From: Hydrogenovibrio marinus
GTDB taxonomy: Bacteria; Pseudomonadota; Gammaproteobacteria; Thiomicrospirales; Thiomicrospiraceae
NCBI RefSeq assembly: GCF_013340845.1
Contig: NZ_AP020335.1
Coordinates: 434,001 to 498,000 of the forward strand
Length of the DNA stretch: 64,000 bases
Direction of reading: 5' to 3'
The notes beneath the pieces are model-generated. The model searched no databases and had not been told where the DNA came from. It was given only the letters and a program-made list of their open reading frames with translations. Numbering within the stretch: position 1 is the first letter of the stretch; every line of letters begins with the position of its first letter. Below, piece after piece: positions 1-64,000 of this stretch. A program made the translations under genes and the position numbers.

Positions 1-9
1 TAGATTTCT

Positions 10-1818
10 GTGCAGAATTTCCCTTCAAATTTCAAGACGATTTTATCCTTTTTCTCCATCACCTCTCTCATCGTTTTGATGTCTGCCTGCAGTCAAAACG
101 TTAAACCAGATGGGCAAACAGGGAAGACGCCTACAAAATCCGCCACGCCAAAAGTGACTAAACCTGAGCCAAAAGTGGTTTATCGACACTTTCCGCCGGA
201 TGTTATGTATAAAGTGATGGTTGCTGAATTGTTAATCAAGCGCGACCAAGCTTCTGCTGCCTATCCATTGATGTATTCAGCCGCACAGGAGTCGAAAGAT
301 CCTGGGTTGGCCGAGCGCGCATTCCAATTGTCGATGACGACTTTTAATTTACAAGCCATTGAAGATGCCACCAATTTGTGGCGAGAAGTTGAACCAAACA
401 AAGCTTTGCCTTGGAAAGCATCTTATTTGATGTCGGTTCGCGCCGGTGACATCAATACTGCCATGGCGCAGTGGGACCACTACAAGACCTTATCTGGCGC
501 GCCGATTGAGTCCGTTTTGATTGAAACCGGGCTAAAAGTCAGTCAGTCGGCTGACCGTGCGAAAGGGTTAGAGTTTTTAACTAAGCTAAAAGACACCTAT
601 CCAAAAGAACCTGCGTCTTATTTTGCATTAGGGTTGGCGTCTGTTAACTACGGCGCTTACCGCAAAGCGATTCCAGTGTTGGAAAAGTCTGCTGATTTGT
701 ATCAAAAGGGCAGTGGCAGTACGAGTTCAGAAGACTCAATTGATCCTGAAAAAATTAACAGAGAAATTTATTTGTTGCTGGCAACAGCCTATTTGAAGTC
801 AGACCAACCAGAGTTGGGGATGGAAAAAGTTCATCCTTACCTTGACGATCATGAAGAAGATTGGGAGCTGCAAGAAAAATTTGCGCGCTTAGAAGTGAAG
901 GCAGGGCGCTTTGCTGATGCGGAAAAACGCTACCTAAAGGTTTTGGAACACGAACCTAAAGCATTTACTTCGAGATTATCTGTAGCATTGTTGCAGCTAG
1001 AACGCAAAGATTACAAAGATGCCATTAGCAATCTGAAGCAATTGCGCCAATTGCCTGAGTATCGCTCAACCGCAAACTATTATTTAGGTTTGGCCAGCCA
1101 AGGGCAGGGCGATTTCAAGCAGGCCGTTAAATACTATCAGTCAGTCAAGACAACGGACTATTACTTGGATGCGCAGCTACATATTGCCGAAATCCGTTTT
1201 CCGGAAGTTGGGCTGGAGCGTACGCTGGAAATCCTGAACAGCCTGCAAGCAAGAAACGATGATCAACGCGTTAAGTTGTATCGTGCACAAGCCATTTTCT
1301 ATAAGTTAGCGGGCGAAAAGCAAAAAGCCGTCAATATGTATTCTGCCGCGCTGCAGTTGCAACCAGAAAATGTCACGGTGCTGTTGTCTCAGGCGATGAT
1401 TTATTATGACTTGAAGCAATATAATTCTTATGTCTCGAATATTAAACGTTCATTGAAGGTTGAACCAGACAATGTTGAAGCCTTGAATGCTTTGGCGTAT
1501 TTCTATGTTGAGCGCAATGAACATTTAGATGACGCTGAGAAGTTGCTGAAAAAAGCACTAGCGCTTGCACCGGATGAATACTACATACTGGATAGTCGCG
1601 GTTGGTTGTATTACCAACAGGGTAAATACGACCAAGCGGAAGCGGATTTAAAACGTGCTTTCAGTATGCAGAAAGATGACGAAGTTTTGATTCATCTGAT
1701 TAAGGTGAAATGGAAGCTAGGTAAGCAAGATGATGCCAAAAACCTTTGGAATCAATATCATCGAAACTTTCCTGAAAATACAGAGTTACAGGGTTTGATA
1801 ATTCAATTGGAGAAGTAG
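10..1818 (+). CDS. TPR-repeat lipoprotein
   Basis: This encodes a 602-residue protein starting at a GTG. The N-terminus is a lipoprotein signal: a hydrophobic stretch ending in the lipobox LMSAC at about residues 23-27, followed by a polar linker rich in K, P and T. The rest is helical with many tetratricopeptide-like units (for example around residues 205-235, 445-480 and 490-560), so it is probably a lipid-anchored periplasmic scaffold. It lies just upstream of tRNA-Gln and prs, where gammaproteobacteria often carry lolB and ispE with a TPR lipoprotein. The upstream region is outside the window, so the start is only tentative. The specific partner is unknown. Confidence 0.8.
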   Translation: MQNFPSNFKTILSFFSITSLIVLMSACSQNVKPDGQTGKTPTKSATPKVTKPEPKVVYRHFPPDVMYKVMVAELLIKRDQASAAYPLMYSAAQESKDPGLAERAFQLSMTTFNLQAIEDATNLWREVEPNKALPWKASYLMSVRAGDINTAMAQWDHYKTLSGAPIESVLIETGLKVSQSADRAKGLEFLTKLKDTYPKEPASYFALGLASVNYGAYRKAIPVLEKSADLYQKGSGSTSSEDSIDPEKINREIYLLLATAYLKSDQPELGMEKVHPYLDDHEEDWELQEKFARLEVKAGRFADAEKRYLKVLEHEPKAFTSRLSVALLQLERKDYKDAISNLKQLRQLPEYRSTANYYLGLASQGQGDFKQAVKYYQSVKTTDYYLDAQLHIAEIRFPEVGLERTLEILNSLQARNDDQRVKLYRAQAIFYKLAGEKQKAVNMYSAALQLQPENVTVLLSQAMIYYDLKQYNSYVSNIKRSLKVEPDNVEALNALAYFYVERNEHLDDAEKLLKKALALAPDEYYILDSRGWLYYQQGKYDQAEADLKRAFSMQKDDEVLIHLIKVKWKLGKQDDAKNLWNQYHRNFPENTELQGLIIQLEK

Positions 1819-1874
1819 GTTCCAATTTTGCTATCATTCCTTCATCGTTTAGGATTTATTTTTTTAAAATCCTC

Positions 1875-1902
1875 TTGATTTGAATTCCATAAAGTGGATA
1901 AT
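1875..1902 (+). promoter_or_regulatory. sigma-70 promoter of tRNA-Gln
   Basis: TTGATT at 1875-1880 and GATAAT at 1897-1902 are separated by 16 bp and lie about 30 bp before the tRNA. No terminator separates the tRNA from prs, so the transcript may continue into prs. Confidence 0.55.
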
Positions 1903-1931
1903 ACGCTCCTGTCTTCGATGACACATATAGT

Positions 1932-2006
1932 TGGGCTATCGCCAAGCGGTAAGGCAACGGGTTTTGATCCCGTCATGCGCAGGTTCGAATCCTGCTAGCC
2001 CAGCCA
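1932..2006 (+). tRNA. tRNA-Gln(UUG)
   Basis: A complete cloverleaf is visible. The acceptor arms TGGGCTA and TAGCCCA pair, the discriminator is G and CCA is encoded. The anticodon arm ACGGG-TTTTGAT-CCCGT places TTG at positions 34-36, and the T arm is GCAGG-TTCGAAT-CCTGC. Placement directly before prs is common in gammaproteobacteria. Confidence 0.95.
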
Positions 2007-2067
2007 TTATCCTTACAGAATTCATCAAAACATTTTTCCTTGTCCTACCCATTAGGAGACGCCTTGA

Positions 2068-3033
2068 ATGGCCTATAAAAATGTCCGATTGTTTGCTGGT
2101 AATGCAAACGTTAGTCTAGCAGAGAACATCTCTTCCTCAATTGAAATCCCTCTAGGCAAAGCTGATGTCGGTCGTTTTAGTGATGGCGAGATCATGGTAC
2201 AGATCAACGAATCTGTTCGTGGGAAAGATGTCTATGTACTTCAACCTACCTGTACACCAGAACCTGCTGTCAACTTGATGGAGTTGTTGGTGATGATTGA
2301 TGCACTTAAGCGTGCATCGGCTAAACGTATCACAGCAGTTGTCCCTTACTATGGTTTTGCCCGTCAGGATAGACGTCCTCACTCAGCTCGTGTACCGATT
2401 ACAGCAAGATTGGCTGCGGATATGATTACCGTAGCAGGCGCAGACCGTGTTATCACGGTTGATTTGCATGCAGACCAGATTCAAGGTTTCTTCGATATTC
2501 CGGTAGACAATATCTACGGTTCACCAACATTGGTTGCAGACATGCGTACCTCTAAACATATTGTTGAAGACGATATGATGGTGGTATCACCGGATATGGG
2601 TGGGGTAGTTCGCGCTAGAGCAGTTGCTAAAGCCCTAGGTTGCGATATGGCGATTATCGATAAACGCCGTCCAAAAGCTAATGTAGCACAGATCATGAAT
2701 ATTATCGGTGATGTTGCCGGTCGTGACTGTATTTTGGTCGATGACATGGTCGATACCGCAGGAACACTTTGTAAAGCGGCTCAAGCATTGATGGAGCACG
2801 GTGCAAAAAGCGTCACGGCTTATGTTGTGCATGCGGTACTATCGGGTCCAGCAGTAGAAAATATCAATAACTCTGCCTTGACTGAGTTGGTGGTGACCGA
2901 CACGATTCCATTGTCAATCGCAGCCATTGAATCCAGCAAGATTCGCCAGGTGACCATCGCGCCGATGTTGGGTGAAACCATTCGCCGTGTTCATCAGGAA
3001 GAATCGGTTTCTGAGATCATGCCGATTCGCTAA
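2068..3033 (+). CDS. prs: ribose-phosphate pyrophosphokinase
   Basis: This 321-residue protein makes PRPP from ribose 5-phosphate and ATP, feeding purine, pyrimidine, histidine, tryptophan and NAD synthesis. The length matches bacterial Prs. Visible family motifs are the ATP-binding [10 protein letters not shown] segment near residue 95 and the PRPP-binding loop [14 protein letters not shown] near residue 215. The ATG follows a TTAGGAGA ribosome binding site. It heads the conserved cluster prs-rplY-pth-ychF, with a terminator separating it from rplY. Confidence 0.97.
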
Positions 3034-3055
3034 GAACGACAAATATCAAATACCT

Positions 3056-3087
3056 AAAAAGCCTTGAAGAAAAATCGGGGCTTTTTT
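3056..3087 (+). terminator. intrinsic terminator after prs
   Basis: AAAAAGCC at 3056-3063 pairs with GGCTTTTTT at 3079-3087 across a 15-nt loop, giving a stem followed by a T-run. Confidence 0.7.
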
Positions 3088-3120
3088 GTTTCTAAGTCTA
3101 TTATTTTTATCGTTTTTCTG

Positions 3121-3205
3121 TATAATACCGCCTTCATTTCCATGCTTGGTCGCGGGCATGGAGTTTCTGTAATATTGAGAAATAGCGATTTCTCAGTTTT
3201 TTTGG
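3121..3205 (+). promoter_or_regulatory. rplY leader with promoter and attenuator-like hairpin
   Basis: A consensus -10 box TATAAT lies at 3121-3126. The deduced leader of about 80 nt holds two hairpins. The first pairs CCATGC (3140-3145) with GCATGG (3156-3161). The second pairs TGAGAAAT (3176-3183) with ATTTCTCA (3188-3195) around loop AGCG and is followed by seven T residues, so it has the shape of an intrinsic terminator. The rplY ribosome binding site (GGAG) begins directly after the T-run. Regulation of rplY by conditional termination is an inference. Confidence 0.55.
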
Positions 3206-3215
3206 AGTTAAAAAC

Positions 3216-3794
3216 ATGAGTCAAGTATGGACTGCAGAACTTCGTACTGAAGAAGGGAAAGGTGCGAGCCGCCGCCTTCGTCATGCGGGGAAAATCCCAG
3301 CAATTATTTATGGTGCTGGTAAAGATGCTAAATCTGTTTCACTATCAAGCAACGCGGTTGAGCACACACTACAAGATAACGATATGTACAACACTGTGCT
3401 AACCATTAAAGGTGCTGGTGATGAAGAAAGCTGCGTTATCAAAGATCTACAACGTCATCCTGCTACTGGCATGATTTCTCACATCGATTTCCAAAGAGCG
3501 TCTGATGCTTCTTACATCGTTAAGCGTGTACCTTTGGACTTCCAAGGTAGAGCAAGCTCTCCTGGTGTGAAAATGGGTGGTTTGATGTCTTTCATGCAAC
3601 AAACTGTTGAAGTTCGTTGTTTGGCTAAAGACCTACCAACTAAAATCACAGTTGATGTTTCTAAAATGGAAGGTGGCACAAGCCTACGTCTTTCACAATT
3701 GGAAATGCCTGCTGGTGTTGTGCTAACAGCTTTGACGCACGGTAGTGCTGACTATGACCAAGCTGTAGTAGGTATTGGTAAAATTAGACGCTAA
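3216..3794 (+). CDS. rplY: 50S ribosomal protein L25 (CTC family)
   Basis: This 192-residue protein is the long, two-domain form of L25, which binds 5S rRNA. The N-terminal 5S-binding domain includes RTEEGKGASRRLR near residue 10 and the GKIPAIIYG segment. The C-terminal beta domain covers roughly residues 100-190. The ATG is preceded by GGAG. A hairpin with a T-run lies immediately upstream in its leader. It is followed by pth, the usual order. Confidence 0.95.
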   Translation: MSQVWTAELRTEEGKGASRRLRHAGKIPAIIYGAGKDAKSVSLSSNAVEHTLQDNDMYNTVLTIKGAGDEESCVIKDLQRHPATGMISHIDFQRASDASYIVKRVPLDFQGRASSPGVKMGGLMSFMQQTVEVRCLAKDLPTKITVDVSKMEGGTSLRLSQLEMPAGVVLTALTHGSADYDQAVVGIGKIRR

Positions 3795-3828
3795 TAAGCG
3801 CCTAAAAAGCTAGTCTGAAAGCCCGCAT

Positions 3829-4410
3829 ATGTCCTCTGTTAAGTTAATCGTCGGTCTTGGTAACCCAGGAGCGAAATACGAACAGACCAGACATAATGCG
3901 GGTTTTTGGTTTGTGGAGGAAGTTGCCAGGCAATACAGTGCGCAATTTCGTCCAGAAACCAAATTTCTCGGAGAAGCCGCTCGCATTCAACAAAACGGGA
4001 TGGATTGTTGGCTTTTGAAGCCGACCACGTTTATGAATCGAAGTGGCCATTCGATCCAAGCCCTGGCAAACTTCTACAAGATAGAGCCTGAGTCCATTCT
4101 TGTGGCTCACGATGAACTTGATTTGCCGCCAGGTGTCGCCCGCTTGAAAAAGGGCGGCGGACATGGCGGGCATAATGGCTTGAGAGACACTATTGCCGCT
4201 TTGGGTACAAAAGAGTTTCAACGTTTAAGGTTGGGAATTGGCCACCCAGGTGACAAAAGTCAGGTAGTCGACTTTGTGCTTAAAGCACCTTCAAAAACCG
4301 AATTTCAGCAGATTGATGACGCTATTTACCAAGCAACTCGAGTCTTGCCCGATTTGCTCGTAGGCAATGTCGAAAAAGCCATGAATCAACTGCATACCGA
4401 AACAAAATAG
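3829..4410 (+). CDS. pth: peptidyl-tRNA hydrolase
   Basis: This 193-residue cytoplasmic enzyme releases tRNA from prematurely dropped peptidyl-tRNA. Family motifs are visible: [20 protein letters not shown] at the N-terminus, including the catalytic His, then [10 protein letters not shown] near residue 65 and HDELDLPPG near residue 90. The GGHGGHNGL loop and the RLRLGIGHP motif follow. Length and neighbours (rplY, ychF) are standard. Confidence 0.97.
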
Positions 4411-4441
4411 CCGTTCAGAATTTAAGATTTAGGAGAACAGA

Positions 4442-5533
4442 ATGGGAATTAAATGTGGCATCGTCGGGTTACCTAACGTTGGTAAATCAACCCTGTTTAA
4501 TGCATTGACCAATGCCGGTATTGAATCTGCTAACTACCCGTTCTGTACTATTGAGCCAAACGTTGGTGTAGTTCCAGTTCCAGACGCAAGAGAAGATGCG
4601 CTGGCAGAAATCGTTAAGCCAGAAAGAGTGTTGTCTGCCACCGTTGATTTCATGGATATCGCTGGTCTGGTTGAAGGCGCCTCTAAAGGTGAAGGTTTAG
4701 GCAATAAATTCCTCGCCAACATTCGTGAAACAGACGCTATTGTTCAAGTTGTACGTTGCTTTGATAATGACGACATCGTTCACGTTGCCGGCAAAGTTGA
4801 TCCGGTTTCCGATATCGAAATCATCAACATGGAATTGATGTTTGCCGATATGGAATCTTTGGAAAAGGCCATTCAAAAAGTACAACGTGTTGCCAAGAGT
4901 GGTGACAAATCCGCTGCAGGCAAGCTGGCCGTTTACGAGCGCGTATTGAAAGAAGTTGAAGAAGGTAAACTGGTTCGTTTGATTGAACTTGATAAAGACG
5001 AGCTTCAACTGTTGAGAGATTTGCACCTGTTGACCATTAAGCCAATGATGTACATTGCCAACGTCAACGAAGATGGGTTTGAAAATAACCCGCACTTAGA
5101 TGCAGTACAAAAAATTGCCGATGCTCAAGGTGCTGTTGTGGTTCCGATCTGTGCCGAGATTGAAGAGCAATTGACTGAGTTGGATGACGAAGAAAAAGCA
5201 GAATTCCTATCTGAAATGGGTCAAGAAGAGCCTGGGCTTAACCGTGTAATTCGCGCCGCCTATGACCTTTTAGGGTTACAAACCTACTTTACCGCAGGTG
5301 TCAAAGAAGTGCGCGCTTGGACAGTTAAAAAGGGGGCTACTGCCCCTCAAGCTGCCGGTGTTATCCATACCGATTTCGAAAAAGGCTTTATTCGAGCAGA
5401 AGTGACCGCTTATGCTGACTTTATTGAGTATAAAGGTGACTCAGGAGCAAAAGCTGCGGGTAAACAACGTTTGGAAGGGAAAGAGTACATTGTACAGGAC
5501 GGGGATGTGATGCATTTCCGCTTCAACGTTTGA
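4442..5533 (+). CDS. ychF: redox-regulated ATPase YchF (OLA1 family)
   Basis: This is a 363-residue Obg-like P-loop protein that binds ATP rather than GTP and associates with ribosomes. The Walker A segment [14 protein letters not shown] begins near residue 9, and the G3-like [20 protein letters not shown] follows near residue 73. The family-typical NVNEDG replaces the guanine-specific NKxD. A TGS domain ends the protein ([15 protein letters not shown]). A GGAG ribosome binding site precedes the ATG, and an 18-bp perfect inverted repeat lies about 50 bp after the stop. Confidence 0.97.
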
Positions 5534-5584
5534 TAGATGCTTACTACACAAACAAGTTCAAATGTATAAGGTAAAGTTTAATTA

Positions 5585-5635
5585 AAAATCTACCAGGTTG
5601 GGTGTTGTCAACCAGCTCCCAACCTGGTAGATTTT
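5585..5635. repeat. inverted pair of the dispersed 20-bp repeat after ychF
   Basis: AAAATCTACCAGGTTGGG at 5585-5602 and its perfect complement at 5618-5635 flank a 15-nt loop, an 18-bp stem. The A/T tracts are on the outside, so the transcript hairpin ends in ATTTT, and it may terminate ychF transcription. Both arms are copies of the repeat seen at ten further sites in this window. Confidence 0.85.
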
Positions 5636-5678
5636 GCGTTTTTGTTAACAAAATATGAAGAAAAATCGCGCCAAGCAA

Positions 5679-5706
5679 TTGACAAGATTCATAAACAAAT
5701 TATAAT
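5679..5706 (+). promoter_or_regulatory. strong sigma-70 promoter of tRNA-Met
   Basis: TTGACA at 5679-5684 and TATAAT at 5701-5706 both match consensus exactly, with a 16-bp spacer. The tRNA begins 15 bp downstream. Confidence 0.8.
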
Positions 5707-5720
5707 ACGCAACTTCTTTA

Positions 5721-5797
5721 GGCTACATAGCTCAGCTGGTTAGAGCACATCACTCATAATGATGGGGTCCCAAGTTCGAATCTCGGTGTAGCCACCA
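5721..5797 (+). tRNA. tRNA-Met(CAU), elongator
   Basis: Acceptor arms GGCTACA and TGTAGCC pair, the discriminator is A and CCA is encoded. The anticodon arm CATCA-CTCATAA-TGATG gives CAU. The sequence closely resembles the Escherichia coli elongator tRNA-Met (GGCTACG start and the same anticodon arm), which separates it from the second CAU tRNA at 53524. Confidence 0.92.
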
Positions 5798-5803
5798 TAT
5801 TCC

Positions 5804-5830
5804 AAAAGCCGTCTTTACGACGGTTTTTTT
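5804..5830 (+). terminator. intrinsic terminator after tRNA-Met
   Basis: CCGTC (5809-5813) pairs with GACGG (5819-5823) around loop TTTAC. The stem is extended by A/T pairs and followed by seven T residues. Confidence 0.85.
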
Positions 5831-6136
5831 ATGTCTGAAATTTGTTGTGAACTTCGTCACCCAGTCAGTAATTCACTTTTAGTGTGCGGCTTGTTTTGTG
5901 TGAAATCAAGGGTTCAGGTGGTAAAGAAATCGGCATCAAGGCCGATATTTAAAATAAATAATAATGCGTATAAAATGGTAAAATGCGCTACTTTAACAGC
6001 CTGCAATTCGAGCCACAGCCGTTTGTCGATGGGCTTACTCATTTGCTAGAAATAAAATAGACATTTTCAGCGCTTACGATTAAATTAGTAGATACGCGCA
6101 CATTATTGTCAGTCAGTACTATTCGAGGATGAAGGA
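5831..6136. other. intergenic region before the diguanylate cyclase gene
   Basis: About 306 bp lie between the tRNA-Met terminator and the next gene. No credible coding sequence or repeat is seen. A weak AT-rich promoter-like stretch around 5950-5990 (TAAAAT) could serve the downstream gene. Confidence 0.4.
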
Positions 6137-7990
6137 TTGATCTTAAATTGGAATGCATATACTCGGCGTCTTGTGCTGTCTGCAGTTATCATTGTGTTGA
6201 CTGCGGTGTTCTTCCTGAATGCCTTTTTCCATTCGCAAATCACCCAAGCAGAAAAGAATGAACTTAATCAGTATGAAGGGTATTTGCATGAAACTATCGG
6301 CAACCTTGTTCGTCAGAAACAAGCGACGACGCAGGTATTGGCAATCGCGCTTTCCAACTCTATTGATTTCCGTAATGTCCTTAAACAAAGACCCGCAAAT
6401 CTGCATGAAAGATTAAAGAAATTCACCGATGAGCTGGCGCTGCATACGGGATATAAATCTATCTGGATTCAGGTGATTGATACAAAAGGTGTGAGCATTG
6501 GTAGAAGCTGGACAACAGTGGCAGGCGATAGCCTTGCAATGGTGCGTAAAGATATTGCGGATGTTTTAAAGAATCCTAGAAAAATCAATAACTTCAGTGT
6601 CGGAAAGTTCTCATTGACCTTTAAATCTTTGGCGCCGATTTTTGATGAAAATGGCAAGCTCTTAGGGATATTGGACGTTATTTCACAAGTTGACTCTATT
6701 GATCGAGATTTGCAAACCAGTAGTGGTGTGAGTTCTGTGGTGCTAGTCGATAAACGTTATCGCTCACAGTTGACTAAAGCGCGCACAGGCACATTCGTTG
6801 AGGGTTACTATGTGGCGAATGCAGGGGTTTCGAAATCTGTTTTGAATATGATTTCTCAGTATGGCGTGGACAAACTGTTTCATGCGAAGGGTCATATCAT
6901 TATTGATGGTACTTTGGTTATCACCACACCATTGAAAAATATCTTGGGTCAAAAGATTGGGGTTTGGTTGAGCTTCAAACCGATGAAAGTGGTTGACCTC
7001 TCTAATACACGTCAACTATATAAGAATTATGCAATGGGAATGGCGGCGACAATACTTTTCTTGATATTGTCCATGTTGTTGTTCTACTTCAAGAAAAAAT
7101 CGGATTTAGAACGCCGCTTCTTCTATCAGATCTTCGATGAATCTTCGGAAGTGATTTATGTCACTGATAAGCACCGCGTGGTGCAAGCCAACAGACAGTT
7201 CTTCTCATTGTTTGATGATATCTCGACTGTCGAGCAGTTTAATGACAAATTCGATTGCTTGAGTAACGTGTTGGTTGAAGAAGAAGGGTATTTGAGTCGT
7301 TATGTTGATGGCATGCTTTGGCATGAGTATTTGCTACAAGACCATCACAAAACCCTGTTGGCGAAACTGAAGACAAAAGATGGCATCAGAACCTTCAAGG
7401 TCAGGATCAATAGCATCAGTAACAGTTTTGGTCACGACTATATCAGTGTACTACTGACGGACATTACAGAAGAAATTCGATATAAAGAAGAGTTGGAACA
7501 CCTGATTATCCATGATGAGTTGACGGGTATTTACAATCGCCATTATTTCAACGAAACTTTGGAAGAAGAAATCAAGCGGGCGCACCGTTATCAAGTACCT
7601 TTTTCTCTGATTTCCTTTGATGTCGATTACTTCAAGAATGTGAATGACGACTTTGGTCACGACATCGGTGACACCGTCTTAAAAATATTGACGAAAGAAG
7701 TTGCTCGCAGTTTGAGAGATACCGATAAGTTCTGCCGAATTGGGGGCGAAGAGTTCTGTATCTTGATGCCTGAAACGGATTTGGAAGAAGCTGCCACCAC
7801 GGCAGAGCGTTTAAGAAAAGCTGTTCAGGAAATTCCTTATTCTGACGTTCCGCGTGCCGTGACGATCAGTTTGGGGGTAACCAAGCTCAATCGTTGGGAT
7901 AACGCTTCTACGCTCTACAAACGTGCTGATGTGGCGCTGTATCAAGCCAAAGACAAAGGTCGAAATCGCACCGAAGTGATTGCCAGTTAA
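6137..7990 (+). CDS. membrane sensor diguanylate cyclase (PAS-GGDEF)
   Basis: This 617-residue protein has an N-terminal membrane segment (about residues 12-30) and a periplasmic sensor of about 260 residues, probably CACHE-like. A second membrane segment (about 297-318), a PAS-like domain (about 330-450) and a C-terminal GGDEF domain follow. The catalytic motif is intact as RIGGEEF near residue 534, and the LIIHDELTGIYNRHYF entry segment precedes it. It should make cyclic di-GMP from GTP in response to an extracytoplasmic signal. The start shown is TTG with GAGGATGAAGG upstream; other starts are possible. PilZ and EAL proteins also occur in this window. Confidence 0.88.
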   Translation: MILNWNAYTRRLVLSAVIIVLTAVFFLNAFFHSQITQAEKNELNQYEGYLHETIGNLVRQKQATTQVLAIALSNSIDFRNVLKQRPANLHERLKKFTDELALHTGYKSIWIQVIDTKGVSIGRSWTTVAGDSLAMVRKDIADVLKNPRKINNFSVGKFSLTFKSLAPIFDENGKLLGILDVISQVDSIDRDLQTSSGVSSVVLVDKRYRSQLTKARTGTFVEGYYVANAGVSKSVLNMISQYGVDKLFHAKGHIIIDGTLVITTPLKNILGQKIGVWLSFKPMKVVDLSNTRQLYKNYAMGMAATILFLILSMLLFYFKKKSDLERRFFYQIFDESSEVIYVTDKHRVVQANRQFFSLFDDISTVEQFNDKFDCLSNVLVEEEGYLSRYVDGMLWHEYLLQDHHKTLLAKLKTKDGIRTFKVRINSISNSFGHDYISVLLTDITEEIRYKEELEHLIIHDELTGIYNRHYFNETLEEEIKRAHRYQVPFSLISFDVDYFKNVNDDFGHDIGDTVLKILTKEVARSLRDTDKFCRIGGEEFCILMPETDLEEAATTAERLRKAVQEIPYSDVPRAVTISLGVTKLNRWDNASTLYKRADVALYQAKDKGRNRTEVIAS

Positions 7991-8076
7991 GCCACTCGGT
8001 ATTCACCGTTCTGCAAAGCTATTCATTCCCGCTACAAATCTGTTAGCATACGCCTGTTTTTTGTGGAGAAAAGTCT

Positions 8077-8463
8077 ATGGGTATCTTGCCGCACCATCTT
8101 TTATATTCCGACGCCCATCTCTGGTTGTTTGTCGATGCCGAAGGCTATGTCACATTGGGACTGACAGATTATGCTCAAGAGACTTTGGGAGATATTGTTG
8201 AAGTCTTCTTGCCGCAAGAGGGGGAAGAGCTGGCCGAAGGCTCGGAGTTGATGTCGCTTGCAGGCGAAAGAAACCATTTTGAGATTTTCGCCCCCATCAG
8301 TGGTGAGGTAATTGAAGTAAATGAAGAGCTCAACCACAACCCGACCCTAATTAACTATGAACCCTACGACAGTGGTTGGTTGGTAAAGATTGCGCCTGCC
8401 GATAGCGAAGAGCTGGAAGTGTTTTTAACTGACGAAGAATACGAACAGTTAATCGGTTACTAA
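8077..8463 (+). CDS. GcvH-like protein lacking the lipoyl lysine
   Basis: The 128-residue protein has the fold signature of glycine-cleavage H protein: HLWLFVDAEGYVTLGLTDYAQETLGDI at the start, APISGEVIEVNEEL in the middle and the EPYDSGWLVKI end. In H protein the lipoylated lysine lies eight residues before the proline of the P-x-SG motif. Here that position is arginine, in GERNHFEIFAPISG, and no lysine is nearby. It therefore cannot be lipoylated in the normal way and is unlikely to serve glycine cleavage. No gcvT or gcvP is adjacent. The GGAG ribosome binding site supports the ATG. Its function is unknown. Confidence 0.8.
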   Translation: MGILPHHLLYSDAHLWLFVDAEGYVTLGLTDYAQETLGDIVEVFLPQEGEELAEGSELMSLAGERNHFEIFAPISGEVIEVNEELNHNPTLINYEPYDSGWLVKIAPADSEELEVFLTDEEYEQLIGY

Positions 8464-8528
8464 GCGTTAGCGGCTGCTGTTAAACCGTGCTTTGCATGGC
8501 ATGATGAAATAAATACACAGGATTAATT

Positions 8529-9743
8529 ATGACTACCGAAACGCCAAACTTGGCAATGACACTGAGGCTGAAGAAAAACGAAGACCGTCGCCTTAAACAA
8601 GGCCATATGTGGATTTACAGTAATGAAGTCGATACTCAAGTATCGCCGTTGAAGAGCTTTGAGTCCGGACAAGTAGTGACAGTGGAGTCCTCTAATGGCA
8701 AGCCGTTAGGCATCGCCTACATCAATCCGAATACACTTATCTGCGGACGTTTGTTGAGCAGAAACCCAAAGGTAGAGTTTAATCAGGCATTCCTTAAAAA
8801 ACGCATCCAAGCGGCATTAGCATTACGTGAGCTGAATTTTGATGCGCCCTATTATCGTTTGGTATTCGGTGAGTCTGATGGCTTGCCGGGGTTGGTGATT
8901 GACCGTTTTGGCGATGTATTTGTGGCGCAAATCACGACAGCAGGTATGGAGAAGATGAAAGCGGAAATCACGCAGACCATCGAAAACCTGTTTCATCCTA
9001 TCGCGTTGGTCTATCGTAACGATACTGCCAGTAGAGCGCTTGAGGGCTTGGAGTCTTACGAAGAAGTTGCGATTGGCACGTTGCCAGAAAGCATTGTCAT
9101 TGAAGAGAATGGCGCCAAATTTCAGATTCCGGTGGAGAGTGGACAAAAGACTGGCTGGTTTTATGATCACCGCATGGCAAGAAAGCGCATGCAATCTTTG
9201 GTGCAAGGCAAGCGTGTATTGGATGTCTTTAGTTACCTTGGCGGCTGGGCGATGGAAGCCGCGGTTGCGGGTGCCGCAGAAGTGGTTTGTGTTGATGCCT
9301 CATCTGCCGCTTTGGATGGTGTGGAAATTAATGCGGAGCTGAACGGTGTGGCCGACAAGTTGACGACCTATGAAGGCAATGCTTTCGATGTATTGAAAGT
9401 CTTGGTTGGTGAAGCGCAAAAATTTGATGTGGTGATTGTCGATCCACCAGCGTTCGTCAAGCGCAGAAAGGATTTGAAGTCCGGGTCAGAAGGTTATCGT
9501 CGTATTAACGAATTGGCAATGCGTTTGGTGGAAAACGATGGCGTATTGATTTCGGCTTCCTGTTCGCATCACATGTCGCGTGACGACCTTTTGCAACAAG
9601 TGCAATCGGCGGCAAAACATATTGACCGCACGATACAAATGTTCGACCAGGGACATCAAGGTCCGGATCACCCGGTGCATCCTGCGATTGCAGAAACAGA
9701 ATACCTCAAATCATTCTTTTTCAAAGTCAGCAAAACTTGGTAA
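8529..9743 (+). CDS. rlmI: 23S rRNA cytosine methyltransferase, RlmI family
   Basis: This is a 404-residue class I SAM-dependent methyltransferase. An N-terminal PUA-like domain (RLKQGHMWIYSNEVD near residue 20) precedes an EEHEE region and a Rossmann domain. The SAM loop VLDVFSYLGGWAMEAA sits near residue 230, the active-site motif VDPPAF near residue 303, and the cysteine-containing SASCSHHMS near residue 340. These match the RlmI family, which forms m5C in 23S rRNA. An AGGA ribosome binding site precedes the ATG. Confidence 0.88.
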   Translation: MTTETPNLAMTLRLKKNEDRRLKQGHMWIYSNEVDTQVSPLKSFESGQVVTVESSNGKPLGIAYINPNTLICGRLLSRNPKVEFNQAFLKKRIQAALALRELNFDAPYYRLVFGESDGLPGLVIDRFGDVFVAQITTAGMEKMKAEITQTIENLFHPIALVYRNDTASRALEGLESYEEVAIGTLPESIVIEENGAKFQIPVESGQKTGWFYDHRMARKRMQSLVQGKRVLDVFSYLGGWAMEAAVAGAAEVVCVDASSAALDGVEINAELNGVADKLTTYEGNAFDVLKVLVGEAQKFDVVIVDPPAFVKRRKDLKSGSEGYRRINELAMRLVENDGVLISASCSHHMSRDDLLQQVQSAAKHIDRTIQMFDQGHQGPDHPVHPAIAETEYLKSFFFKVSKTW

Positions 9744-9789
9744 AGTAATAGAACGACTATAGCGCGTAAGGCAGGTACGGAGCCAAATC

Positions 9790-10947
9790 ATGCACCCCCA
9801 TTTACCAAAGGCATCAATGTCGAATTTGATGCTGAAAAGACTGATGCAAAACTGCTTCTGGGATGAAGAAGAGCAGCAGTTGTGGGTGGATTGCCGCAAA
9901 GTTTTACCGGAGCATGGTGTGATGGCGATTCCAAGTTGGGATCGTATGATGCTGAGCTCTGATCCAATCCCGGATTACCCGAAAGACTTTGCTTTGCTCT
10001 CTCCCTCTGCGCACCCACAGCTTTCCTATTGGCAAAAGCAAATACCGGCTTGGGTGAGAGAAAGTTGTGCGTTGTTTCCGACCCATCAGCTCAAACTGTT
10101 GCATTATGTCGGGCGCTATCCTCAGTTGTTGGAATTGTTGGATCATTCTCCGGTACTGGCATGGCGACTGATGACCTCACATCTGAGCGAAGAGGATGTG
10201 GTTTCCATGTTGAACGATAAGCGTACTCAGTTGGTCGAACAACTGGGCTGGCCGGGCAAGGTGGAAACATTCCGTTTTTTGAAAAAGCTCCGTTTGCGAC
10301 AAGTTAATCAACAGATTGCCGAGCAGGTTGATGTCTGTTTACTGGATGAAAAACGTTTAAATGCATTGCAGGCATTGCCAAGAGTTAATTCCATGGCATT
10401 GTCTTTGGCGGCAAGATTCCCTGAGATGATTGGTTGCCGTCTGCATTTGGCGCTGGCATCCATGCCATGCCGCCCGATGCAATGCCAGAGCATGATTGCG
10501 TTGTTGGAAGACGTCTATCGTTTGGCAGAACATTTGGCATTGCCGATATCCGAAATCAATAAGATTGCCAATACCCGCTATTTGGTTGAAGTCGAAAAGC
10601 TTTATAACGATTGGTTGCAGTCTGCGACTAATGGAGACGCAAGCGAGCAAGAGCTGGCGCTGACCGACGTTCCTAGAAAGCTGACCACCTACGAAGAGGG
10701 TTTGGCTTTAAGCGCGCTGCAGGGGCATGCTTGGTTTGCCGATTGGCAAAGTGCAGACAAATCAATGAACGGGCTGTACGCTATGCAGGTGAATGAAGAG
10801 GTGGTTGCTTTTTTGTTTGATGAAACTCGCCAGGAAGTTTTGAGAGTCAGACAAATGCAGAATCAGTTGCCGACCTCTGAACAACTTAGCCGCATTCATT
10901 TGTGGTCAACGCAAATTGCGAATGACATGAATAAGTCTGCAAGCTGA
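9790..10947 (+). CDS. conserved-looking protein of unknown function
   Basis: The predicted protein has 385 residues, no signal peptide and no membrane segment. It is mostly helical, rich in L, Q and W, with a segment resembling helical repeats (HYVGRYPQLLELLDHSPVLA near residue 105). A more beta-rich end contains YAMQVNEEVVAFLFDETRQE. I do not recognise a family with confidence; the middle vaguely recalls PcfJ-like proteins. It follows rlmI by 46 bp on the same strand and may be co-transcribed. An inverted pair of the dispersed repeat separates it from convergent lysA. Confidence 0.6.
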   Translation: MHPHLPKASMSNLMLKRLMQNCFWDEEEQQLWVDCRKVLPEHGVMAIPSWDRMMLSSDPIPDYPKDFALLSPSAHPQLSYWQKQIPAWVRESCALFPTHQLKLLHYVGRYPQLLELLDHSPVLAWRLMTSHLSEEDVVSMLNDKRTQLVEQLGWPGKVETFRFLKKLRLRQVNQQIAEQVDVCLLDEKRLNALQALPRVNSMALSLAARFPEMIGCRLHLALASMPCRPMQCQSMIALLEDVYRLAEHLALPISEINKIANTRYLVEVEKLYNDWLQSATNGDASEQELALTDVPRKLTTYEEGLALSALQGHAWFADWQSADKSMNGLYAMQVNEEVVAFLFDETRQEVLRVRQMQNQLPTSEQLSRIHLWSTQIANDMNKSAS

Positions 10948-10974
10948 AAGCTGGATTGCGAAAAAGAAAATATC

Positions 10975-11026
10975 AAAAATCTGCCAGGTCGGGGTATTTG
11001 TCTACACCCCCAACCTGGCATTTTTT
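10975..11026. repeat. inverted pair of the dispersed repeat between convergent genes
   Basis: The left arm AAAAATCTGCCAGGTCGGGG (10975-10994) and the right arm CCCCCAACCTGGCATTTTTT (11007-11026) form a long hairpin with one mismatch in the GTC/GTT position. T-runs follow the stem on both strands, so it has the form of a bidirectional terminator for the 9790 gene and lysA. The right arm touches the lysA stop codon. Confidence 0.85.
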
Positions 11027-12279
11027 TATGGCAGTAGGGTTTCCGTTCCCATCAAGTCTTCGTAAGTCTCACGAGGACGAATTACAAAGGCTTGATCACC
11101 ATCCACCATGATTTCTGCCGCTCTTGGGCGCGTATTGTAGTTTGAGCTCATGGTGAAGCCGTAGGCGCCAGAAGACATTACCGCTAGGAAATCACCCGCT
11201 TTTAAATTCAGCGTGCGATTTTTGCCTAGGAAGTCGCCAGTTTCACAGACTGGGCCAACCAAATCCCAGCTGGTGTCTTCACCATCCGTTCTTGGTGTGA
11301 CCGCTTGAATATGCTGGTGAGATTGATAAAGCGCCGGACGAATCAAATCATTCATGGCGGCATCGATAATCGCAAAATTCTTGTGGTCAGTCGGTTTTAG
11401 ATATTCCACTTCTGTCAGCAATACGCCAGCGTTACCGGCAATGGCTCGCCCCGGCTCAATAATGACTTCGATACTTGGATCGTTCAATTTAGTCAGCAAT
11501 GCTTGAATGTAAGTTGCGATTTCCGGTGGTTGCTCATCGGTGTATTGAATCCCTAGTCCACCGCCTAAGTCTAGGTGATGGATTTCGATGCCTTGTGCAG
11601 CCAAGTCAGATTTTAGTTTCAAGACACGTTCCAGGGCATCAACAAAAGGCGCGATTTCCGTCAACTGAGAACCAATGTGGCAATCAATCCCTTGGATGGA
11701 AATGTGCGATAGTGATTGTGCTTTTGCATACAGCGCAGGCGCTGTATTAATATCGACACCGAATTTATTGTCTTTTAAACCCGTAGAAATATAAGGGTGG
11801 GTTTTTGCATCGACATCCGGGTTGACGCGCACAGAAATTGGCGCGACTTTGTCCATGGACTCTGCCACTTCCTGAAGGCGATCTAGCTCGGCGTGGGATT
11901 CGATGTTGAAACAACGAATGCCGACTTCCAATGCACGACGGATTTCAGAAGGTTTTTTGGCAACCCCGGAAAAAACGACTTTTTTCGCGTCACCACCAGC
12001 TTTGAGAACACGTTCCAATTCGCCTTGTGAAACGATATCAAAGCCGGATCCCAGTTTTGCCAGCACGTTCAATACCGCCAGATTTGAGTTGGTTTTCACC
12101 GCATAGCAAACTAAATGTGGCTGAGTGCCGAAAGCTTGGTCAAACGCTGTCCAGCGCGATTCCAGTGCTTTACGAGAGTAAACGTATAGCGGCGTGCCAT
12201 AGCTGTTTGCCAGTTCCGTCAGAGCAACATTTTCGGCATGAAGGGTATTGTTGCGATATTGAAATGCGTCAAAACTCAT
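11026..12279 (-). CDS. lysA: diaminopimelate decarboxylase
   Basis: This 417-residue PLP enzyme (alanine-racemase fold type III) converts meso-diaminopimelate to lysine. The PLP lysine lies in YAVKTNSN near residue 60, the GSGFDIVSQGEL segment is near 77, and HLDLGGGLGI is near 235. The substrate-binding EPGRAI is near 278 and the catalytic cysteine lies in GPVCETGDFL near 345. It lies 10 bp downstream of lptM, the common lptM-lysA order. Confidence 0.97.
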   Translation of the reverse strand: MSFDAFQYRNNTLHAENVALTELANSYGTPLYVYSRKALESRWTAFDQAFGTQPHLVCYAVKTNSNLAVLNVLAKLGSGFDIVSQGELERVLKAGGDAKKVVFSGVAKKPSEIRRALEVGIRCFNIESHAELDRLQEVAESMDKVAPISVRVNPDVDAKTHPYISTGLKDNKFGVDINTAPALYAKAQSLSHISIQGIDCHIGSQLTEIAPFVDALERVLKLKSDLAAQGIEIHHLDLGGGLGIQYTDEQPPEIATYIQALLTKLNDPSIEVIIEPGRAIAGNAGVLLTEVEYLKPTDHKNFAIIDAAMNDLIRPALYQSHQHIQAVTPRTDGEDTSWDLVGPVCETGDFLGKNRTLNLKAGDFLAVMSSGAYGFTMSSNYNTRPRAAEIMVDGDQAFVIRPRETYEDLMGTETLLP

Positions 12280-12289
12280 AATGATCCTG

Positions 12290-12532
12290 TTATTGTTCAG
12301 TTGTTGGCTGTGCGTCGGTTGCTGTTTTTGCTTTATCTGTTTCTAAAGCCTTTTTAGCGCGTTCTTCTCTGGCCTTCAGTACGGCGTCTCTTTCGGCTTG
12401 GTCTTTTTCCATTTGAGCCTTTTGAGTGTCCGTTGGAATATAGAGTGGTGCTTTGCGTCCGCACCCTGCAAGTAGCAATGTCATCAATGCCGAAAGCAGA
12501 AGAAAACGACCGATTCTTGAAAAATGGTTCAT
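12290..12532 (-). CDS. lptM: LptM-like small lipoprotein
   Basis: This 80-residue protein has a lipoprotein signal ending LLLAGC. It then carries the family hallmark CGRKAPLYIP, matching the CGxKGPLYxP pattern of LptM (YifL), the lipoprotein that helps mature the LptD-LptE lipopolysaccharide translocon. The charged tail rich in K, E and A is low complexity. Location immediately upstream of lysA agrees with the usual gene order. Confidence 0.85.
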   Translation of the reverse strand: MNHFSRIGRFLLLSALMTLLLAGCGRKAPLYIPTDTQKAQMEKDQAERDAVLKAREERAKKALETDKAKTATDAQPTTEQ

Positions 12533-12616
12533 AGTGCTTACTCTTTACGCAGCCAACTGTTTTAAAATGGGACTTATTTTAGCAAATTAGCTACAAAACA
12601 TATCAGAGAGTTTTTT

Positions 12617-13312
12617 ATGTCGAATACCTTTAGTCCTCCCAAGTCGCCAATTGTGATTGAACCAAAGCAATCTCAAGCTGAAAACTGTGTTATCTGGTTG
12701 CATGGTTTGGGCGCGGATGGTCATGATTTTGAGGGTATTTTGCCTCAGTTGGATTTACCACAGGAAGCGGCTATTCGCTTTGTTTTCCCAACGGCTCCCA
12801 TACAACCGGTCACCGTGAATCTGGGTGACCCGATGACGGCTTGGTATGACATTAAAAGTTTGAACTTACTGGCTGAGACGGATTGGCAAGGAATTGCCCA
12901 AAGTGTTGAATATGTACATGTCCTGATTCAGGAACAATTGGATGCAGGAATCGACAGTCAAAATATACTGCTGGCAGGATTCTCGCAAGGTGGGGTGATA
13001 GCATTGTATGCAGGATTAACTTATGAGCGACCGCTGGCAGGCATCATGGCATTATCCACGTATTTTCCTGACCCTGAACAGGCATCTGAATTTTTACAGC
13101 CCAAGGCTGAACAAATGAATCTCTCGGTGTTCTACGGGCATGGTAATGCGGATCCTATTTGCCCTTTAGCGGCGGCTGAAGCTTCTAAAAACACGCTGGA
13201 GAAATTGGGGTTAGAGATTGAGTGGCATGTTTATCCGATGGCACACCAAGTCTGCTACGATGAAGTCAGGCACATTAGCCAGTTTCTCAAATCCTGCTTA
13301 CTACAAGATTAG
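12617..13312 (+). CDS. alpha/beta-hydrolase carboxylesterase
   Basis: This 231-residue cytoplasmic hydrolase belongs to the phospholipase/carboxylesterase family (YpfH/EstB-like). The oxyanion segment CVIWLHGLGADGHDF is near residue 27 and the nucleophile elbow GFSQGG near residue 120. The acid aspartate lies in GHGNADPICP near 180 and the catalytic histidine in PMAHQVC near 213. The natural substrate cannot be told. It is divergent from lptM-lysA across an 84-bp gap. Confidence 0.88.
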   Translation: MSNTFSPPKSPIVIEPKQSQAENCVIWLHGLGADGHDFEGILPQLDLPQEAAIRFVFPTAPIQPVTVNLGDPMTAWYDIKSLNLLAETDWQGIAQSVEYVHVLIQEQLDAGIDSQNILLAGFSQGGVIALYAGLTYERPLAGIMALSTYFPDPEQASEFLQPKAEQMNLSVFYGHGNADPICPLAAAEASKNTLEKLGLEIEWHVYPMAHQVCYDEVRHISQFLKSCLLQD

Positions 13313-13330
13313 GGCTAAGAGATAACCATT

Positions 13331-13351
13331 CCCCCAACCTGGCAGATTTTT
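13331..13351 (-). repeat. single copy of the dispersed repeat
   Basis: CCCCCAACCTGGCAGATTTT begins 18 bp after the esterase stop, in minus orientation relative to the consensus. No complementary arm is present nearby, so this copy does not form the hairpin seen after ychF. Confidence 0.85.
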
Positions 13352-13460
13352 ATTTGATCACGCGTTCAGATATTGAAGTTTGGGGTCGATACAGGTTAAA
13401 TAGAAGTTAGAAAACACAGTTAAAAAGTCAAACACAACAAGGATTAGCACTAGGTTTTGT

Positions 13461-14393
13461 ATGCCAAATGTCAGACGATTTTTCCGCTATGATGTCGAAA
13501 TTCCGATCTACTTCGAAAAAGTAGAAGAATTGGATATTCTGAATCCCGTCTCAAGAACGCAGTTGATGTCGCAGCGGGAAGAAGTGCATTTGGCGGATTT
13601 GAACGACCAAATCAACAGCTATCTAGAGAAGGTGTTTACCGTCGACTCCAATATGATGCATATTTTCCATGTGTTGAATCATCGCATTGAATTTATGGCT
13701 TGGTTGTTGGATTGCTTAATCTCCAATCAAGACCCCTCTGCTAAGCATGATTACAAATTCCGTATTCGTGAAAATAATCGCATGCATTTTCCATCGATAA
13801 AAGACAACTCAAAAGTGAAGTCTTTGATTGAGGGGATGGATGACTGTATTTCAGCGCATTTGGCTGAGTTGATTGAGTCGGTTCAGAACAATATCGAAGG
13901 CAAAATTTTCTTATTCCCTCGTAAAACACAATCGCTGTTTGACCCAACCTTGTTTGTAACGAATTTGGATTCTTTGAGTGGTCAGGGCGTTGCAGCAGCA
14001 AAAGTGTTTGTGTTGATCATTGAGAAGCTGAATCTTTGGGAGAATGTTTTTATCCGGTTGAAGGAAAGTCGTGAGTTGATTTCCGATCCCGATAACTGGC
14101 CGTTAAGACAGGTGAATCTGTCGGCTGGCGGCTTCCGAGCGAAAACGGATGACTTGTTTCCTAAGTTTACGATGTTGAATGTGTTTATGCGATTGAAGGA
14201 TGATATTCTCATCTGTCGAGGTAAGCTGGTCGCCAGTAAGCCTGCTAAGAATGCGAAAGAAGGCGAGCCTAAAAACGATTTATTAGTGGAGTTTGACTTT
14301 CTAAGCTTGGAGAACGCGAGAAAGATTACCTACTTCATTCAGCACACAGAACTCAAGCACGCGATGGAAATGGACTTTGTGTTGATGAAGTAG
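13461..14393 (+). CDS. PilZ-type protein with a long internal insertion
   Basis: The predicted protein has 310 residues. The N-terminus RRFFRYDVEIPIYFE has the arginine box (RxxxR) of PilZ cyclic di-GMP receptors. The second PilZ signature, NLSAGGFRAK (consensus D/NxSxxG), only appears near residue 218, followed by beta-strand-like sequence. Some 190 mostly helical residues separate the two halves. It is a soluble protein without membrane segments. It probably binds c-di-GMP, although the insertion is unusual. A related protein is encoded at 14859-15800 on the other strand. Confidence 0.65.
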   Translation: MPNVRRFFRYDVEIPIYFEKVEELDILNPVSRTQLMSQREEVHLADLNDQINSYLEKVFTVDSNMMHIFHVLNHRIEFMAWLLDCLISNQDPSAKHDYKFRIRENNRMHFPSIKDNSKVKSLIEGMDDCISAHLAELIESVQNNIEGKIFLFPRKTQSLFDPTLFVTNLDSLSGQGVAAAKVFVLIIEKLNLWENVFIRLKESRELISDPDNWPLRQVNLSAGGFRAKTDDLFPKFTMLNVFMRLKDDILICRGKLVASKPAKNAKEGEPKNDLLVEFDFLSLENARKITYFIQHTELKHAMEMDFVLMK

Positions 14394-14404
14394 GGCGTCA
14401 GCGC

Positions 14405-14848
14405 TTAACTAACGTGATTCTTTTGTGTCGCGCGACTTTGTTGTGCCAAAGCAATCTTAACGCGATTGATTTCCACCAGTTTTCTTAGCCATTCTTCAAA
14501 ATAAAGGTAGCGGTTTTCTGAGCGTTTCAACAACTCGCTGATGGTGATGCCCGGTTCATTCATCGCTAAGCCAATGGCTTTGAGTAGCAATTTGATGTGT
14601 TCCGTTTTCATTTCAGGAAACAAATCGAAATAGGTTACTTTGGTCAAAATCACAGCGTCCAGCGCACGGAACCATTGTGCAGTGGTAAGTTGAAAACGTT
14701 TGGTCAACTCTGGATAAGGGCCTTCTTTACGCATCTCGATCAGTTGCTTCAGGCGATAGTACTGAAGCAGGTCCGCCGCTGCTGGTCTCAGCAGATTCGG
14801 TAACGGGTCGAGAAACCCTGTTTCCATACTATGATTCGTACCTGGCAT
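14405..14848 (-). CDS. small helical protein of unknown function
   Basis: The predicted protein has 147 residues, is all-helical by eye and has no signal peptide. I do not recognise its family. It follows the PilZ-like gene at 14859-15800 by 10 bp on the same strand, so the two probably form an operon and may act together. It converges on the PilZ-like gene ending at 14393. Confidence 0.6.
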   Translation of the reverse strand: MPGTNHSMETGFLDPLPNLLRPAAADLLQYYRLKQLIEMRKEGPYPELTKRFQLTTAQWFRALDAVILTKVTYFDLFPEMKTEHIKLLLKAIGLAMNEPGITISELLKRSENRYLYFEEWLRKLVEINRVKIALAQQSRATQKNHVS

Positions 14849-14858
14849 CTAGTGTCCT

Positions 14859-15800
14859 CTAAAACTCGTAATTAAGGCATTCATCAAGTTCAAATTCTTG
14901 AATCTTATGCTGTAAAAAATCTTGGTCACGACCATTTGGAAAATCGAAATTCACCGCGATACGTTCTTTGTACTGATCGTTGATACTGCGAATATCGACC
15001 ACCGTTCCATCAAATTGCAAAACGCGCTTTTCATCTGGGAAAAAGAAGAATATATCGACGCGTTCAAACTCCTTGAAACGTTTGGTGAACAACATTGCTA
15101 GCCCGCAAGCACTAACGTTGCCTCTCACGGCTTTCCACTGGTCTGGGAAAAGACGCATAATGTTATCGTCGTTGATTTGGCGGTAAGCTTCCAAATAGGT
15201 TTCCATGAAGCCACACAGCGCAACAATTGCCTGAACCAGAGGGATCTTTTCAAACTGCTCTTTGGCGAAATGATCCAATATCTCGTCGATCTTAAAAGCA
15301 AAAGGCAAGTTGGGATCGGCTTCGAAATGTTGGTCAGTTGATTTGTCGATGCTCTCGACCATCGCACTCAAAAATCTCAAATATTTTTCTTCGATATGTT
15401 TGAAATAAGTATAGGTCTTAGGTGATGATTCTTTCAAGGCGTTGACCTTGGTGAACCCTTGCTTTTGTTGATTAACCGATAGCCAATAAGCCGGATCCAG
15501 GCGAGGATTGATCCCTCGGGAAATCTTCTCTGCACCTTGCCCGAAGAACTCTATGCAGGCTATAACTTCGGTAAACAGCTCGGTAATCAGAACTTTTTGA
15601 TCTTGGACACGATCCAGCCAATACAAGGTGTCGCGTTTCTGCTGTGCAATCAGACTTTTAATTGTTGGCGGGAAATAGTCGATACCTGTTGCAAAGATTT
15701 CACGGTCTTTGATGGGAGAACTTGGCGCGATAAAAACCCTAACAGGCATATCAATACGGAAATATCGACGGGAGTTCTGTTTTAGAAACCAGGTTTTCAT
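14859..15800 (-). CDS. second split PilZ-like protein
   Basis: The 313-residue protein has the same layout as the one at 13461. It has an N-terminal arginine box (SRRYFRIDMPVRVFI), a helical insertion of about 185 residues, then GNVSACGLAMLF near residue 227 in place of the NxSxxG motif, and a beta-rich end. The motif has cysteine where glycine is usual (SACG rather than SxGG), so c-di-GMP binding could be altered. It probably heads an operon with the 147-residue gene downstream. Confidence 0.6.
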   Translation of the reverse strand: MKTWFLKQNSRRYFRIDMPVRVFIAPSSPIKDREIFATGIDYFPPTIKSLIAQQKRDTLYWLDRVQDQKVLITELFTEVIACIEFFGQGAEKISRGINPRLDPAYWLSVNQQKQGFTKVNALKESSPKTYTYFKHIEEKYLRFLSAMVESIDKSTDQHFEADPNLPFAFKIDEILDHFAKEQFEKIPLVQAIVALCGFMETYLEAYRQINDDNIMRLFPDQWKAVRGNVSACGLAMLFTKRFKEFERVDIFFFFPDEKRVLQFDGTVVDIRSINDQYKERIAVNFDFPNGRDQDFLQHKIQEFELDECLNYEF

Positions 15801-15876
15801 GCGATAAGTTGACTCTTAAATATAAACAATTGCTTAATTAAAGCAATAACCGTGCAAATTTGGGTTTTTACCTGCT

Positions 15877-16491
15877 TTATTTTCTTTTTACGCGGTAAAT
15901 AGCAACTTCACCCAGTAGGTTTGGGATCAGTTTCATTAAAATACTGGATTCATGATAACGATTGACCACCGCTCTATCAACGACTTGGATGTGTTTTTCA
16001 GCGCACAAGTCTTCAAAGTCTTTGAAAGTACAAAGATGGATGTTCGGCGTGTCATACCAGGTATTCGGTAATGCATCATTTTGAGGCATACGGCCGTCCA
16101 ATAACAGTTGTGCACGGTTGCGCCAATGCCCAAAGTTAGGGAAAGTGATAATGCTTTCTTTGCCGATTGTTAGCATTTGATCAAGCAAAATATCCGGGCG
16201 TCTGACCACTTGAAGCGCTTGAGTCATGATGACATAGTCGAAAGAATCTTCATCAAAATAGTCGTAGATGTCATGGCTGTTTAAGTTGCTTTGGATAACA
16301 TTGATGCCTGCGGCAATGGCCTGGATATTCTTTTTAGGGTCGATTTCCATGCCATAGCCAGTGGTGTTGCGAGTCGTTTTCAGATAGCTCAGCAATTGAC
16401 CGTCACCGCAACCAAGATCCAATACCCGGGATTCGTCTCGAATCCATTTTGAAATCAGTTTAAATTCAGGAGATAGTGTTGCTTTAGACAT
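15877..16491 (-). CDS. metW: methionine biosynthesis protein MetW
   Basis: This 204-residue methyltransferase-fold protein has the SAM loop [15 protein letters not shown] near residue 24 and [12 protein letters not shown] near residue 95. In MetX-using proteobacteria MetW partners with MetX. The start overlaps the end of metX by 8 bp, indicating translational coupling. Confidence 0.93.
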
Positions 16492-17638
16492 CTTGCTCTC
16501 CTTTTGCGGTTAAGTCCTTTTGCACAACTTGACTCAGATAGGTGCGGAAGACCTCTTCATAATGCTCGTTTGGTAGTAAGAAGGCGTCATGACCATGGCT
16601 TGATTCGATTTCGGCATAACTAACATCTGCATCGTTATCAAGCAGTGCTTTGACGATTTCATGCGAACGCTCCGGTGAAAATCGCCAATCTGTCGTGAAA
16701 GCGATAACCAGAAACTTCGCGGTAGCACTGGATAAGGCTTTTGTTAAGTCATCATCAAATTCGGACGCCGGGTCAAAATAGTCTAGTGCCTTTGTCATCA
16801 ACAAATAGGTGTTGGCGTCAAAGTTCTGCTTGGTGGCGAATTTTTCACCCTGATAGCGCAAATAGCTCTCCACCTGGAACTCGACTTCAAAGTTATAGTT
16901 CAGTTTGCCTTCACGCAGTTCACGACCGAATTTCGTGCCCATCAAATCGTCGGACAAGTAGGTTAAGTGGCCGAGCATACGAGCCAGCGCCAAGCCTCTT
17001 TTTGGTGTGGTTCCGGCTTCAATGAAACGCCCGTCGTGGAATTCAGGATCAGTCATGATCGCGCGGCGAGCAACTTCGTTAAAGGCGATATTCTGCGCCG
17101 ATAACTTAGGTGCAGAAGCAATCACGATAGCATGTTTGATTTTATCTGGGAAGTCGATTGCCCATTGCATGACCTGCATACCGCCCATTGAACCACCGAT
17201 TATGGCTGACCAAGCGTCAATGCCTAAGTGTTGGCGTAGTTCATTCTGGCTGTTGACCCAATCTTTGCAGGTCACAATCGGAAAGTCAGGGCCGTAAACT
17301 TTTCCAGTTTCAGGGTTGGTGCTGGCGGGGCCAGATGAACCGTGGCACCCGCCGAGATTGTTGGAGCAGACAACAAAAAACTGGTTAGTATCGATAACTT
17401 TTCCAGGGCCAATATAGTCATCCCACCAGCCTGGGTTTTTATTCCCTTCATGAAAACCTGCCACATGCTGATGACCACTTAAAGCGTGGCATATTAGGAT
17501 GGCATTGGATTTTTCTGCGTCAAGGGAACCATAAGTCTCATAAGCGATGTCGTATTCAGGCAATACGGAACCGCACACCATGTTTAAAGGTGTGGAGACA
17601 TGCAAAGTTTGGGAACTGACGATACCGACCGATTTCAT
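16484..17638 (-). CDS. metX: homoserine O-acyltransferase MetX
   Basis: This 384-residue alpha/beta-hydrolase-fold enzyme acylates homoserine in methionine synthesis. [13 protein letters not shown] is near residue 50, the nucleophile elbow [12 protein letters not shown] near residue 146, and the acid and histidine parts of the triad lie in the C-terminal third (SSHGHDAFL near 345). Acetyl versus succinyl specificity cannot be settled by eye, although pairing with MetW often goes with the succinyl form. It follows yggT by 30 bp and overlaps metW. Confidence 0.94.
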
Positions 17639-17668
17639 GGGCGTTATTTTACTCGATTCTATAGGGTA

Positions 17669-18238
17669 TTAAGCAACTAATCCTTGCCCGATTTGTGCAA
17701 TTGAACCGACAACAACGATTTGGATAAGTTTGATGACAAGAATCGCAACGAGAGGGGATAAATCCAGCCCGCCAATCGGAGGAACAACTCGTTGAAATGG
17801 ACGCAATATTGGCTCCGCAAGTTGATAAAAAATTGCCACATTCGGATTGTAGCCTTGAACGACCCAGCTCAAGACAGCTTGAATGATGATTATCCAGAAC
17901 ATCATGTCCAATATCTGATTTAAAAGCTCGGTAACAGAATAGATGACAATCAGAAGGAAGCTGTAGTCACGCCCACCCAGCCAACCAATCAAGTAGGCGG
18001 AAACACCTTCAATTACCAGTGCGGTAAGTAGGGCGCTCCAATCCCAGCGACCTCTAAGGGTAAGGATTTTATTGAAAGGCACGCAAAGTGGATTGGTGAC
18101 TTTGGCGATAAAAGTGACAATTGGATGGCGCCAATCAACATAAGCTGCTCTGAGTAAAAACCTCAGAATCAGCGAGAATACGATTAATCCGGCAATAAAC
18201 TGGATTAAGAACAATCCGCCTTGACCTATTGGTGACAT
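17669..18238 (-). CDS. yggT: YggT family membrane protein
   Basis: This 189-residue integral membrane protein has two repeated YGGT halves, each with paired hydrophobic helices. Characteristic segments are PILRPFQRVVPPIGGLDLSP in the second half and NPLCVPFNKIL in the first. The function is not well established; it is linked to osmotic shock tolerance in some bacteria. It follows proC by 42 bp, as in many gammaproteobacteria. Confidence 0.9.
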   Translation of the reverse strand: MSPIGQGGLFLIQFIAGLIVFSLILRFLLRAAYVDWRHPIVTFIAKVTNPLCVPFNKILTLRGRWDWSALLTALVIEGVSAYLIGWLGGRDYSFLLIVIYSVTELLNQILDMMFWIIIIQAVLSWVVQGYNPNVAIFYQLAEPILRPFQRVVPPIGGLDLSPLVAILVIKLIQIVVVGSIAQIGQGLVA

Positions 18239-18280
18239 AATCTTCTCCGTTTGTGTATTTTGATACGACTGATCAAGTGT

Positions 18281-19138
18281 TTAATGCTGTTCTAATTTTT
18301 TCGGTGGCGGGCAGTCGGAAAGTTCATCTGCCAGCGTTTCCGCACGAAGTTTAGCACACATCATCGCCTCTGCAACAATGTCCTCCAGACGATTGCTTTC
18401 AAAAGATTGGATGGCTTTTTCAGTGGTGCCATTCGGTGAGGTTACGTTTCTACGTAACTGAGCACAGTCTTCTGAGCTTTCCAGCGCCATTTTTGCAGCA
18501 CCAAACGCAGTTTGAATGGTCAGAATTCTAGCAGCTTGCTCACTTAATCCCATACCTTGAGCGGCTTTTTGCATAGCTTCCATAAATAGGAAATAATAGG
18601 CAGGTCCAGAACCAGAGACCGCTGTGACGGTATCTAAATCGGATTCAGTTTTGACCCATACGGTGATTCCAACCGCTCGAAGAATGTTTTCAGCCTGACT
18701 TTTTTGTTCTTCGGACACGAACTCGTTTGCGTAAAGTCCTGTAGCACCACTTTGAATCATCGCAGGCGTGTTTGGCATGCAGCGCACCACGGCAACCTTG
18801 CCGCCAAGCCAGCGTACAATATCAGTGGCACGAACACCAGCGGCAACAGAAATGATAAGCGGGTTTTTCTGTTGCATGGCACCACCGACTTCTGTGCAGA
18901 CGTTCTGCAAAACTTGAGGTTTAATAGCCAGAACCACAATATCGGATTGCGCTACTGCTGAAGCATTGTCTTCCAGGCAGGCGATACCAAGTGTTTGGGA
19001 AATGGATTGTCTTTTAGATTCGTTTGGATCGGTGGCAATGATATTGGTGGCGGGAAAGCCACTGGCAATAAGTCCCTTGATCAGGCTAAGCGCCATGTTG
19101 CCCGAGCCGATAAAACTGATTTTGATATTAGAGTTCAT
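18281..19138 (-). CDS. proC: pyrroline-5-carboxylate reductase
   Basis: This 285-residue Rossmann enzyme carries out the last step of proline synthesis. The dinucleotide loop ISFIGSGNMA lies at the N-terminus, VAVVRCMPNTPA near residue 115, and the dimerisation segment VSGSGPAYYFLFMEA near residue 165. I chose the ATG at 19138 because GGGAGTGG lies at a good distance upstream; a GTG at 19150 is the alternative. Confidence 0.95.
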   Translation of the reverse strand: MNSNIKISFIGSGNMALSLIKGLIASGFPATNIIATDPNESKRQSISQTLGIACLEDNASAVAQSDIVVLAIKPQVLQNVCTEVGGAMQQKNPLIISVAAGVRATDIVRWLGGKVAVVRCMPNTPAMIQSGATGLYANEFVSEEQKSQAENILRAVGITVWVKTESDLDTVTAVSGSGPAYYFLFMEAMQKAAQGMGLSEQAARILTIQTAFGAAKMALESSEDCAQLRRNVTSPNGTTEKAIQSFESNRLEDIVAEAMMCAKLRAETLADELSDCPPPKKLEQH

Positions 19139-19194
19139 TGTGTTAACCACTCCCTGTTGCTATTAGCGGTCAACACAATGGCATTTGATCAGCT

Positions 19195-21984
19195 CTAAAA
19201 CTCTCCCCATTCATCGCAACTTTCCATTTCTAGTGTGGAAGGTGGCGGTGTTTGGGTGTCTGTATCGCTATGGAGAGTGATATCAGAAGCCGGTTTATGT
19301 GTTACCGCTATTTTTGGTTTGTCTGTGGAAGATTTTACCGAATTTGACGTCGCTGAAACAGTCTTTGTCACAGGTTTTGGTTGAGAAGTATGTCGGGTTT
19401 CTGTCCCACCCATGGCAATATCTTTTTCAAGGGCTGTGATTTTATCAATCACATCTAGGCTCATGGACTCAAGTTTATCCATTTCTTCAGTGGCTTTCTC
19501 AACGTCACCGACATCCACTAAATCCAGCACGGAACCGATGAAAGCATGCAGGTTTGAGTGAGCGTGTTCTAGTTCCGTATATGACGGTAAATGGCTCACG
19601 ACTTTTCCAGGACCGTAAATCCATTTACCAAGAGCGCATTGAGTGCCATCGGATGCTGTGTTGCGATCAAAGTCAATATCCACATGGTTGATATAGGCTC
19701 TGACTTTGACACGCCATTGTCTGTGCCCTCGACGAGCACTTGAGAAGTCGAAGCCCATGGTTTCTGCGGGTGTGTAAAGGTGAGACATGAAATGGTTGAT
19801 AGTGAAAGCCAATATAGTATGGTCCATCGCTTCAGCCATGTTGCCAAGTTGCTCTGCTGTTGCAGTTGATTCTTCAACCAAAGCCGCATTTTGTTGTACA
19901 GCGCCATCAATGCTTGTGATGGCTAAGTTAACCTGGTCGACACCTTCCGATTGTTCGTGGCTGGACGCCGCGATCTCTTCAATAATCTGGTTGACTTTAT
20001 TGATGGATTCCGCAATACCATTCAATGCCTCTCCGGAGTTTTTGACATGCTGTGTTCCTTCGGAAACCTTCTGCACCGTATCCTCAATAAGGTTGCGGAT
20101 ATCTTTTGCTGCTTCCGCTGATTTACCAGCGAGATTACGAACCTCTCCGGCAACCACCGCAAAGCCTCGTCCATGCTCTCCGGCACGAGCCGCTTCAACC
20201 GCTGCGTTAAGTGCTAACAGATTTGTTTGGAAAGCGATGTTGTCGATCAGGCTGATAATATCGTTGATTTTTTGACTGGATTCATGGATTTGTTCCATGC
20301 TAGCAATGGCATTTTCCATCACAGTGACGCCACTGCCTGCTTGTTGAGCGCTGTGTTTGGTGACTTTGCTGGCTTCAATAGCATTGTCTGCGTTTTGTTT
20401 AACGGTGGAGGTCATTTGTTCCATGCTGGCAGCGGTTTCTTCAATGGAGGCTGCTTGTTGCTGTGTTCTGTCGTTCAGCTCAATGCTTGAGTTACTTATT
20501 TCAAGCGCGCTACCTTTTACGCTGTCTATGGCATTTTTGGTTTGCCCAATTAGAGAACCGAGATTATCGACAGCAACATTCAGTGCATCTTGCAATAGTG
20601 CAAAACGACCATGTGCAGGCGTTTCTATGTGGTGGTTTAATACACCATCAGCCATATCAGTAGCAACTTTAATGGCCTGGTTGATTGGCATTTCTAAAGC
20701 ATCAATTAATTCATTGATGGATTCACTGACTTCACGGGTGACGCCCGATATTTTTGAAACATCAATTCGCTTATCTAGGATTCCAAACTTCATTAAATCA
20801 ATAGTGTGTTTGACTTCTTCAAGGATGACAAGGTCTTGTGTACGATCTACCCATTCTACGAGCGTGCCAATACGTGATCCGGTACGATCTTTCATTGCCA
20901 TAACGTGCAATTCAAAATGGAGATTACTGATTTTGATATTTGCCTTCATTTCATCAGGCATTTGATCAAGCATGGCTCGATTGTGAGCAGGATTTTTATG
21001 GAAAATATCTATGTTCGAGCCAATCAGGTTTTTGATATCAAAGCTGGGAAATTCTGATTTGATCTGTTCATACTTTTCTTCAAAAAGGTCTTTTAGCCGC
21101 TCGTTCATATAGGTGATGTTGTAGTTTTTGTCAGCAATCATCACATTGCAGTCGGTCTTATCAAGAACTAACTGCATTTGACGAGCCTTGTCTAGCTGTG
21201 AAGCCGCTTCTTCGCAGCTTGCTAGGTAAGCAAGTGAAACAGATTCCATACTTTTGATTAGTTTTCCAGATGACGATCTAGCATCAACATTTTTGGAATT
21301 TAATATGTCACCGCTAGCAAGTTGCAAAAGCTGTTTCGTGTACTTCGCATAGTTGCGTTCTTGCTTAAAACCAACCCAAATAAGAGAACCCAATAAAAGA
21401 GTAAGCCCTGCATATTCCAGTGTAACGTGGGCGCCTAAAAATTTGGTTGCGATGATAGGAAGGAGTGCAATCGTCGCAATGGACGGAAGTAGCGTTGTTA
21501 ATTTGATGCCTGCGAATATATTGAGCTTTTGCCAGTTGATTCCGTAATAAATTTGTCCATAGTGAATATGGGCTTTGCCGGAAGCAATATCCTTATAGGC
21601 TTGTGTTGCAGCTTTCTTTTGTTCTTCATTAATGGCAGATCTAACCGACATGTAACCAATGGGTTTCCCATTTGCAAAAATAGGAGTGGCTTGTGCCAGA
21701 ACCCAGTAAAATCCACCATTTTTTCGACGGTTCTTTACTAATTGACTCCAAGTAAGACCACTTTTGAGCGTTTTCCACATGTCCTCAAATACCACTGGTG
21801 GCACATCGGGGTGACGAATGATATTGTGGGGTTGTCCAATTAGTTCATTACGAGTGAACCCACTTGCTGCCTCAAAAGCATCATTACACTCAATAATATT
21901 TCCAACTAAATCTGTTTTTGAAACAAGGTGAATGCCTTGTGGAACTTTGTACTCTTCGTTAGTTATTGGCTGGTTATTTCTCAT
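19195..21984 (-). CDS. chemoreceptor with PAS and zinc-binding CZB domains
   Basis: This 929-residue methyl-accepting chemotaxis protein starts with an Aer-like PAS domain ([21 protein letters not shown] near residue 28). A hydrophobic membrane region (about 160-205) and a second PAS-like region near 280-400 follow. The signalling hairpin tip, with [18 protein letters not shown], is near residue 610. The C-terminal CZB module carries HRQWR near 752 and [11 protein letters not shown] near 787 with conserved histidines. It probably senses redox state or energy from the cytoplasm, with CZB zinc modulation. A disordered tail of about 90 residues ends the protein. No che genes are adjacent. Confidence 0.9.
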
Positions 21985-22314
21985 AAGCGTCTAAGAGCTT
22001 CCTTGTTAGGTACAAAAATCGGATGTTTAAAAATATAGCTTTTAGTCATACTGTCTTCAATATTGCCTGAATAACATTACTTTTTGTAGTGTTTTTTTGC
22101 TTAGATCACCATAAAACTTTTTTGGGGCGGATGAACTTAACTTATTGAATTTCATTAAAGTTCTAAAAAAACGGTCGATAAAAAGTTAAACAGAATAATA
22201 AATGCCGCTCACACGGACGTTCAAGCGCTCAATAGGATGTGTTGTTCTGACGGTCGATAATTCGATTTGTTTATGAACGAGTAGCGCTTAAGGCTAAAAG
22301 TGAGGTGTAGACCA
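21985..22314. other. divergent intergenic region with a repeated ACGGTCGATAA
   Basis: About 330 bp separate the chemoreceptor from the plus-strand gene at 22315. An 11-bp direct repeat, ACGGTCGATAA, occurs at 22171-22181 and 22250-22260. The first copy has TAAAGTTC 10 nt before GTCGATAA, which resembles a flagellar sigma-28 promoter (TAAA, N15, GCCGATAA) but is one base short in spacing. No other feature is seen. Confidence 0.4.
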
Positions 22315-23322
22315 GTGTCAAATTCAATCATGCCATCAAGTGAAAGTGTTTCAGATTTGCTCGGCCAAAGTGGTCGTGCTGCTACGGTTTTGTCAGAATT
22401 ATTGAAGAACCGTCAGGATCATGAAGACGCCAACAACAAAAATAAGTCCGGTTTTCCGGTTTCGTCGTTATTGGATAGCTTTTCGCCTTCCAAGGCATTG
22501 CAACAGGCATCTTATGCTTCCAGCGCACAGACGCAGTATGCCTATAGCAATACCATGACCTTGAATCTCACCACGAAAGAAGGTGACCAAGTCAGTGTCG
22601 ACTTCCGCCAGCTTTATGCCGAGTACAAATCCTATCAAACACAGCAAAGTGTCAAGTCAGGACCAAGCGGCGCCCGTTATTTTGAAAGCACACAAGCAAT
22701 GGAATCCACAGCCTTTGAAGAACGTTTCGGTTTTTCGGTAAAAGGTGATTTAAATGACAATGAAATGAAAGCGATTTTTGATGTCTTTCAACAGGTGGAT
22801 AATTTGGCAAATCACTTCTTTAAGGGCGACATTGAGAAAGCCTTCAAAAAAGCGGTGGATTTGAATGTTGATTTCGGTCAGTTGCAAAGTGTGAGTGTTA
22901 ATTTACAGCAAACACAAACCTATGCGGCGAGTTACCAACAGGCAGCAGCCTATCAGCAACAAGGTAGCAGTGATGTTGCCAGTGCGAATGGCGCTACCCC
23001 TGGTTCTTCTGTTGTAGCATTGCCAGCGTATTTGCAAAAAATGCAAAACGTGGTCGATACCTTGAGTCAGCAGTTTGACAATGCCCGTCAGATTGCTGAA
23101 AAAATGCTTGCTGATGTGGTCGCATCACGTTTCCCTGAAGAAGGAACGCAGTCGATTATTTTGCAAAGACTTCAAGATTTGCATGATGCACTTATCAACA
23201 GAGTACCGTTGAGTGAAACGACATTGAAACCCAGCGGTATTGTGATCAATCCTAATAAGGAAACGGCTACGGATGCCGTGAATACAACGCCTGCTACCAA
23301 TCAGGATGTTTCTGTCGCCTGA
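22315..23322 (+). CDS. unknown soluble Gln/Ser-rich protein
   Basis: The predicted protein has about 335 residues and no signal peptide. The N-terminal 90 residues are low complexity (S, Q, N). A folded-looking middle follows (MTLNLTTKEGDQVSVDFRQL near 80 and FGFSVKGDLNDNEMKAIFDV near 140), then a Q/A-rich linker and a helical end. I chose the GTG at 22315 because GAGGTG lies 7 nt upstream; an in-frame GTG at 22300 is the alternative. The family is not recognised. The possible sigma-28-like site upstream hints at a flagellar link, which is weak. Confidence 0.6.
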   Translation: MSNSIMPSSESVSDLLGQSGRAATVLSELLKNRQDHEDANNKNKSGFPVSSLLDSFSPSKALQQASYASSAQTQYAYSNTMTLNLTTKEGDQVSVDFRQLYAEYKSYQTQQSVKSGPSGARYFESTQAMESTAFEERFGFSVKGDLNDNEMKAIFDVFQQVDNLANHFFKGDIEKAFKKAVDLNVDFGQLQSVSVNLQQTQTYAASYQQAAAYQQQGSSDVASANGATPGSSVVALPAYLQKMQNVVDTLSQQFDNARQIAEKMLADVVASRFPEEGTQSIILQRLQDLHDALINRVPLSETTLKPSGIVINPNKETATDAVNTTPATNQDVSVA

Positions 23323-23346
23323 TTGTTTGGTGTCAGCGATAAGCAA

Positions 23347-23369
23347 TCAAAAACTGCCAGGTTGGGGGG
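23347..23369 (+). repeat. single copy of the dispersed repeat
   Basis: The core CTGCCAGGTTGGGGGG, preceded by an A-run, lies 25 bp after the preceding stop codon. Relative to consensus the AAAATCTG part reads AAAAACTG. No complementary arm follows. Confidence 0.75.
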
Positions 23370-23488
23370 ATGGTCTGCCTCCAGCCATAACTATTTCCCA
23401 ACGTTCAAAAATATCAGCCAAAAAAACTAGTCTATTTTGCTTAGCCCATTTACTATGAGTGTAAAAAATAATAAATGGTGGCACGCTT

Positions 23489-25114
23489 ATGAGAACGATG
23501 CAGGATGCATTTGTCATTTTTTCGGTTGTTTTTACGCTCTTAATCACAGTGTTAGGGTTTTTCTGGTACCAAGTCTGGTGGACATTCGCTGTTTGGCTAC
23601 CACTATTATTGCTTGGTGTGCATGACATCTTGCAAACCCAACATACCATTCTCAGACTCTACCCTGTTTTAGGTCATATTCGTTATCTATTTGAATCCAT
23701 TCGTCCTGAAATTCAGCAATATTTCGTTGAAGATGATACCAATGGTAAGCCCATTAGCCGTGAATTCCGTTCCTTGGTCTATCAGCGTGCAAAAGGGGAA
23801 AGAGATACTATCCCGTTTGGAACGCAGTTTGATGTAACCCGTGTCGGATATGAATGGACGAATCACTCGCTTTTTCCCGTTGAAGCCATGGTGGAAGATC
23901 CAAGAGTGGTTCTTGGCGAAGGACGCTGCCGTTATCCTTACTGTTCTGCTCTGATTAATATTTCTGCGATGAGTTATGGCGCATTGAGTCAAAATGCGAT
24001 TCGCGCACTGAACCTAGGTGCCAAGCTAGGTAACTTTGCACACAATACCGGTGAAGGCGGGCTGAGTCCTTATCATCTCGTGAATGGTGGAGACTTGGTT
24101 ATGCAGATCGGCACCGGATATTTCGGTTATCGCACACATGATGGCCAATTCGACCACCATAAATTCACTCAAGCGGCAAAATTAGAACAGGTCAGAATGA
24201 TTGAAATTAAGTTGTCTCAAGGTGCCAAACCTGGTCATGGCGGCCTGTTGCCCGGCGCAAAGGTGACGGAAGAAATTGCCGAGATAAGAGGAGTGGAAGT
24301 CGGAAAAGATGTGGTTTCTCCACCGATGCACAGTGCATTTGATTCGCCTATCGGGTTGTTGAAGTTTATAGAGGAATTACGAGAAATATCGGGAAAACCC
24401 GTTGGCTTTAAATTGGCGGTGGGGCGTACCGAGGAGTTTCTTGCACTTTGTAAGGCAATGCTGGTGACCAAAATTGTGCCGGACTTTATTACCGTAGATG
24501 GCGGTGAAGGTGGTACGGGAGCAGCTCCTATTGAGTTCTCTAACTCAATGGGCACACCGTTAAAAGAAGCGTTGTATATTGTGCATAACGGTTTGGTGGG
24601 CTGTGGCTTGCGAGATCAGATTCGTATTATCGCTTCCGGTAAGATATTGTCTGCTTTTCATTTGTTTCGTGCGTTGGCGCTGGGAGCGGATACTGTAAAC
24701 TCCGCGAGGGGGATGATGTTCGCACTCGGCTGTGTTCAGTCATTACATTGCAATACAGATAAATGTCCAACGGGGGTCGCCACTCAAAATCCTAGACGTT
24801 CTAAAGCGCTCGATGTGCCAAGTAAGGCACAACGGGTTGCTAATTATCAGGGTTCTGTTATTCACCATTTCAAGCAAATGTTAGCAGCGGCGGGTTTGAG
24901 GTCAACAACAGAAATCAGTGCGAGTGATATTTATCGACGAGTCAGTGAAACACAAGTAAAGACTTTGGCGGAAATTTATCCGGTCATGCCTGCTGGCGCG
25001 TTGTTGGACGTCGACACCATTCCAGAGGATTGGCAAGGGTTTTGGGATAAGGCCAATCCGCATTTCTGGTCAGACTATCACAGCCAAGTCGTTGCAGAAG
25101 AAATGACGGGTTAA
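23489..25114 (+). CDS. FMN-binding glutamate synthase-family protein
   Basis: This 541-residue protein has two N-terminal membrane segments (about residues 7-50) and then a GltB2-type FMN/[Fe-S] barrel. The signatures include NISAMSYGALSQNA near 155, HNTGEGGLSPYH near 180, QGAKPGHGGLLPG near 242, and DGGEGGTGAAP near 333. The cysteines in CVQSLHCNTDKCPTGVATQ near 415 fit a 3Fe-4S site. It lacks the glutaminase domain of true glutamate synthase, and the physiological reaction of this stand-alone membrane family is uncertain. Confidence 0.85.
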   Translation: MRTMQDAFVIFSVVFTLLITVLGFFWYQVWWTFAVWLPLLLLGVHDILQTQHTILRLYPVLGHIRYLFESIRPEIQQYFVEDDTNGKPISREFRSLVYQRAKGERDTIPFGTQFDVTRVGYEWTNHSLFPVEAMVEDPRVVLGEGRCRYPYCSALINISAMSYGALSQNAIRALNLGAKLGNFAHNTGEGGLSPYHLVNGGDLVMQIGTGYFGYRTHDGQFDHHKFTQAAKLEQVRMIEIKLSQGAKPGHGGLLPGAKVTEEIAEIRGVEVGKDVVSPPMHSAFDSPIGLLKFIEELREISGKPVGFKLAVGRTEEFLALCKAMLVTKIVPDFITVDGGEGGTGAAPIEFSNSMGTPLKEALYIVHNGLVGCGLRDQIRIIASGKILSAFHLFRALALGADTVNSARGMMFALGCVQSLHCNTDKCPTGVATQNPRRSKALDVPSKAQRVANYQGSVIHHFKQMLAAAGLRSTTEISASDIYRRVSETQVKTLAEIYPVMPAGALLDVDTIPEDWQGFWDKANPHFWSDYHSQVVAEEMTG

Positions 25115-25122
25115 GTTAGGAT

Positions 25123-25809
25123 TTACGGAGTGTTATAGTTTCGAGCACCGAAGATGTCGGTGCCGATGCGCACGATCGTGGCACCTTCAAGAATTGCGGC
25201 TTCCAAGTCGCCAGACATCCCCATGGATAAAGTATCCAATGTTTGATTCGGTAGCTGTTGTTGTAAGGTTTTTAGCAAATCTTTCATTTTCTTAAAGGGT
25301 TTGCGCTGTTCTTCCAACCCGGTTCGAGGCGAGGGGATTGCCATCAACCCGCGTAATTCGATGTTAGGCAACTGAGCAACTTCTTTTGCAACGGAAAGTA
25401 GTTCTGTTGGTGTGAAGCCTGACTTGGTTGCTTCATCATCAATATTGACTTCAAGCAGAATCTTTAGCGGCGGTAAATCTGTTGGGCGTTGTGCACTTAG
25501 ACGTTGCGCAATTTTTAAGCGATCCACACTATGTACCATGGTGAAGTTTTCCGCAATGGGACGCGTCTTGTTGGATTGAATCGGGCCAATAAAGTGCCAC
25601 TCCAAATCTGGGCGAACTTCGATTTTCTCCAATGCTTCCTGAAGGTAGTTCTCGCCAAAACAAGTTTGCCCGGCTTCCGCCAAAGTGATGATGTCTTCTA
25701 TCGGTTTGGTTTTGCTCACCGCCAGTAATGAAACATGGTGATCAGGATCATGTTGACGGATTTTATCCAGCACTTGTTGATAGCGTTGTATCAGTTCAGG
25801 GTTCGACAT
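25123..25809 (-). CDS. yggS: PLP homeostasis protein (YggS/PROSC family)
   Basis: This 228-residue single-domain PLP-binding barrel has the PLP lysine in LLAVSKTKP near residue 30, then FGENYLQEA near 50, WHFIGPIQSNKTR near 72 and the C-terminal SMGMSGDLEAAI near 197. It helps control free PLP and amino-acid pools. It converges on the glutamate synthase-like gene with an 8-bp gap. Confidence 0.95.
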   Translation of the reverse strand: MSNPELIQRYQQVLDKIRQHDPDHHVSLLAVSKTKPIEDIITLAEAGQTCFGENYLQEALEKIEVRPDLEWHFIGPIQSNKTRPIAENFTMVHSVDRLKIAQRLSAQRPTDLPPLKILLEVNIDDEATKSGFTPTELLSVAKEVAQLPNIELRGLMAIPSPRTGLEEQRKPFKKMKDLLKTLQQQLPNQTLDTLSMGMSGDLEAAILEGATIVRIGTDIFGARNYNTP

Positions 25810-25905
25810 GGAAACGTCTCTTTAACATTAAAAATTCATTATTCGGACATTATACAAGGGTTAGAATGAAGACGTCACACATGAAAATCAAGATGGCATG
25901 AGCAT

Positions 25906-26706
25906 ATGCAAATGAAAAAAATACAATCAAGTGATGTTAGCTATCCTTATGACGAAAAGATGGCATGTCAAGACTATGAGAAAATTAAACAAAGCCTGCA
26001 AATAGAGCTTTTGAAGTTGCAGCATTGGATGAGGCAGGAAGGTAAACGTCTCATTGTTTTGTTTGAGGGTCGAGATGCCGCCGGTAAAGGAGGAACCATC
26101 AAACGGTTCATGGAGCATTTGAACCCGCGTGGTGCGAGAGTGGTGGCATTGGAAAAACCGACAGAGACTGAAGAAGGTCAATGGTACTTCCAGCGCTATG
26201 TTGAGCATTTTCCGACAGCTGGTGAGATGGTGTTTTTTGACCGCTCCTGGTACAACCGCGCTGGTGTGGAACGTGTGATGGGTTTTTGTACCCCATTGGA
26301 GTTCACCCGCTTTATGCATCAGGCTCCTGAATTCGAGCGCTTGCTGGTTGAAGACGGCATTGTGCTCATCAAACTTTGGTTTTCGGTCGGTCAGAAAGAG
26401 CAGCTGAAGCGTTTCAAGGAACGTAAACACGATCCTTTGAAACAGTGGAAGTTAAGCCCAATCGATTTAGCGTCTTTGGATAGATGGGATGATTACACCC
26501 AAGCGAAAGAAGACATGTTTTTTCATACCAATACCGCCGATGCACCTTGGACGGTTATCAAATCAAATGATAAGAAACGTGCGCGCTTGGAAGCCATGCG
26601 CTGTGTGCTGAATCATTTTGATTATGCTGAAAAAGATTCAAAAGTTGTCGGTGAAGTTGACCCCCTTATTGTCACCAGTGGTGAAGCGATTTTTACCGAT
26701 GATTGA
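25906..26706 (+). CDS. ppk2: polyphosphate kinase 2
   Basis: This 266-residue enzyme transfers phosphate between polyphosphate and nucleotides. Walker A is FEGRDAAGKGGTIKRF near residue 48. The PRGARVVAL segment, the Walker B-like MVFFDRSWYNRAGVERVMGF near 108 and the lid KLWFSVGQKEQLKRF near 158 are all intact. Length fits single-domain PPK2. The ATG at 25912 is an alternative start. A small gene follows 42 bp later. Confidence 0.92.
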   Translation: MQMKKIQSSDVSYPYDEKMACQDYEKIKQSLQIELLKLQHWMRQEGKRLIVLFEGRDAAGKGGTIKRFMEHLNPRGARVVALEKPTETEEGQWYFQRYVEHFPTAGEMVFFDRSWYNRAGVERVMGFCTPLEFTRFMHQAPEFERLLVEDGIVLIKLWFSVGQKEQLKRFKERKHDPLKQWKLSPIDLASLDRWDDYTQAKEDMFFHTNTADAPWTVIKSNDKKRARLEAMRCVLNHFDYAEKDSKVVGEVDPLIVTSGEAIFTDD

Positions 26707-26748
26707 TAGGGCGGGTTGTGACACGCTAAAAAGGAATGAGGTGTAGAG

Positions 26749-27015
26749 ATGCATTACAAAAGACATGCGAAAGAAGTCGTCGTCCGCTTTAAAAGAATGT
26801 TGGAACCGGAACAGGTAGACACCATTTCGGAAGAGCATTTCGAAGAACTGGAAACTTTGATTGCCGCAGCACTTGGCGTGGTGGACTCACAATGTAAACA
26901 TGAGATTGCGCAAAAGGTGGCGTTGCTGGCAAAAAGTTTGAAACATGAAGCCGAACATGTCGATACCCATTATCTTGAAGATATGGACTTGAATGGAATT
27001 CTGAAAGACGATTGA
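26749..27015 (+). CDS. small unknown protein downstream of ppk2
   Basis: The predicted protein has 88 residues, is helical and charged, and lacks a signal peptide or membrane segment. A GAGGTG ribosome binding site lies 7 nt before the ATG. Histidines are frequent (HYKRHAKEVV near the start, HEAEHVDTHY near 66), so metal binding is possible but unproven. It probably shares a transcript with ppk2 and is followed by a GC-rich hairpin. Confidence 0.7.
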   Translation: MHYKRHAKEVVVRFKRMLEPEQVDTISEEHFEELETLIAAALGVVDSQCKHEIAQKVALLAKSLKHEAEHVDTHYLEDMDLNGILKDD

Positions 27016-27031
27016 AAAATGGGCAAAAAAA

Positions 27032-27091
27032 AGCCCTCAATATGCGGGAGGGCTAAACTAAGGAGGTGTAAACATGAAAATACATGTTTAG
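27032..27091 (+). promoter_or_regulatory. hairpin followed by a perfect Shine-Dalgarno and a 5-codon ORF
   Basis: GCCCTC and GAGGGC (27033-27052) form a hairpin just after the 88-residue gene. TAAGGAGGTG (27059-27068), which is the exact complement of the 3' end of bacterial 16S rRNA, follows. ATG at 27074 then opens a five-codon reading frame (MKIHV, stop at 27091). The start codon lies in a second inverted repeat, AAACATG-AAAATA-CATGTTT-like. No longer gene follows. The function is unknown. Confidence 0.5.
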
Positions 27092-27204
27092 ACAAAGCCT
27101 CAACCTTGTCATGGGTTCATCTTAACGCAGTTATATTAGTGGGTTCTTATCCAATAGCGACAAGTGTTTAGCATTTCGCAGTACCAAAAACCAAATATAG
27201 TCAA

Positions 27205-27226
27205 AAACCCCATATTGTCAGGGTTT
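27205..27226 (-). terminator. probable terminator of the 27228 gene
   Basis: On the minus strand AAACCC (27226-27221) pairs with GGGTTT (27210-27205) across a 10-nt loop, and further T residues follow. It lies 2 bp past the stop codon of the minus-strand gene. Confidence 0.6.
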
Positions 27227-27227
27227 A

Positions 27228-27845
27228 TCAAGAATTCGTTATGGATTCGTTAAGGATTCTGAAGTCGATAACCCGCCAGCGCTCTTGCCATGAAGTTGTC
27301 GATTGCCATTCCGATAATGCCGTATCAATTTTGCCTTCAAAACACCCGGGTAACCCCTTTTCAGAACACAGTCGGTTGGGAATTTTCCAGTCCTCCAACA
27401 ATGGACAAGCGCCAATCGCTTCTGGCGGGAAATCTTCAAATAAAAACTTGGCGGGTTTAACTGTGAATGGAAAGTTTTCAGACGCTTCTAACAACGCAAC
27501 AAACTTATTGTCTGGTGCAGCGCTTTGTGCAAAGTGCAACAGGTTCGCTATGTTAAGGTCGGATGCGAGTAAAAGGGTTGGACCTTGCGTCGGCTCCGGC
27601 GCCAAGCATTCCTGAAAAATCTGCCAGGTTGGGGTATCGACATTGGAGCGAATGGAATCGGTATTTTCAATATCAATATTGGATGTGGACAAGAATTGTG
27701 CTTCACTTCCTTGTTGGCGAAAAAGCGCTAAATCACTGCCATCGATGTTGAGTTGAAACCCGAAGGGAAGCGGTGTTGCATCATCCAATTCGACGCTGGT
27801 GAGCCACCAGCCACCAGCTTGTTCGGTTTGGTTGAGAAAACGCAT
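27228..27845 (-). CDS. unknown protein, faintly ferredoxin-reductase-like
   Basis: The predicted protein has 205 residues. The middle (LLLASDLNIANLLHFAQSA near residue 92) and end (CSEKGLPGCFEGKIDTAL near 158) are spaced like the nucleotide-binding loop and CGP motif of ferredoxin-NADP reductase or PyrK proteins, but the glycines are lost. It may therefore be a degenerate relative; this is a weak call. It lies 41 bp downstream of pyrC'. One copy of the dispersed repeat lies inside it, encoding PTWQIF at about residues 72-77. Confidence 0.5.
   Translation of the reverse strand: MRFLNQTEQAGGWWLTSVELDDATPLPFGFQLNIDGSDLALFRQQGSEAQFLSTSNIDIENTDSIRSNVDTPTWQIFQECLAPEPTQGPTLLLASDLNIANLLHFAQSAAPDNKFVALLEASENFPFTVKPAKFLFEDFPPEAIGACPLLEDWKIPNRLCSEKGLPGCFEGKIDTALSEWQSTTSWQERWRVIDFRILNESITNS
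27615..27634 (+). repeat. dispersed repeat inside the 27228 gene
   Basis: AAAAATCTGCCAGGTTGGGG is a full match to consensus, lying in a coding sequence on the opposite strand. It is read there as T-P-T-W-Q-I-F, a different frame from the copy in nnrED. Confidence 0.9.
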
Positions 27846-27886
27846 GAGTCTTTCGAGGGCTTAAAACCGGTAAAACACTGGCGTGT

Positions 27887-29173
27887 TTACACCGGATTGT
27901 TTTGATAAACCGGACGGCCTTGGAAATAGGTCGCTTCAATTTGGCCTCTGAACTCCCAACCTTGGAAAGGCGAGTTATCTCCTTTACTGATCATCTCTTT
28001 GCGCTCTAGAGTCCAGTGGGTTTCTGGGTCAAAGATACAGAAGTCAGCGGAGTTGCCGGTTTCTAGGCTACCGTGATGCAATCCGATGATATTGGCCGGG
28101 TGGTTGGTGACCTTCGCCAATGCTTGATTAAGGTCCAGAACATCTTCCTCTACCAGTTTCAAAGTCAAAGCAAGTAGGGTTTCCAAGCTACTGATACCCG
28201 GAGCGCTTTCACCGAAAGGTAACAGCTTGTCATCACGATCCAGCGGAGTGTGGTCACTAACGATGGCATCAATCACGCCCATCTTCAAACCGATACGAAG
28301 TGCCGCTTTATCATCATGGCTCCGCAACGGAGGCGTGACATGGAATAGTGAGTCAAAATCCATGACATCGTATTCTGTCAAATGCAATTGGTGGGCAGCG
28401 ACATCACAGGTAACCGGCAATCCATGTTTTTTTGCATCAGCAATCATTTCTACGGAACGAGCGGTAGAGATAAGTGAGAAGTGGGCGCGAACCCCAGTTT
28501 CTTCTACCAAAATCAAGTCTCTAGCCAATGCTGCAGTTTCTGCGGAAGCAGGGATTTCAGTTAGACCTAAACGCGAGCTGACGACACCGCTGTGTGCGAC
28601 CCCGTTATTTTTGAGGTTTTTGTTTTCCGAGCGAAGCATCAGTAAGATGTCATTACTGGCAGCATAAGCCATGGCATTTTTCAGTGTAAGCGAGTTTTGA
28701 ATCGGTGAGTTGGCTTGGCTCAATGCGATACAACCGGCATTTTTCAGTGCTGCCATGTTAGACAGATATTGTCCGCCAAGTTCTTTGGTAATTGCGCCGA
28801 TAGGCAAGACAAACGCGGTCGCTGCTTGGCGCGCACGGCGTTGAATAAGTTCAGTAACGGCTTGTGAGTCGTTGACTGGCATAGTGTCTGGCGGACAGCA
28901 AATGGTGGTGATACCGCCGGATACGGCTGCTTTTGTTTCAGAAGCGATGGTGCCTTCATAATGACTGCCTGGCTCGGCAAGACGTGCTTGTAAATCAACC
29001 AGTCCCGGGAAAAGCCATTTACCGGTGCCGTTGATGATTCGGTCTGCTTCAAACCCTTCAGGTGCTTCTTTACCAATGCCGAGGATTCGACCTCTCGCCA
29101 CATAAAGGTTGGTGACCTGGTCGATATCCTGTTGTGGGTCTAAGATTCGGATGTTTTCAACCATCAATCTCAT
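27887..29173 (-). CDS. pyrC': dihydroorotase-like protein, catalytically degenerate (PyrC')
   Basis: This 428-residue amidohydrolase-fold protein aligns with type I dihydroorotases, but the metal-binding HxH of the usual DxHxHxREPG motif is replaced. The segment here reads [13 protein letters not shown] near residue 58. Another metal-site region reads [11 protein letters not shown] near 250, and [11 protein letters not shown] near 300 retains Asp-His. In pseudomonads an inactive PyrC' of this type is needed for assembly of aspartate transcarbamoylase, and the same pairing is seen here. The start overlaps the pyrB stop (ATGA). An active dihydroorotase is expected elsewhere. Confidence 0.88.
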
Positions 29174-30195
29174 TCTGAAGTCTCCATCATGTTGAGGTCT
29201 AACAAGGCTTGTCGTTTTTCTTCTTGAAGTTCCTGTGAGTTGCGGAAGATGATGGACATGACCGCCATTCGCACCGCAATACCATAGGTTACTTGTTCAA
29301 GTATGACGGACTGTTCACCATCGGCAACTTCTGAATCTATTTCTACACCGCGGTTAATCGGTCCAGGGTGCATGACGATGGCATCAGGTTTTGCGTAGGC
29401 CAAGCGTTCTTTGGTGAGACCATAAAGGTTGAAGAATTCTTTTTCACTTGGCAGTAAGGCACTTTTCATTCGCTCATTTTGTAAGCGGACATTGATGACG
29501 ACATCAACCCCTTCCAGTCCTTCTTCGACATTGTCATAGACATGGATGCCGAGTGCTTCCGGGTGGGAAGGTAGTAGGGTTTTTGGGCCAATGACGCGTA
29601 TTTCACGTGCCTCAAGAATGCTGAGTGCCTGAATTTGCGAGCGCACGACGCGAGAGTGTTGCACGTCACCGATAATCGCCACTTTCAGGTCGAAAATATC
29701 ACCCTTGTGTTTGCGAATGGTGAAAACATCCAGCATTGCCTGTGTCGGGTGAGCGTGTTGTCCATCACCGGCATTCACAACATGCACATGGGGTGCGACG
29801 TGCTTGGCAATAAAGTGCGCGGCGCCACTTTCGCTGTGTCTGACCACGAACATATCCGCCAACATGGCTTCCAGATTCCATAAGGTATCAAGGAGTGTTT
29901 CGCCTTTTTTGGTGGATGAGGTTTCGATGTTGAGGTTGACGACATCGGCAGATAGACGTTTTTCGGCAATTTCGAAAGTAGTCAGTGTTCGGGTGCTTGG
30001 CTCAAAGAAAAGGTTCATGATTGCTTTACCATGAAGCGTGTCGAGCTTGTTGATTTCGCCGGTCAGTGGGTCAATGAAGCTTTCGGCGACATCGAGAATT
30101 TCGGTTAGATGATGATGTTTAAGTCCTTCCAGCGTCAGGAAATGACGCAGTTTCCCTTTTTCATTAAGCTGAATGTTGGGCGTAGAAAGTCTCAT
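29170..30195 (-). CDS. pyrB: aspartate carbamoyltransferase catalytic subunit
   Basis: This 341-residue enzyme condenses carbamoyl phosphate with aspartate in pyrimidine synthesis. The carbamoyl-phosphate loop [12 protein letters not shown] is near residue 65, HPTQAMLD near 146, and [14 protein letters not shown] near 274. The family length of about 310-340 fits class A, which complexes with PyrC'. No pyrI is present. It is translationally coupled to pyrC' downstream. Confidence 0.96.
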
Positions 30196-30221
30196 GGAAG
30201 CTCCTCTAAACGATGTCTACC

Positions 30222-30241
30222 AAAAATCTGCCAGGTTGGGG
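30222..30241 (+). repeat. single copy of the dispersed repeat between ruvX and pyrB
   Basis: AAAAATCTGCCAGGTTGGGG lies in the 73-bp gap between ruvX and pyrB, upstream of the pyrB ribosome binding site. Read on the minus strand it is CCCC to TTTT. No partner arm is visible. Confidence 0.9.
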
Positions 30242-30268
30242 TGTAAAATTGTGCTTATTGTACGTCTT

Positions 30269-30709
30269 TTATTCGCTGAGGTCAGCGTGATTTTTGACTG
30301 ACTCAAGCCAATTTTCCAAAATAATTTGTGCGGCATGGTCGTCGACATTTTGTTTGGCATGTTTGCGACGTTTTTCCGCTTCGATAGAGCTGAGTTGCTC
30401 TTCGATAAAAAATACAGGGGTGTTATAGCGTCCGCTTAAGCGTTGACCGAATTTGCGCGCCGGCTGCGTCAAAGCTTGCTCTTCGCCATTCAATCGCATC
30501 GGTAATCCGACGACGATGGCAACGGGTTTCCATTGCTCAAAAATTTGGGTGATAGTCTCCCAATCCGGCTTGCCATCTTGGCTGTTGACGATGCTAAGTG
30601 GGCTGGCTGTGGCGGTAATGGTTTGTCCAACAGCAACACCGATGCGTTTAAGACCGAAGTCGAACCCGAGAACCTGTCCTTCGATAGGTTTAGAGGCAGG
30701 TAAGGTCAT
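30269..30709 (-). CDS. ruvX: Holliday junction resolvase-like protein RuvX/YqgF
   Basis: This RNase H-fold protein of 146 residues begins at the ATG at 30709. Catalytic acidic positions lie in LGFDFGLKRIGVAVG near the start, FFIEEQLSS near residue 98 and DDHAAQIIL near 125. The family acts in 16S rRNA 5' maturation and/or junction resolution. I chose this start because the ATG sits directly after the yqgE stop (TGACATG). A longer upstream reading frame overlaps yqgE. Confidence 0.93.
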   Translation of the reverse strand: MTLPASKPIEGQVLGFDFGLKRIGVAVGQTITATASPLSIVNSQDGKPDWETITQIFEQWKPVAIVVGLPMRLNGEEQALTQPARKFGQRLSGRYNTPVFFIEEQLSSIEAEKRRKHAKQNVDDHAAQIILENWLESVKNHADLSE

Positions 30710-30710
30710 G

Positions 30711-31277
30711 TCAGTCGTGCCCCGCGTCGCTGCTGAGGTTTTCTGGTGAAACGCCGAGTGTTCCCATAGCGACTTCCCAGCGAGATTCAACCGGGACATC
30801 GAATAACAAGGATTCGTTGTAAGGAATAGTCAACCAGCTATTGTCTTGAATTTCTTGCTGTAACTGGCCTTTTTCCCAACCGGCAAACCCGAGGCATGTC
30901 AGGAATTTCTCAGGACCTGTTCCATCGGCAATGGCTTTCAAAAGGTCTTCGGAAACCGTCATGGACAATCCGTCCTGCAATGCCATGGATTTTTGCCAGC
31001 AGTCTTCGCTCTTGTGGAGGATAAAACCATGCTCAACGTCCACAGGACCGCCAATTAAAACCGGCTCTTCAAGCATTGGAGAGTCTTTTTGGATTTCCAG
31101 TTTGAAGTGTTCCAATAGCTGGGCGGTGGTCAGTTTATGTGGCAGGTTGATGACCAGTCCCATCGAACCATGCTTGTTATCTTCAACCATGTAAATGACA
31201 GTTCTCTCGAACCAAGTATTCTCCAAAGAAGGCATGGCTATGAGAATTTGGTGTTGGAAAGAGGTCAACGAAGTCAT
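30711..31277 (-). CDS. yqgE: UPF0301 protein YqgE
   Basis: This is a 188-residue member of the YqgE/AlgH family. Signatures include QILIAMPSLENTWFERTVIY near residue 9, GSMGLVINLP near 37, GGPVDVEHGFILH near 77 and CLGFAGWEKGQLQQEI near 142. The molecular function is not settled. It begins the conserved yqgE-ruvX-pyrB-pyrC' block with ruvX directly coupled. Confidence 0.95.
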   Translation of the reverse strand: MTSLTSFQHQILIAMPSLENTWFERTVIYMVEDNKHGSMGLVINLPHKLTTAQLLEHFKLEIQKDSPMLEEPVLIGGPVDVEHGFILHKSEDCWQKSMALQDGLSMTVSEDLLKAIADGTGPEKFLTCLGFAGWEKGQLQQEIQDNSWLTIPYNESLLFDVPVESRWEVAMGTLGVSPENLSSDAGHD

Positions 31278-31341
31278 AACGGCATTATAACAATTTTGTT
31301 TTCATTCTCCTCGGAAAAGCGGTTCCGAGATGTAAGCTTGG

Positions 31342-32370
31342 CTATTTCGCCTTGTTTCCCATCAAAGTCAGATAGGGTTTCATGGCATCTGTAATGATTT
31401 TATTACCCTTGTCATCAACCAAATAGGCTTTGGTGATCCCCATCTGTTTAGCGATTTTTTCCCAACGTTTAGGGCCGGCAACCATCAGAGCAGTCGATGC
31501 CGTGTCAGCAGTGGTGGCATCCTTGTTGATTACTGTGACAGACAAAAAGTGTTCTTCAGGATAGCCAGTGGTGGGGTCAAGAATGTGTGCATAAGTTTTG
31601 CCCTTCCATGTGAAGTAACGCTCATAGGTGCCGGAGGTCACAATGCTTTCATCTCCCGAAAGTTTGACCATACCCATAACAGTTTTCGGATTTTTTGGGT
31701 CTTGCACGCCGATTCTCCATGCTTGGCCGTCTTTAGTGCCGATAATGCGCATATCGCCACCGATATTGACGATGGCGTTTTCAATGCCTGCCGATTTCAG
31801 GGTGTTAATGGCTCTATCAAGCGCTAGCCCTTTGGCGTTACCGCCAAAATCGAGTTTGACATTAGTGTTGGTGCTGGAAAGTTTGTCGCCATCAAAGTGG
31901 ATATTGGCAATTGAAGGACGGCTTTTCAGCCAAGCGTTGATTTTGTCTTGCGGCGGCGGCGGTCCATGCCAGTCTTCAGATTCAAATCCCCAGAGCTTTA
32001 ACAGGTTGCCGATGCCGGGGTCAAACAAATAGTCAGACTCTTTAGAGAGATGTTGGGATTTGACGATGAAAGCTTTAACACTTTCCGGTACAACAATAGA
32101 TTGATTGTTTGCAATGGCATCGTTGACCTTACTGAGTAGACCGCCTTTTTCCCAAGCATGCCACTCGCGGTTGAAGTGATTGAAATCGACTTCAATGGCA
32201 TGAATCGCCGCCATGGCTTTATCTTTTGGGGTGTTGACGATTTCAATATGCACAGCAGTGCCGAACACATAGAATGTCTGGCGTACCACATCCTGTACTG
32301 AAGACGTGCCGCATGCAGTTAGCCAGAAAGTCAACAGCAGTAGAAGTGGTAAGCGAAACAGGCGAAACAT
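31342..32370 (-). CDS. apbE: FAD:protein FMN transferase
   Basis: This is a 342-residue ApbE lipoprotein with a signal ending WLTACG. It flavinylates target threonines of proteins such as Rnf and Nqr subunits on the periplasmic side. The magnesium/FAD site motifs are visible: LDFGGNAKGLALDRA near residue 172, NIGGDMRIIGT near 203, HILDPTTGYP near 263 and TADTASTALMVAG near 288. It starts 1 bp after the gshB stop, so the two are likely co-transcribed. Confidence 0.94.
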   Translation of the reverse strand: MFRLFRLPLLLLLTFWLTACGTSSVQDVVRQTFYVFGTAVHIEIVNTPKDKAMAAIHAIEVDFNHFNREWHAWEKGGLLSKVNDAIANNQSIVVPESVKAFIVKSQHLSKESDYLFDPGIGNLLKLWGFESEDWHGPPPPQDKINAWLKSRPSIANIHFDGDKLSSTNTNVKLDFGGNAKGLALDRAINTLKSAGIENAIVNIGGDMRIIGTKDGQAWRIGVQDPKNPKTVMGMVKLSGDESIVTSGTYERYFTWKGKTYAHILDPTTGYPEEHFLSVTVINKDATTADTASTALMVAGPKRWEKIAKQMGITKAYLVDDKGNKIITDAMKPYLTLMGNKAK

Positions 32371-32371
32371 C

Positions 32372-33334
32372 CTAGTTCAGCAAACCTTCTAGGTGGTCGA
32401 ATAGTGTGCCGGCGATATTGAGGTGATATTGTTCATCCAACTCGCGGATACAAGTTGGGCTGGTGACGTTGATTTCGGTAATGTAATCACCAATCACATC
32501 CAAGCCGACAAAGTACAGACCTTTGGCTTGCAGGGTTGGGCGAATCTGTTCACACAGCCAATAGTCGCGATCGGAAAGTGCAATGCCGACTCCTGTGCCA
32601 CCAGCAGCAATATTGCCGCGCGTTTCACCTTGTGCCGGGATGCGTGCAAGTGCATAAGGCACTGGCTCCCCATTGACGAGCAGAATGCGTTTATCGCCCT
32701 CAGAAATTTCGGGCAAATAGATTTGCGCCATAATGTGGTGTTTGCCGTGTCCGGTCATGTTTTCGATAATGACGTTGATGTTCGGATCATCTTTTTTGAC
32801 ACGGAAAATGGAGGCACCGCCCATTGCATCCAAAGGTTTCAGAATCGTGTCCTGATGGTCTTGGATGAAGGTTTTGATTTTGCCAGCATTGGCAGAAACG
32901 ATGGTTGGCGGAATACACTCCGGGAACCAGCTAGCGAACAGTTTTTCATTGGCATCACGTAGAGTTTGAGGCTTGTTGACGACCAATACGCCTTCAGCTT
33001 CGGCAAGCTCCAGCATGTGGGTGCTGTAAAGATAGTCGTTGTTGAATGGCGGATCTTGACGAATGAGGATGATGTCCAAGTCACTCAAGGCGGTATCAGC
33101 GGAGCCGCCAAAGCCGAAATATTGTGATGTCGTGTCGGACTTAGGTCTATCCCAGACTTTCAATTCAGAAGTGGTTGCGAAAGGTTTGCCGTTTTTCAGG
33201 TAAATGTCCTGCGGCTCCATATAAAAAAGAGCATAGCCTCTACGCTGGGCTTCAAGCAACATGGCAAATGAGCTGTCTTTATAGGGTTTAATCCCGTCGA
33301 TAGGATCCATGACTATGCCGAGTTTGATTTGCAT
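32372..33334 (-). CDS. gshB: glutathione synthetase
   Basis: This 320-residue ATP-grasp enzyme joins gamma-glutamylcysteine to glycine. The N-terminus KLGIVMDPIDGIKPYKDSSF, the ATP-binding LKPLDAMGGASIFRV near 165, and NVTSPTCIRELD near 288 are typical. It lies 13 bp after gshA, in the order gshA-gshB-apbE. Confidence 0.97.
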   Translation of the reverse strand: MQIKLGIVMDPIDGIKPYKDSSFAMLLEAQRRGYALFYMEPQDIYLKNGKPFATTSELKVWDRPKSDTTSQYFGFGGSADTALSDLDIILIRQDPPFNNDYLYSTHMLELAEAEGVLVVNKPQTLRDANEKLFASWFPECIPPTIVSANAGKIKTFIQDHQDTILKPLDAMGGASIFRVKKDDPNINVIIENMTGHGKHHIMAQIYLPEISEGDKRILLVNGEPVPYALARIPAQGETRGNIAAGGTGVGIALSDRDYWLCEQIRPTLQAKGLYFVGLDVIGDYITEINVTSPTCIRELDEQYHLNIAGTLFDHLEGLLN

Positions 33335-33347
33335 CAGGTGTCCTTTT

Positions 33348-34670
33348 TTACGCTTCTAGAGAAGTGTCTTCAATGTGATTTTGCGCATTGTTCTGTTTAG
33401 CATCGGCAATCTCTCTGGCTGCTGCAATCAATGCCAATCGTGCGACCACACCGTAGGCATAGAAGCGATTCGGGGTAGCATCACAATCTTTTGATTGGTC
33501 TGGTGATACCAGAGACCCTTCAAATGAGAGTGGTTCAAAATGCATGCCCGGAGAATTCAGGTTATCGGTTGCCGTTTTCCCGGTGTGAACGCGATAGAAT
33601 CCGCCGACCACTTGGTTGTGAATCATGTAAACCACCGGCTCGGCAACGGCGCCTTCCCAGGTTTCATGGGTGTAGACGCCTTCTTGAACCAGCATTTTCT
33701 CCGATACCAAGCCTTCTTTGGCAGACGCCATTTTGTTGCGTTGCTTGCGGTTCAGGTTGAGGATGTCTTCCGAATCTTTTACTGACATGATCGCCATGCC
33801 GTATGTACCGCTATCGGATTTGACGATGGCAAACGGTTTACAGTTGATATCATGCTGGTCGTAATGTTTTTGAGTAGTTTCAAGTACTTGATTGACGGCT
33901 TTGGCAAGATTCTCTAAACCAGTACGTTCTTTGAAATTAATGGGGCCGCACTGTAATGAAAGAGGGCTGATCAACCAAGGGTCGATATCAATCAACTCAG
34001 CAAACTCTTCCGCCACGTTTTGATAATGGGTGAAATGGTGCGTTTTGTAGCGGTTAGCCCAGCCCAAGTCCAGAGGTGGTAACAAGGTTTGGTCAATATC
34101 TTCCAGAATTGCAGGGCGTCCAGCGGACAAGTCGTTGTTCAGCAATACTGCACATGGAAAAAAGTCATCGACACCCACACGTTCACCTTGACGTTTGATT
34201 GGCTTGATTGTCAACACTTTGCCGGAAGGCAATTCGATTTTTGTGGTTTCGGTGATTTCAGGGTTGATGCTTCCAATATGTACTTCATAACCCGCCAGCG
34301 TCACGATCTCTTGTAAAGTGCAAAGGTTTTCCAGATAGAAAGTGTTGCGCGTATGGTTTTCCGGGATGATAAGTACACCATCAGTAATCGGGCAAGCTTG
34401 GGTAACCGCACTTTGCGCCGCTTGAATCGCCAAAGGTTTCAAGTCAGGGTGCAGATTGTTGAACCCAGCCGGAAATAGGTTGGTGTCCACTGGCGCGAGC
34501 TTGTAGCCGGCGTTGCGTAAATCAACAGACGCATAGAAAGGGGCTGGCGTTTTTTTGAACTGCTTTCTGAACCAACATTCAATATCCGCTTGGTGACTCA
34601 ATAAAAGGGATTCCAACTTGTATAGTGGACCGCTTAGAGCAGTCTGTAAATGAGGGACTTGTGAGTTCAT
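33348..34670 (-). CDS. gshA: glutamate-cysteine ligase, proteobacterial GshA type
   Basis: The protein is 440 residues from the ATG at 34670. A much longer in-frame extension upstream lacks family character and overlaps the region before rsmE, so I rejected it. The chosen start is preceded by AGAGAAACGA. The sequence, with SVDLRNAGYKLAPVDTNLFP near residue 48 and VKSDSGTYGMAIMSVKD near 285, fits the ATP-grasp-like GshA family first defined in acidophilic and sulfur-oxidising proteobacteria rather than the enterobacterial type. It makes gamma-glutamylcysteine, with gshB next. Confidence 0.88.
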   Translation of the reverse strand: MNSQVPHLQTALSGPLYKLESLLLSHQADIECWFRKQFKKTPAPFYASVDLRNAGYKLAPVDTNLFPAGFNNLHPDLKPLAIQAAQSAVTQACPITDGVLIIPENHTRNTFYLENLCTLQEIVTLAGYEVHIGSINPEITETTKIELPSGKVLTIKPIKRQGERVGVDDFFPCAVLLNNDLSAGRPAILEDIDQTLLPPLDLGWANRYKTHHFTHYQNVAEEFAELIDIDPWLISPLSLQCGPINFKERTGLENLAKAVNQVLETTQKHYDQHDINCKPFAIVKSDSGTYGMAIMSVKDSEDILNLNRKQRNKMASAKEGLVSEKMLVQEGVYTHETWEGAVAEPVVYMIHNQVVGGFYRVHTGKTATDNLNSPGMHFEPLSFEGSLVSPDQSKDCDATPNRFYAYGVVARLALIAAAREIADAKQNNAQNHIEDTSLEA

Positions 34671-34771
34671 TCGTTTCTCTGCGCTGTGAAATTGGAGGTT
34701 ATTATAAGCAATCGACGAGAAGACAGATAGGGGGCAGTAAGGATAAACCTCGAACAAACCATGGAGGATTG

Positions 34772-35497
34772 TCAGAAATCTCCGAATTTTGCTTGCAAAA
34801 TTGCCAGTACAGCCATGCCTGCTGTTTCCGTGCGTAGAATGCGGGGGCCGAGTGTAACGGGGGTCATACCTTTGGTTTGTGCTAGCGAGACTTCTGCTTC
34901 TGTTAATCCGCCTTCGGGGCCAACCAGTAGATGAATGGTGTTTTCTCCAAACTCTTCTATGCTTTTCATGCTTTGTGAAGCATAGGGGTGAAGGACTAAG
35001 CCTTTGACCGAGGTTTGAAGGGCAAACCATTCTCCAATCTCTAGCGGAGGCAGAATGTCTGGCACGACATTGCGATTGGATTGCTCACAGGCGTTGATCG
35101 TGATTTCCTGCCAGTGCTGTAATTTTTTATCGATTTTGTCGTTTTTGACATCACAATGCTCCGTCCACAAAGGTTGTATCGCAGTAATCCCTAGTTCCAC
35201 ACATTTTTGAACGGTGAAGTCCATGCGATCTCCTTTAGAGATACCTTGCAATAAAATTGTTTGGATTGGGGATTCGTTTTCCGGGATGGAAACACGGTCA
35301 ATCACGACATCCGCAGTACGGCGACTGGTGTGAATCAAGGTGGCGAGCGCTTGCTTGCCTTTGCCGTCAAACAGCTCAACGGGACGCTCATGTTTGAGGC
35401 GAAGCACAGTCAAAGCGTAGTGTGCTTGCTCTTTAGTGAGCGTAAGGGTGTCTCCAGTTTGAAATTCGGTGGGAAAGTAAAACCGTGAAATTCTCAT
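34772..35497 (-). CDS. rsmE: 16S rRNA m3U1498 methyltransferase
   Basis: This is a 241-residue SPOUT methyltransferase. An N-terminal PUA-like domain is followed by the knotted SAM site IHLLVGPEGGLTEAEV near residue 187 and the end LGPRILRTETAGMAVLAIL, both diagnostic of RsmE. It lies upstream of gshA on the same strand. Confidence 0.95.
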   Translation of the reverse strand: MRISRFYFPTEFQTGDTLTLTKEQAHYALTVLRLKHERPVELFDGKGKQALATLIHTSRRTADVVIDRVSIPENESPIQTILLQGISKGDRMDFTVQKCVELGITAIQPLWTEHCDVKNDKIDKKLQHWQEITINACEQSNRNVVPDILPPLEIGEWFALQTSVKGLVLHPYASQSMKSIEEFGENTIHLLVGPEGGLTEAEVSLAQTKGMTPVTLGPRILRTETAGMAVLAILQAKFGDF

Positions 35498-35519
35498 GGA
35501 GACGTCCGCTTGGTGTTGA

Positions 35520-36377
35520 TTAAGCGTTTTTGAATGTCAGTGACTTGGCGATATCCAAAGTCGGCTGAGTTTGGTTCATGCTATAGAAGTGAATGCCTGG
35601 AGCGCCTGCATCCAACAAACGTTGACACATTTCGGTGACGACATCCTGACCAAAGGCTAATAGGCTTTCTTTGTCATCTTCAAAGCTTTCCAGACGACAT
35701 TTCAGCCAGCGAGGAACTTCCGCACCGCAACCTGCCGAAAAACGTACCAAGTTTTCGTAGTTGGTAATCGGCATCACGCCTGGAATAATCGGAAGGTCAA
35801 TGCCATGACGTTCGCAGTTATCGATGAAGTACAAATAACTGTCTACGTTATAGAAGTATTGAGTGATGGCGGAGTCCGCACCTTGTTCGACTTTATGCTT
35901 GAACCATTTGATTCCGACTTCACAGTTGCGTGCCTGTGGGTGGGTTTCAGGATAAGCTGCCACTTCAAGGTGGAAAGTATCGCCTTTTTCCTGTTTGATG
36001 AAAGCAATCAGGTCGCTGGCGTATTTGAACTCACCCGGATCCATCATGCCAGAAGGCAAATCACCGCGTAGTGCGACAATGCGTTTAATGCCCAAGGCTT
36101 CATAAGTATTCAGCAGTTCCAACACACTTTCGTGAGTGGCACCGATACAGGTAAGGTGAGGCGCAGCGTCGAAAGGGGTGTGTTGCTGAATGTAACTCAC
36201 GGTCTCCAACGTTTTCTCTTGAGTCGTGCCGCCGGCGCCATAGGTGACAGACATATATTCCGGTGCCATGCCACCCAATTCGGTGATGACGGTTTTCAGT
36301 TTGTCTACGCCCGCTGGCGTGCGTGGTGGAAAAAATTCCAGGCTCAGTTTTTGCGGATATTTCTTTTGTGAATTCAT
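35520..36377 (-). CDS. metF: 5,10-methylenetetrahydrofolate reductase
   Basis: This 285-residue FAD enzyme supplies 5-methyl-THF for methionine synthesis. Motifs are SLEFFPPRTPAGVDKL near residue 12, YMSVTYGAGGTT near 37, HLTCIGA near 73, and RGDLPSGMMDPGEF near 103. It lies just downstream of metK on the same strand, separated by one copy of the dispersed repeat. Confidence 0.96.
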   Translation of the reverse strand: MNSQKKYPQKLSLEFFPPRTPAGVDKLKTVITELGGMAPEYMSVTYGAGGTTQEKTLETVSYIQQHTPFDAAPHLTCIGATHESVLELLNTYEALGIKRIVALRGDLPSGMMDPGEFKYASDLIAFIKQEKGDTFHLEVAAYPETHPQARNCEVGIKWFKHKVEQGADSAITQYFYNVDSYLYFIDNCERHGIDLPIIPGVMPITNYENLVRFSAGCGAEVPRWLKCRLESFEDDKESLLAFGQDVVTEMCQRLLDAGAPGIHFYSMNQTQPTLDIAKSLTFKNA

Positions 36378-36389
36378 TTCTCATTCCCC

Positions 36390-36409
36390 AAAAATCTACC
36401 AGGTTGGGG
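36390..36409 (+). repeat. single copy of the dispersed repeat between metK and metF
   Basis: AAAAATCTACCAGGTTGGGG (R position = A) lies 12 bp upstream of the metF start codon in the transcript. It occupies the place where the metF ribosome binding site should lie. Confidence 0.9.
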
Positions 36410-36456
36410 TTTCTAAAGACCCAGCCTAGCGACTTTTAGTTGATTCGGCGTTTTAA

Positions 36457-37614
36457 TTATAGGCCAGCATCGGCTCTTAGTGCTTCGGCCTTATCGGTTT
36501 TTTCCCAAGTAAATTCAGGAAGCTCACGACCAAAGTGACCGTAGCTAGCAGTTTTTTGATAGATCGGACGATAAAGATCCAACATGGAAATTAATCCTTT
36601 TGGTCTTAAGTCGAAGTGTTCGCGCACCAATTTCTCAATCAGTGAAACGGCAACTTTTTCAGTCCCAAATGTTTCGATGCTGATAGAAGTCGGCTCTGCA
36701 ACACCAATCGCATAGGAAACCTGGATTTCACATTTATCAGCAAGACCAGCAGCAACAATGTTTTTAGCGACATAGCGGCCAGCATAAGCAGCAGAACGGT
36801 CAACTTTTGATGGATCTTTCCCTGAGAAAGCACCACCACCGTGACGCGCCATCCCGCCGTAAGTATCAACGATGATTTTACGACCTGTCAAACCAGCGTC
36901 ACCAACCGGCCCGCCGATAACGAAACGTCCAGTTGGGTTGATGTGGTACTGCGTGCCTGAATGTAGCCATTCTGCTGGCAATACCGGCTTGATGATCTCT
37001 TCCATTACCGCTTCGTGCAAGTCTTTGTTTGCGATGTCTGGGCTGTGTTGGGTTGATAATACAACCGCATCAATAGCAACTGGTTGACCGTTTTCATAAC
37101 GTAAAGTGACTTGGCTTTTTGCATCTGGACGCAACCAGCTCAATACACCGTTCTTTCTCAGTTCCGCCTGTTTTTCCATCATGCGATGCGCGTAGAAGAT
37201 TGGTGCAGGCATCAATACATCGGTTTCGTTTGATGCGTAACCGAACATTAAACCTTGGTCGCCAGCGCCTTGCTCATGCTCGGCAGACTCATTGACACCC
37301 ATTGCAATTTCTGGGGATTGTTTACCGATCGAGCTCAATACGGCACAAGTTGAACCATCGAAACCAAGATCACCGTGGTTGTAACCGATGTCATTGACGA
37401 CTCTACGAACCAATTCTTCTTGGTCAACCCAAGCTTCCGTAGTGATCTCGCCACCGATCAGTACCATACCGGTTTTAACGAAAGTTTCACAAGCAACGCG
37501 TGCGCGTGGATCTTGCTTCAAGATAGCATCCAGCATGGCATCGGAAATCTGGTCGGCGATTTTGTCTGGATGCCCTTCGGAAACGGATTCGGAAGTAAAT
37601 ACTGTTGTTGTCAT
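36457..37614 (-). CDS. metK: S-adenosylmethionine synthetase
   Basis: This enzyme makes SAM from methionine and ATP. It has about 385 residues from the ATG at 37614, chosen because the protein then begins [18 protein letters not shown] as in the family. GAGG lies at the right distance, and an in-frame TTG at 37629 is rejected. [12 protein letters not shown] is near residue 118 and [19 protein letters not shown] near 258. A SAM-II/SAM-V-like riboswitch lies in its leader, which would give feedback control by the product. Confidence 0.97.
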
Positions 37615-37684
37615 GATAAAGGTCCTCATTCTATGGATTCAAAAAGTGAGGTACGGAAATCAAGGCGGAAGGAATAAATAGAGG

Positions 37685-37743
37685 TTTCCTCGCTTTAGCC
37701 GTACTTTTTATGCGCCCGCAAGCTGATTAGTCAAATCGGCGCT
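37685..37743 (-). promoter_or_regulatory. SAM-II/SAM-V-like riboswitch upstream of metK
   Basis: On the minus strand a 5-bp stem, GCGCC (37742-37738) with GGCGC (37716-37712), encloses a loop containing CGATTTGA and GCTTGC. The 3' segment then reads ATAAAAAGTACGGCTAAAG-CGAGG. Order and sequence match the known SAM-II/SAM-V pseudoknot class (loop GATTTGA, CTTGC, then an A-rich segment, GCTAAAG and a GAGG-like end). The downstream gene makes SAM. I recognise this by eye; no covariance model was run. Confidence 0.7.
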
Positions 37744-37955
37744 ATGGTGCTTATTGTCTTGAAAATGAAACGATTATGCAAATTTTTTTGAAAGTGGTTT
37801 TTGGAATGTCGAGTTGCGTTTGTGTAGAAAAAAACTCAATATTTTGCGTATAGATACTTACTTGGAAACAAAACTTTCATATGTTCGTCACATTGACAAT
37901 AATTTTGAAATATTAAGATACCTCGCTTGTGGATAAAAAGGCTACGGAGCGCTAC

Positions 37956-39743
37956 ATGTCGGATTCGTTATTGTGTGAAGAAACGCGGGCTAGGTTGGCC
38001 GATACTTCTCTGGGAAGAGAGCTACTGGCGGTTTTTCAGCATGAAAATATAACGACCCTTTTTCAGCCGATTGTTAATCTGAAAAAGCGTAGTATTTATG
38101 CATTCGAATGTCTTACACGCGGCCCAGAGAATACGCCACTTTACTCTCCTATTAATTTGTTTGGCTTGGCGGATGATTTGGGGTGCCTGTTGCAAATGGA
38201 TGTACTGGCTCGGAATGTCGCCATCCGTAATTTTGTATCCGCAAGCAGCTTTCATCAAAACCAAGCCAAGCTGTTCATTAACGTGACCGTCAGCTCGCTC
38301 CTGGACAAAAATCACCGTTCGGGTAAAACGCTACAACTTTTAGCGCAGAGTCAGTTGGACTTGAGTCAGGTCGTTATTGAAATCACCGAATTACAACCCA
38401 TTGAAGATTGCGATATCTTTTTGAAGGCGCTGAATCACTATCGTTCTATGGGCTTTAAAGTCGCGATTGATGACTTGGGTTCCGGCTACAACGGTCTGAA
38501 ACTTTGGTCAGACGTTAAGCCTGACTATGTCAAAATCGATAAACACTTTATTTCCAATATCGACTCTCAAGCTGACAAATACCGTTTCATGGAGACGATT
38601 GTTATTTTGGCGAAAGGGTTGGGGACTAAAATCATTGCTGAAGGGGTGGAAACCGAGCAGGAACTTTACATTCTAGAGAAGTTGGGCGTTGATCTGGTAC
38701 AAGGGTTTTTACTGAAAAGGCCTTCCGCTTTGCCGGCGTTGTCCTTGTCATTTAAATGGCCGGATAGACGACAAGTTACCGTTACTGACAATGAGACGGT
38801 CAAGGTCGTCAATAAGCATTACAAGTGGGTCAATCCGAATGAAACCGTGTTTGAAGTCGCAGAATATCTATTGAACAATCCTGATGTGGTGTTTGTCCCT
38901 GTGGTGGATAAAGGTATTCCAACGGGAATGGTTTGGCGACATGCATTGATGAATGTGCTGGCGACCCAATATGGGCGTAATCTTCATTCGCGTAAGTCAA
39001 TCAAAAAGTTTATGGATGAGCCGCTTGTCTACAATATTAAAACGCCGTTGGTTGATGTGAGTAATGACATCACAGAAATGGGCGCACAGGAAAAATCGGC
39101 ATTTATCATCACTGAAAATGGTAAATATGTCGGCTGTGGCAGTTTTATGGATCTATTGAAAGTGATGACGGATTTGAAGGTACGTAGTGCGAAATATGCC
39201 AATCCTTTGTCCGGGTTGCCAGGGAATGTGCCAATCCAAAATAAGATTCAGCAATACCTAGATAGCAATATGCCATTTAGCGTGATTTATGTTGATGTTG
39301 ATCACTTCAAAGCTTATAACGATTGCTACAGCTTCGAACAAGGCGATCAGGTGATTGCCGCCATTGCCAACGTATTGGAATCGGTCATGGCAGGTAAGGA
39401 AGGGTTTGTCGGTCATATTGGTGGAGATGATTTTGTAATTGTTACCGAAGAAGATCATGAAACTGTCGCAAATAGCGTATTAAGCGACTTCCGTTTTGCC
39501 TCGCAAGGTTTTTATACGGAAGAAGATCGCGAAAGGGGCGGGATTCAATCATTCAGTCGTGATGGCGAACCACAGTTTTTCCCGATGATGACCTTGTCGG
39601 TAGGTGTGTTGCTAGTATATCCCGATATTTTCGTGCATACACAAAAGCTGTCTTCGGTCGCAACCAGAGCAAAAAAAGGCGCGAAATCCGCAGGCGGTAA
39701 TCAGTTCTTTGTCATCGATTCTCGAGATTATACTGACGCCTAA
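37956..39743 (+). CDS. EAL-CBS-GGDEF cyclic di-GMP enzyme
   Basis: This soluble protein of about 595 residues has an EAL phosphodiesterase domain first. ECLTRG (ExLxR) is near residue 49, and INVTVS, IEITELQP, DDLGSGYNGL, VKIDKHFI and AEGVETEQEL are all present. A CBS-pair-like region (about 285-410) and a GGDEF domain with GGDDF near 489 follow. The EAL residues look intact; the GGDEF site is a conservative variant, so it could act as cyclase or as GTP sensor. I chose the ATG at 37956 with GGAG 6 nt upstream over a GTG at 37929. It is divergent from metK. Confidence 0.85.
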   Translation: MSDSLLCEETRARLADTSLGRELLAVFQHENITTLFQPIVNLKKRSIYAFECLTRGPENTPLYSPINLFGLADDLGCLLQMDVLARNVAIRNFVSASSFHQNQAKLFINVTVSSLLDKNHRSGKTLQLLAQSQLDLSQVVIEITELQPIEDCDIFLKALNHYRSMGFKVAIDDLGSGYNGLKLWSDVKPDYVKIDKHFISNIDSQADKYRFMETIVILAKGLGTKIIAEGVETEQELYILEKLGVDLVQGFLLKRPSALPALSLSFKWPDRRQVTVTDNETVKVVNKHYKWVNPNETVFEVAEYLLNNPDVVFVPVVDKGIPTGMVWRHALMNVLATQYGRNLHSRKSIKKFMDEPLVYNIKTPLVDVSNDITEMGAQEKSAFIITENGKYVGCGSFMDLLKVMTDLKVRSAKYANPLSGLPGNVPIQNKIQQYLDSNMPFSVIYVDVDHFKAYNDCYSFEQGDQVIAAIANVLESVMAGKEGFVGHIGGDDFVIVTEEDHETVANSVLSDFRFASQGFYTEEDRERGGIQSFSRDGEPQFFPMMTLSVGVLLVYPDIFVHTQKLSSVATRAKKGAKSAGGNQFFVIDSRDYTDA

Positions 39744-39868
39744 GGGGACGCTTAAGGGCACAATTTTCTGTGTGAAACGTGGCGGTGACTTTTGTAAAAA
39801 TCCATAGCTCTATTTCGGAAGAAAATACCGTATTTTTGAATAGAGTCAATGACTTAAGTTTGATGTGC

Positions 39869-39896
39869 TTGCATTTTTGTTTTAGGTCTGTAGAAT
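39869..39896 (+). promoter_or_regulatory. sigma-70 promoter of purE
   Basis: TTGCAT at 39869-39874 and TAGAAT at 39891-39896 are separated by 16 bp and lie about 40 bp upstream of the purE start. A 7-bp inverted repeat (CTCTATT with AATAGAG, about 39809-39846) lies just before. Confidence 0.55.
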
Positions 39897-39937
39897 AGCT
39901 CCCTTTTTCCGAAAATCATTTTAGGAAGGGTCGAGAA

Positions 39938-40465
39938 ATGTCGTCCAATCAAATTGAAAAAAATGCATCAGCCAGCCCATTGGTCGGCGTTATCATGGGG
40001 TCAAAGTCAGACTGGCCAACCATGCAACACGCGGTTGAAATGTTGGAATCTTTCGGTGTGCCTTATGAAGTAAAGGTCGTTTCTGCGCACCGTACGCCTG
40101 ACTTGATGTTTGATTACGCCGAGCAAGCTGAAGCGCGCGGATTGAAAGCAATTATCGCGGGTGCAGGCGGTGCGGCACATTTGCCTGGAATGGTTGCGGC
40201 GAAAACATTAGTGCCTGTTTTAGGGGTTCCGGTTCAGTCGCGTGCGTTGAGTGGACAAGACTCTCTGTTGTCTATCGTGCAAATGCCGGGCGGTGTTCCT
40301 GTGGGTACCTTGGCAATCGGTGATGCCGGTGCGAAAAATGCAGGTATTTTGGCATCGCAAATCGTTGCCAACGAGTTGCCTGCAGTTCGTGAAGCCATCC
40401 GCACTTTCCGCAACACGCAAACGCAAACTGTTCTGGACAATCCTGACCCAAGAATTGATAGCTAG
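39938..40465 (+). CDS. purE: N5-carboxyaminoimidazole ribonucleotide mutase
   Basis: This 175-residue class I PurE carries [16 protein letters not shown] near residue 17, VVSAHRTPD near 48 and the loop [17 protein letters not shown] near 75. It works directly after PurK in purine synthesis. AGGAAGG precedes the ATG. A terminator hairpin separates it from purK. Confidence 0.97.
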
Positions 40466-40520
40466 AATCGACGGATCTATTCTCGATTGCCATCAATCAT
40501 ATCTGGTCGCAAAATAACGC

Positions 40521-40570
40521 AAAAAGCCACTTTATAGAGTAAAATACCGCTCTTATTAAGTGGCTTTTTT
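40521..40570 (+). terminator. hairpin between purE and purK
   Basis: AAAAAGCCACTT (40521-40532) pairs perfectly with AAGTGGCTTTTTT (40558-40570) across a 25-nt loop. The loop contains TAAAAT (40540-40545), which might be a -10 box for purK transcription starting inside the terminator region. Confidence 0.75.
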
Positions 40571-40614
40571 GTTTTTATAAACTTTGTTATCCCTTGGTTG
40601 TTTAAGGAGACGCA

Positions 40615-41724
40615 ATGACCCCCATTACAAAGAAAATTGGTGTGTTAGGTGCTGGTCAGCTTGGCAGAATGTTGGCAATCGCTGGTTATCCGCTTGGTCA
40701 AAAATTTGGTTTTTATGGCATGAATGGTGAAGAGCCTTCTGCGCTTTTGGGTCATATGTTTTTCCATTCTTCAGATGATGTCACCTCTGTTGATGCATTG
40801 GCGAAATTTGCTGATGTCATTACCTACGAAAGTGAAAACACTTCAGTTGAGCAAGTGCGTGAAATCGCCAAACATACGCCAGTGTATCCTGGTGAAAAGT
40901 CACTGTTCGTTTCACAACATCGTGGTCGCGAAAAAGGCATGTTCGATCAGCTTGATATCCCTTGTGCGCCTTATCAAGTGGTTGATTCGCTAGAAAGCTT
41001 GAAAATTGCCGTTGAGGAAATCGGGTTGCCAGCGGTACTGAAAACCACTACTGAAGGCTATGATGGTAAAGGTCAATTTGTCATTAAAGATGCCGATCAA
41101 ATCGAGCAGGCATGGCAAGCTATTGGTAACCGCGAGTTGATTCTGGAAGGGTTTATCGAATTCAGTCGCGAGTTGTCGATTATCGCGGTGCGCAATGCCG
41201 CCAATGAACATGTTTACTATCCGTTGGTACAGAACATTCATCAAGATGGTATTTTGCGTTATACCATCGCACCTGCTCAGCAGATTTCTGAAGCGATTCA
41301 ACAACAAGCCGAAAGCTATATGCAAAAGTTATTGGATGAGTTGGATCATGTTGGTGTGTTGACCCTTGAATTGTTTGAAACCTTGGATGGCTTGGTGGCA
41401 AACGAAATGGCACCTCGTGTACATAACTCGGGGCATTGGACGATTGAAGGGGCGGAAACCAGCCAGTTCGAAAACCATGTTCGAGCCATTACCGGGTTGC
41501 CACTAGGAAGTACAGCACCGCGTCAGACAATTGCCGCCATGGTAAACATTATTGGTGAGACTGGGCCTGTTGAAACCGTGTTGAAGATGCCGAATGCGCA
41601 TTTACACCTTTATGACAAAGCGGAAAGAGCAGGGCGTAAGCTTGGGCATATCAATCTGGTGTCAGATTCACCGGAAGCGTTGTTCGAAGATTTGAAAGCC
41701 TTGTCGGGGTTTATGCCTAAATAA
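40615..41724 (+). CDS. purK: N5-carboxyaminoimidazole ribonucleotide synthase
   Basis: This 369-residue ATP-grasp enzyme carboxylates AIR using ATP and bicarbonate. IGVLGAGQLGRMLAIAGYPL is at the N-terminus, KTTTEGYDGKGQFVI near residue 143, and NEMAPRVHNSGHWTIEG near 263. Order purE-purK is standard. AGGAGA precedes the ATG. Confidence 0.97.
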   Translation: MTPITKKIGVLGAGQLGRMLAIAGYPLGQKFGFYGMNGEEPSALLGHMFFHSSDDVTSVDALAKFADVITYESENTSVEQVREIAKHTPVYPGEKSLFVSQHRGREKGMFDQLDIPCAPYQVVDSLESLKIAVEEIGLPAVLKTTTEGYDGKGQFVIKDADQIEQAWQAIGNRELILEGFIEFSRELSIIAVRNAANEHVYYPLVQNIHQDGILRYTIAPAQQISEAIQQQAESYMQKLLDELDHVGVLTLELFETLDGLVANEMAPRVHNSGHWTIEGAETSQFENHVRAITGLPLGSTAPRQTIAAMVNIIGETGPVETVLKMPNAHLHLYDKAERAGRKLGHINLVSDSPEALFEDLKALSGFMPK

Positions 41725-41741
41725 GCCGTCGGCTAAAAAGA

Positions 41742-43208
41742 TTAAAGTCCGGCGATAATGTCGGACGGAATCAAACTCGTTAGATTACGCGTCTCCACTA
41801 CCTGATCTGCTATGGCAGCATGCCGATAGGCACCGAGACAAGCAGCCGCCATCAATGACAAACCTTGTCTTGAACCTTGTGCCAGGTAGCTGGTAATCAT
41901 TCCCGTCAACACATCTCCCATACCACCAACCGCCATGCCTGGATTGCCTAATGGGCAAAGTTCCAAATGCTCTCCGTCAAAAATCAATGTGCCATTACCT
42001 TTCAGTAGAATGACGCCGCCATACAGCTCGTGGAGTTCGTAAATGGCGCTGATGCGGTCATTTTGTATCTCTTGTGGGGTACATCCTAGCATCTCGGCGG
42101 CTTCGCCAGGGTGTGGTGTCAAAACCCAATGAGGGTTTTGTGGAGATAACTTTGGATTTTGTGCCAACAGTTTCAGGGCATCTGCATCCAGTACAGCAGG
42201 CGTTTGATGGTGCTGCAGGTGATCAAGGGTTTTCAGTAAGAGATTTTGTGCCCATTCATCCAGCCCTAATCCCGGTCCAATGGCGATGGCATTGGCTAGT
42301 GGTAGCAGTTCATCCAGTTGTGTGGTTGGGTAGCACATCAGCTCCGGTTGCTGCTCAGTGAGCATGTTGGTGTGTTCATTTTGGGTAATGACCTTTACCA
42401 AGCCTGCTCCGGCTCTTAGCGCAGCGGTTGCAGATAGTTGGATAGCACCAGCCATTGAGTGATTGCCACCAATCAATAACGCTGTGCCAGAAGACCCTTT
42501 GTGTGCGGATGTCGCACGAACAGGTAAGCGTTCTTTCCAGTAAGCAAGATCATGAAAATCTGCCAGGTTGGGGGTGGTGTCAAACAATGCTTCCGGCAGT
42601 TTAAGGTCATCAATAATGATCTGACCGATATGGTCAGCACCCACACCGGTATAAAGTCCCATCTTGTGGGCAATGAAACTGATGGTGACATCTGCTTTAA
42701 TGGCGCAGCCATGAATGCTTCCGGTGGTCGCATCCACGCCGGTTGGGATGTCCAATGCCAAAACAGGCGCTTCGCTTTGATTCACTGCGTGGATGACATC
42801 CACTAGTTGTCCCGAGATAGGTTTATTGATACCAATACCCAGTAGTGCATCGACAATCACGTCTGTGTTGAGAACCTCTTTAGAAAAATCAACAGGAGTC
42901 ACGCCAAGCTGAATCAGTTCCTCGTAAACTTGTCGTGCATCTGGTTTGAAATTCTGGGGGTTGCCGATGATAACCACCGTAACATCCAAGCCTGTAAGCA
43001 AGGCATATTGTGCCAGTGCGAGTCCATCACCGCCATTGTTACCGGTGCCGCAGAGTAGCGTGACTTTATTTGCTTTCGGCCAGTGGTTTTGAAGCGTGAG
43101 AAAGGCGCCGAAAGCGGCGCGTTTCATCAGGAGTAGCCCGGGAATGTTCCAGGATTCAATCGCCGTGCGATCAAGTTGCTGGCACTGTTCGGCACTGAAA
43201 AGCTTCAT
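41742..43208 (-). CDS. nnrDE: bifunctional NAD(P)HX epimerase / dehydratase
   Basis: This 488-residue fused enzyme repairs hydrated NAD(P)H. The N-terminal epimerase (YjeF_N) has LCGTGNNGGDGLALAQYAL near residue 52 and ALDIPTGVDATTG near 148. The C-terminal ADP-dependent dehydratase has AIAIGPGLGL near 305, LTPHPGEAAEMLG near 365 and GGMGDVLTGMI near 427. One copy of the dispersed repeat encodes TPNLADF at the linker between the two domains, near residue 215. Confidence 0.95.
   Translation of the reverse strand: MKLFSAEQCQQLDRTAIESWNIPGLLLMKRAAFGAFLTLQNHWPKANKVTLLCGTGNNGGDGLALAQYALLTGLDVTVVIIGNPQNFKPDARQVYEELIQLGVTPVDFSKEVLNTDVIVDALLGIGINKPISGQLVDVIHAVNQSEAPVLALDIPTGVDATTGSIHGCAIKADVTISFIAHKMGLYTGVGADHIGQIIIDDLKLPEALFDTTPNLADFHDLAYWKERLPVRATSAHKGSSGTALLIGGNHSMAGAIQLSATAALRAGAGLVKVITQNEHTNMLTEQQPELMCYPTTQLDELLPLANAIAIGPGLGLDEWAQNLLLKTLDHLQHHQTPAVLDADALKLLAQNPKLSPQNPHWVLTPHPGEAAEMLGCTPQEIQNDRISAIYELHELYGGVILLKGNGTLIFDGEHLELCPLGNPGMAVGGMGDVLTGMITSYLAQGSRQGLSLMAAACLGAYRHAAIADQVVETRNLTSLIPSDIIAGL
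42555..42574 (+). repeat. dispersed repeat inside nnrDE
   Basis: AAAATCTGCCAGGTTGGGGG is a full match lying at the inter-domain linker of the gene on the opposite strand. It is read as T-P-N-L-A-D-F, another frame from the copy at 27615. That favours a DNA-level signal over a protein motif. Confidence 0.9.
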
Positions 43209-43237
43209 GGCGTACTCCTTGAAATGGTGTTTCTCTG

Positions 43238-44005
43238 TTATGAGAAAGCAATCAATAGAATGATACCAAATAGGATACGGTAAATACCAAAGGCATTAAA
43301 GGTGAAGCGTTCCAAGAAACGGATGAAAACAGTCATGGTGAGGTAGGCGACAATATAAGCCACCACAAACCCGACAATCAGCGGCATCCAACTGGTGTTG
43401 GCAAATTCGGAATAATGTCTGACAAAATCCAATCCCGAAGCAGCGGCAAGTACCGGCAATGCCAATAGGAAAGAGAATTCCGCGGAGGCCTTACGGTCAA
43501 GCCCGACAATCATCCCACCGACGATTGATGCTCCTGCACGGCTAGTGCCGGGAATCAGCGCGAAAACCTGTGCGATACCAATCCAAAATGCCTGACGGAT
43601 GGATAGGTCTTCGATGTCTTTGGTGCGGTGTGTGCCTTCAGTGTAAAGACGTTCTAGAATCAAGAAGATTATCCCACCGATAATGAACATCCAAGCCACG
43701 ATCTGAATCGTAAAAATTTCTTTGATTTGGTGGTGAAATAGAAGGCCGACAATCCCGATGGGAATAAAGGCGATAATGACATTCCCCCAAAGTCTCGAAT
43801 GCCCGGGGGTGAATTTTTCTTTGTAATGCGAGATGACGGCCAAAATGGCAGCAAATTGAATAATGACTTCAAAGGCTTTGTTTTGGTCTGTTTGTTGAAG
43901 CCCCAACCAGTCACTGACGACAATCAAGTGTCCGGTAGATGAAATTGGTAGAAACTCGGTTAATCCTTCGATAATACCGAGAATAGCAGCCTGAAGTATA
44001 TCCAT
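43238..44005 (-). CDS. uppP: undecaprenyl-diphosphatase
   Basis: This 255-residue BacA-type membrane enzyme recycles the cell-wall lipid carrier. [20 protein letters not shown] near residue 10 and [12 protein letters not shown] near 152 are the two conserved catalytic regions. Hydrophobic helices fill the rest. It follows the MidA-like gene by 23 bp on the same strand. Confidence 0.97.
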
Positions 44006-44028
44006 ACCTTATCCTTTTAGCTTTTAAG

Positions 44029-45213
44029 TTAGAGTTGGTGCCTTAAATCTCGAAGTTGGAAGCCCATCAATGAGATATCCGTTTTTTTAGTGAGAGCGAT
44101 GACTTTGAAAGTCTCTCCCATTTCATCCGGTAATGTCAGGGTTTTAATCTGTTGGGCGATTTTCAACGATTTTGTAATGTCGTCCGTAGAAGTAGCGGAC
44201 AGTTCAAGCAAGCCACTACTCATCAAAAAATGCGCTTGGGTAGAGAAGCCTGCAATTTTAAAACCAACGTCAAATGCCGACTCTGCCACTGCCGTAAAAT
44301 CAACATGAGCGGTGATGTCCTGTAATCCTGGATAGAAAAATGGATTGCTGTGCGCCAAATGTTGGTAGTGGCAGCGCAGTGTTCCCATGACTCTGGCAGG
44401 TTGGTAATATTCCCGACGTGTATAACCATAGTCAATCAACAGCAATAGCCCTTTTTCCATTGCCTCAAAGACGGATTTCAACCAAGGGCGGATGTTGAGA
44501 TTGATTTCGGTCTCATAGCCATCCGGGCTTGGGTCGCCAATAAAATGCAAAATGCCATTACTGAAGCGTTGCAACAAGCGGTCGGTAATTGGTAGATAAT
44601 CCCACTCGAATTGCTGTTTAGCTTCGTTGAAAATCACCATTGCTTGTGAGGTTTGGTGGGGTTCAAGCTTCAGGCGCTCGACCGGCATGGCGTCCAATAC
44701 TTCGTTGGCAACAAATACCGCTTCTATCGGTGTTTCAGGTAGAGAATCCAGCCAAACCACCTTTTCAAACAGGTGAACCGGCAAAGCTTGCAGGGTTTCC
44801 TGTTGCACGAGTCTTAAATCAGCGCTCAGCTCAAGGATGTAGTAGTGCTCTAGAGGTTGTTCTTGTGCATCCAGTTCCAGCAAGATGTTTTTTGCCATGG
44901 TACCGCGACCAGCGCCAAATTCCACCAGGTTGGGGTGATCCAAAGTTTTCAGTACCTGTGCGGCTTGTCTGGCAATGCATTGCGAAAACAGCGGTGATAC
45001 TTCCGGTGCGGTGATGAAATCTCCCTGTGCGCCGATTTTTGGCAAGCTGTTGGCATAATAGCCGAGGCCGGGCGTGTAAAGTGCCATTTGCATGAATTGT
45101 GCGAAAGATAAACGACCTTGCCGGTTGAGTTGCTGTTTGATGCGTTGCGTGAGTTTTTCACTATGAAGCTGCGCATCGGTACTGGGCGTTGGGAGCGAAT
45201 GTTTTGGCTTCAT
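44029..45213 (-). CDS. MidA-like SAM-dependent methyltransferase
   Basis: This 394-residue protein belongs to the family of mitochondrial complex I assembly factor NDUFAF7/MidA. GDFITAPEVSPLFSQCIARQ near residue 64 and the SAM site NLVEFGAGRGTMAKNIL near 97 are typical, as is VFVANEVLDAMPVER near 170. The bacterial substrate is unknown. A stretch resembling the dispersed repeat falls on the SAM motif, probably by coincidence. Confidence 0.88.
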   Translation of the reverse strand: MKPKHSLPTPSTDAQLHSEKLTQRIKQQLNRQGRLSFAQFMQMALYTPGLGYYANSLPKIGAQGDFITAPEVSPLFSQCIARQAAQVLKTLDHPNLVEFGAGRGTMAKNILLELDAQEQPLEHYYILELSADLRLVQQETLQALPVHLFEKVVWLDSLPETPIEAVFVANEVLDAMPVERLKLEPHQTSQAMVIFNEAKQQFEWDYLPITDRLLQRFSNGILHFIGDPSPDGYETEINLNIRPWLKSVFEAMEKGLLLLIDYGYTRREYYQPARVMGTLRCHYQHLAHSNPFFYPGLQDITAHVDFTAVAESAFDVGFKIAGFSTQAHFLMSSGLLELSATSTDDITKSLKIAQQIKTLTLPDEMGETFKVIALTKKTDISLMGFQLRDLRHQL

Positions 45214-45412
45214 CGGTAAAATCTTTGTGCTTAGATGGTAAAAAAACAGAATTTTGGCTTATTATAGTGCCATATCGGCGTAAAAAGACGTTTTTTGGCA
45301 GTCAATTTGCTTTGAAATGTCGAGTAGGTTTCAGATGGCGTAAAGAGGTTGTATAGACTGATGTTCGCCAAAAAACAAGTAAACATGTGTTTTGGTGGTT
45401 AAGGGCATAGGC

Positions 45413-45877
45413 ATGAAATTAGGGATTAAAAAGCTTCATGAAAACGAATGGCAGGTGCATATTGGCAACGCCATGATTCGTATGGATTGTTTTTCGTTGG
45501 AGCTGTTGAATATCGCATTGGAGCATTTGCAGGCTTTGGAGTCGGGGCAGGAGCATTCCGTGTTGAAAAGCTATGTTCATTTGGCGGATCATTTAATGTT
45601 GTTGAGTCCGTCAGACTTGCAAACTTTGATGAGAGCGGTTGCTAACGAAGATGTGCTGATTTTATTGTTGACGGCAAATAACCCTGATTTGAACGAAAAG
45701 GTACTGTCAAACACGGGCGGTATCCTTGCCAAGCAATTACAAGCGGATTTAGAGAGAACGCCTATGCCGAATCATGAGGTTGCTAAAGCCGCTATCCGAA
45801 GAGTGATTGAGAAAATGTATGAGTTTGACGGTGATGGCGTTATTCAAGTTCAAGCCGGCGAAGAACGCTATATTTAA
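45413..45877 (+). CDS. stand-alone FliG C-domain-like protein (first of a pair)
   Basis: This 154-residue protein starts at the ATG at 45413, with AAGGG 7 nt upstream. The N-terminal 35 residues (EWQVHIGNAMIRMDCFSLEL) are beta-like and shared in style with the next gene. The rest resembles the FliG middle/C-terminal flagellar rotor fold: LSPSDLQTLMRAVANEDVLI, then LSNTGGILAKQLQADLE, then NHEVAKAAIRRVIEKM. These echo the FliG pattern of NMSxRA, a downstream L-x-E-D-L and the xxDVxxAQ segment. No flagellar genes are adjacent. The function is unknown. Confidence 0.6.
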   Translation: MKLGIKKLHENEWQVHIGNAMIRMDCFSLELLNIALEHLQALESGQEHSVLKSYVHLADHLMLLSPSDLQTLMRAVANEDVLILLLTANNPDLNEKVLSNTGGILAKQLQADLERTPMPNHEVAKAAIRRVIEKMYEFDGDGVIQVQAGEERYI

Positions 45878-45911
45878 CCGTATGGTGCCTTAGGGATTTA
45901 GAGGAAAGATC

Positions 45912-46364
45912 GTGGAGATTTCAGCAAAAAGAACGGAAACGGGTGAATATCTGTTGGAGATCGGATATGTCACGATTGAGCTGCCGCAAGAAGCGGTTTC
46001 CGGGTTGCAACAAATTATCAGCAAGCGCTTAGGGCAAGGTTCAGATATCGATCAGCAAGCCCTGCAGAAAAAACTGAAGGTCTATCGTGACTTGGCGAAC
46101 AAGTTGGTTTCTACCGATGACCGTATTATCCAGCAGGTGGCGCTGCAAATGTCACCTGAACAGTTGGTGACAGTGGCAAGGCTTGCAGAAGGGGAACGTT
46201 TGTTCCATAAGATCATGCGTAACATGTCTCGTCAAAACGGCAAACAGTTTCAAGAAGACTATCAAGCGTTGACGAAAATCACCGAGCAACAGGCTTGCGT
46301 CAATATGGAAAAGGTCGTGCCACTCATTCGTAAGGCGGCACAAGAACAGAAGTCGGTGACTTAA
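45912..46364 (+). CDS. stand-alone FliG C-domain-like protein (second of a pair)
   Basis: This is a 150-residue protein from a GTG with GAGGAAAG upstream. The N-terminus EYLLEIGYVTIELPQEAVSG mirrors the previous protein. LVSTDDRIIQQVALQMSPEQ is followed by FHKIMRNMSRQNGKQFQED, which recalls the NMSxRA...ED segment of FliG. A short helical end (TEQQACVNMEKVVPLIRKAA) completes it. The two genes are 34 bp apart and probably form an operon of diverged paralogues. Its stop overlaps the convergent folB end by 4 bp. Confidence 0.6.
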   Translation: MEISAKRTETGEYLLEIGYVTIELPQEAVSGLQQIISKRLGQGSDIDQQALQKKLKVYRDLANKLVSTDDRIIQQVALQMSPEQLVTVARLAEGERLFHKIMRNMSRQNGKQFQEDYQALTKITEQQACVNMEKVVPLIRKAAQEQKSVT

Positions 46365-46729
46365 GACGAGGTTCTTTGTCTATAAATGCTTAGGCCAACC
46401 GACTGAGCTGCAGGCACAGCGTCCGGTTTGTGTAGTGTGAGTTTTACCGCGGAAACTGCAGACTGGCTTTTTAATATGTGCTCACAAACTTGCTCGGCAA
46501 GCGATTCAATCAAATCAAATCTCGATTCTTCCGTTAGAGCTATTACCCCGTCACTGACCGTCTTATAACAGACCGTGTCTTGCAGGTCATCCGACAAACT
46601 TGCTTTCTTCAAGTCTGTGTAAAGTTCAATATCAAACACTAAAGGTTGCTTGATTTCTTTTTCCCAATCGAAAACTCCGATAACCGCATCAACGGCAAGG
46701 CCTTTAATAAAGATAGTGTCATGATGCAT
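46361..46729 (-). CDS. folB: dihydroneopterin aldolase
   Basis: This tunnelling-fold enzyme of folate synthesis has about 122 residues from the ATG at 46729, preferred over a TTG at 46744. Motifs are IFIKGLAVDAVIGVFDWEKE at the start, DTVCYKTVSDGV near 55, LIESLAEQVCEHIL near 73 and TLHKPDAV near 98. It is divergent from plsY, the common arrangement folB/plsY/tsaD. Confidence 0.94.
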   Translation of the reverse strand: MHHDTIFIKGLAVDAVIGVFDWEKEIKQPLVFDIELYTDLKKASLSDDLQDTVCYKTVSDGVIALTEESRFDLIESLAEQVCEHILKSQSAVSAVKLTLHKPDAVPAAQSVGLSIYRQRTSS

Positions 46730-46848
46730 GTTGCCGACTCTCAATATTGGTTGTTTGTAAGATGTAACATAAGTGCCGATAATTATAACGCTAACAATTG
46801 CTTTATAAACCGATTAAAATGTTCGCCAAACTAATTATGGACAGCATT

Positions 46849-47436
46849 ATGAATGAGTTATCACTTTTAAATATCGCGATTTTGGCCGGCGCTTACCTGA
46901 TTGGTTCGCTGTCATCGGCGATTATTGTTTGTCGATTGATGGGGTTGGAAGATCCTCGAAAGAGCGGTTCCGGTAATCCGGGGGCAACCAACGTCAAGCG
47001 TCTTTATGGCACCAAGCCTGCTGCCATTACGCTAGCGGGCGATTTGTTGAAAGGTCTGATTCCTGTTGCTGTGGTAAACATGATGGGTATGCCGCCGGCA
47101 TTGGTGGTGACCGTTGGGTTTGCCGCATTTATCGGTCATCTTTATCCGGTGTTTTTTGGTTTTAAAGGTGGAAAAGGCGTGGCGACCATGTTGGGCGTGA
47201 TGTTCGGTTTGTCACCATTGATTGGTCTAGCCGTTGCTGGAACTTGGCTGTTTGTCGCCAAGGTATTGAAGATTTCTTCTATTTCGGCGTTGGTGGCAAC
47301 GCTATTGGCGCCACTTTATATTCACTTTATTTCTGGTGAGCCATCGTGGGTAGCTGTCACCATGATTATGACTTTAATTCTCTATTGGCGTCACCGTGCC
47401 AATATCATGCGATTGGTTCGCGGCGAAGAAAAGTAA
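46849..47436 (+). CDS. plsY: acyl-phosphate:glycerol-3-phosphate acyltransferase
   Basis: This 195-residue inner-membrane enzyme starts phospholipid synthesis. The three PlsY motifs are visible: LIGSLSSAIIVCR near residue 16, GSGNPGATNVKRLYGTK near 41, and GHLYPVFFGFKGGKGVATMLG near 98. I chose the ATG at 46849 by alignment with the family start; upstream in-frame starts lack support. Confidence 0.95.
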   Translation: MNELSLLNIAILAGAYLIGSLSSAIIVCRLMGLEDPRKSGSGNPGATNVKRLYGTKPAAITLAGDLLKGLIPVAVVNMMGMPPALVVTVGFAAFIGHLYPVFFGFKGGKGVATMLGVMFGLSPLIGLAVAGTWLFVAKVLKISSISALVATLLAPLYIHFISGEPSWVAVTMIMTLILYWRHRANIMRLVRGEEK

Positions 47437-47446
47437 TATTTGCCGT

Positions 47447-47526
47447 CCCCCAACCTGGTAGATTTTCTCACCTTACCCCTTCGGGCGGCGAGTGCTTTGT
47501 TTGATGAAAATCTGCCAGGTTGGGGG
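47447..47526. repeat. inverted pair of the dispersed repeat between plsY and tsaD
   Basis: A minus-oriented copy (CCCCCAACCTGGTAGATTTT, 47447-47466) and a plus-oriented copy (AAAATCTGCCAGGTTGGGGG, 47507-47526) are separated by 40 bp. The G/C ends face outward and the A/T tracts face the loop, the opposite of the pairs at 5585 and 10975. The stem would be 20 bp with one wobble. It lies between the ends of convergent genes but lacks the terminal T-run of an ordinary terminator. Confidence 0.85.
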
Positions 47527-47540
47527 TGAAGGTGAAAGAT

Positions 47541-48575
47541 TTAGATTGAAGACAGGTCTTCTAAATGCCATCGCGGACGACAAGCAAAGTTCAAGTCGTT
47601 GTGTTCTCCAGCATCCAATCGTTTAGCAGCAGCATAGGCAATCATTGCGCCGTTGTCAGTACAAAACTCTAGTCGAGGGTAAAAAGCTTCGCCTTTGCGT
47701 TTTGCCATGAGTGCATCCAGCTTTTTACGAATCTCACGGTTGGCGCTGACTCCGCCGGAAACAACTAAGCGATTCAAGCCTTCCTGCTCTAAAGCTCGTT
47801 TACATTTAATCGCTAAGGTTTCCGCCACCGAGATTTCAAACGCCCGGCAAATATCCGCTTTGGTTTGGTCGCTATCGTCACCTTGCTTTTTTGCGGCAAG
47901 CCAAGTATTTAAAGTGAAGGTTTTTAAACCACTGAAACTCATATCCAATCCTGGTCTGTCCACCATTGGTCTCGGGAAGATATAGCGCCCTGTTTCACCT
48001 CGCGTGGCAAGTTTGGAAACTTCAGGCCCGCCCGGGTAGCCTAAGCCAAGCATTTTTGCTGTTTTGTCAAAAGCTTCCCCAGCCGCATCATCCAATGTGT
48101 CGCCAAGCAGTTTGTATTGCCCTATGCCGTCCACACGGATAATCATGCTGTGTCCGCCGGAAATCAACAGGCAGACAAAAGGAAATTCCGGTTTGTTTTC
48201 TTCCAGCATAGGGGCAAGCAAATGGCCTTCCATGTGGTGAACGCCAACGGCAGGGATCTTCCAAGCATAAGCCAAGCTACGCGCAACTGCAGCGCCGGAC
48301 AAAAGAGCGCCCATCAATCCTGGACCAGCTGTATAGCCGATGCCGGTAATGTCTTTGGAGTCGATTTGCGCATCTTCAATGGTTTGATGAATCAACGGCA
48401 GGAGTTTACGAATGTGGTCACGAGAGGCAAGCTCCGGTACGACGCCGCCATATTCAGCATGAAGTTTAACTTGGCTATAAAGTGTATGTGCCAGTAAGCC
48501 TTTTTCTGAATGATATAGTGCGACACCGGTTTCGTCGCAGGAGCTTTCGATGCCAAGAGTAAGAGAAGGTTGCAT
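47541..48575 (-). CDS. tsaD: tRNA threonylcarbamoyladenosine transferase subunit TsaD
   Basis: This 344-residue ASKHA-fold enzyme transfers the threonylcarbamoyl group to A37 of tRNA with TsaB and Tsa[16 protein letters not shown] is at the N-terminus, [14 protein letters not shown] near residue 105 supplies metal histidines, and [10 protein letters not shown] is near 132. [10 protein letters not shown] lies near 182. It is divergent from rpsU, a widely conserved arrangement. Confidence 0.97.
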
Positions 48576-48877
48576 AGTCTGCCGATAGAAAATTAACTGA
48601 AATTAAGTGGTTTTAGGTAGCAAGTGGCCCCGCTACTCTATTAAAATAAAAACGAATTTTACCAAATGCGAATCCGACAAGGCGCGAATTTAGATATTTG
48701 CTTGAAATTCCTTTGGTTTTCTATAAAAGTTTTTTCATGAAATTCATTTGCAAAAAGTGTTTCATAATTTTATAATTCGCGTTTCCCCGACTTTCGGCTG
48801 GGTTATCTATTGTTTAAATTAGGTAAATTAAGCCCGACGAGAAGTCCAACAAAGAATTTTTTAAGCAAGAGATTATT
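48576..48877 (+). promoter_or_regulatory. tsaD-rpsU divergent region with rpsU promoter
   Basis: TTGCAA at 48748-48753 and TATAAT at 48771-48776 are spaced by 17 bp. This gives an rpsU leader of about 95 nt, which has a weak GC-rich inverted segment around 48785-48805 and a complementary GCCCGACGAG at 48832-48841. AAGCAAGAG precedes the rpsU ATG. The part before 48740 shows nothing recognisable. Confidence 0.65.
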
Positions 48878-49093
48878 ATGCCAAGCGTAAAAGTTAGAGA
48901 TACAGAACCATTTGACGTTGCACTACGTCGTTTTAAGCGTGCTTGCGAAAAAGCAGGTGTTTTGACTGAGTCACGTAAGCGTGAATTCTACGAAAAGCCA
49001 ACTTGGGCTAAAAAACGTATGAAGGCTGCTGCAGTTAAACGTCTTGCAAAGCGTTTGTCTCGCGAAAACCGTCGTACTACACGTCTATATTAA
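48878..49093 (+). CDS. rpsU: 30S ribosomal protein S21
   Basis: This is a 71-residue basic protein, the full S21 length. [19 protein letters not shown] and [10 protein letters not shown]-like segments ([18 protein letters not shown]) are family signatures. It heads the macromolecular-synthesis cluster rpsU-yqeY-dnaG-rpoD. Confidence 0.98.
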
Positions 49094-49129
49094 TTTGATT
49101 TGCCTATAATAGATTCGGTAAGTTAGTTA

Positions 49130-49582
49130 ATGTCGAGTGAAATCAAAGCCAATCTGACTTCAGAAATGAAGGCAGCGATGAAGGCTAAAGAAAAAGAGCG
49201 TCTTACGGTTATCCGTTCCATGCTTGCAGCAATCAAGCAAGTTGAAGTAGATAATCAGACTACAGTAGATGACGATGCCGAAATTTTGCCAATCTTGGAC
49301 AAAATGCTTAAGCAACGTCGTGATTCTCAACAGCAATATATGGATGCTGGGCGTCCTGAGCTTGCAGAGCAAGAAGCTTTTGAGATGACTGTCATTCAAT
49401 CCTTCCTGCCTAGCCCTTTGACTGAAGATGAAATTTCAGGGTTGATTGACGAAGCAGTAGCACAAACCGGTGCCGCTTCGATGCAGGACATGGGTAAAGT
49501 CATGGGGTTGTTGAAACCTAAGATGCAAGGCCGTGCAGATATGGCAGAAGTGAGTAAGTTGATTAAAGCAAAACTCGCCTAA
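49130..49582 (+). CDS. yqeY: GatB/YqeY domain protein
   Basis: This 150-residue stand-alone YqeY protein resembles the tail domain of GatB. LTSEMKAAMKAKEKERLTVI lies near the start, QRRDSQQQYMDAGRPELAEQE in the middle and DMGKVMGLLKPKMQGRADMA near 122. A role in tRNA-dependent amidation or translation is presumed. It sits between rpsU and dnaG, as in many proteobacteria, and is followed by a strong terminator. Confidence 0.95.
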   Translation: MSSEIKANLTSEMKAAMKAKEKERLTVIRSMLAAIKQVEVDNQTTVDDDAEILPILDKMLKQRRDSQQQYMDAGRPELAEQEAFEMTVIQSFLPSPLTEDEISGLIDEAVAQTGAASMQDMGKVMGLLKPKMQGRADMAEVSKLIKAKLA

Positions 49583-49613
49583 TCGCTGGCAGACTGAAAT
49601 TGATTTCATCTCG

Positions 49614-49646
49614 AAAAACCCGATAGTGAAAACTGTCGGGTTTTTT
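49614..49646 (+). terminator. intrinsic terminator after yqeY
   Basis: AAAAACCCGATAGT (49614-49627) pairs with ACTGTCGGGTTTTTT (49632-49646) around a tight loop, followed by a T-run. dnaG thus probably has its own promoter or relies on read-through. Confidence 0.85.
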
Positions 49647-49699
49647 GCGTTTTAGGGGCTGTGTATTTTTCTGTGGATAAGGTGTGAACGAGACGGCTG

Positions 49700-51478
49700 A
49701 TGGCTCAATCAAATAAAGGAAGTATCCCACGTTCGTTTATCGAAGATTTGCTTGCGCGCAGTGACATTGTGCAAGTGATTAACCAGCGTGTGCCTCTAAA
49801 AAAGGCGGGAACGACCTATAAGGCCTGTTGTCCATTTCATAGTGAAAAAACACCTTCGTTCAACGTTAATCCACAAAAACAGTTTTACCATTGCTTCGGT
49901 TGCGGCGCGAGCGGCGACTCCTTGAAGTTTTTGATGGAGTACGACGGACTAAGCTTTATTGAAGCGGTTGAGCAGCTTGCGGCAATGTCGGGTATGGAAG
50001 TGCCGAGAGAAAAGCTCACCCCAAAGCAACAAGAGCAGCAGCAGAAAACCAAAGATTTGTATGATGTGACCTTTGCGGTCGCCAAATATTATCGCTCTCA
50101 ACTTCGCTCCCATCCTATGTCGGAACAGGCAAAGGCTTATCTTAAATCTCGCGGGTTAACTTCCGAAATCGCAAAAGAATTTGTCATCGGCTATGCGCCA
50201 GACGGATGGGATAACTTGGTTTCTGGTCTGCATGCAGATGAAGCCATGAAAGCCCAGTTGGTTGAGACCGGGATGTTGGTGAAAAAAGACAATGGTCGTG
50301 TTTATGATCGTTTTCGTAACCGTATCATGTTTCCAATCCGCGACGGGCGTGGTCGCGTCATTGCCTTCGGTGGAAGGATTATCAATCCTGAAGATCAACC
50401 AAAATATCTGAATTCTCCCGAAACCTCTATTTTTCATAAAACCTATACCCTTTACGGTTTGTACGAGATGCGTCAATCACGCCAAGCGTTCAACAATGTT
50501 TTGGTTGTTGAAGGTTATATGGATGTTGTTGCCTTGGCACAGTTTGGTATTCGTAATGCGGTGGCAACGCTAGGAACGGCAATTACAGCTGAGCATTTGG
50601 ATATCCTTTTCCGTCAAGTGGATGATGTTGTTTTCTGTTTTGATGGTGATGAGGCCGGTAAAAAAGCCGCATGGAAGGCTTTGGAACTTGCGCTGCCGTT
50701 GTTGACTGAAACCCGTACGGTGAAGTTCCTGTTTTTGGATCAGGGGGAAGATCCGGATTCAACCGTCAGAAAAGAAGGGGTGGAAGGCTTTCAGCGACGA
50801 GTGACTCAATCCATGTCTATTTCCACATTCTTGTTTAATGGTCTTGAGGCAAAGCTTTCCATGCCGATATCTACTATTGAGGGGCAGCAGCAATTGATTT
50901 CGCTGTCAAAACCTTATATAGCACAAGCACAAGCTGCCATGCCGGACTTGCTGACAAAAGTGCTGTCGGAGAGGGTGGATTTACCAGTGTGGCGTTTGGG
51001 GCAAATTATGGGGCTACGCCTTGCCTCTACCCAAAAGAATCGAGATAAAAAGCCGGTTGAAATAACTAAGCTAAAAGCCAAGAGTATTGTGCTACAGATG
51101 TTTGCAGTGCTTTTCGAAAGACCGAGCTGGGGCAAGGTATTTGATGATGACTTTATGGCATTATTAACGGGGTCAGAAAATGCAGAGTTTCGTTTTTTTG
51201 CACGAGCCTTGTCAGTGCTGAAGGAAAATGGCTATTTGCTGGAATCTTGGGAGCGGTGGTTTTCTGATGCCAAGCGAGTCAAAGTGCTGGAGCAAATTAG
51301 AGCGATACCACTGAATGACGATGACGAATTTTTAAGCTCTTTGTATGAGCAGATAGCAATGCAAATTACCAATGAGCTGACAAGTGAGAGTGCGTTGAAA
51401 AAAACCACACCGGAAAATGTCGGGGATATGGATGCTTTGAGCGCTTGGTTCGAGTTGCAAAAATCCATTAAAAAATAA
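49700..51478 (+). CDS. dnaG: DNA primase
   Basis: This 592-residue primase makes RNA primers for replication. The N-terminal zinc finger (CCPFHSEKTPSFNVNPQKQ, then YHCFGCGASGD) begins near residue 40. The RNA polymerase core includes GRVIAFGGRII near 218, and the TOPRIM motif VVEGYMDVVALAQFG is near 267 with FCFDGDEAGKKAAW near 310. The C-terminal helicase-binding region is helical. Its place between yqeY and rpoD is classic. Confidence 0.97.
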   Translation: MAQSNKGSIPRSFIEDLLARSDIVQVINQRVPLKKAGTTYKACCPFHSEKTPSFNVNPQKQFYHCFGCGASGDSLKFLMEYDGLSFIEAVEQLAAMSGMEVPREKLTPKQQEQQQKTKDLYDVTFAVAKYYRSQLRSHPMSEQAKAYLKSRGLTSEIAKEFVIGYAPDGWDNLVSGLHADEAMKAQLVETGMLVKKDNGRVYDRFRNRIMFPIRDGRGRVIAFGGRIINPEDQPKYLNSPETSIFHKTYTLYGLYEMRQSRQAFNNVLVVEGYMDVVALAQFGIRNAVATLGTAITAEHLDILFRQVDDVVFCFDGDEAGKKAAWKALELALPLLTETRTVKFLFLDQGEDPDSTVRKEGVEGFQRRVTQSMSISTFLFNGLEAKLSMPISTIEGQQQLISLSKPYIAQAQAAMPDLLTKVLSERVDLPVWRLGQIMGLRLASTQKNRDKKPVEITKLKAKSIVLQMFAVLFERPSWGKVFDDDFMALLTGSENAEFRFFARALSVLKENGYLLESWERWFSDAKRVKVLEQIRAIPLNDDDEFLSSLYEQIAMQITNELTSESALKKTTPENVGDMDALSAWFELQKSIKK

Positions 51479-51658
51479 ATTTAACTTGAATAATGCGTTT
51501 GCCGTCCCTACATAAAGAGGCGACAAATCTATAAAAATTAAGATCTTATTGGTACAAAAGTTTAAATTTATCTAAAAATTTTTAGTATAATTTGCGGTCT
51601 TGTTTTTTCTGGGTGGTTTCCGGATAACGGGGCTTTGGCGCAATAAATTGGGGCAAAC

Positions 51659-53443
51659 ATGACTAGAGTAGAAAGAAAGCAGCAATTAATCGATCTGATT
51701 GAAAGAGCAAAAGAATTAGGGTACTTGACCTTTTCTGATGTAAACGATGTTTTGCCTGATGATATTGAAGAAGACCAATTAGGCCAAGTCCTAACAATCC
51801 TGCGTGATTTCGGAATCCAATTATTCGATTCTGCGCCTGATTCTGATGAGTTATTGACAAAAGAAGGCGAGACTTTCGACGATGCTGCAGCTGAAGCAGC
51901 GATTCTGGCGTTGGCGGAAGTGGATGCAGAGTTCGGTCGTACCACTGATCCTGTTCGTATGTACATGCGTGAAATGGGGTCGGTTGAGCTTTTGACTCGC
52001 CAAGGCGAAGTTGAGATTGCCAAGCGTATTGAAAACGGCATCCGTGATATGTTGGCGTCCATGGCGCTTTACCCAGCAATGGCAACGGATCTTTTAGACT
52101 CTTTCGGTAAAATTGACGATGGTGAAGGTAAAATCGCTGACTTGATTCAAGGGTTTGTTCGTCCTGCAGATTTGGTTGATATTCCTGTTGAAGAGCTGTC
52201 TCCAGACAATGATTCTGGTGAGCCAAAAGAAGACGGGATTGACCAAGAAGAGTTGGATACATTTTTGGCGAACCTTGGTAAGCTAAACGAAGAAGTCTTG
52301 AAGCTTGAAGAGAAAAACGGCTATAACGACAAGAAATCCGTAGCCAAGCGTGCTGAGCTGGTTGAAATGATGGCGTCTGTGAAGCTATCACCAGTTTTCG
52401 TAAACCGTATTATTAAATCTATTAAATCCCGTATTTCTTCTATTCGTGAACAAGAACGTAATATCGTTAACTTGGTCATGCGTGAAATAGGTGTACCACG
52501 TCCTAAGTTCCTGGAAGCTTTTGTTGGTTCGGAAACGGATTACACAATTGTTGATCGTTTAATCGAATCATTCCCTGAGAAATCCGAAAAGCTTGAAGCT
52601 TCTCGTGCGGATATTAAGCGTGCGCAAAAACGATTGGCGATGATTGAAAAATCTGAAAAGATGCCAATCAACCTGTTCAAAGACACCTACAAAAACCTAA
52701 GTAAATTTGAAAGTCAGGCTCGCGTTGCAAAACGTGAGATGATCGAAGCTAACTTGCGTTTGGTAATCTCTATCGCTAAAAAATACACTAACCGTGGTTT
52801 GCAGTTCCTAGATTTGATTCAGGAAGGGAATATCGGGTTGATGAAAGCGGTTGAGAAGTTTGAATACCGTCGTGGTTATAAGTTCTCGACTTATGCGACT
52901 TGGTGGATTCGTCAGGCGATTACACGTTCTATCGCTGACCAAGCAAGAACTATCCGTATTCCGGTTCATATGATTGAAACCATCAACAAGCTGAACCGCA
53001 TTCAAAGACAGTTGTTGCAAAAAATGGGTAGAGAACCGACTCCAGAAGAGTTGGCAGAAGAAATGGAAATGCCAGAAGATAAGGTTCGCAAAGTGATGAA
53101 AATCGCCAAAGAACCGATTTCTATGGAAACGCCTGTTGGGGATGATGAAGATTCTTCTTTGGGAGACTTTATCGAGGACTCAAATATCCTTTCTCCACAA
53201 GATTCTGCAGACTTGGAAGGTATGGGGGAAACCGTGCGTGAAATGCTAAGCACCTTAACGCCTCGCGAAGCGAAGGTATTGAGAATGCGTTTCGGATTAG
53301 GTATGAATACTGACCACACTTTGGAAGAAGTTGGTAAGCAGTTTGATGTAACGCGTGAGCGTATTCGTCAGATTGAAGCAAAAGCTTTGCGTAAACTTCG
53401 TCACCCAAGCCGTGCGGAACGTTTGAAAAGTTTCCTAGACTAG
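51659..53443 (+). CDS. rpoD: primary sigma factor RpoD (sigma-70)
   Basis: This 594-residue housekeeping sigma factor has region 1.1 at the N-terminus, an acidic non-conserved insert (about 150-220), and region 2 ([20 protein letters not shown], then [14 protein letters not shown] near 408). Region 3 and region 4 follow, with [20 protein letters not shown] near 565 recognising the -35 element. A TATAAT box at 51596-51601 lies about 58 bp before the ATG, so it likely has its own promoter. Confidence 0.98.
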
Positions 53444-53475
53444 CCAAAAAGTCTTACGGTGTCTTTATATATGCA

Positions 53476-53481
53476 TATAAT
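53476..53481 (+). promoter_or_regulatory. -10 box of tRNA-Ile2
   Basis: TATAAT at 53476-53481 lies about 43 bp before the tRNA, with a poor -35 region (CTTACG at 53453-53458, 17-bp spacer). It is immediately downstream of the rpoD stop. Confidence 0.45.
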
Positions 53482-53523
53482 AGGCACCGCTCAAAACCCG
53501 TTCTAGGGTTCACTTCTTATCTC

Positions 53524-53600
53524 GCCTCCTTAGCTCAGTTGGTTAGAGCACCCGACTCATAATCGGTAGGTCCTGTGTTCAAGTCACAGAGGAGGCACCA
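53524..53600 (+). tRNA. tRNA-Ile2(CAU)
   Basis: Acceptor arms GCCTCCT and AGGAGGC pair, the discriminator is A and CCA is encoded. The anticodon arm is CCCGA-CTCATAA-TCGGT (CAU). I call isoleucine (C34 later modified to lysidine by TilS) rather than methionine because the body resembles ileX-type tRNAs. The rpoD neighbourhood is also where Escherichia coli carries ileX. The accessory island begins right after it. Confidence 0.75.
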
Positions 53601-53724
53601 TTTATTTCCTTGTAAAACAATGGATTATGTTTTTTTCAGTATTGATGTGCTTTATGAAATAATGAATTTTTAAATTTTTGTAGCATATATGTAGCGTTAT
53701 ATTTATTGATGTTTGCGTAATAAA

Positions 53725-56163
53725 TTATCCATTTCGTTTTTTCTGTACCCATTTATGATAAGGGTCACTCCCAAGATAAATAGCTAATGTAGAATCTGAC
53801 AAAGATTCAAACTCACGAGTTGAATGATATTGTGCGTGATTACTCCATGGCTCACCAAGGCTTTCCCATTTGTGCTGAAGAAACTCAGTGAATAATTCTA
53901 TGCCTGTTAACAATATTACCCAATGTTTAGGCCTGGAATCTTTAGGAGTTCCTCTAGACCATTCAACAAAGTCACGTAAGCGTGCTTTCTCGGCTTCAGA
54001 AAAACCATCTTTGAGTACACTAATCACGATTATTGAATTTGGGAGCAGGCTTGCTGTTTTTTTCATTTTATTTAGGTCGTCGTCTTTTACGATGTCTTCA
54101 CCAAAAGACTTGGCCTCTCCAATAATCAACCGTGGTTCACCATAGGTATCAAAGCGCTTTTCTTGAGGCACCCATAGTGCAAAATCAATTTCAGCTTTTT
54201 GTCCACCATTGTGTGTTAATTCCAGAGCTGTAGAAAAACTACTTGGGAAGTCATCAGTAGTCTTGAATGCAAAAAATCTAATGGTAAGTAAGGTAGTGTA
54301 GGCCCCTTGAGCATAATCTGGTAAAGAAAATGGGCCTATAACTCGGTATTTCCAATTTTGATTATTTGGTTTTAAATTACCCTGAGGAAATTTATACTCT
54401 TTCAAGCACCTTTGGCAGCGCAGGTTATAAGATAGTTCATCTAATCCATGCCAGTTTTTAGAACCGCAATGCTCACATTCGGATTCAATACCAACTTGAA
54501 TGATATTGCGATCAATATAGTGAGGAAGTTGCAGCATTTTGTGAAATCCACTTTCTTGCTTGCGCTTAGTTAACGCATGCCACTGAGAAACAGATGCTGA
54601 TTTGCCTTCAAAAATTTCTTCGATTGTGTCGCCGTTTTCAGCATTTGTTCGTTTTCTGGTACTGGTAGCGTGCTTGTTGATGAATTGAATGGTATCTTTA
54701 TCATCGATTAAAAAAAGTCCCCAAAAACCGCGAAGACTATTTAGCATTTGTTTTGCGATGCGACCAGCCTCAGACAGCTTGATTTCGATGTTTAAACGTT
54801 TAAACCAGCTTGAAAATGCATGTTCATTGCTGATAAATGAAATGTAGTCACTTTCAGACTTATAGTCTTGGAGAAAAACCCATCCTTCTCTCCCGCATGA
54901 AAAAGAACTAATTCCAGTTAATGGCCAGCTTTTGTCAAAAGTGTTGAATGGCAAGCTCAGAGCTATATCTGAATCACCACTATCATATGTTGAAGATATT
55001 TGTATGACATTTGCCCAGCGCCTTCTTGAGCTACTGTATCGCTGCGAAAAGTGGGGGGTTAATGAATTGAATACACCTGTCAGGGATTTATTTTTTAATT
55101 CTATTTTTTGATTGGAGCTTTTTGAGGTTACTCGTGCCCTTTCGGGTTGAGTAATAAAGGTGTTTTGATAATTAACATTCCAGAGTTCTGTTCGAAACAA
55201 TTTGCAAACAAAAGAGCCTTGAGGAAGATTTTGAAAAAAAGGTATTATTATCGCGTTAAATTGATCTTCAGAAATTGATCCTGCTTTTTCAATAGTTACA
55301 TGGTGCATAACTCCATTATTATTTCCTCTTAATGGCCTATGGTAGTCTTTAATAAAATTTTCAAGTGATTCAGTTAATTCAGGTAGCCACTCTATTGGAA
55401 CCGGGTAAACTGGACTAGGAAGGGTTCTTAAATTCCAGAAATCTATAATATCTCTATTGTTATGAGGATCTAATATATAAATTACTGCATCGTCATTCCA
55501 GGATCTAAATGTTTCTAAGTGTTTTTTTGTTACGGAAAATGGGGTTTCAAAATTATCAGAGTATAATTTTTTCCACAATTCAGGAGTAAATTTAACTTTT
55601 TGTGGATGGAAGACATCGAGATAGGATTGTTTGAAGTGATTGGCGTTTTCGTCCTTTGGATAACAACCTATGCAAGCTTCTGAAAATAAATTTTCATTTG
55701 AAGGGTAAATGGCTGGGAAGTCATCTCTAAGTTGAAATCTTCGTTCTGAAGCGTAGATATCTTCTAGGATGTCTGTTATTGATTGGCCTAATTGAGGTTC
55801 AAACGTGTCTCCTAATTCATTTTGAAGAAACTCGTTCAAGGAAACTACATCTCTTTCGAATCTTGGAGAGTTTCTAAATGCTTCTAGTCCAGCCTTTTCT
55901 AATAGACCTTCTTCACATTCTACGTATACATCAGGCTCAAAAAAATTGATATACCCCTGAAATATTTCTTTTTTTGATTTTCTAAAATCTGTTTTCCATT
56001 CCTTTGGAGTTCTGTTGTAAACAGGAATTATGGGGTTGTAGATTCCCCCCCAAAGGCAGGCGTTTAGCCTCATTATCTGTCTTAATGATTTTTTATCTGA
56101 AGGGTTAACCAAGAAACCAATTCTTGTAGGTCGTAATCTGATTTGAGCGTTTAATTCTGTCAT
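53725..56163 (-). CDS. large unknown protein with zinc ribbon and PD-(D/E)XK-like end
   Basis: The 812-residue protein is not one I can name. The N-terminus (PTRIGFLVNPSDKKSLRQIM, then CLWGGIYNPIIPVYN) looks like a conserved domain. Near residues 560-585 four cysteines (CEHCG and CQRC) fit a zinc ribbon. The last 170 residues have EIDFALW (Asp about 659) and LIIGEAKS (Glu and Lys about 684 and 686), spaced and shaped like a PD-(D/E)XK nuclease active site. A nuclease with possible defence or element-maintenance role is an inference. It is the last gene of the minus-strand island, next to tRNA-Ile2, and appears intact. Confidence 0.65.
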   Translation of the reverse strand: MTELNAQIRLRPTRIGFLVNPSDKKSLRQIMRLNACLWGGIYNPIIPVYNRTPKEWKTDFRKSKKEIFQGYINFFEPDVYVECEEGLLEKAGLEAFRNSPRFERDVVSLNEFLQNELGDTFEPQLGQSITDILEDIYASERRFQLRDDFPAIYPSNENLFSEACIGCYPKDENANHFKQSYLDVFHPQKVKFTPELWKKLYSDNFETPFSVTKKHLETFRSWNDDAVIYILDPHNNRDIIDFWNLRTLPSPVYPVPIEWLPELTESLENFIKDYHRPLRGNNNGVMHHVTIEKAGSISEDQFNAIIIPFFQNLPQGSFVCKLFRTELWNVNYQNTFITQPERARVTSKSSNQKIELKNKSLTGVFNSLTPHFSQRYSSSRRRWANVIQISSTYDSGDSDIALSLPFNTFDKSWPLTGISSFSCGREGWVFLQDYKSESDYISFISNEHAFSSWFKRLNIEIKLSEAGRIAKQMLNSLRGFWGLFLIDDKDTIQFINKHATSTRKRTNAENGDTIEEIFEGKSASVSQWHALTKRKQESGFHKMLQLPHYIDRNIIQVGIESECEHCGSKNWHGLDELSYNLRCQRCLKEYKFPQGNLKPNNQNWKYRVIGPFSLPDYAQGAYTTLLTIRFFAFKTTDDFPSSFSTALELTHNGGQKAEIDFALWVPQEKRFDTYGEPRLIIGEAKSFGEDIVKDDDLNKMKKTASLLPNSIIVISVLKDGFSEAEKARLRDFVEWSRGTPKDSRPKHWVILLTGIELFTEFLQHKWESLGEPWSNHAQYHSTREFESLSDSTLAIYLGSDPYHKWVQKKRNG

Positions 56164-56271
56164 TTACAATTCTGCTCTATTAAGTTTTGAGTTTGTAAAG
56201 AAGTCAAAAGAAATTTTGTGGTTTCAATATTTGGCTTTAAAAAAACATTGATGAATTGAATTTAAATGAAC

Positions 56272-56379
56272 TTAGGCTAGCGGTCCTGCCGAGGCCAAGA
56301 TGCTTGCAAACAGCGCCAATGTAACGTCTGCTATTGCAGATACAACATATTTAACGTGGTTTAATGCGTTTTTGTCCAT
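56272..56379 (-). CDS. 35-residue hydrophobic peptide
   Basis: The ATG at 56379 is preceded by a very strong ribosome binding site (AAGGGGGGTGA, 5 nt spacing), which favours this short form over an 82-codon frame starting at 56520. The peptide has a short charged head (MDKNALNHVK) and a continuous hydrophobic, alanine-rich remainder with no charge except one Asp (YVVSAIADVTLALF and onward). It could be a small membrane protein, a coat-like peptide or a toxin. None can be chosen from sequence alone. It lies between the replication gene and the 812-residue gene. Confidence 0.55.
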   Translation of the reverse strand: MDKNALNHVKYVVSAIADVTLALFASILASAGPLA

Positions 56380-56494
56380 ATTGTCACCCCCCTTATCAGG
56401 ATTTTGGCCTGATTCCAATGTTGTTAGCAATAAGTTTTTTATGTATAAAAAAATTATCAACAAAAAGATGGCAACTGAGGACAAGGCAACTATG

Positions 56495-56551
56495 GTGGGA
56501 GTTGAACCCACACCGTTCACCGCTAACCTAAATTCACTCTGTTTGGTTAGC
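56495..56551 (-). other. tRNA T-arm-like and hairpin element
   Basis: On the minus strand GCTAACC (56551-56545) pairs with GGTTAGC (56528-56522). A perfect tRNA-type T arm, GTGGG-TTCAACT-CCCAC (56511-56495), follows. No matching acceptor or anticodon arm of a whole tRNA was found, so it is either a tRNA fragment or a structured RNA. It lies between rep and the 35-residue gene. Confidence 0.4.
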
Positions 56552-56600
56552 TTCTAAGAAAAGTCGCGAGTTGTCAATTTTTTTGGTATAAACAGTACAG

Positions 56601-58190
56601 TTATTGATAGAACTCCAAGTTAAAGGAATCTTTTCTTTGAAAAGCTTCCTTTTTCCATTTTAAGTTTCGAGTTATCACCTCTTCTTTTCCAACCGTGAAA
56701 CCTTTTAATTTTCTAATTGGTTCTTCATCAAAATAGCGTTGAGAAATTTCTCCTGTATCGTAATCAACTTCAAATTTATATAGTGCTCTTGCTGCTTGAT
56801 CTTTACGTTTAACGAAAACGCCTCCCATAACGTTAACGAAATCACGCCAATTAGAATTAACAGCTGAACCGGTTATGTTGTGCAACGTTACGTTAACGTT
56901 ATCATTAATGTTTAACGGTTTGTCTTTAAGTCTTCTTGCCTCTCTCCAAACAGAAACAGAGGGGCCACCTAACTGCTGAAACTGTCGAATGCCCCAACAA
57001 GCCGCCCAAGCATTAACGCGCTCAGCAGCTACAATTGGATTCTCACCATAAAAACCCTCTTCAAGGTCTGAACCATCAATATTCTTAGAAATGTACTTAG
57101 CGATGTATCCTGTAGCAGAACCTTTTGTTGGGTCAATTTTCGTTACTGTCAAGCGATGTTCTTTTGCCCCTTTTTCTTCGGGATCTTCTAAAAGGGCGTA
57201 GTGGTGAAATATTTCGACAAGTGCTTTTGATTCATTAACGTTAACGAAGATAAGTAGGTGCCAATGAGGTGTTCCATCATGATTAGGTTCAGCAACTCTG
57301 AAACCGTAAATGCGAATACCTTCTCTATCAAGTTTTGCTCTGATGCGTTGCCAAATATTATTTAGGTAATTTTGGGCTTCAAGAGGAGTGTGTCCTGCCC
57401 ATTTAGGATTAGGGTCACCGGATTTACTAAAAGCACTATGATATTTTGAAGGACATGTAAGAGTTAGAAACAAGGCTTTATGTCCTTCAACTTTTGCACA
57501 TTCTTCAAACCCCCTTGTTCTAACCATTAATTCAGCTTTTCGGATTTTGGGGTTTGAAATGCTTTTATCTGAAAGTTGTTTTAAAGAAAAGGTTTGTCCA
57601 AGCTCATTAGTTAAAAATGTAGAAGACATAGATCGTTCGTGACGCAAGTTTTGGAACCGTCTCTTCTTCACTACCCAATCACTGGAATAGATTTGCTTAG
57701 TCCGGCTAATTTGGTTTAGAAGCTGATGGATAGTTTCTACATTCCTAACTTGTGATTTTCGAAGTTTTCTCAACCACCAAATCGGATCACATAAACGTTT
57801 AATGTTAGCTTCTTTTCTTTCGTTAACATTAACGGAAACTCCATATTCTTTGGCGTAGTTAGTTAAATATTCAAAAGTTTCGTTAACGTTACGTTGAGGA
57901 TTAGCGTTAACGTAACGAGAGCAGATTTCAGCTCGATTATTAGCAAGCTCCCTTAACGAATCTTCATTGTAGTTTAGTTTTAGGTTTTTCGGCTTAACAC
58001 TTAATTTTCCGGAAATGCGTTCTTCGATTTCCAGTAAAAAAAGATTGGCATCCCTTCGAGTTGGTTTTTTCCGGTATTCACTAAATATAATTTTTTGAAT
58101 TGGTACTGGAAACTTTGATAATTTTTCTTTTACAAAGTTTCGATCATCGGAAATTACCGGTAATAAATCTATAGTGTTTCCGGAAATCAT
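56601..58190 (-). CDS. replication endonuclease, phage P2 gpA type (HUH)
   Basis: This 529-residue protein resembles the rolling-circle initiator A of P2-like phages. The HUH motif is GTPHWHLLIF (His309, His311). The two-tyrosine catalytic segment is ATGYIAKYISKNIDG (Tyr362, Tyr366), with the Y-x3-Y spacing of P2 A protein. LFLTLTCPSKYH near 252 is the upstream conserved strand. The start overlaps the preceding stop (ATGA) and has GGGGAG upstream. The gene contains repeated CGTTAACG palindromes. It would nick and prime replication of the element; no capsid or tail genes are seen. Confidence 0.85.
   Translation of the reverse strand: MISGNTIDLLPVISDDRNFVKEKLSKFPVPIQKIIFSEYRKKPTRRDANLFLLEIEERISGKLSVKPKNLKLNYNEDSLRELANNRAEICSRYVNANPQRNVNETFEYLTNYAKEYGVSVNVNERKEANIKRLCDPIWWLRKLRKSQVRNVETIHQLLNQISRTKQIYSSDWVVKKRRFQNLRHERSMSSTFLTNELGQTFSLKQLSDKSISNPKIRKAELMVRTRGFEECAKVEGHKALFLTLTCPSKYHSAFSKSGDPNPKWAGHTPLEAQNYLNNIWQRIRAKLDREGIRIYGFRVAEPNHDGTPHWHLLIFVNVNESKALVEIFHHYALLEDPEEKGAKEHRLTVTKIDPTKGSATGYIAKYISKNIDGSDLEEGFYGENPIVAAERVNAWAACWGIRQFQQLGGPSVSVWREARRLKDKPLNINDNVNVTLHNITGSAVNSNWRDFVNVMGGVFVKRKDQAARALYKFEVDYDTGEISQRYFDEEPIRKLKGFTVGKEEVITRNLKWKKEAFQRKDSFNLEFYQ
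56831..57912. repeat. CGTTAACG palindromes clustered inside the rep gene
   Basis: The exact 8-bp palindrome CGTTAACG occurs at 56831, 56891, 57239, 57881 and 57905, with a near copy (CGTTAACATTAACGG) at 57821. Five exact copies in 1.1 kb is far above chance for an octamer. Many encode V-N-V-N in the protein. P2 carries its replication origin inside gene A, so these could be origin or binding sites, which is an inference. Confidence 0.6.
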
Positions 58191-58492
58191 TTTGACTGCT
58201 CCCCGGAAACGTTACCGGAAAGTTTTCCGGAAGTTTCCGGTAAATAGTACTTTTCCCAGCGAATGCCATATGAATAGAAAGTTTTGTATTTGAGAATCCC
58301 ATCCCGGAAAAGTCGGGCGGTTAACGGCTCAATTCCGGAAACCGGGCAAGCTTCAGTTCCGGAAAATTTACCGAAAACAGGGCCCGGTTCCGAACATCTT
58401 TCGATAATGTTCCCTTTTTTAAACCAGTCCAGTAATTGTGTTTTTCTTTTTGCAAAGTTATTCATAGCAACCTCCGGAAACGTTACCGGAAA
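58006..58492. repeat. CCGGAAA repeat cluster around the rep start
   Basis: Palindromes of the TTTCCGGAAA type and half-sites CCGGAAA recur about a dozen times between 58006 and 58492. A 19-bp sequence, CCGGAAACGTTACCGGAAA, is repeated exactly at 58203-58221 and 58474-58492. The repeats lie within three overlapping reading frames (AlpA-like end, 92-residue gene, rep start). They even form the ribosome binding site of the 92-residue gene. They look like iterons or operators of the element. Confidence 0.7.
58187..58465 (-). CDS. small unknown protein upstream of rep
   Basis: The 92-residue protein starts at an ATG with GGAGG 5-6 nt upstream, overlapping the stop of the AlpA-like gene (ATGAATAA), and its own stop overlaps the rep start. 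This tight coupling supports a real gene. The protein has a basic N-terminus (MNNFAKRKTQLLDWFKKGNI). It then has an AlpA-like middle (GIEPLTARLFRDGILKYKTF) and repeated SGN/SGK segments caused by the CCGGAAA repeats in the DNA. The family is not recognised; a DNA-binding role is plausible. Confidence 0.6.
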   Translation of the reverse strand: MNNFAKRKTQLLDWFKKGNIIERCSEPGPVFGKFSGTEACPVSGIEPLTARLFRDGILKYKTFYSYGIRWEKYYLPETSGKLSGNVSGEQSK

Positions 58493-58547
58493 TATCTTTA
58501 CGAAAACTCTCTAGCCAATTATCTAAATCATCCTTTAGATGTACTGG

Positions 58548-59399
58548 TCAAGCAATTTCGGACACATCACGTTTATAATTTTCATATTCAATAGGACTCA
58601 TGTCACCATTGCTTGTATGAAGCCTTTCTAAGTTGTAATAACGCATATACGCTTTCACATCGTCAATCATATGCTCATGGTTAGGTTGATGTACTTTGAG
58701 CAGCCAGTCATGCTTTAAACTGCCAAAGAACCTTTCAACCACGGCATTATCCCAACACGCGCCAACATCGCCCATTGAGGCTCGGATTTTGAATTGTTTC
58801 AGCTGCGCTCTAAATGCGTCACTGGTGTATTGTGATCCACGATCACTATGGAAGATCACCCCTTTGGGCGGCTTTCTAAGCCAGTAGGCTTGCTTGAGCG
58901 ACTCAAGCACGAGTTCGGTGGTCATGCGCGGGCTGATTGACCAACCGATAATCCGGCGTGAGTACAAGTCCATCACCACGCTCAGGTATAGCCAACCCTG
59001 TGCGGTTTTTAAATAGGTGATATCACCGGCCCACACTTGATTCATGCCTGTGGGGTTAAAGTCCATGTTCACAAGGTTATCTGCCACAGCGTGGCTTGGG
59101 TCCCGTTTTGTGGTGACTTTGAATGCAACACGCTGTTCAACCTTTAGGTTTAAGATTTCCATTAACTTGATGACTTTGTGGCGCCCAACCTTAAAGCCTT
59201 CTTTACGTAATCGCTTCATCAGTTCTCGTGAACCGAGACTGTTTCGACTGGCTATAAAAAGGGCTTTAGCTCGCCGATACAGTCGCAGTTGTTCTTCGGT
59301 AATAATAGCCTTGGGACGCTTGATCCAATCGTAATAGCCGGAGCGGCTAAAACTCATCACCTTACAGCTTAATTTAACCGAGTAGCCTTCTTGCGCCAA
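58548..59399 (-). CDS. IS3-family transposase OrfB, copy 1
   Basis: The 283-residue stretch has the DDE integrase core: Asp in VWAGDITYL, Asp in IFHSDRGSQYTS and Glu in NAVVERFFGSLKHDW. The open frame extends upstream through RPRNALGFEFIHTLAQEG into the end of orfA. A slippery A-AAA-AAG lies there (59459-59453), so the active enzyme is probably an OrfAB fusion made by -1 frameshifting. It appears intact. Confidence 0.93.
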   Translation of the reverse strand: MAQEGYSVKLSCKVMSFSRSGYYDWIKRPKAIITEEQLRLYRRAKALFIASRNSLGSRELMKRLRKEGFKVGRHKVIKLMEILNLKVEQRVAFKVTTKRDPSHAVADNLVNMDFNPTGMNQVWAGDITYLKTAQGWLYLSVVMDLYSRRIIGWSISPRMTTELVLESLKQAYWLRKPPKGVIFHSDRGSQYTSDAFRAQLKQFKIRASMGDVGACWDNAVVERFFGSLKHDWLLKVHQPNHEHMIDDVKAYMRYYNLERLHTSNGDMSPIEYENYKRDVSEIA

Positions 59400-59419
59400 C
59401 GTATGGATAAACTCAAATC

Positions 59420-59710
59420 CTAGTGCATTTCTCGGGCGAAGAAGGCTGAGGCCTTTTTTAAAATGTCTTTTTCCATTCGAAGCCGCTTGTTTTCAGCTCG
59501 CAGCTTTTTGAGTTCTTCACGCTCATTATCGCTTAAGGCCGCACCATTGGTTTGCGCTTCAAGCTTGTCTTTCCACTTGTAAAGCAAGTTTGGATTAACG
59601 CCTAGCGCTTGCGCCGCTTCAGCAACGCTATAACCTTGTTCAGTGACAAGCGCGACCGCTTCTTGTTTAAATTCTTTGGTGTAAGTTTTATAAACTCGCT
59701 TCTGATTCAT
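59420..59710 (-). CDS. IS3-family transposase OrfA, copy 1
   Basis: The protein has about 96 residues from the ATG at 59710 (MNQKRVYKTYTKEFKQEAVA). A helix-turn-helix (SVAEAAQALGVNPNLLYKWK) is followed by a leucine-zipper-like coiled coil (EELKKLRAENKRLRMEKDIL). It binds the IS ends and joins OrfB through a frameshift. An upstream in-frame start near the IS edge is less likely. Confidence 0.92.
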   Translation of the reverse strand: MNQKRVYKTYTKEFKQEAVALVTEQGYSVAEAAQALGVNPNLLYKWKDKLEAQTNGAALSDNEREELKKLRAENKRLRMEKDILKKASAFFAREMH

Positions 59711-60009
59711 AACCACTCCTAGATTCGACAACATCTATTGTCTCTCATTGAAGTGTCCGTTTCCATTAGACCAGTTCAAGATAACGAATGGATCTGCCAA
59801 TTTTTATAAATGGAGGAGCAGGTGTTCGGTTTATACGGTCCCCCTCCATTCTCGATTGACGGAGAAAGGATCGGCTCATACCGATGTATTGAGATGCTTC
59901 CTGTTCAGATAAAGCTCTTGAAGAAATTTTGTTGTTCATTTTTGTGTACCTCTGTATTGCTCGAAGTACACTTTAGGTTCACTTTTTCTGTTGTGAAGCT
60001 ATGTACTGG

Positions 60010-60861
60010 TCAAGCAATTTCGGACACATCACGTTTATAATTTTCATATTCAATAGGACTCATGTCACCATTGCTTGTATGAAGCCTTTCTAAGTTGTAA
60101 TAACGCATATACGCTTTCACATCGTCAATCATATGCTCATGGTTAGGTTGATGTACTTTGAGCAGCCAGTCATGCTTTAAACTGCCAAAGAACCTTTCAA
60201 CCACGGCATTATCCCAACACGCGCCAACATCGCCCATTGAGGCTCGGATTTTGAATTGTTTCAGCTGCGCTCTAAATGCGTCACTGGTGTATTGTGATCC
60301 ACGATCACTATGGAAGATCACCCCTTTGGGCGGCTTTCTAAGCCAGTAGGCTTGCTTGAGCGACTCAAGCACGAGTTCGGTGGTCATGCGCGGGCTGATT
60401 GACCAACCGATAATCCGGCGTGAGTACAAGTCCATCACCACGCTCAGGTATAGCCAACCCTGTGCGGTTTTTAAATAGGTGATATCACCGGCCCACACTT
60501 GATTCATGCCTGTGGGGTTAAAGTCCATGTTCACAAGGTTATCTGCCACAGCGTGGCTTGGGTCCCGTTTTGTGGTGACTTTGAATGCAACACGCTGTTC
60601 AACCTTTAGGTTTAAGATTTCCATTAACTTGATGACTTTGTGGCGCCCAACCTTAAAGCCTTCTTTACGTAATCGCTTCATCAGTTCTCGTGAACCGAGA
60701 CTGTTTCGACTGGCTATAAAAAGGGCTTTAGCTCGCCGATACAGTCGCAGTTGTTCTTCGGTAATAATAGCCTTGGGACGCTTGATCCAATCGTAATAGC
60801 CGGAGCGGCTAAAACTCATCACCTTACAGCTTAATTTAACCGAGTAGCCTTCTTGCGCCAA
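60010..60861 (-). CDS. IS3-family transposase OrfB, copy 2
   Basis: The deduced protein is identical to that of copy 1, with all three DDE residues. The slippery A6G for -1 frameshifting lies at 60921-60915. Confidence 0.93.
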   Translation of the reverse strand: MAQEGYSVKLSCKVMSFSRSGYYDWIKRPKAIITEEQLRLYRRAKALFIASRNSLGSRELMKRLRKEGFKVGRHKVIKLMEILNLKVEQRVAFKVTTKRDPSHAVADNLVNMDFNPTGMNQVWAGDITYLKTAQGWLYLSVVMDLYSRRIIGWSISPRMTTELVLESLKQAYWLRKPPKGVIFHSDRGSQYTSDAFRAQLKQFKIRASMGDVGACWDNAVVERFFGSLKHDWLLKVHQPNHEHMIDDVKAYMRYYNLERLHTSNGDMSPIEYENYKRDVSEIA

Positions 60862-60881
60862 CGTATGGATAAACTCAAATC

Positions 60882-61172
60882 CTAGTGCATTTCTCGGGCG
60901 AAGAAGGCTGAGGCCTTTTTTAAAATGTCTTTTTCCATTCGAAGCCGCTTGTTTTCAGCTCGCAGCTTTTTGAGTTCTTCACGCTCATTATCGCTTAAGG
61001 CCGCACCATTGGTTTGCGCTTCAAGCTTGTCTTTCCACTTGTAAAGCAAGTTTGGATTAACGCCTAGCGCTTGCGCCGCTTCAGCAACGCTATAACCTTG
61101 TTCAGTGACAAGCGCGACCGCTTCTTGTTTAAATTCTTTGGTGTAAGTTTTATAAACTCGCTTCTGATTCAT
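60882..61172 (-). CDS. IS3-family transposase OrfA, copy 2
   Basis: The deduced protein is identical to OrfA of copy 1 (HTH plus coiled coil). The ATG is at 61172. Confidence 0.92.
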   Translation of the reverse strand: MNQKRVYKTYTKEFKQEAVALVTEQGYSVAEAAQALGVNPNLLYKWKDKLEAQTNGAALSDNEREELKKLRAENKRLRMEKDILKKASAFFAREMH

Positions 61173-61196
61173 AACCACTCCTAGATTCGACAACAT

Positions 61197-62330
61197 CTAT
61201 TGTCTCTCATTGAAGTGTCCGTTTCCATTAGACCAGTTCACTAGCCGTGAATCTAATAGTGAAGTTTTTTTCAATTCTAGTGATTTTCTTTTAGTTAAAC
61301 GAAATAGCATTTGAGGTTTTAATGCTGTGTCAGGCATAAAGATGATTTCTAGCAACATGATAGGAAGATGAATTAAAAGGCAAGTTAGAACTTCAAATGG
61401 CGTAATAATTAAAAGATCGAGAATCCGTCTTGGTATTGAGAAATTTGTTAGGAGTTGGCTTGTTCTAAGAAGGGAAAGGGGTTTGTATGCTTTTTGTTCA
61501 ATTTCATCTTGGGTGAGTACTAGGATAATGTTTAGAAAAAGCCCTAGTATAATTGGTGCAAAAACTATAAAAATGACTGTGAGATAGTTTTTCGCTTCGC
61601 TGAAGTTGGCTAGACTTGAAACGTATGCCGCAATAATTAGTAGTGTCATGAGCCACAGTATAACTAGGCTGTTTTGAAGCCTGGTTTCTTTATTGAAACG
61701 TAATAGTTGGTCTAAGTAATAAATAGCCATTGTTGTGACAAATAAATAGATTAGATGAATTGCAACAACTCTCCAGTCATAAAAGTTTGTGCTATTTGGG
61801 ATGTAAAAGTCTAATGAAAAAAGCAGAGTAAGTGTTGAAACAAAAAAAAGAACAGCTAACTTTTTTGTTGGTTTTTTTTTGAAGTGTAGTTGTGCTCCAA
61901 AATATGCAAATGTTATAAACCAGCTTGAAGCTAAATAGGTTAATAAATATGTTGCAAATATGTTGGATTTAAAAGAAATTATTTTTAAGCTCAGTAGGGC
62001 AATAAAGAGAAAAAAATAGTTGAGTTGTATAGATGCTGCAGTTTTGTTAAAAAGTTGTTTAACACTCTTTGAATTAATATTTGTAGGTTCCAGTACTTTG
62101 TTTCCAACTAAATAGGAAATCGCAGTAGCTGAAACACCTGATAAGGCTACTGGAAGAACTGAAGTCCAAAATGACTTTGTGTTTGACATCCATGTGAACT
62201 CGAAAATCTTCCCAATATAAATCATAACTTCGAATATAAAATAACTAACCCACAGCACAAAAAAAGGTAAGAATATAGACAGGGTTAATGGATAGATATA
62301 GCTTTGGAGATATTTTTTAAGTTGATACAT
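61197..62330 (-). CDS. polytopic membrane protein with IS-altered C-terminus
   Basis: This 377-residue protein has about eight to ten hydrophobic segments (first at 14-40, then about 60-80, 100-120, 125-145, 155-172, 190-210, 220-240, 248-275 and 315-335). I do not recognise its family. The last 14 residues (VNWSNGNGHFNERQ) are read from IS copy 2. Removing the IS and one CTA duplication restores the ending LASQQKK with a stop at 59979, so only six native residues were lost. It overlaps the 298-residue gene by 14 bp. Function may survive. Confidence 0.75.
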   Translation of the reverse strand: MYQLKKYLQSYIYPLTLSIFLPFFVLWVSYFIFEVMIYIGKIFEFTWMSNTKSFWTSVLPVALSGVSATAISYLVGNKVLEPTNINSKSVKQLFNKTAASIQLNYFFLFIALLSLKIISFKSNIFATYLLTYLASSWFITFAYFGAQLHFKKKPTKKLAVLFFVSTLTLLFSLDFYIPNSTNFYDWRVVAIHLIYLFVTTMAIYYLDQLLRFNKETRLQNSLVILWLMTLLIIAAYVSSLANFSEAKNYLTVIFIVFAPIILGLFLNIILVLTQDEIEQKAYKPLSLLRTSQLLTNFSIPRRILDLLIITPFEVLTCLLIHLPIMLLEIIFMPDTALKPQMLFRLTKRKSLELKKTSLLDSRLVNWSNGNGHFNERQ

Positions 62331-63213
62331 TTTTACGCAGCTTTGAAACTCTATTAATAAATGTTCTTCGAGACATTGATCTTTCTTTTGAAATCCCTTT
62401 CCAAGCTATTCTTTCATTGCTGATCTCTTCAATAATTCCATATTGGTCATACTGTCGATCAAATATTTCTTGCTTTGATTCTGCCTTAAGGATATTCCAG
62501 ATGTGGTCGGAGCGACTTATTCCATTGTTCATGATTTCAATGATTAGCTGATCTAATAGGCTCTGTGTTGATTGCTCTACCTGTTTTTGAATTTTTGGTG
62601 TATTCAGGACAGGGATTTCACTCTTTTTGAAGCGAAACTGATTAGGCTTTATTTTGATAGAACTACTTTCTATATTCGTGCTAAATTTTTCTAACGTTTC
62701 AGCCATTAGTTCTTTCCCGTGGCTGATTGCATCTGGTTCAGCATTAAATGCTTTAGCTGCGTTGACTATTTGTTCATAAAGTGGAGCGGTAATATCACTA
62801 ACGGACTTAGGCTCTTTGCAAGAAAGAAAAGAGAAATCTGGTACTTCTGTGTATGGTAAATGGCTTGAATATCGGTCGTTAGGGTATTTGATGCTAGGAG
62901 CTTCACTGGACCAATTATGAATTTTTTGTGGTTCAGAAATTTCCACATAGGTCAAAGACACGGTTTTATTGTCATCCAAAATTTCAATTGCAGCAGTAGA
63001 ATCAAAAGAGACAACCCCCTCGTACTGAAATGAACCTAAAGTTGAATACTTTTCGTATTGCTTAAATTTTGCTACAGCAAATAGCTTGTGTTGTGGAATC
63101 CATGCATATGCATTAATCTTTCCGGATCTTATCATTTCGATAACATCATACTTACTAATTCCTGGTAGATCCCCAGCTTCATCTAAGTGTAAAAATTCTC
63201 GTTCTAGAGTCAT
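62317..63213 (-). CDS. unknown protein, first gene of the island operon
   Basis: This 298-residue soluble protein has an N-terminus (HLDEAGDLPGISKYDVIEMI, then GKINAYAWIPQHKLF) that looks like the HTH-like adapter seen at the start of several mobile-element proteins. The C-terminal part (SRSDHIWNILKAESKQEIFD, then RERSMSRRTFINRVSKLRK-like) is basic and helical. No family is recognised. It is translationally coupled to the membrane protein (14-bp overlap) and is divergent from the Sel1 gene. A role in DNA binding is only a guess. Confidence 0.6.
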   Translation of the reverse strand: MTLEREFLHLDEAGDLPGISKYDVIEMIRSGKINAYAWIPQHKLFAVAKFKQYEKYSTLGSFQYEGVVSFDSTAAIEILDDNKTVSLTYVEISEPQKIHNWSSEAPSIKYPNDRYSSHLPYTEVPDFSFLSCKEPKSVSDITAPLYEQIVNAAKAFNAEPDAISHGKELMAETLEKFSTNIESSSIKIKPNQFRFKKSEIPVLNTPKIQKQVEQSTQSLLDQLIIEIMNNGISRSDHIWNILKAESKQEIFDRQYDQYGIIEEISNERIAWKGISKERSMSRRTFINRVSKLRKNVST

Positions 63214-63329
63214 GTTTATAATCGTTTGTGAAGTTCCATTGTCGTTTAATGGTAAGTTATTCTAGATATAATGCAATTACAAATCAGGGAATAGACTTCA
63301 AAAAATTAGTTAAATCTAAGGGGCAAGTT

Positions 63330-64000
63330 GTGAAGAGTTTTTTATTAGGGACGATGCTATTGTTTGCGTGTGTAAATTCTGTTTTTGCATCTTTTGAAGA
63401 TGTTCAAGGCGCTGTTTTCAGTGCCTTAAAAAAGAAAGACTATAAGGCGGCATACAATTTACTGGAGCCCTTAGTTGAAAAAGGCGATGTGCATGCAGAG
63501 TCGTTGCTGGGCTTGGAGTATCGATACGGGAAAGGAGGTTTTCCAAAAGATAATGAGAAAGCGTTATTTTTATTGACGAAGGCGGCGAACCAAAAAGATA
63601 GCTTAGCAAGTTTGGAACTTACATCTATGTATTTAAACGGAGATGGAGTTCCAAAGGATACTGAGAAAGCTTTTAAATACGCGAAGATTTCAGCTGAGCA
63701 AGGGGTAAAGGATGGTTATCCCAACGGAATGTATAACTATGGTTATTTTTTATTTAATGGTTTAGGTACAAAGCGTGATTATAAGAAAGCTTTTAATGCG
63801 TTTAAGAAAGCTTCCGACATGGGGCATTCAAAAGCACCATTCTATGTTGGCTTAATCCTCGAAAAGGGTTTGGCTGGGGGGAAAAAACCTAAGGAAGCAT
63901 TTGCTTGGTACATGAAGGGTGCTGAGAGAGGGTATTACCGCAGCCAGAATAGAGTCGGCCAGGCTTATGAAGCTGGAGATTTGGTAAAGCGTGATTTTAA
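63330..64000 (+). CDS. secreted Sel1-repeat protein (partial, runs off the edge)
   Basis: The frame starts at GTG 63330, with AAGGGG 6 nt upstream, and is open to the end of the window (about 223 residues visible). The N-terminus VKSFLLGTMLLFACVNSVFA is a signal peptide. Repeated Sel1-type units follow, with A-L-G-x-x-Y and D-x-x-K-A-xx-W/Y patterns (for example GDGVPKDTEKAFKYAKISAE and KKAFNAFKKASDMGHSKAPF). It is probably a periplasmic interaction scaffold. No ATG start is near, so it is easy to miss. It may belong to the chromosome beyond the island. Confidence 0.8.
   Translation, partial: MKSFLLGTMLLFACVNSVFASFEDVQGAVFSALKKKDYKAAYNLLEPLVEKGDVHAESLLGLEYRYGKGGFPKDNEKALFLLTKAANQKDSLASLELTSMYLNGDGVPKDTEKAFKYAKISAEQGVKDGYPNGMYNYGYFLFNGLGTKRDYKKAFNAFKKASDMGHSKAPFYVGLILEKGLAGGKKPKEAFAWYMKGAERGYYRSQNRVGQAYEAGDLVKRDF

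What the first reader, a model, noticed from the sequence alone, without database searches (positions are those of the whole stretch)
5585..47526. Dispersed 20-bp repeat AAAATCTRCCAGGTTGGGG, twelve copies in 48 kb
Clear copies lie at 5585, 5618, 10975, 11007, 13331, 23347, 27615, 30222, 36390, 42555, 47447 and 47507, in both orientations, with R = A or G the main variation. They occur as inverted pairs at gene ends, as single intergenic copies and within genes. This mix of pairs, singles and genic copies is what DNA uptake sequences of Neisseria and Pasteurellaceae show. An uptake or host-recognition signal is therefore a testable idea for this lineage. Alternatives are a mobile palindromic element or a protein-binding site.
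Basis: partly seen in the sequence, partly recalled or inferred. Interest (0 to 1): 0.85.

Follow-up and report, generated by a model that had tools for sequence, protein, structure and literature searches.

The report
Third family of DNA-uptake-like repeats
A short DNA word scattered hundreds of times through the genome of the marine bacterium Hydrogenovibrio, and respelled in a concerted way in its relatives, looks like a self-recognition tag for taking up DNA of one's own kind, which would make a third bacterial group with such tags.

Summary
The repeat is real and genome-wide. The window holds 13 copies (0.07 expected). Its genome, Hydrogenovibrio marinus MH-110 by exact length match, holds 371 copies with up to 2 mismatches, balanced between strands; the reversed control has none.

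It is one dialect of a family-wide system. In 33 of 62 genomes of the order (one GTDB family here) I found an abundant copy set of one of five related words: CCAGGTTGGG, CCAGGCTGGG, CCAGGGGTGG, the palindrome CCAGGCCTGG, or ACAGGCCGGG. In sampled stretches each genome uses essentially one word. All 13 window sites have a copy in the same spacer or gene of a congener about 25% diverged, but in that congener's own word; 10 of 10 base-aligned copies show the same T-to-C change. Conservation in palindromic congeners is partial.

In H. marinus, copies avoid divergent promoter spacers, gather at gene 3' ends, sometimes form terminator-like hairpins, and also lie in genes. ComEC, PilT and PilU are present.

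Best explanation: a DNA uptake sequence system separate from those of Neisseriaceae and Pasteurellaceae. Uptake and receptor are not shown. A HIP1-like methylation signal or another DNA-binding protein remain rivals. Searches of a partial, open-licence library found no report of it.

The parts
5585..5603 (+). repeat copy, 1 mismatch, first arm of an inverted pair behind the ORF at 4442-5533
   Evidence: orthologous copies in G012 and, in its own dialect with one mismatch, G007
5617..5635 (-). repeat copy, 1 mismatch, second arm of the pair 5585/5617; hairpin z -8.5
10976..10994 (+). repeat copy, 1 mismatch, first arm of a pair between convergent ORFs
   Evidence: (spacers of G005 and G009 lack a copy)
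11008..11026 (-). repeat copy, 2 mismatches, second arm of the pair 10976/11008; hairpin z -4.2
13332..13350 (-). exact single copy between tandem ORFs
   Evidence: spacer holds CCAGGCCTGG in G005 and G009
23349..23367 (+). single copy, 1 mismatch, between ORFs 22300-23322 and 23489-25114
27616..27634 (+). exact single copy inside ORF 27228-27845 (no Pfam match, may not be a gene)
   Evidence: same interval holds CCAGGCCTGG in G005 and G009
30223..30241 (+). exact single copy between tandem ORFs; no hairpin of its own (z 0.3)
   Evidence: (33 extra bases beside the copy in G007); spacer short and empty in G005, G009, G011
36391..36409 (+). exact single copy behind the ORF at 36457-37629 (S-adenosylmethionine synthetase by recall)
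   Evidence: G007 copy on the other strand with one mismatch; exact palindrome in G011, one mismatch in G005, none in G009
42555..42573 (+). exact copy inside ORF 41742-43208
   Evidence: aligned without gaps in G012 and G007
   Evidence: aligned without gaps in G012 and G007
47448..47466 (-). exact copy, first arm of a pair between convergent ORFs
47507..47525 (+). exact copy, second arm of the pair 47448/47507; hairpin z -5.7

Best explanation
The repeat is the Hydrogenovibrio marinus dialect of a DNA uptake sequence system of the Hydrogenovibrio/Thiomicrorhabdus/Thiomicrospira family. A surface receptor of the DNA uptake pilus, not identified here, would prefer double-stranded DNA with AAAATCTRCCAGGTTGGGG; PilT/PilU-driven retraction and ComEC would bring such DNA in; recombination of imported fragments would spread and keep the word wherever it is tolerated (3' spacers, permissive codons). 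When the receptor's preference shifts, the sites are respelled as a set, giving species dialects. Some pairs would be co-opted as transcription terminators. Shown here: copy number, dialects, respelling at orthologous sites, context, hairpin-forming pairs, presence of ComEC, PilT and PilU. Inferred: recognition by an uptake receptor, biased uptake, molecular drive, termination.
For: 371 copies against 0 for the reversed control, 173/198 by strand. Five words sharing CAGG, essentially one per genome. In G012 13 of 13 and in G007 13 of 13 window sites have a copy of that species' own word in the orthologous interval (G007: 10 exact, 3 with one mismatch); 10 of 10 base-aligned G007 copies have C where H. 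marinus has T. Six short G007 spacers hold 6 exact copies against 0.2 expected. Convergent spacers 19 of 41 (10.7% of spacer length), divergent 2 of 41 (26.6%). Pairs fold strongly. ComEC in 56 of 62 genomes, 31 of the 33 dialect carriers; PilT/PilU in H. marinus. The same combination marks uptake sequences of Neisseriaceae (PMC3630211, abstract and passages).
Against: No uptake data. No receptor: ComP_DUS over cut-off in 0 of 62 genomes, no GspH/FimT domain hit in H. marinus. ComEC also occurs in most genomes without a dialect, so it does not track the repeat. Only three prepilin hits in H. marinus; PilQ, ComEA, DprA and ComM were not searched. Density (about 1 per 6.7 kb) is far below the thousands of copies of Neisseria. 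In palindromic congeners several orthologous spacers are empty, which also fits turnover or loss. The commonest word is a palindrome, unlike known uptake sequences.
Confidence: 0.72

Rival explanations
1. HIP-like signal: the words are created or kept through a DNA methyltransferase and methylation-dependent repair, as proposed for the cyanobacterial palindrome HIP1 and its alternates, with no tie to DNA uptake.
For: In 27 of 62 genomes the word is a GC-rich palindrome. Cyanobacterial HIPs are also replaced by other words in some lineages, each with a matching methyltransferase (PMC4390886, abstract and passages). Many copies are genic in palindromic species.
Against: H. marinus, G007, G013 and G022 use asymmetric words of about 18-19 bases with an A-tract, longer than usual methyltransferase sites. 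Density is about 50-410 per Mb against 1000-2000 per Mb for HIP. Depletion in divergent spacers and 3'-end bias in H. marinus. Methyltransferases were not searched.
Confidence: 0.12
2. Binding sites of an intracellular DNA-binding protein (nucleoid organiser, segregation or regulatory factor) whose specificity has shifted between species, respelling its sites.
For: Hundreds of sites, in-place respelling and an at least partly two-fold symmetric form would suit a dimeric protein.
Against: Divergent spacers are depleted (2 of 41), against a promoter-bound regulator. Strands are balanced (173/198), against a polar signal such as Chi or KOPS. Even spread round the chromosome was not tested in full, since only the first 100 places were listed.
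Confidence: 0.1
3. Terminator building block: the word is only the arm of a common intrinsic terminator hairpin.
For: 3'-end bias; the three window pairs fold strongly; intergenic palindromes often have complementary flanks, for example 9 of 11 in G005.
Against: Of 70 copies in 464 kb only 9 adjacent pairs lie within 60 bp; a single copy tested has no hairpin (z 0.3); copies inside genes exist, 21 of 22 in four sampled g6 genomes. It does not explain a fixed primary sequence or the dialects.
Confidence: 0.04
4. Small mobile element (REP/MITE type) spread by transposition.
For: Many near-identical dispersed copies and inverted pairs; small indels lie beside some sites, such as 33 extra bases beside 30223 in G007; the spacer at 30223 is shorter and empty in G005, G009 and G011.
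Against: Sequence information stops at the 19-mer. No site is empty in G012 or G007, yet the whole set is respelled. Copies in ORFs at 42555 and 44917 align without gaps.
Confidence: 0.02

Closest known systems
DNA uptake sequence (DUS) of Neisseriaceae, with eight dialects and the minor pilin receptor ComP
   Same: Genome-wide over-representation, dialects with a conserved inner core, inverted pairs associated with terminators, intergenic and genic copies (PMC3630211, abstract and passages).
   Different: Unrelated bacterial family and word; about 18-19 bases in H. marinus instead of 10-12; hundreds instead of thousands of copies; a palindromic dialect; no ComP-type protein over cut-off; uptake not tested.
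Uptake signal sequence (USS) of Pasteurellaceae, AAGTGCGGT and ACAAGCGGT types; receptor predicted as PpdA/ComN
   Same: Short core with A/T-rich extension, several dialects, copies in genes and spacers (PMC12616744 and PMC1939737, passages).
   Different: Different word and core (CAGG against GCGG); lower density; a palindromic dialect, whereas USS is not palindromic.
HIP1 and alternate highly iterated palindromes of cyanobacteria
   Same: Over-represented GC-rich palindrome, replaced by other words in some lineages (PMC4390886, abstract and passages).
   Different: Asymmetric long dialects with A-tract, lower density, 3'-end bias in H. marinus; methylation not tested.

Membership tests
DNA uptake sequence systems (DUS/USS as a functional class) | Short word strongly over-represented genome-wide | tested here: met
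   371 against 0 for the reversed control in H. marinus; 100 or more palindromes in 27 of 62 genomes, control 0-2 per strand
DNA uptake sequence systems (DUS/USS as a functional class) | Dialects with a conserved inner core in related species | tested here: met
   Five words sharing CAGG; single off-dialect copies in 6 of 22 sampled carriers
DNA uptake sequence systems (DUS/USS as a functional class) | Inverted pairs acting as or resembling terminators | tested here: met
   9 adjacent pairs among 70 copies; three window pairs fold better than all shuffles; termination itself not tested
DNA uptake sequence systems (DUS/USS as a functional class) | No strand polarity | tested here: met
   173 plus, 198 minus
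DNA uptake sequence systems (DUS/USS as a functional class) | Competence machinery: ComEC and retractable type IV pilus | tested here: inconclusive
   ComEC, PilT and PilU met; few prepilins; PilQ, ComEA, DprA not searched
DNA uptake sequence systems (DUS/USS as a functional class) | DNA carrying the word is taken up or transforms preferentially | not testable with these tools
   needs an experiment
Neisseriaceae DUS | ComP-type minor pilin receptor | tested here: not met
   PF16732 over cut-off in 0 of 62 genomes; 4 of 62 with weak matches at E up to 0.1
Neisseriaceae DUS | GCCGTCTGAA-type word | tested here: not met
   top words are CCAGG-type
HIP1-type palindromes | Over-represented word is a palindrome | tested here: inconclusive
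   met for CCAGGCCTGG in 27 of 62 genomes, not met for H. marinus, G007, G012, G013, G022, G036
HIP1-type palindromes | Cognate DNA methyltransferase | not tested
   no search made
REP/MITE mobile elements | Insertion with empty orthologous sites and homology beyond the short word | tested here: not met
   no empty site in G012 or G007, homology ends at the 19-mer; shorter empty spacer at 30223 in three more distant congeners

The most novel reading that the evidence does not exclude
A third, independently evolved DNA uptake sequence system, in free-living marine chemolithoautotrophs. Its commonest form is a two-fold symmetric palindrome (A-tract, CCAGGCCTGG, T-tract in Hydrogenovibrio) read by a symmetric or dimeric receptor, and it has been turned into asymmetric dialects at least twice (within Hydrogenovibrio, and in G022/G036 of genus g5), with hundreds of sites respelled in place. 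That the palindrome is ancestral is inference; no tree was built.
Probability: 0.5. Interest if true: 0.93.

Novelty: new variant of a known kind. Interest (0 to 1): 0.86.

Why it matters
The papers seen here (abstracts or passages) name uptake sequences only in Neisseriaceae and Pasteurellaceae. A third family with five dialects, four of them in one genus, and relatives without any, would let the origin, switching and loss of self-recognition in DNA uptake be studied in harmless marine autotrophs. Respelling at orthologous sites gives a direct record of how a receptor and hundreds of sites change together. It would also offer a handle for transforming Hydrogenovibrio.

Tried and rejected
Without result: PF12019 (GspH/FimT) in the own genome, no hit. 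PF16732 (ComP_DUS) in 62 genomes, none over cut-off, 4 weak matches. A further word in G028, G030, G042 and G051 (60-120 kb each): none of comparable excess except a longer repeat in G030. The order-level search returned the same 62 genomes, so occurrence outside the order was not tested. The viral collection gave 16 contigs with one exact 16-mer each; in the larger part the A-tract is missing; L281, L283 and L289 keep it. The receptor was not found: the shared prepilin with GFTLVEIAIVLVIIGLLLGGVLKGQELI also occurs in G016, which lacks the repeat, and the larger prepilin sets of other genomes (type II secretion-like by recall) are missing in the H. marinus group, so neither tracks the repeat.

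Rejected: polar signal (173/198 strands); mobile element; promoter element; terminator only; copies confined to the window.

Limits: gene context rests on a longest-ORF rule, not on annotation; one of the ORFs counted as genic (27228-27845) has no Pfam match. About 504 kb of the own genome was analysed (464 kb). Some logos rest on 3-10 sites. Of the 10 window loci, G005 (9 testable) has an exact palindrome in 3 (13332, 27616, and 47448 in a 2 kb spacer); G009 (8 testable) in 3 (13332, 27616, and 44917 in the gene at another offset); G011 (5 testable) in 1 (36391). and asked for some contigs that were shorter than wanted or absent (G010 and G013). The 16.5 kb at the window's right end hold no copy, too few to test.
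Full report
Observation. AAAATCTRCCAGGTTGGGG occurs 13 times in the window with at most 3 mismatches, against 0.07 expected (none needs more than 2). The window is 434001-498000 of a 2,491,293 bp single-contig genome that holds 371 copies with at most 2 mismatches, 173 and 198 by strand, and 0 of the reversed control. The published complete genome of Hydrogenovibrio marinus MH-110 is 2,491,293 bp with 44.1% GC (PMC6797543, whole text). Congener G006 has the contig length of H. halophilus DSM 15072. I take the window to be H. marinus; this rests on length, GC and genus, not on comparison with the accession. The names Thiomicrorhabdus (g5) and Thiomicrospira (g6) are inferred and recall.

Dialects. 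With the 19-mer pattern, 3 of 11 genomes of the genus have hundreds of copies: H. marinus 371, G012 396, G007 317; none of the 64 G007 places listed is exact, and nearly all carry CCAGGCTGGG or a one-base variant. Sampled stretches of other congeners showed the palindrome CCAGGCCTGG instead. Over 62 genomes (the family, also the whole order here) it reaches 100 or more copies in 27: 7 of 11 Hydrogenovibrio, 10 of 32 in g5, 9 of 9 in g6, 1 of 1 in g7; reversed controls are 0-2 per strand. Five more g5 genomes have 15-44 copies. AACAGGCCGGGT has 482 copies in G022 and 275 in G036, at most 8 elsewhere. G013 has CCAGGGGTGG behind AAAAATCG: 19 copies in 136 kb; its genome-wide number was not counted. 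That makes 33 of 62 genomes with a dialect. In the 22 carriers sampled, one word dominates each: H. marinus 68 CCAGGTTGGG and 1 CCAGGCTGGG in 504 kb, G007 18 of its word only, G013 19 of its word only, G009 42 palindromes and 1 ACAGGCCGGG, G022 20 of its word only. Single off-dialect copies occur in 6 of 22 (G000, G012, G006, G008, G009, G031); reversed controls give 0-2. Nine further genomes showed none of the five words in 20-120 kb each.

Shape. Logos: AAAATCTGCCAGGTTGGGG (H. marinus, 68 sites), AAAATCTGCCAGGCTGGGt (G007, 18), aAAAcTcAACAGGCCGGGTa (G022, 20), and in palindromic Hydrogenovibrio an A-tract before and a T-tract after CCAGGCCTGG (G005, 22 sites; weaker in G009, 42; absent or unclear in the 3-15 sites of other genera). 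All words share CAGG. I read the asymmetric words as one half of the palindrome with an altered other half; that is inference.

Respelling. The window was aligned with colinear stretches of five congeners. In G012 (88% identical) 13 of 13 sites have an exact core in the same interval. In G007 (about 75%) 13 of 13 have a copy of the G007 word, 10 exact and 3 with one mismatch. Of 11 sites spanned by an alignment, 10 align base on base and all 10 have C where H. marinus has T; the eleventh (36391) has its copy on the other strand; 10976 and 23349 were not spanned. Six short G007 spacers (1,305 bp with margins) hold 6 exact copies against 0.2 expected; all ten intervals (9,190 bp) hold 10 against 1.4. 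Small indels lie beside some sites, for example 33 bases beside 30223 in G007. In palindromic species conservation is partial: 13332 and 27616 hold CCAGGCCTGG in both G005 and G009, 36391 in G011; the intervals at 10976 (G005, G009) and 30223 (G005, G009, G011) are empty, the last with a much shorter spacer. The copies inside ORFs at 42555 and 44917 align without gaps in G012 and G007.

Context. In 464 kb of H. marinus, 70 copies (at most 3 mismatches) split into 18 genic and 52 intergenic while ORFs cover 88%; 9 adjacent pairs lie within 60 bp. Of 41 spacers with copies (at most 2 mismatches), 19 are convergent (10.7% of spacer length, p 8e-9), 20 tandem (62.7%, p 0.08) and 2 divergent (26.6%, p 6e-4); in tandem spacers 17 of 21 copies lie nearer the upstream gene's end. 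The three window pairs fold strongly (z -8.5, -4.2, -5.7); the one single copy tested does not (z 0.3). Palindromic genomes have more genic copies: 28 of 42 in G009, 21 of 22 in four g6 genomes, but 11 of 22 in G005 and 3 of 10 in G011.

Machinery. ComEC (PF03772) is found in 56 of 62 genomes and 31 of the 33 carriers; the two misses, G035 and G036, are assemblies of about 330 and 520 contigs. The H. marinus protein has the full ComEC/Rec2 layout. PilT and PilU family proteins lie in L038 of H. marinus, over the cut-off. G012 has an extension ATPase with an MshE-type c-di-GMP domain (over cut-off) beside a GspF/PilC-like protein (below cut-offs). H. marinus has three prepilin hits, in one cluster. 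ComEC is also present in genomes without a dialect, so it is compatible with the idea but does not track it. No ComP-type protein was found. PilQ, ComEA, DprA and ComM were not searched.

Mechanism. The pattern is what receptor-driven uptake bias would leave: many sites in permissive places, kept by position among close relatives but respelled as a set. In Neisseriaceae, dialects limit exchange between species and inverted pairs associate with terminators (PMC3630211, abstract and passages). Bakkali (PMC1939737, passages) gives 65% and 35% genic copies for H. influenzae and N. gonorrhoeae, about 10% inverted repeats and no orientation bias; H. marinus has 26% genic (18 of 70). The main rival for the palindromic form is a methylation-based origin as proposed for HIP1 (PMC4390886, abstract and passages); methyltransferases were not searched.

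Literature. Searches joining uptake sequences, competence, natural transformation or repeats with Hydrogenovibrio, Thiomicrospira or Thiomicrorhabdus showed no report in the listings (some lists were cut at 10-25 papers), nor did searches for pieces of four of the five words (7 papers, unrelated by title) or for uptake sequences in other groups. The H. crunogenus comparison has no occurrence of uptake sequence, competence or type IV pil in its main text (PMC6501319, term counts and passages). The library holds only open-licence papers: the Thiomicrospira crunogena genome paper was not held, and the 2018 comparison of these genera was seen only as a reference. So novelty is likely but not proven.

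Verdict. Observation confirmed; uptake sequence system likely (0.72); function and receptor unproven.

Noticed in passing
window 58539-59778 and 60001-61240: An exact direct duplication of 1,240 bases, each copy with ORFs of 283 and 104 aa on the minus strand; resembles a two-ORF insertion sequence by recall. No repeat copy lies in the last 16.5 kb of the window.
   Followed up: partly
G000, G007, G012, G013 against other Hydrogenovibrio: The H. marinus group has 3 prepilin hits per genome, the other seven congeners 7-11; the missing ones look like a type II secretion pseudopilin set by recall.
   Followed up: no
L116:10652-14234 and L255-L259: A prepilin with the N-terminus GFTLVEIAIVLVIIGLLLGGVLKGQELI and a very variable remainder occurs in each of six genomes looked at, beside larger prepilin-like proteins in some.
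   Followed up: partly
L051/L052 (G005:C1:100001-140000): About 18 copies of several long exact words in 40 kb, so a local repeat array of unknown kind.
   Followed up: no
G030 samples L078, L087-L091: A repeat around CTGACTCGGATTC, 14 copies in 120 kb, unlike the dialects; kind unknown.
   Followed up: no
G023, G033, G041, G046, G047: Five g5 genomes have 15-44 palindromes, far fewer than carriers but above the control of 0; possible relics or recent gain.
   Followed up: no
G002: Small numbers of both CCAGGCCTGG (5) and AACAGGCCGGGT (8) on a few contigs of a fragmented assembly; contamination is possible.
   Followed up: no
L281, L289 (viral contigs of 35.6 and 39.0 kb): Each has one exact 16-mer with the A-tract; could serve to test depletion in prophages.
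   Followed up: partly
G011:C5:127302-128465: The S-adenosylmethionine synthetase match contains one in-frame TAA; sequencing error or real is unknown.
   Followed up: no

Follow-up and report, generated by a model that had tools for sequence, protein, structure and literature searches.

What does an 812-residue protein with a nuclease-like C-terminal end do on a small mobile element, and does it protect the host against phages? The question is raised by a gene in the window, a stretch of 64,000 nucleotides from Hydrogenovibrio marinus (contig NZ_AP020335.1, positions 434,001 to 498,000), which a first-pass annotation had set down as a possible anti-phage gene.

The putative nuclease gene and its family

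The gene occupies positions 53725..56163 of the window and has 812 codons, as first annotated; its strand, then omitted, is the minus strand, and numerous stops interrupt the plus strand over the same interval. Relative to the Aidingimonas copy (62% identical), the differences at the three codon positions number 234/141/466, indicating purifying selection on the coding sequence, and the GC content of the gene is 36.8% versus 44.2% for the window. The encoded protein belongs to an unnamed family and is organized, with all parts on the minus strand, into an N-terminal module of predicted alpha/beta, Rossmann-like character (residues 1 to 312; 55228..56163), a middle region (residues 313 to 545; 54529..55227), a zinc ribbon (C563-x2-C566 ... 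C583-x2-C586; 54406..54477), and a PD-(D/E)XK core (residues 610 to 760; 53884..54336) with a predicted alpha-beta-beta-beta-alpha-beta order. The core contains E658-x-D660 (54184..54192) and the putative catalytic motif G682-E683-A684-K685 (54109..54120), and the N-terminal module carries the signature LRPxRxGFLVxPxD...CLWGGxYNPIIPV (residues 10 to 48; 56020..56136).

The CxxC...CxxC ribbon and the Asp...Glu-x-Lys site, both picked out in the first-pass annotation, correspond to residues that do not vary across the family. The four cysteines, E658, D660, G682, E683, and K685 are the same in all 49 members of the alignment, and since these nine residues stay fixed while identity to the window protein falls to 17%, the motifs are not chance occurrences. 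W38-G39-G40, W243-N244, R607, and G610 are fixed equally; F75, D78, and G166 are further invariants of the N-terminal module, and S464 and G467 are invariant in the middle region, a possible DNA-binding part of the protein. Two more, very divergent members (17 to 18% identity) keep the entire ribbon-plus-nuclease end.

Searches of Pfam, NCBIfam, PADLOC, PHROGs, and the PDB sequences with the single sequence and with a 44-member profile found no family or relative; the PADLOC (2023) profiles gave no match to the 812-residue protein better than an E value of about 0.03, and phage GenBank records contained no homologue of it. No earlier description of the family was found in the literature searched, which was mostly open-access, and “unnamed” here means absent from the resources searched; within these databases, the original statement that the protein could not be assigned to a known system stands. 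Relatives were found on a Photobacterium plasmid (31% identity) and in a Mu-like prophage, where the homologue has apparent MuA and MuB genes as neighbours. With these two homologues as seeds, a scan of 84,980 species yielded 57 loci, and relatives are present at more than 50 loci in about ten phyla, most of them alignable across nearly all 812 residues. Partial relatives in two genomes (G447 and G444) widen the family. The divergent member in G447 is apparently split over two contigs (L016, 13-2789, and L015, 152-964) and adjoins a DUF2130 gene; the very distant relative in G444 (L084, 1336-3421) has a WGGKY motif and, at a comparable place in the sequence, a CxxC..CxxC ribbon.

The family is rare, occurring in four to five of 398 sampled Pseudomonadota genomes (about 1%, window genome counted), and no homologue was detected in the three genomes of the same taxonomic family in the first sample. 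Phyla are interleaved in the tree, in which the window protein falls together with one protein from Halomonadaceae and two from Nitrospinota, and different genera have near-identical copies. Because of this interleaving, the near-identical copies, and the rarity, the distribution reads as that of a transferred accessory gene; paralogy or binning errors may explain single cases.

Predicted fold of the protein

AlphaFold2, run on the family alignment, returned a full-length model with a pLDDT of 87.8 and a pTM of 0.86. In this model, residues 1 to 312 form alternating strands and helices, residues 344 to 442 are strand-rich, residues 446 to 537 are mostly helical, and the zinc ribbon spans residues 555 to 592. 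The core that follows consists of a helix (615 to 634), three strands (642 to 651, 655 to 665, and 678 to 685), a second helix (694 to 706), and a further strand (711 to 716). D660 is predicted to lie on the second core strand and E683 and K685 on the third, as the PD-(D/E)XK topology requires.

A separate model of residues 545 to 812 was compared with known structures by Foldseek, and the best match was MspJI (E=9.8e-4, probability 0.99), followed by the R2 endonuclease (E=0.02), Can2, Cdn1, RecU, SPARDA, Mus81, and FokI. The leading matches are mostly PD-(D/E)XK enzymes, and EndoMS shares the fold too. The TM-scores of the C-terminal superpositions are low (0.2 to 0.3) because the core alone aligns, and the fold assignment therefore rests jointly on the motif, the topology, and the list of matches, not on one superposition. 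Both the conserved residues and the order of the predicted core elements support membership in the PD-(D/E)XK superfamily. The fold that had been suggested for the last 170 residues is thus predicted at about residues 610 to 755, by topology, invariant motif, and leading Foldseek matches.

The full-length model had no match at E<=1e-3 in the PDB and BFVD. Its nearest match was Can2 (E=0.007), with a query-normalized TM-score of 0.14 to 0.18, so that the N-terminal module is without a confident structural match in the full-length search. The whole N-terminal region, of 540 residues, comprises a predicted double alpha/beta module followed by the strand-rich and helical middle, and its family signature can be extended to LRPxRxGFLV...CLWGGxYNPIIPV...DxxDxWNLR.

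The integrative element, its cargo, and its site

The gene had been regarded as cargo of a phage-like replicon, and this can now be sharpened to an integrative element at tRNA-Met with a GPA-family Rep and exact 50-bp repeats. The integration site is tRNA-Met (53524..53600, plus strand), whose 3' half is contained in attL (53556..53605, plus strand); attL is identical to attR at 66205-66254, 2.2 kb past the window end, and the element spans 12.7 kb between these direct repeats. The nuclease gene is the element gene next to the tRNA. The backbone genes with coordinates inside the window are all on the minus strand and encode a rolling-circle replication initiator of the Phage_GPA family (56601..58190; E=8e-88), a small protein (58187..58465; 58% to the sister element described below), an AlpA-like protein, a predicted membrane protein (61197..62330; the sister has one at the same position, with no significant sequence match between the two), and a 298-residue protein (62317..63213; 33% to the sister's 306-residue protein). 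A Sel1-repeat protein gene also lies inside the element. An IS3-type insertion divides the alpA-like gene into a 3' piece (58473..58541) and a 5' piece (59775..59939), and the element contains two identical IS3-type copies, 1462 bp apart (start to start). The tyrosine integrase gene (64811-66046 in window numbering; L074, 7812-9047) is interrupted by one in-frame stop, whereas that of the sister is intact. Because of this stop and the split alpA-like gene, the H. marinus copy of the element has probably lost its mobility.

No capsid or packaging gene, methyltransferase, or nucleotide cyclase was recognized in the element, and the Rep protein found no relative in IMG/VR. Elsewhere, a distantly related GPA-type Rep occurs at one locus (L080) in what visual inspection of capsid-like and ATPase-like reading frames suggests to be a tailless (PM2-like) prophage. 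Between the nuclease and Rep genes lies an 82-residue reading frame (56272-56520) with a hydrophobic C-terminal part, which was not found in the sister element. A 17-nt match to a tmRNA 3' end at 56495-56511 is perhaps an old att remnant; a tmRNA at this position was rejected, the match being far below the Rfam cut-off.

The sister element was found in another genus of the same family (G767), at the same tRNA-Met beside rpoD, and has an exact 50-bp att repeat of its own. Its Rep (65%), integrase (about 70%), and AlpA (82%) resemble those of the window element, but the nuclease is absent, and the slot holds a 157-residue protein and a protein with an HD domain that matches a PADLOC dGTPase model weakly; the Sel1 slot is taken by an SRA-HNH endonuclease. 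The rpoD/tRNA-Met site (53524-53605) was also compared across relatives (loci L100, L101, L102, and L079). The closest congener (G759) has a type II-A retron pair at the same tRNA (NDT_II-A, E=2.7e-80, and a reverse transcriptase), another (G751) has a Type I restriction-modification (RM) system between copies of the att sequence together with HipA-like and Fic-like genes, and a third (G753) has metabolic genes. Since relatives carry a retron, Type I RM, metabolic genes, or the sister element there, the site varies in content and is rich in, but not exclusive to, defence genes.

In three Poribacteria loci, homologues of the nuclease are embedded in Type I RM operons; at L056 the operon reads HsdM-AAA-x-HsdS-HsdR, L054 and L065 are similar, and some of the Type I operons that house a homologue encode an HsdR already. 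Neighbours elsewhere include TIR-TM (E=1.3e-79), DUF4238, DUF4062, ThsB-TIR, AAA+DUF4435, SIR2, GmrSD, YhcG, and DUF4365. DUF4238 genes adjoin two homologues, and a DUF4238 protein from a P2 hotspot is a single-gene defence against T7 (PMC9122126). A tRNA lies within 0.3 kb of the homologue at L028, L045, and L070, and several homologues adjoin ordinary genes, some of them these alone. A near-versus-far PADLOC tally was rejected as a statistic for defence association: it counts models and not genes, and it is poor because one gene matches many models; distant control regions also matched defence genes (e.g., HORMA/TRIP13 and QatD). By these positions, the family is linked both to islands of defence genes and to cargo sites of mobile elements. 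The homologues are not housekeeping genes, a finding that in the first-pass annotation would have told against its reading had it been otherwise; they are rare, patchy over phyla, and near-identical across genera, and they occupy phage, plasmid, tRNA-adjacent, and defence-island positions.

Candidate functions and comparison with known systems

The conserved metal site and ribbon, the predicted fold, the horizontal spread, and a cargo slot and site that hold defence genes elsewhere together argue for defence. We consider it highly probable that the family has a defence role, as a new group of single-gene, methylase-less nucleases, and probable that the window protein is a single-protein anti-phage (anti-mobile-element) nuclease that serves as exchangeable cargo of the tRNA-Met element. 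The C-terminal domain would make metal-dependent DNA cuts, with the substrate bound by the zinc ribbon together with the middle region. No methyltransferase travels with the nuclease, and self-protection must therefore come from gating or from recognition of a foreign feature; the N-terminal alpha/beta module may keep the nuclease off until it recognizes either a signal produced by the phage or some feature of the DNA that invades. Because this module is without a confident structural match, the gating step is a conjecture. As to the target, direct cleavage of invading DNA has close to an even chance, abortive degradation of cellular DNA after activation is plausible at somewhat below even, and RNA or another target would be a minor possibility. 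We further propose, tentatively, that the N-terminal region represents a phage sensor of a kind not described before and that the family constitutes a new single-protein defence system, reaching about ten phyla and a divergent ribbon-nuclease branch.

The alternative that survives best, although it is unlikely, is a signal-activated suicide nuclease, in which the N-terminal module, on binding a small molecule or a protein of the phage, would set off indiscriminate DNA cleavage and abortive infection. Can2 and Card1 respond to cyclic oligoadenylate, and Can2 is both the top full-length match and among the top matches of the C-terminal domain; the embedding in Poribacteria Type I RM operons would also fit a PrrC-like guard role. 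The low full-length TM-score to Can2, however, does not establish a CARF domain, a search of the genome for a Cas10 signal source gave no Csm1 that passed the curated cut-off, the weak Cas10-palm matches also occur in Escherichia coli and look like GGDEF domains, and the element has no recognized nucleotide cyclase. Next, and also unlikely, comes modification-dependent (Type IV-like) restriction, with an N-terminal part that reads modified phage bases and a C-terminal domain that cuts nearby, as in MspJI. The best match of the C-terminal domain, the lack of a recognized methyltransferase in the element, and the SRA-HNH gene of Type IV-type architecture in the sister's other cargo slot are consistent with it, but the MspJI match is limited to the nuclease core, Pfam detects no SRA, EVE, or YTH domain in 44 members, and no SRA-type reader heads the full-length fold search. 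MspJI-like modification sensing and Can2-like activation serve, by analogy, as two concrete candidate models.

Nucleases carried as cargo can also act in the upkeep of their element or in competition, which counts against a defence role, and a part in processing DNA, in plasmid incompatibility, or in excluding rival elements would suit a nuclease gene near a rolling-circle Rep on a mobile element. We regard this as rather improbable, since the nuclease is missing from a sister with the same backbone and homologues reside on unrelated Mu-like phage, plasmid, and chromosomal backbones. A housekeeping DNA-repair nuclease, conceivable in view of the fold common to RecU and EndoMS, is very improbable given the occurrence in about 1% of sampled Pseudomonadota genomes and in none of three same-family genomes of the first sample, the mobile locations, and the cargo exchange.

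If active, the single-protein nuclease represents a widespread family of single-gene defence that escapes the profile libraries searched, and brings with it a large conserved putative sensor region. The difference in cargo between two genera that share the backbone and the tRNA, and the presence of a retron or of Type I RM there in congeners, constitute natural experiments, and the data suggest that small elements with a phage-type Rep and no recognizable capsid gene work as defence shuttles.

Among known systems, MspJI is the best structural match of the predicted nuclease domain and acts without a methyltransferase, as the window protein would; it has 449 residues and an N-terminal SRA-like reader, whereas the window protein has 812 residues, carries a zinc ribbon, and differs in its N-terminal region, and no sequence similarity was found between the two. 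Can2, Card1, and Cdn1, the CARF-PD-(D/E)XK ancillary proteins of type III CRISPR systems, likewise combine an alpha/beta N-terminal module with a C-terminal PD-(D/E)XK domain, and this group recurs among the matches in both fold searches; these proteins have about 400 residues, the window protein has in addition the ribbon and a large middle region, and the query TM-score is at most 0.18. The R2 retrotransposon endonuclease shares a restriction-like PD-(D/E)XK domain, but the match is weak and the window protein has no reverse transcriptase. Unlike Type I, II, and III RM systems, the window nuclease has no recognized cognate methyltransferase. Single-gene defence systems in phage and satellite hotspots, such as the DUF4238 protein of P2-like phages (PMC9122126), have no domain in common with the window protein, but they too consist of one large gene in a cargo position whose content varies.
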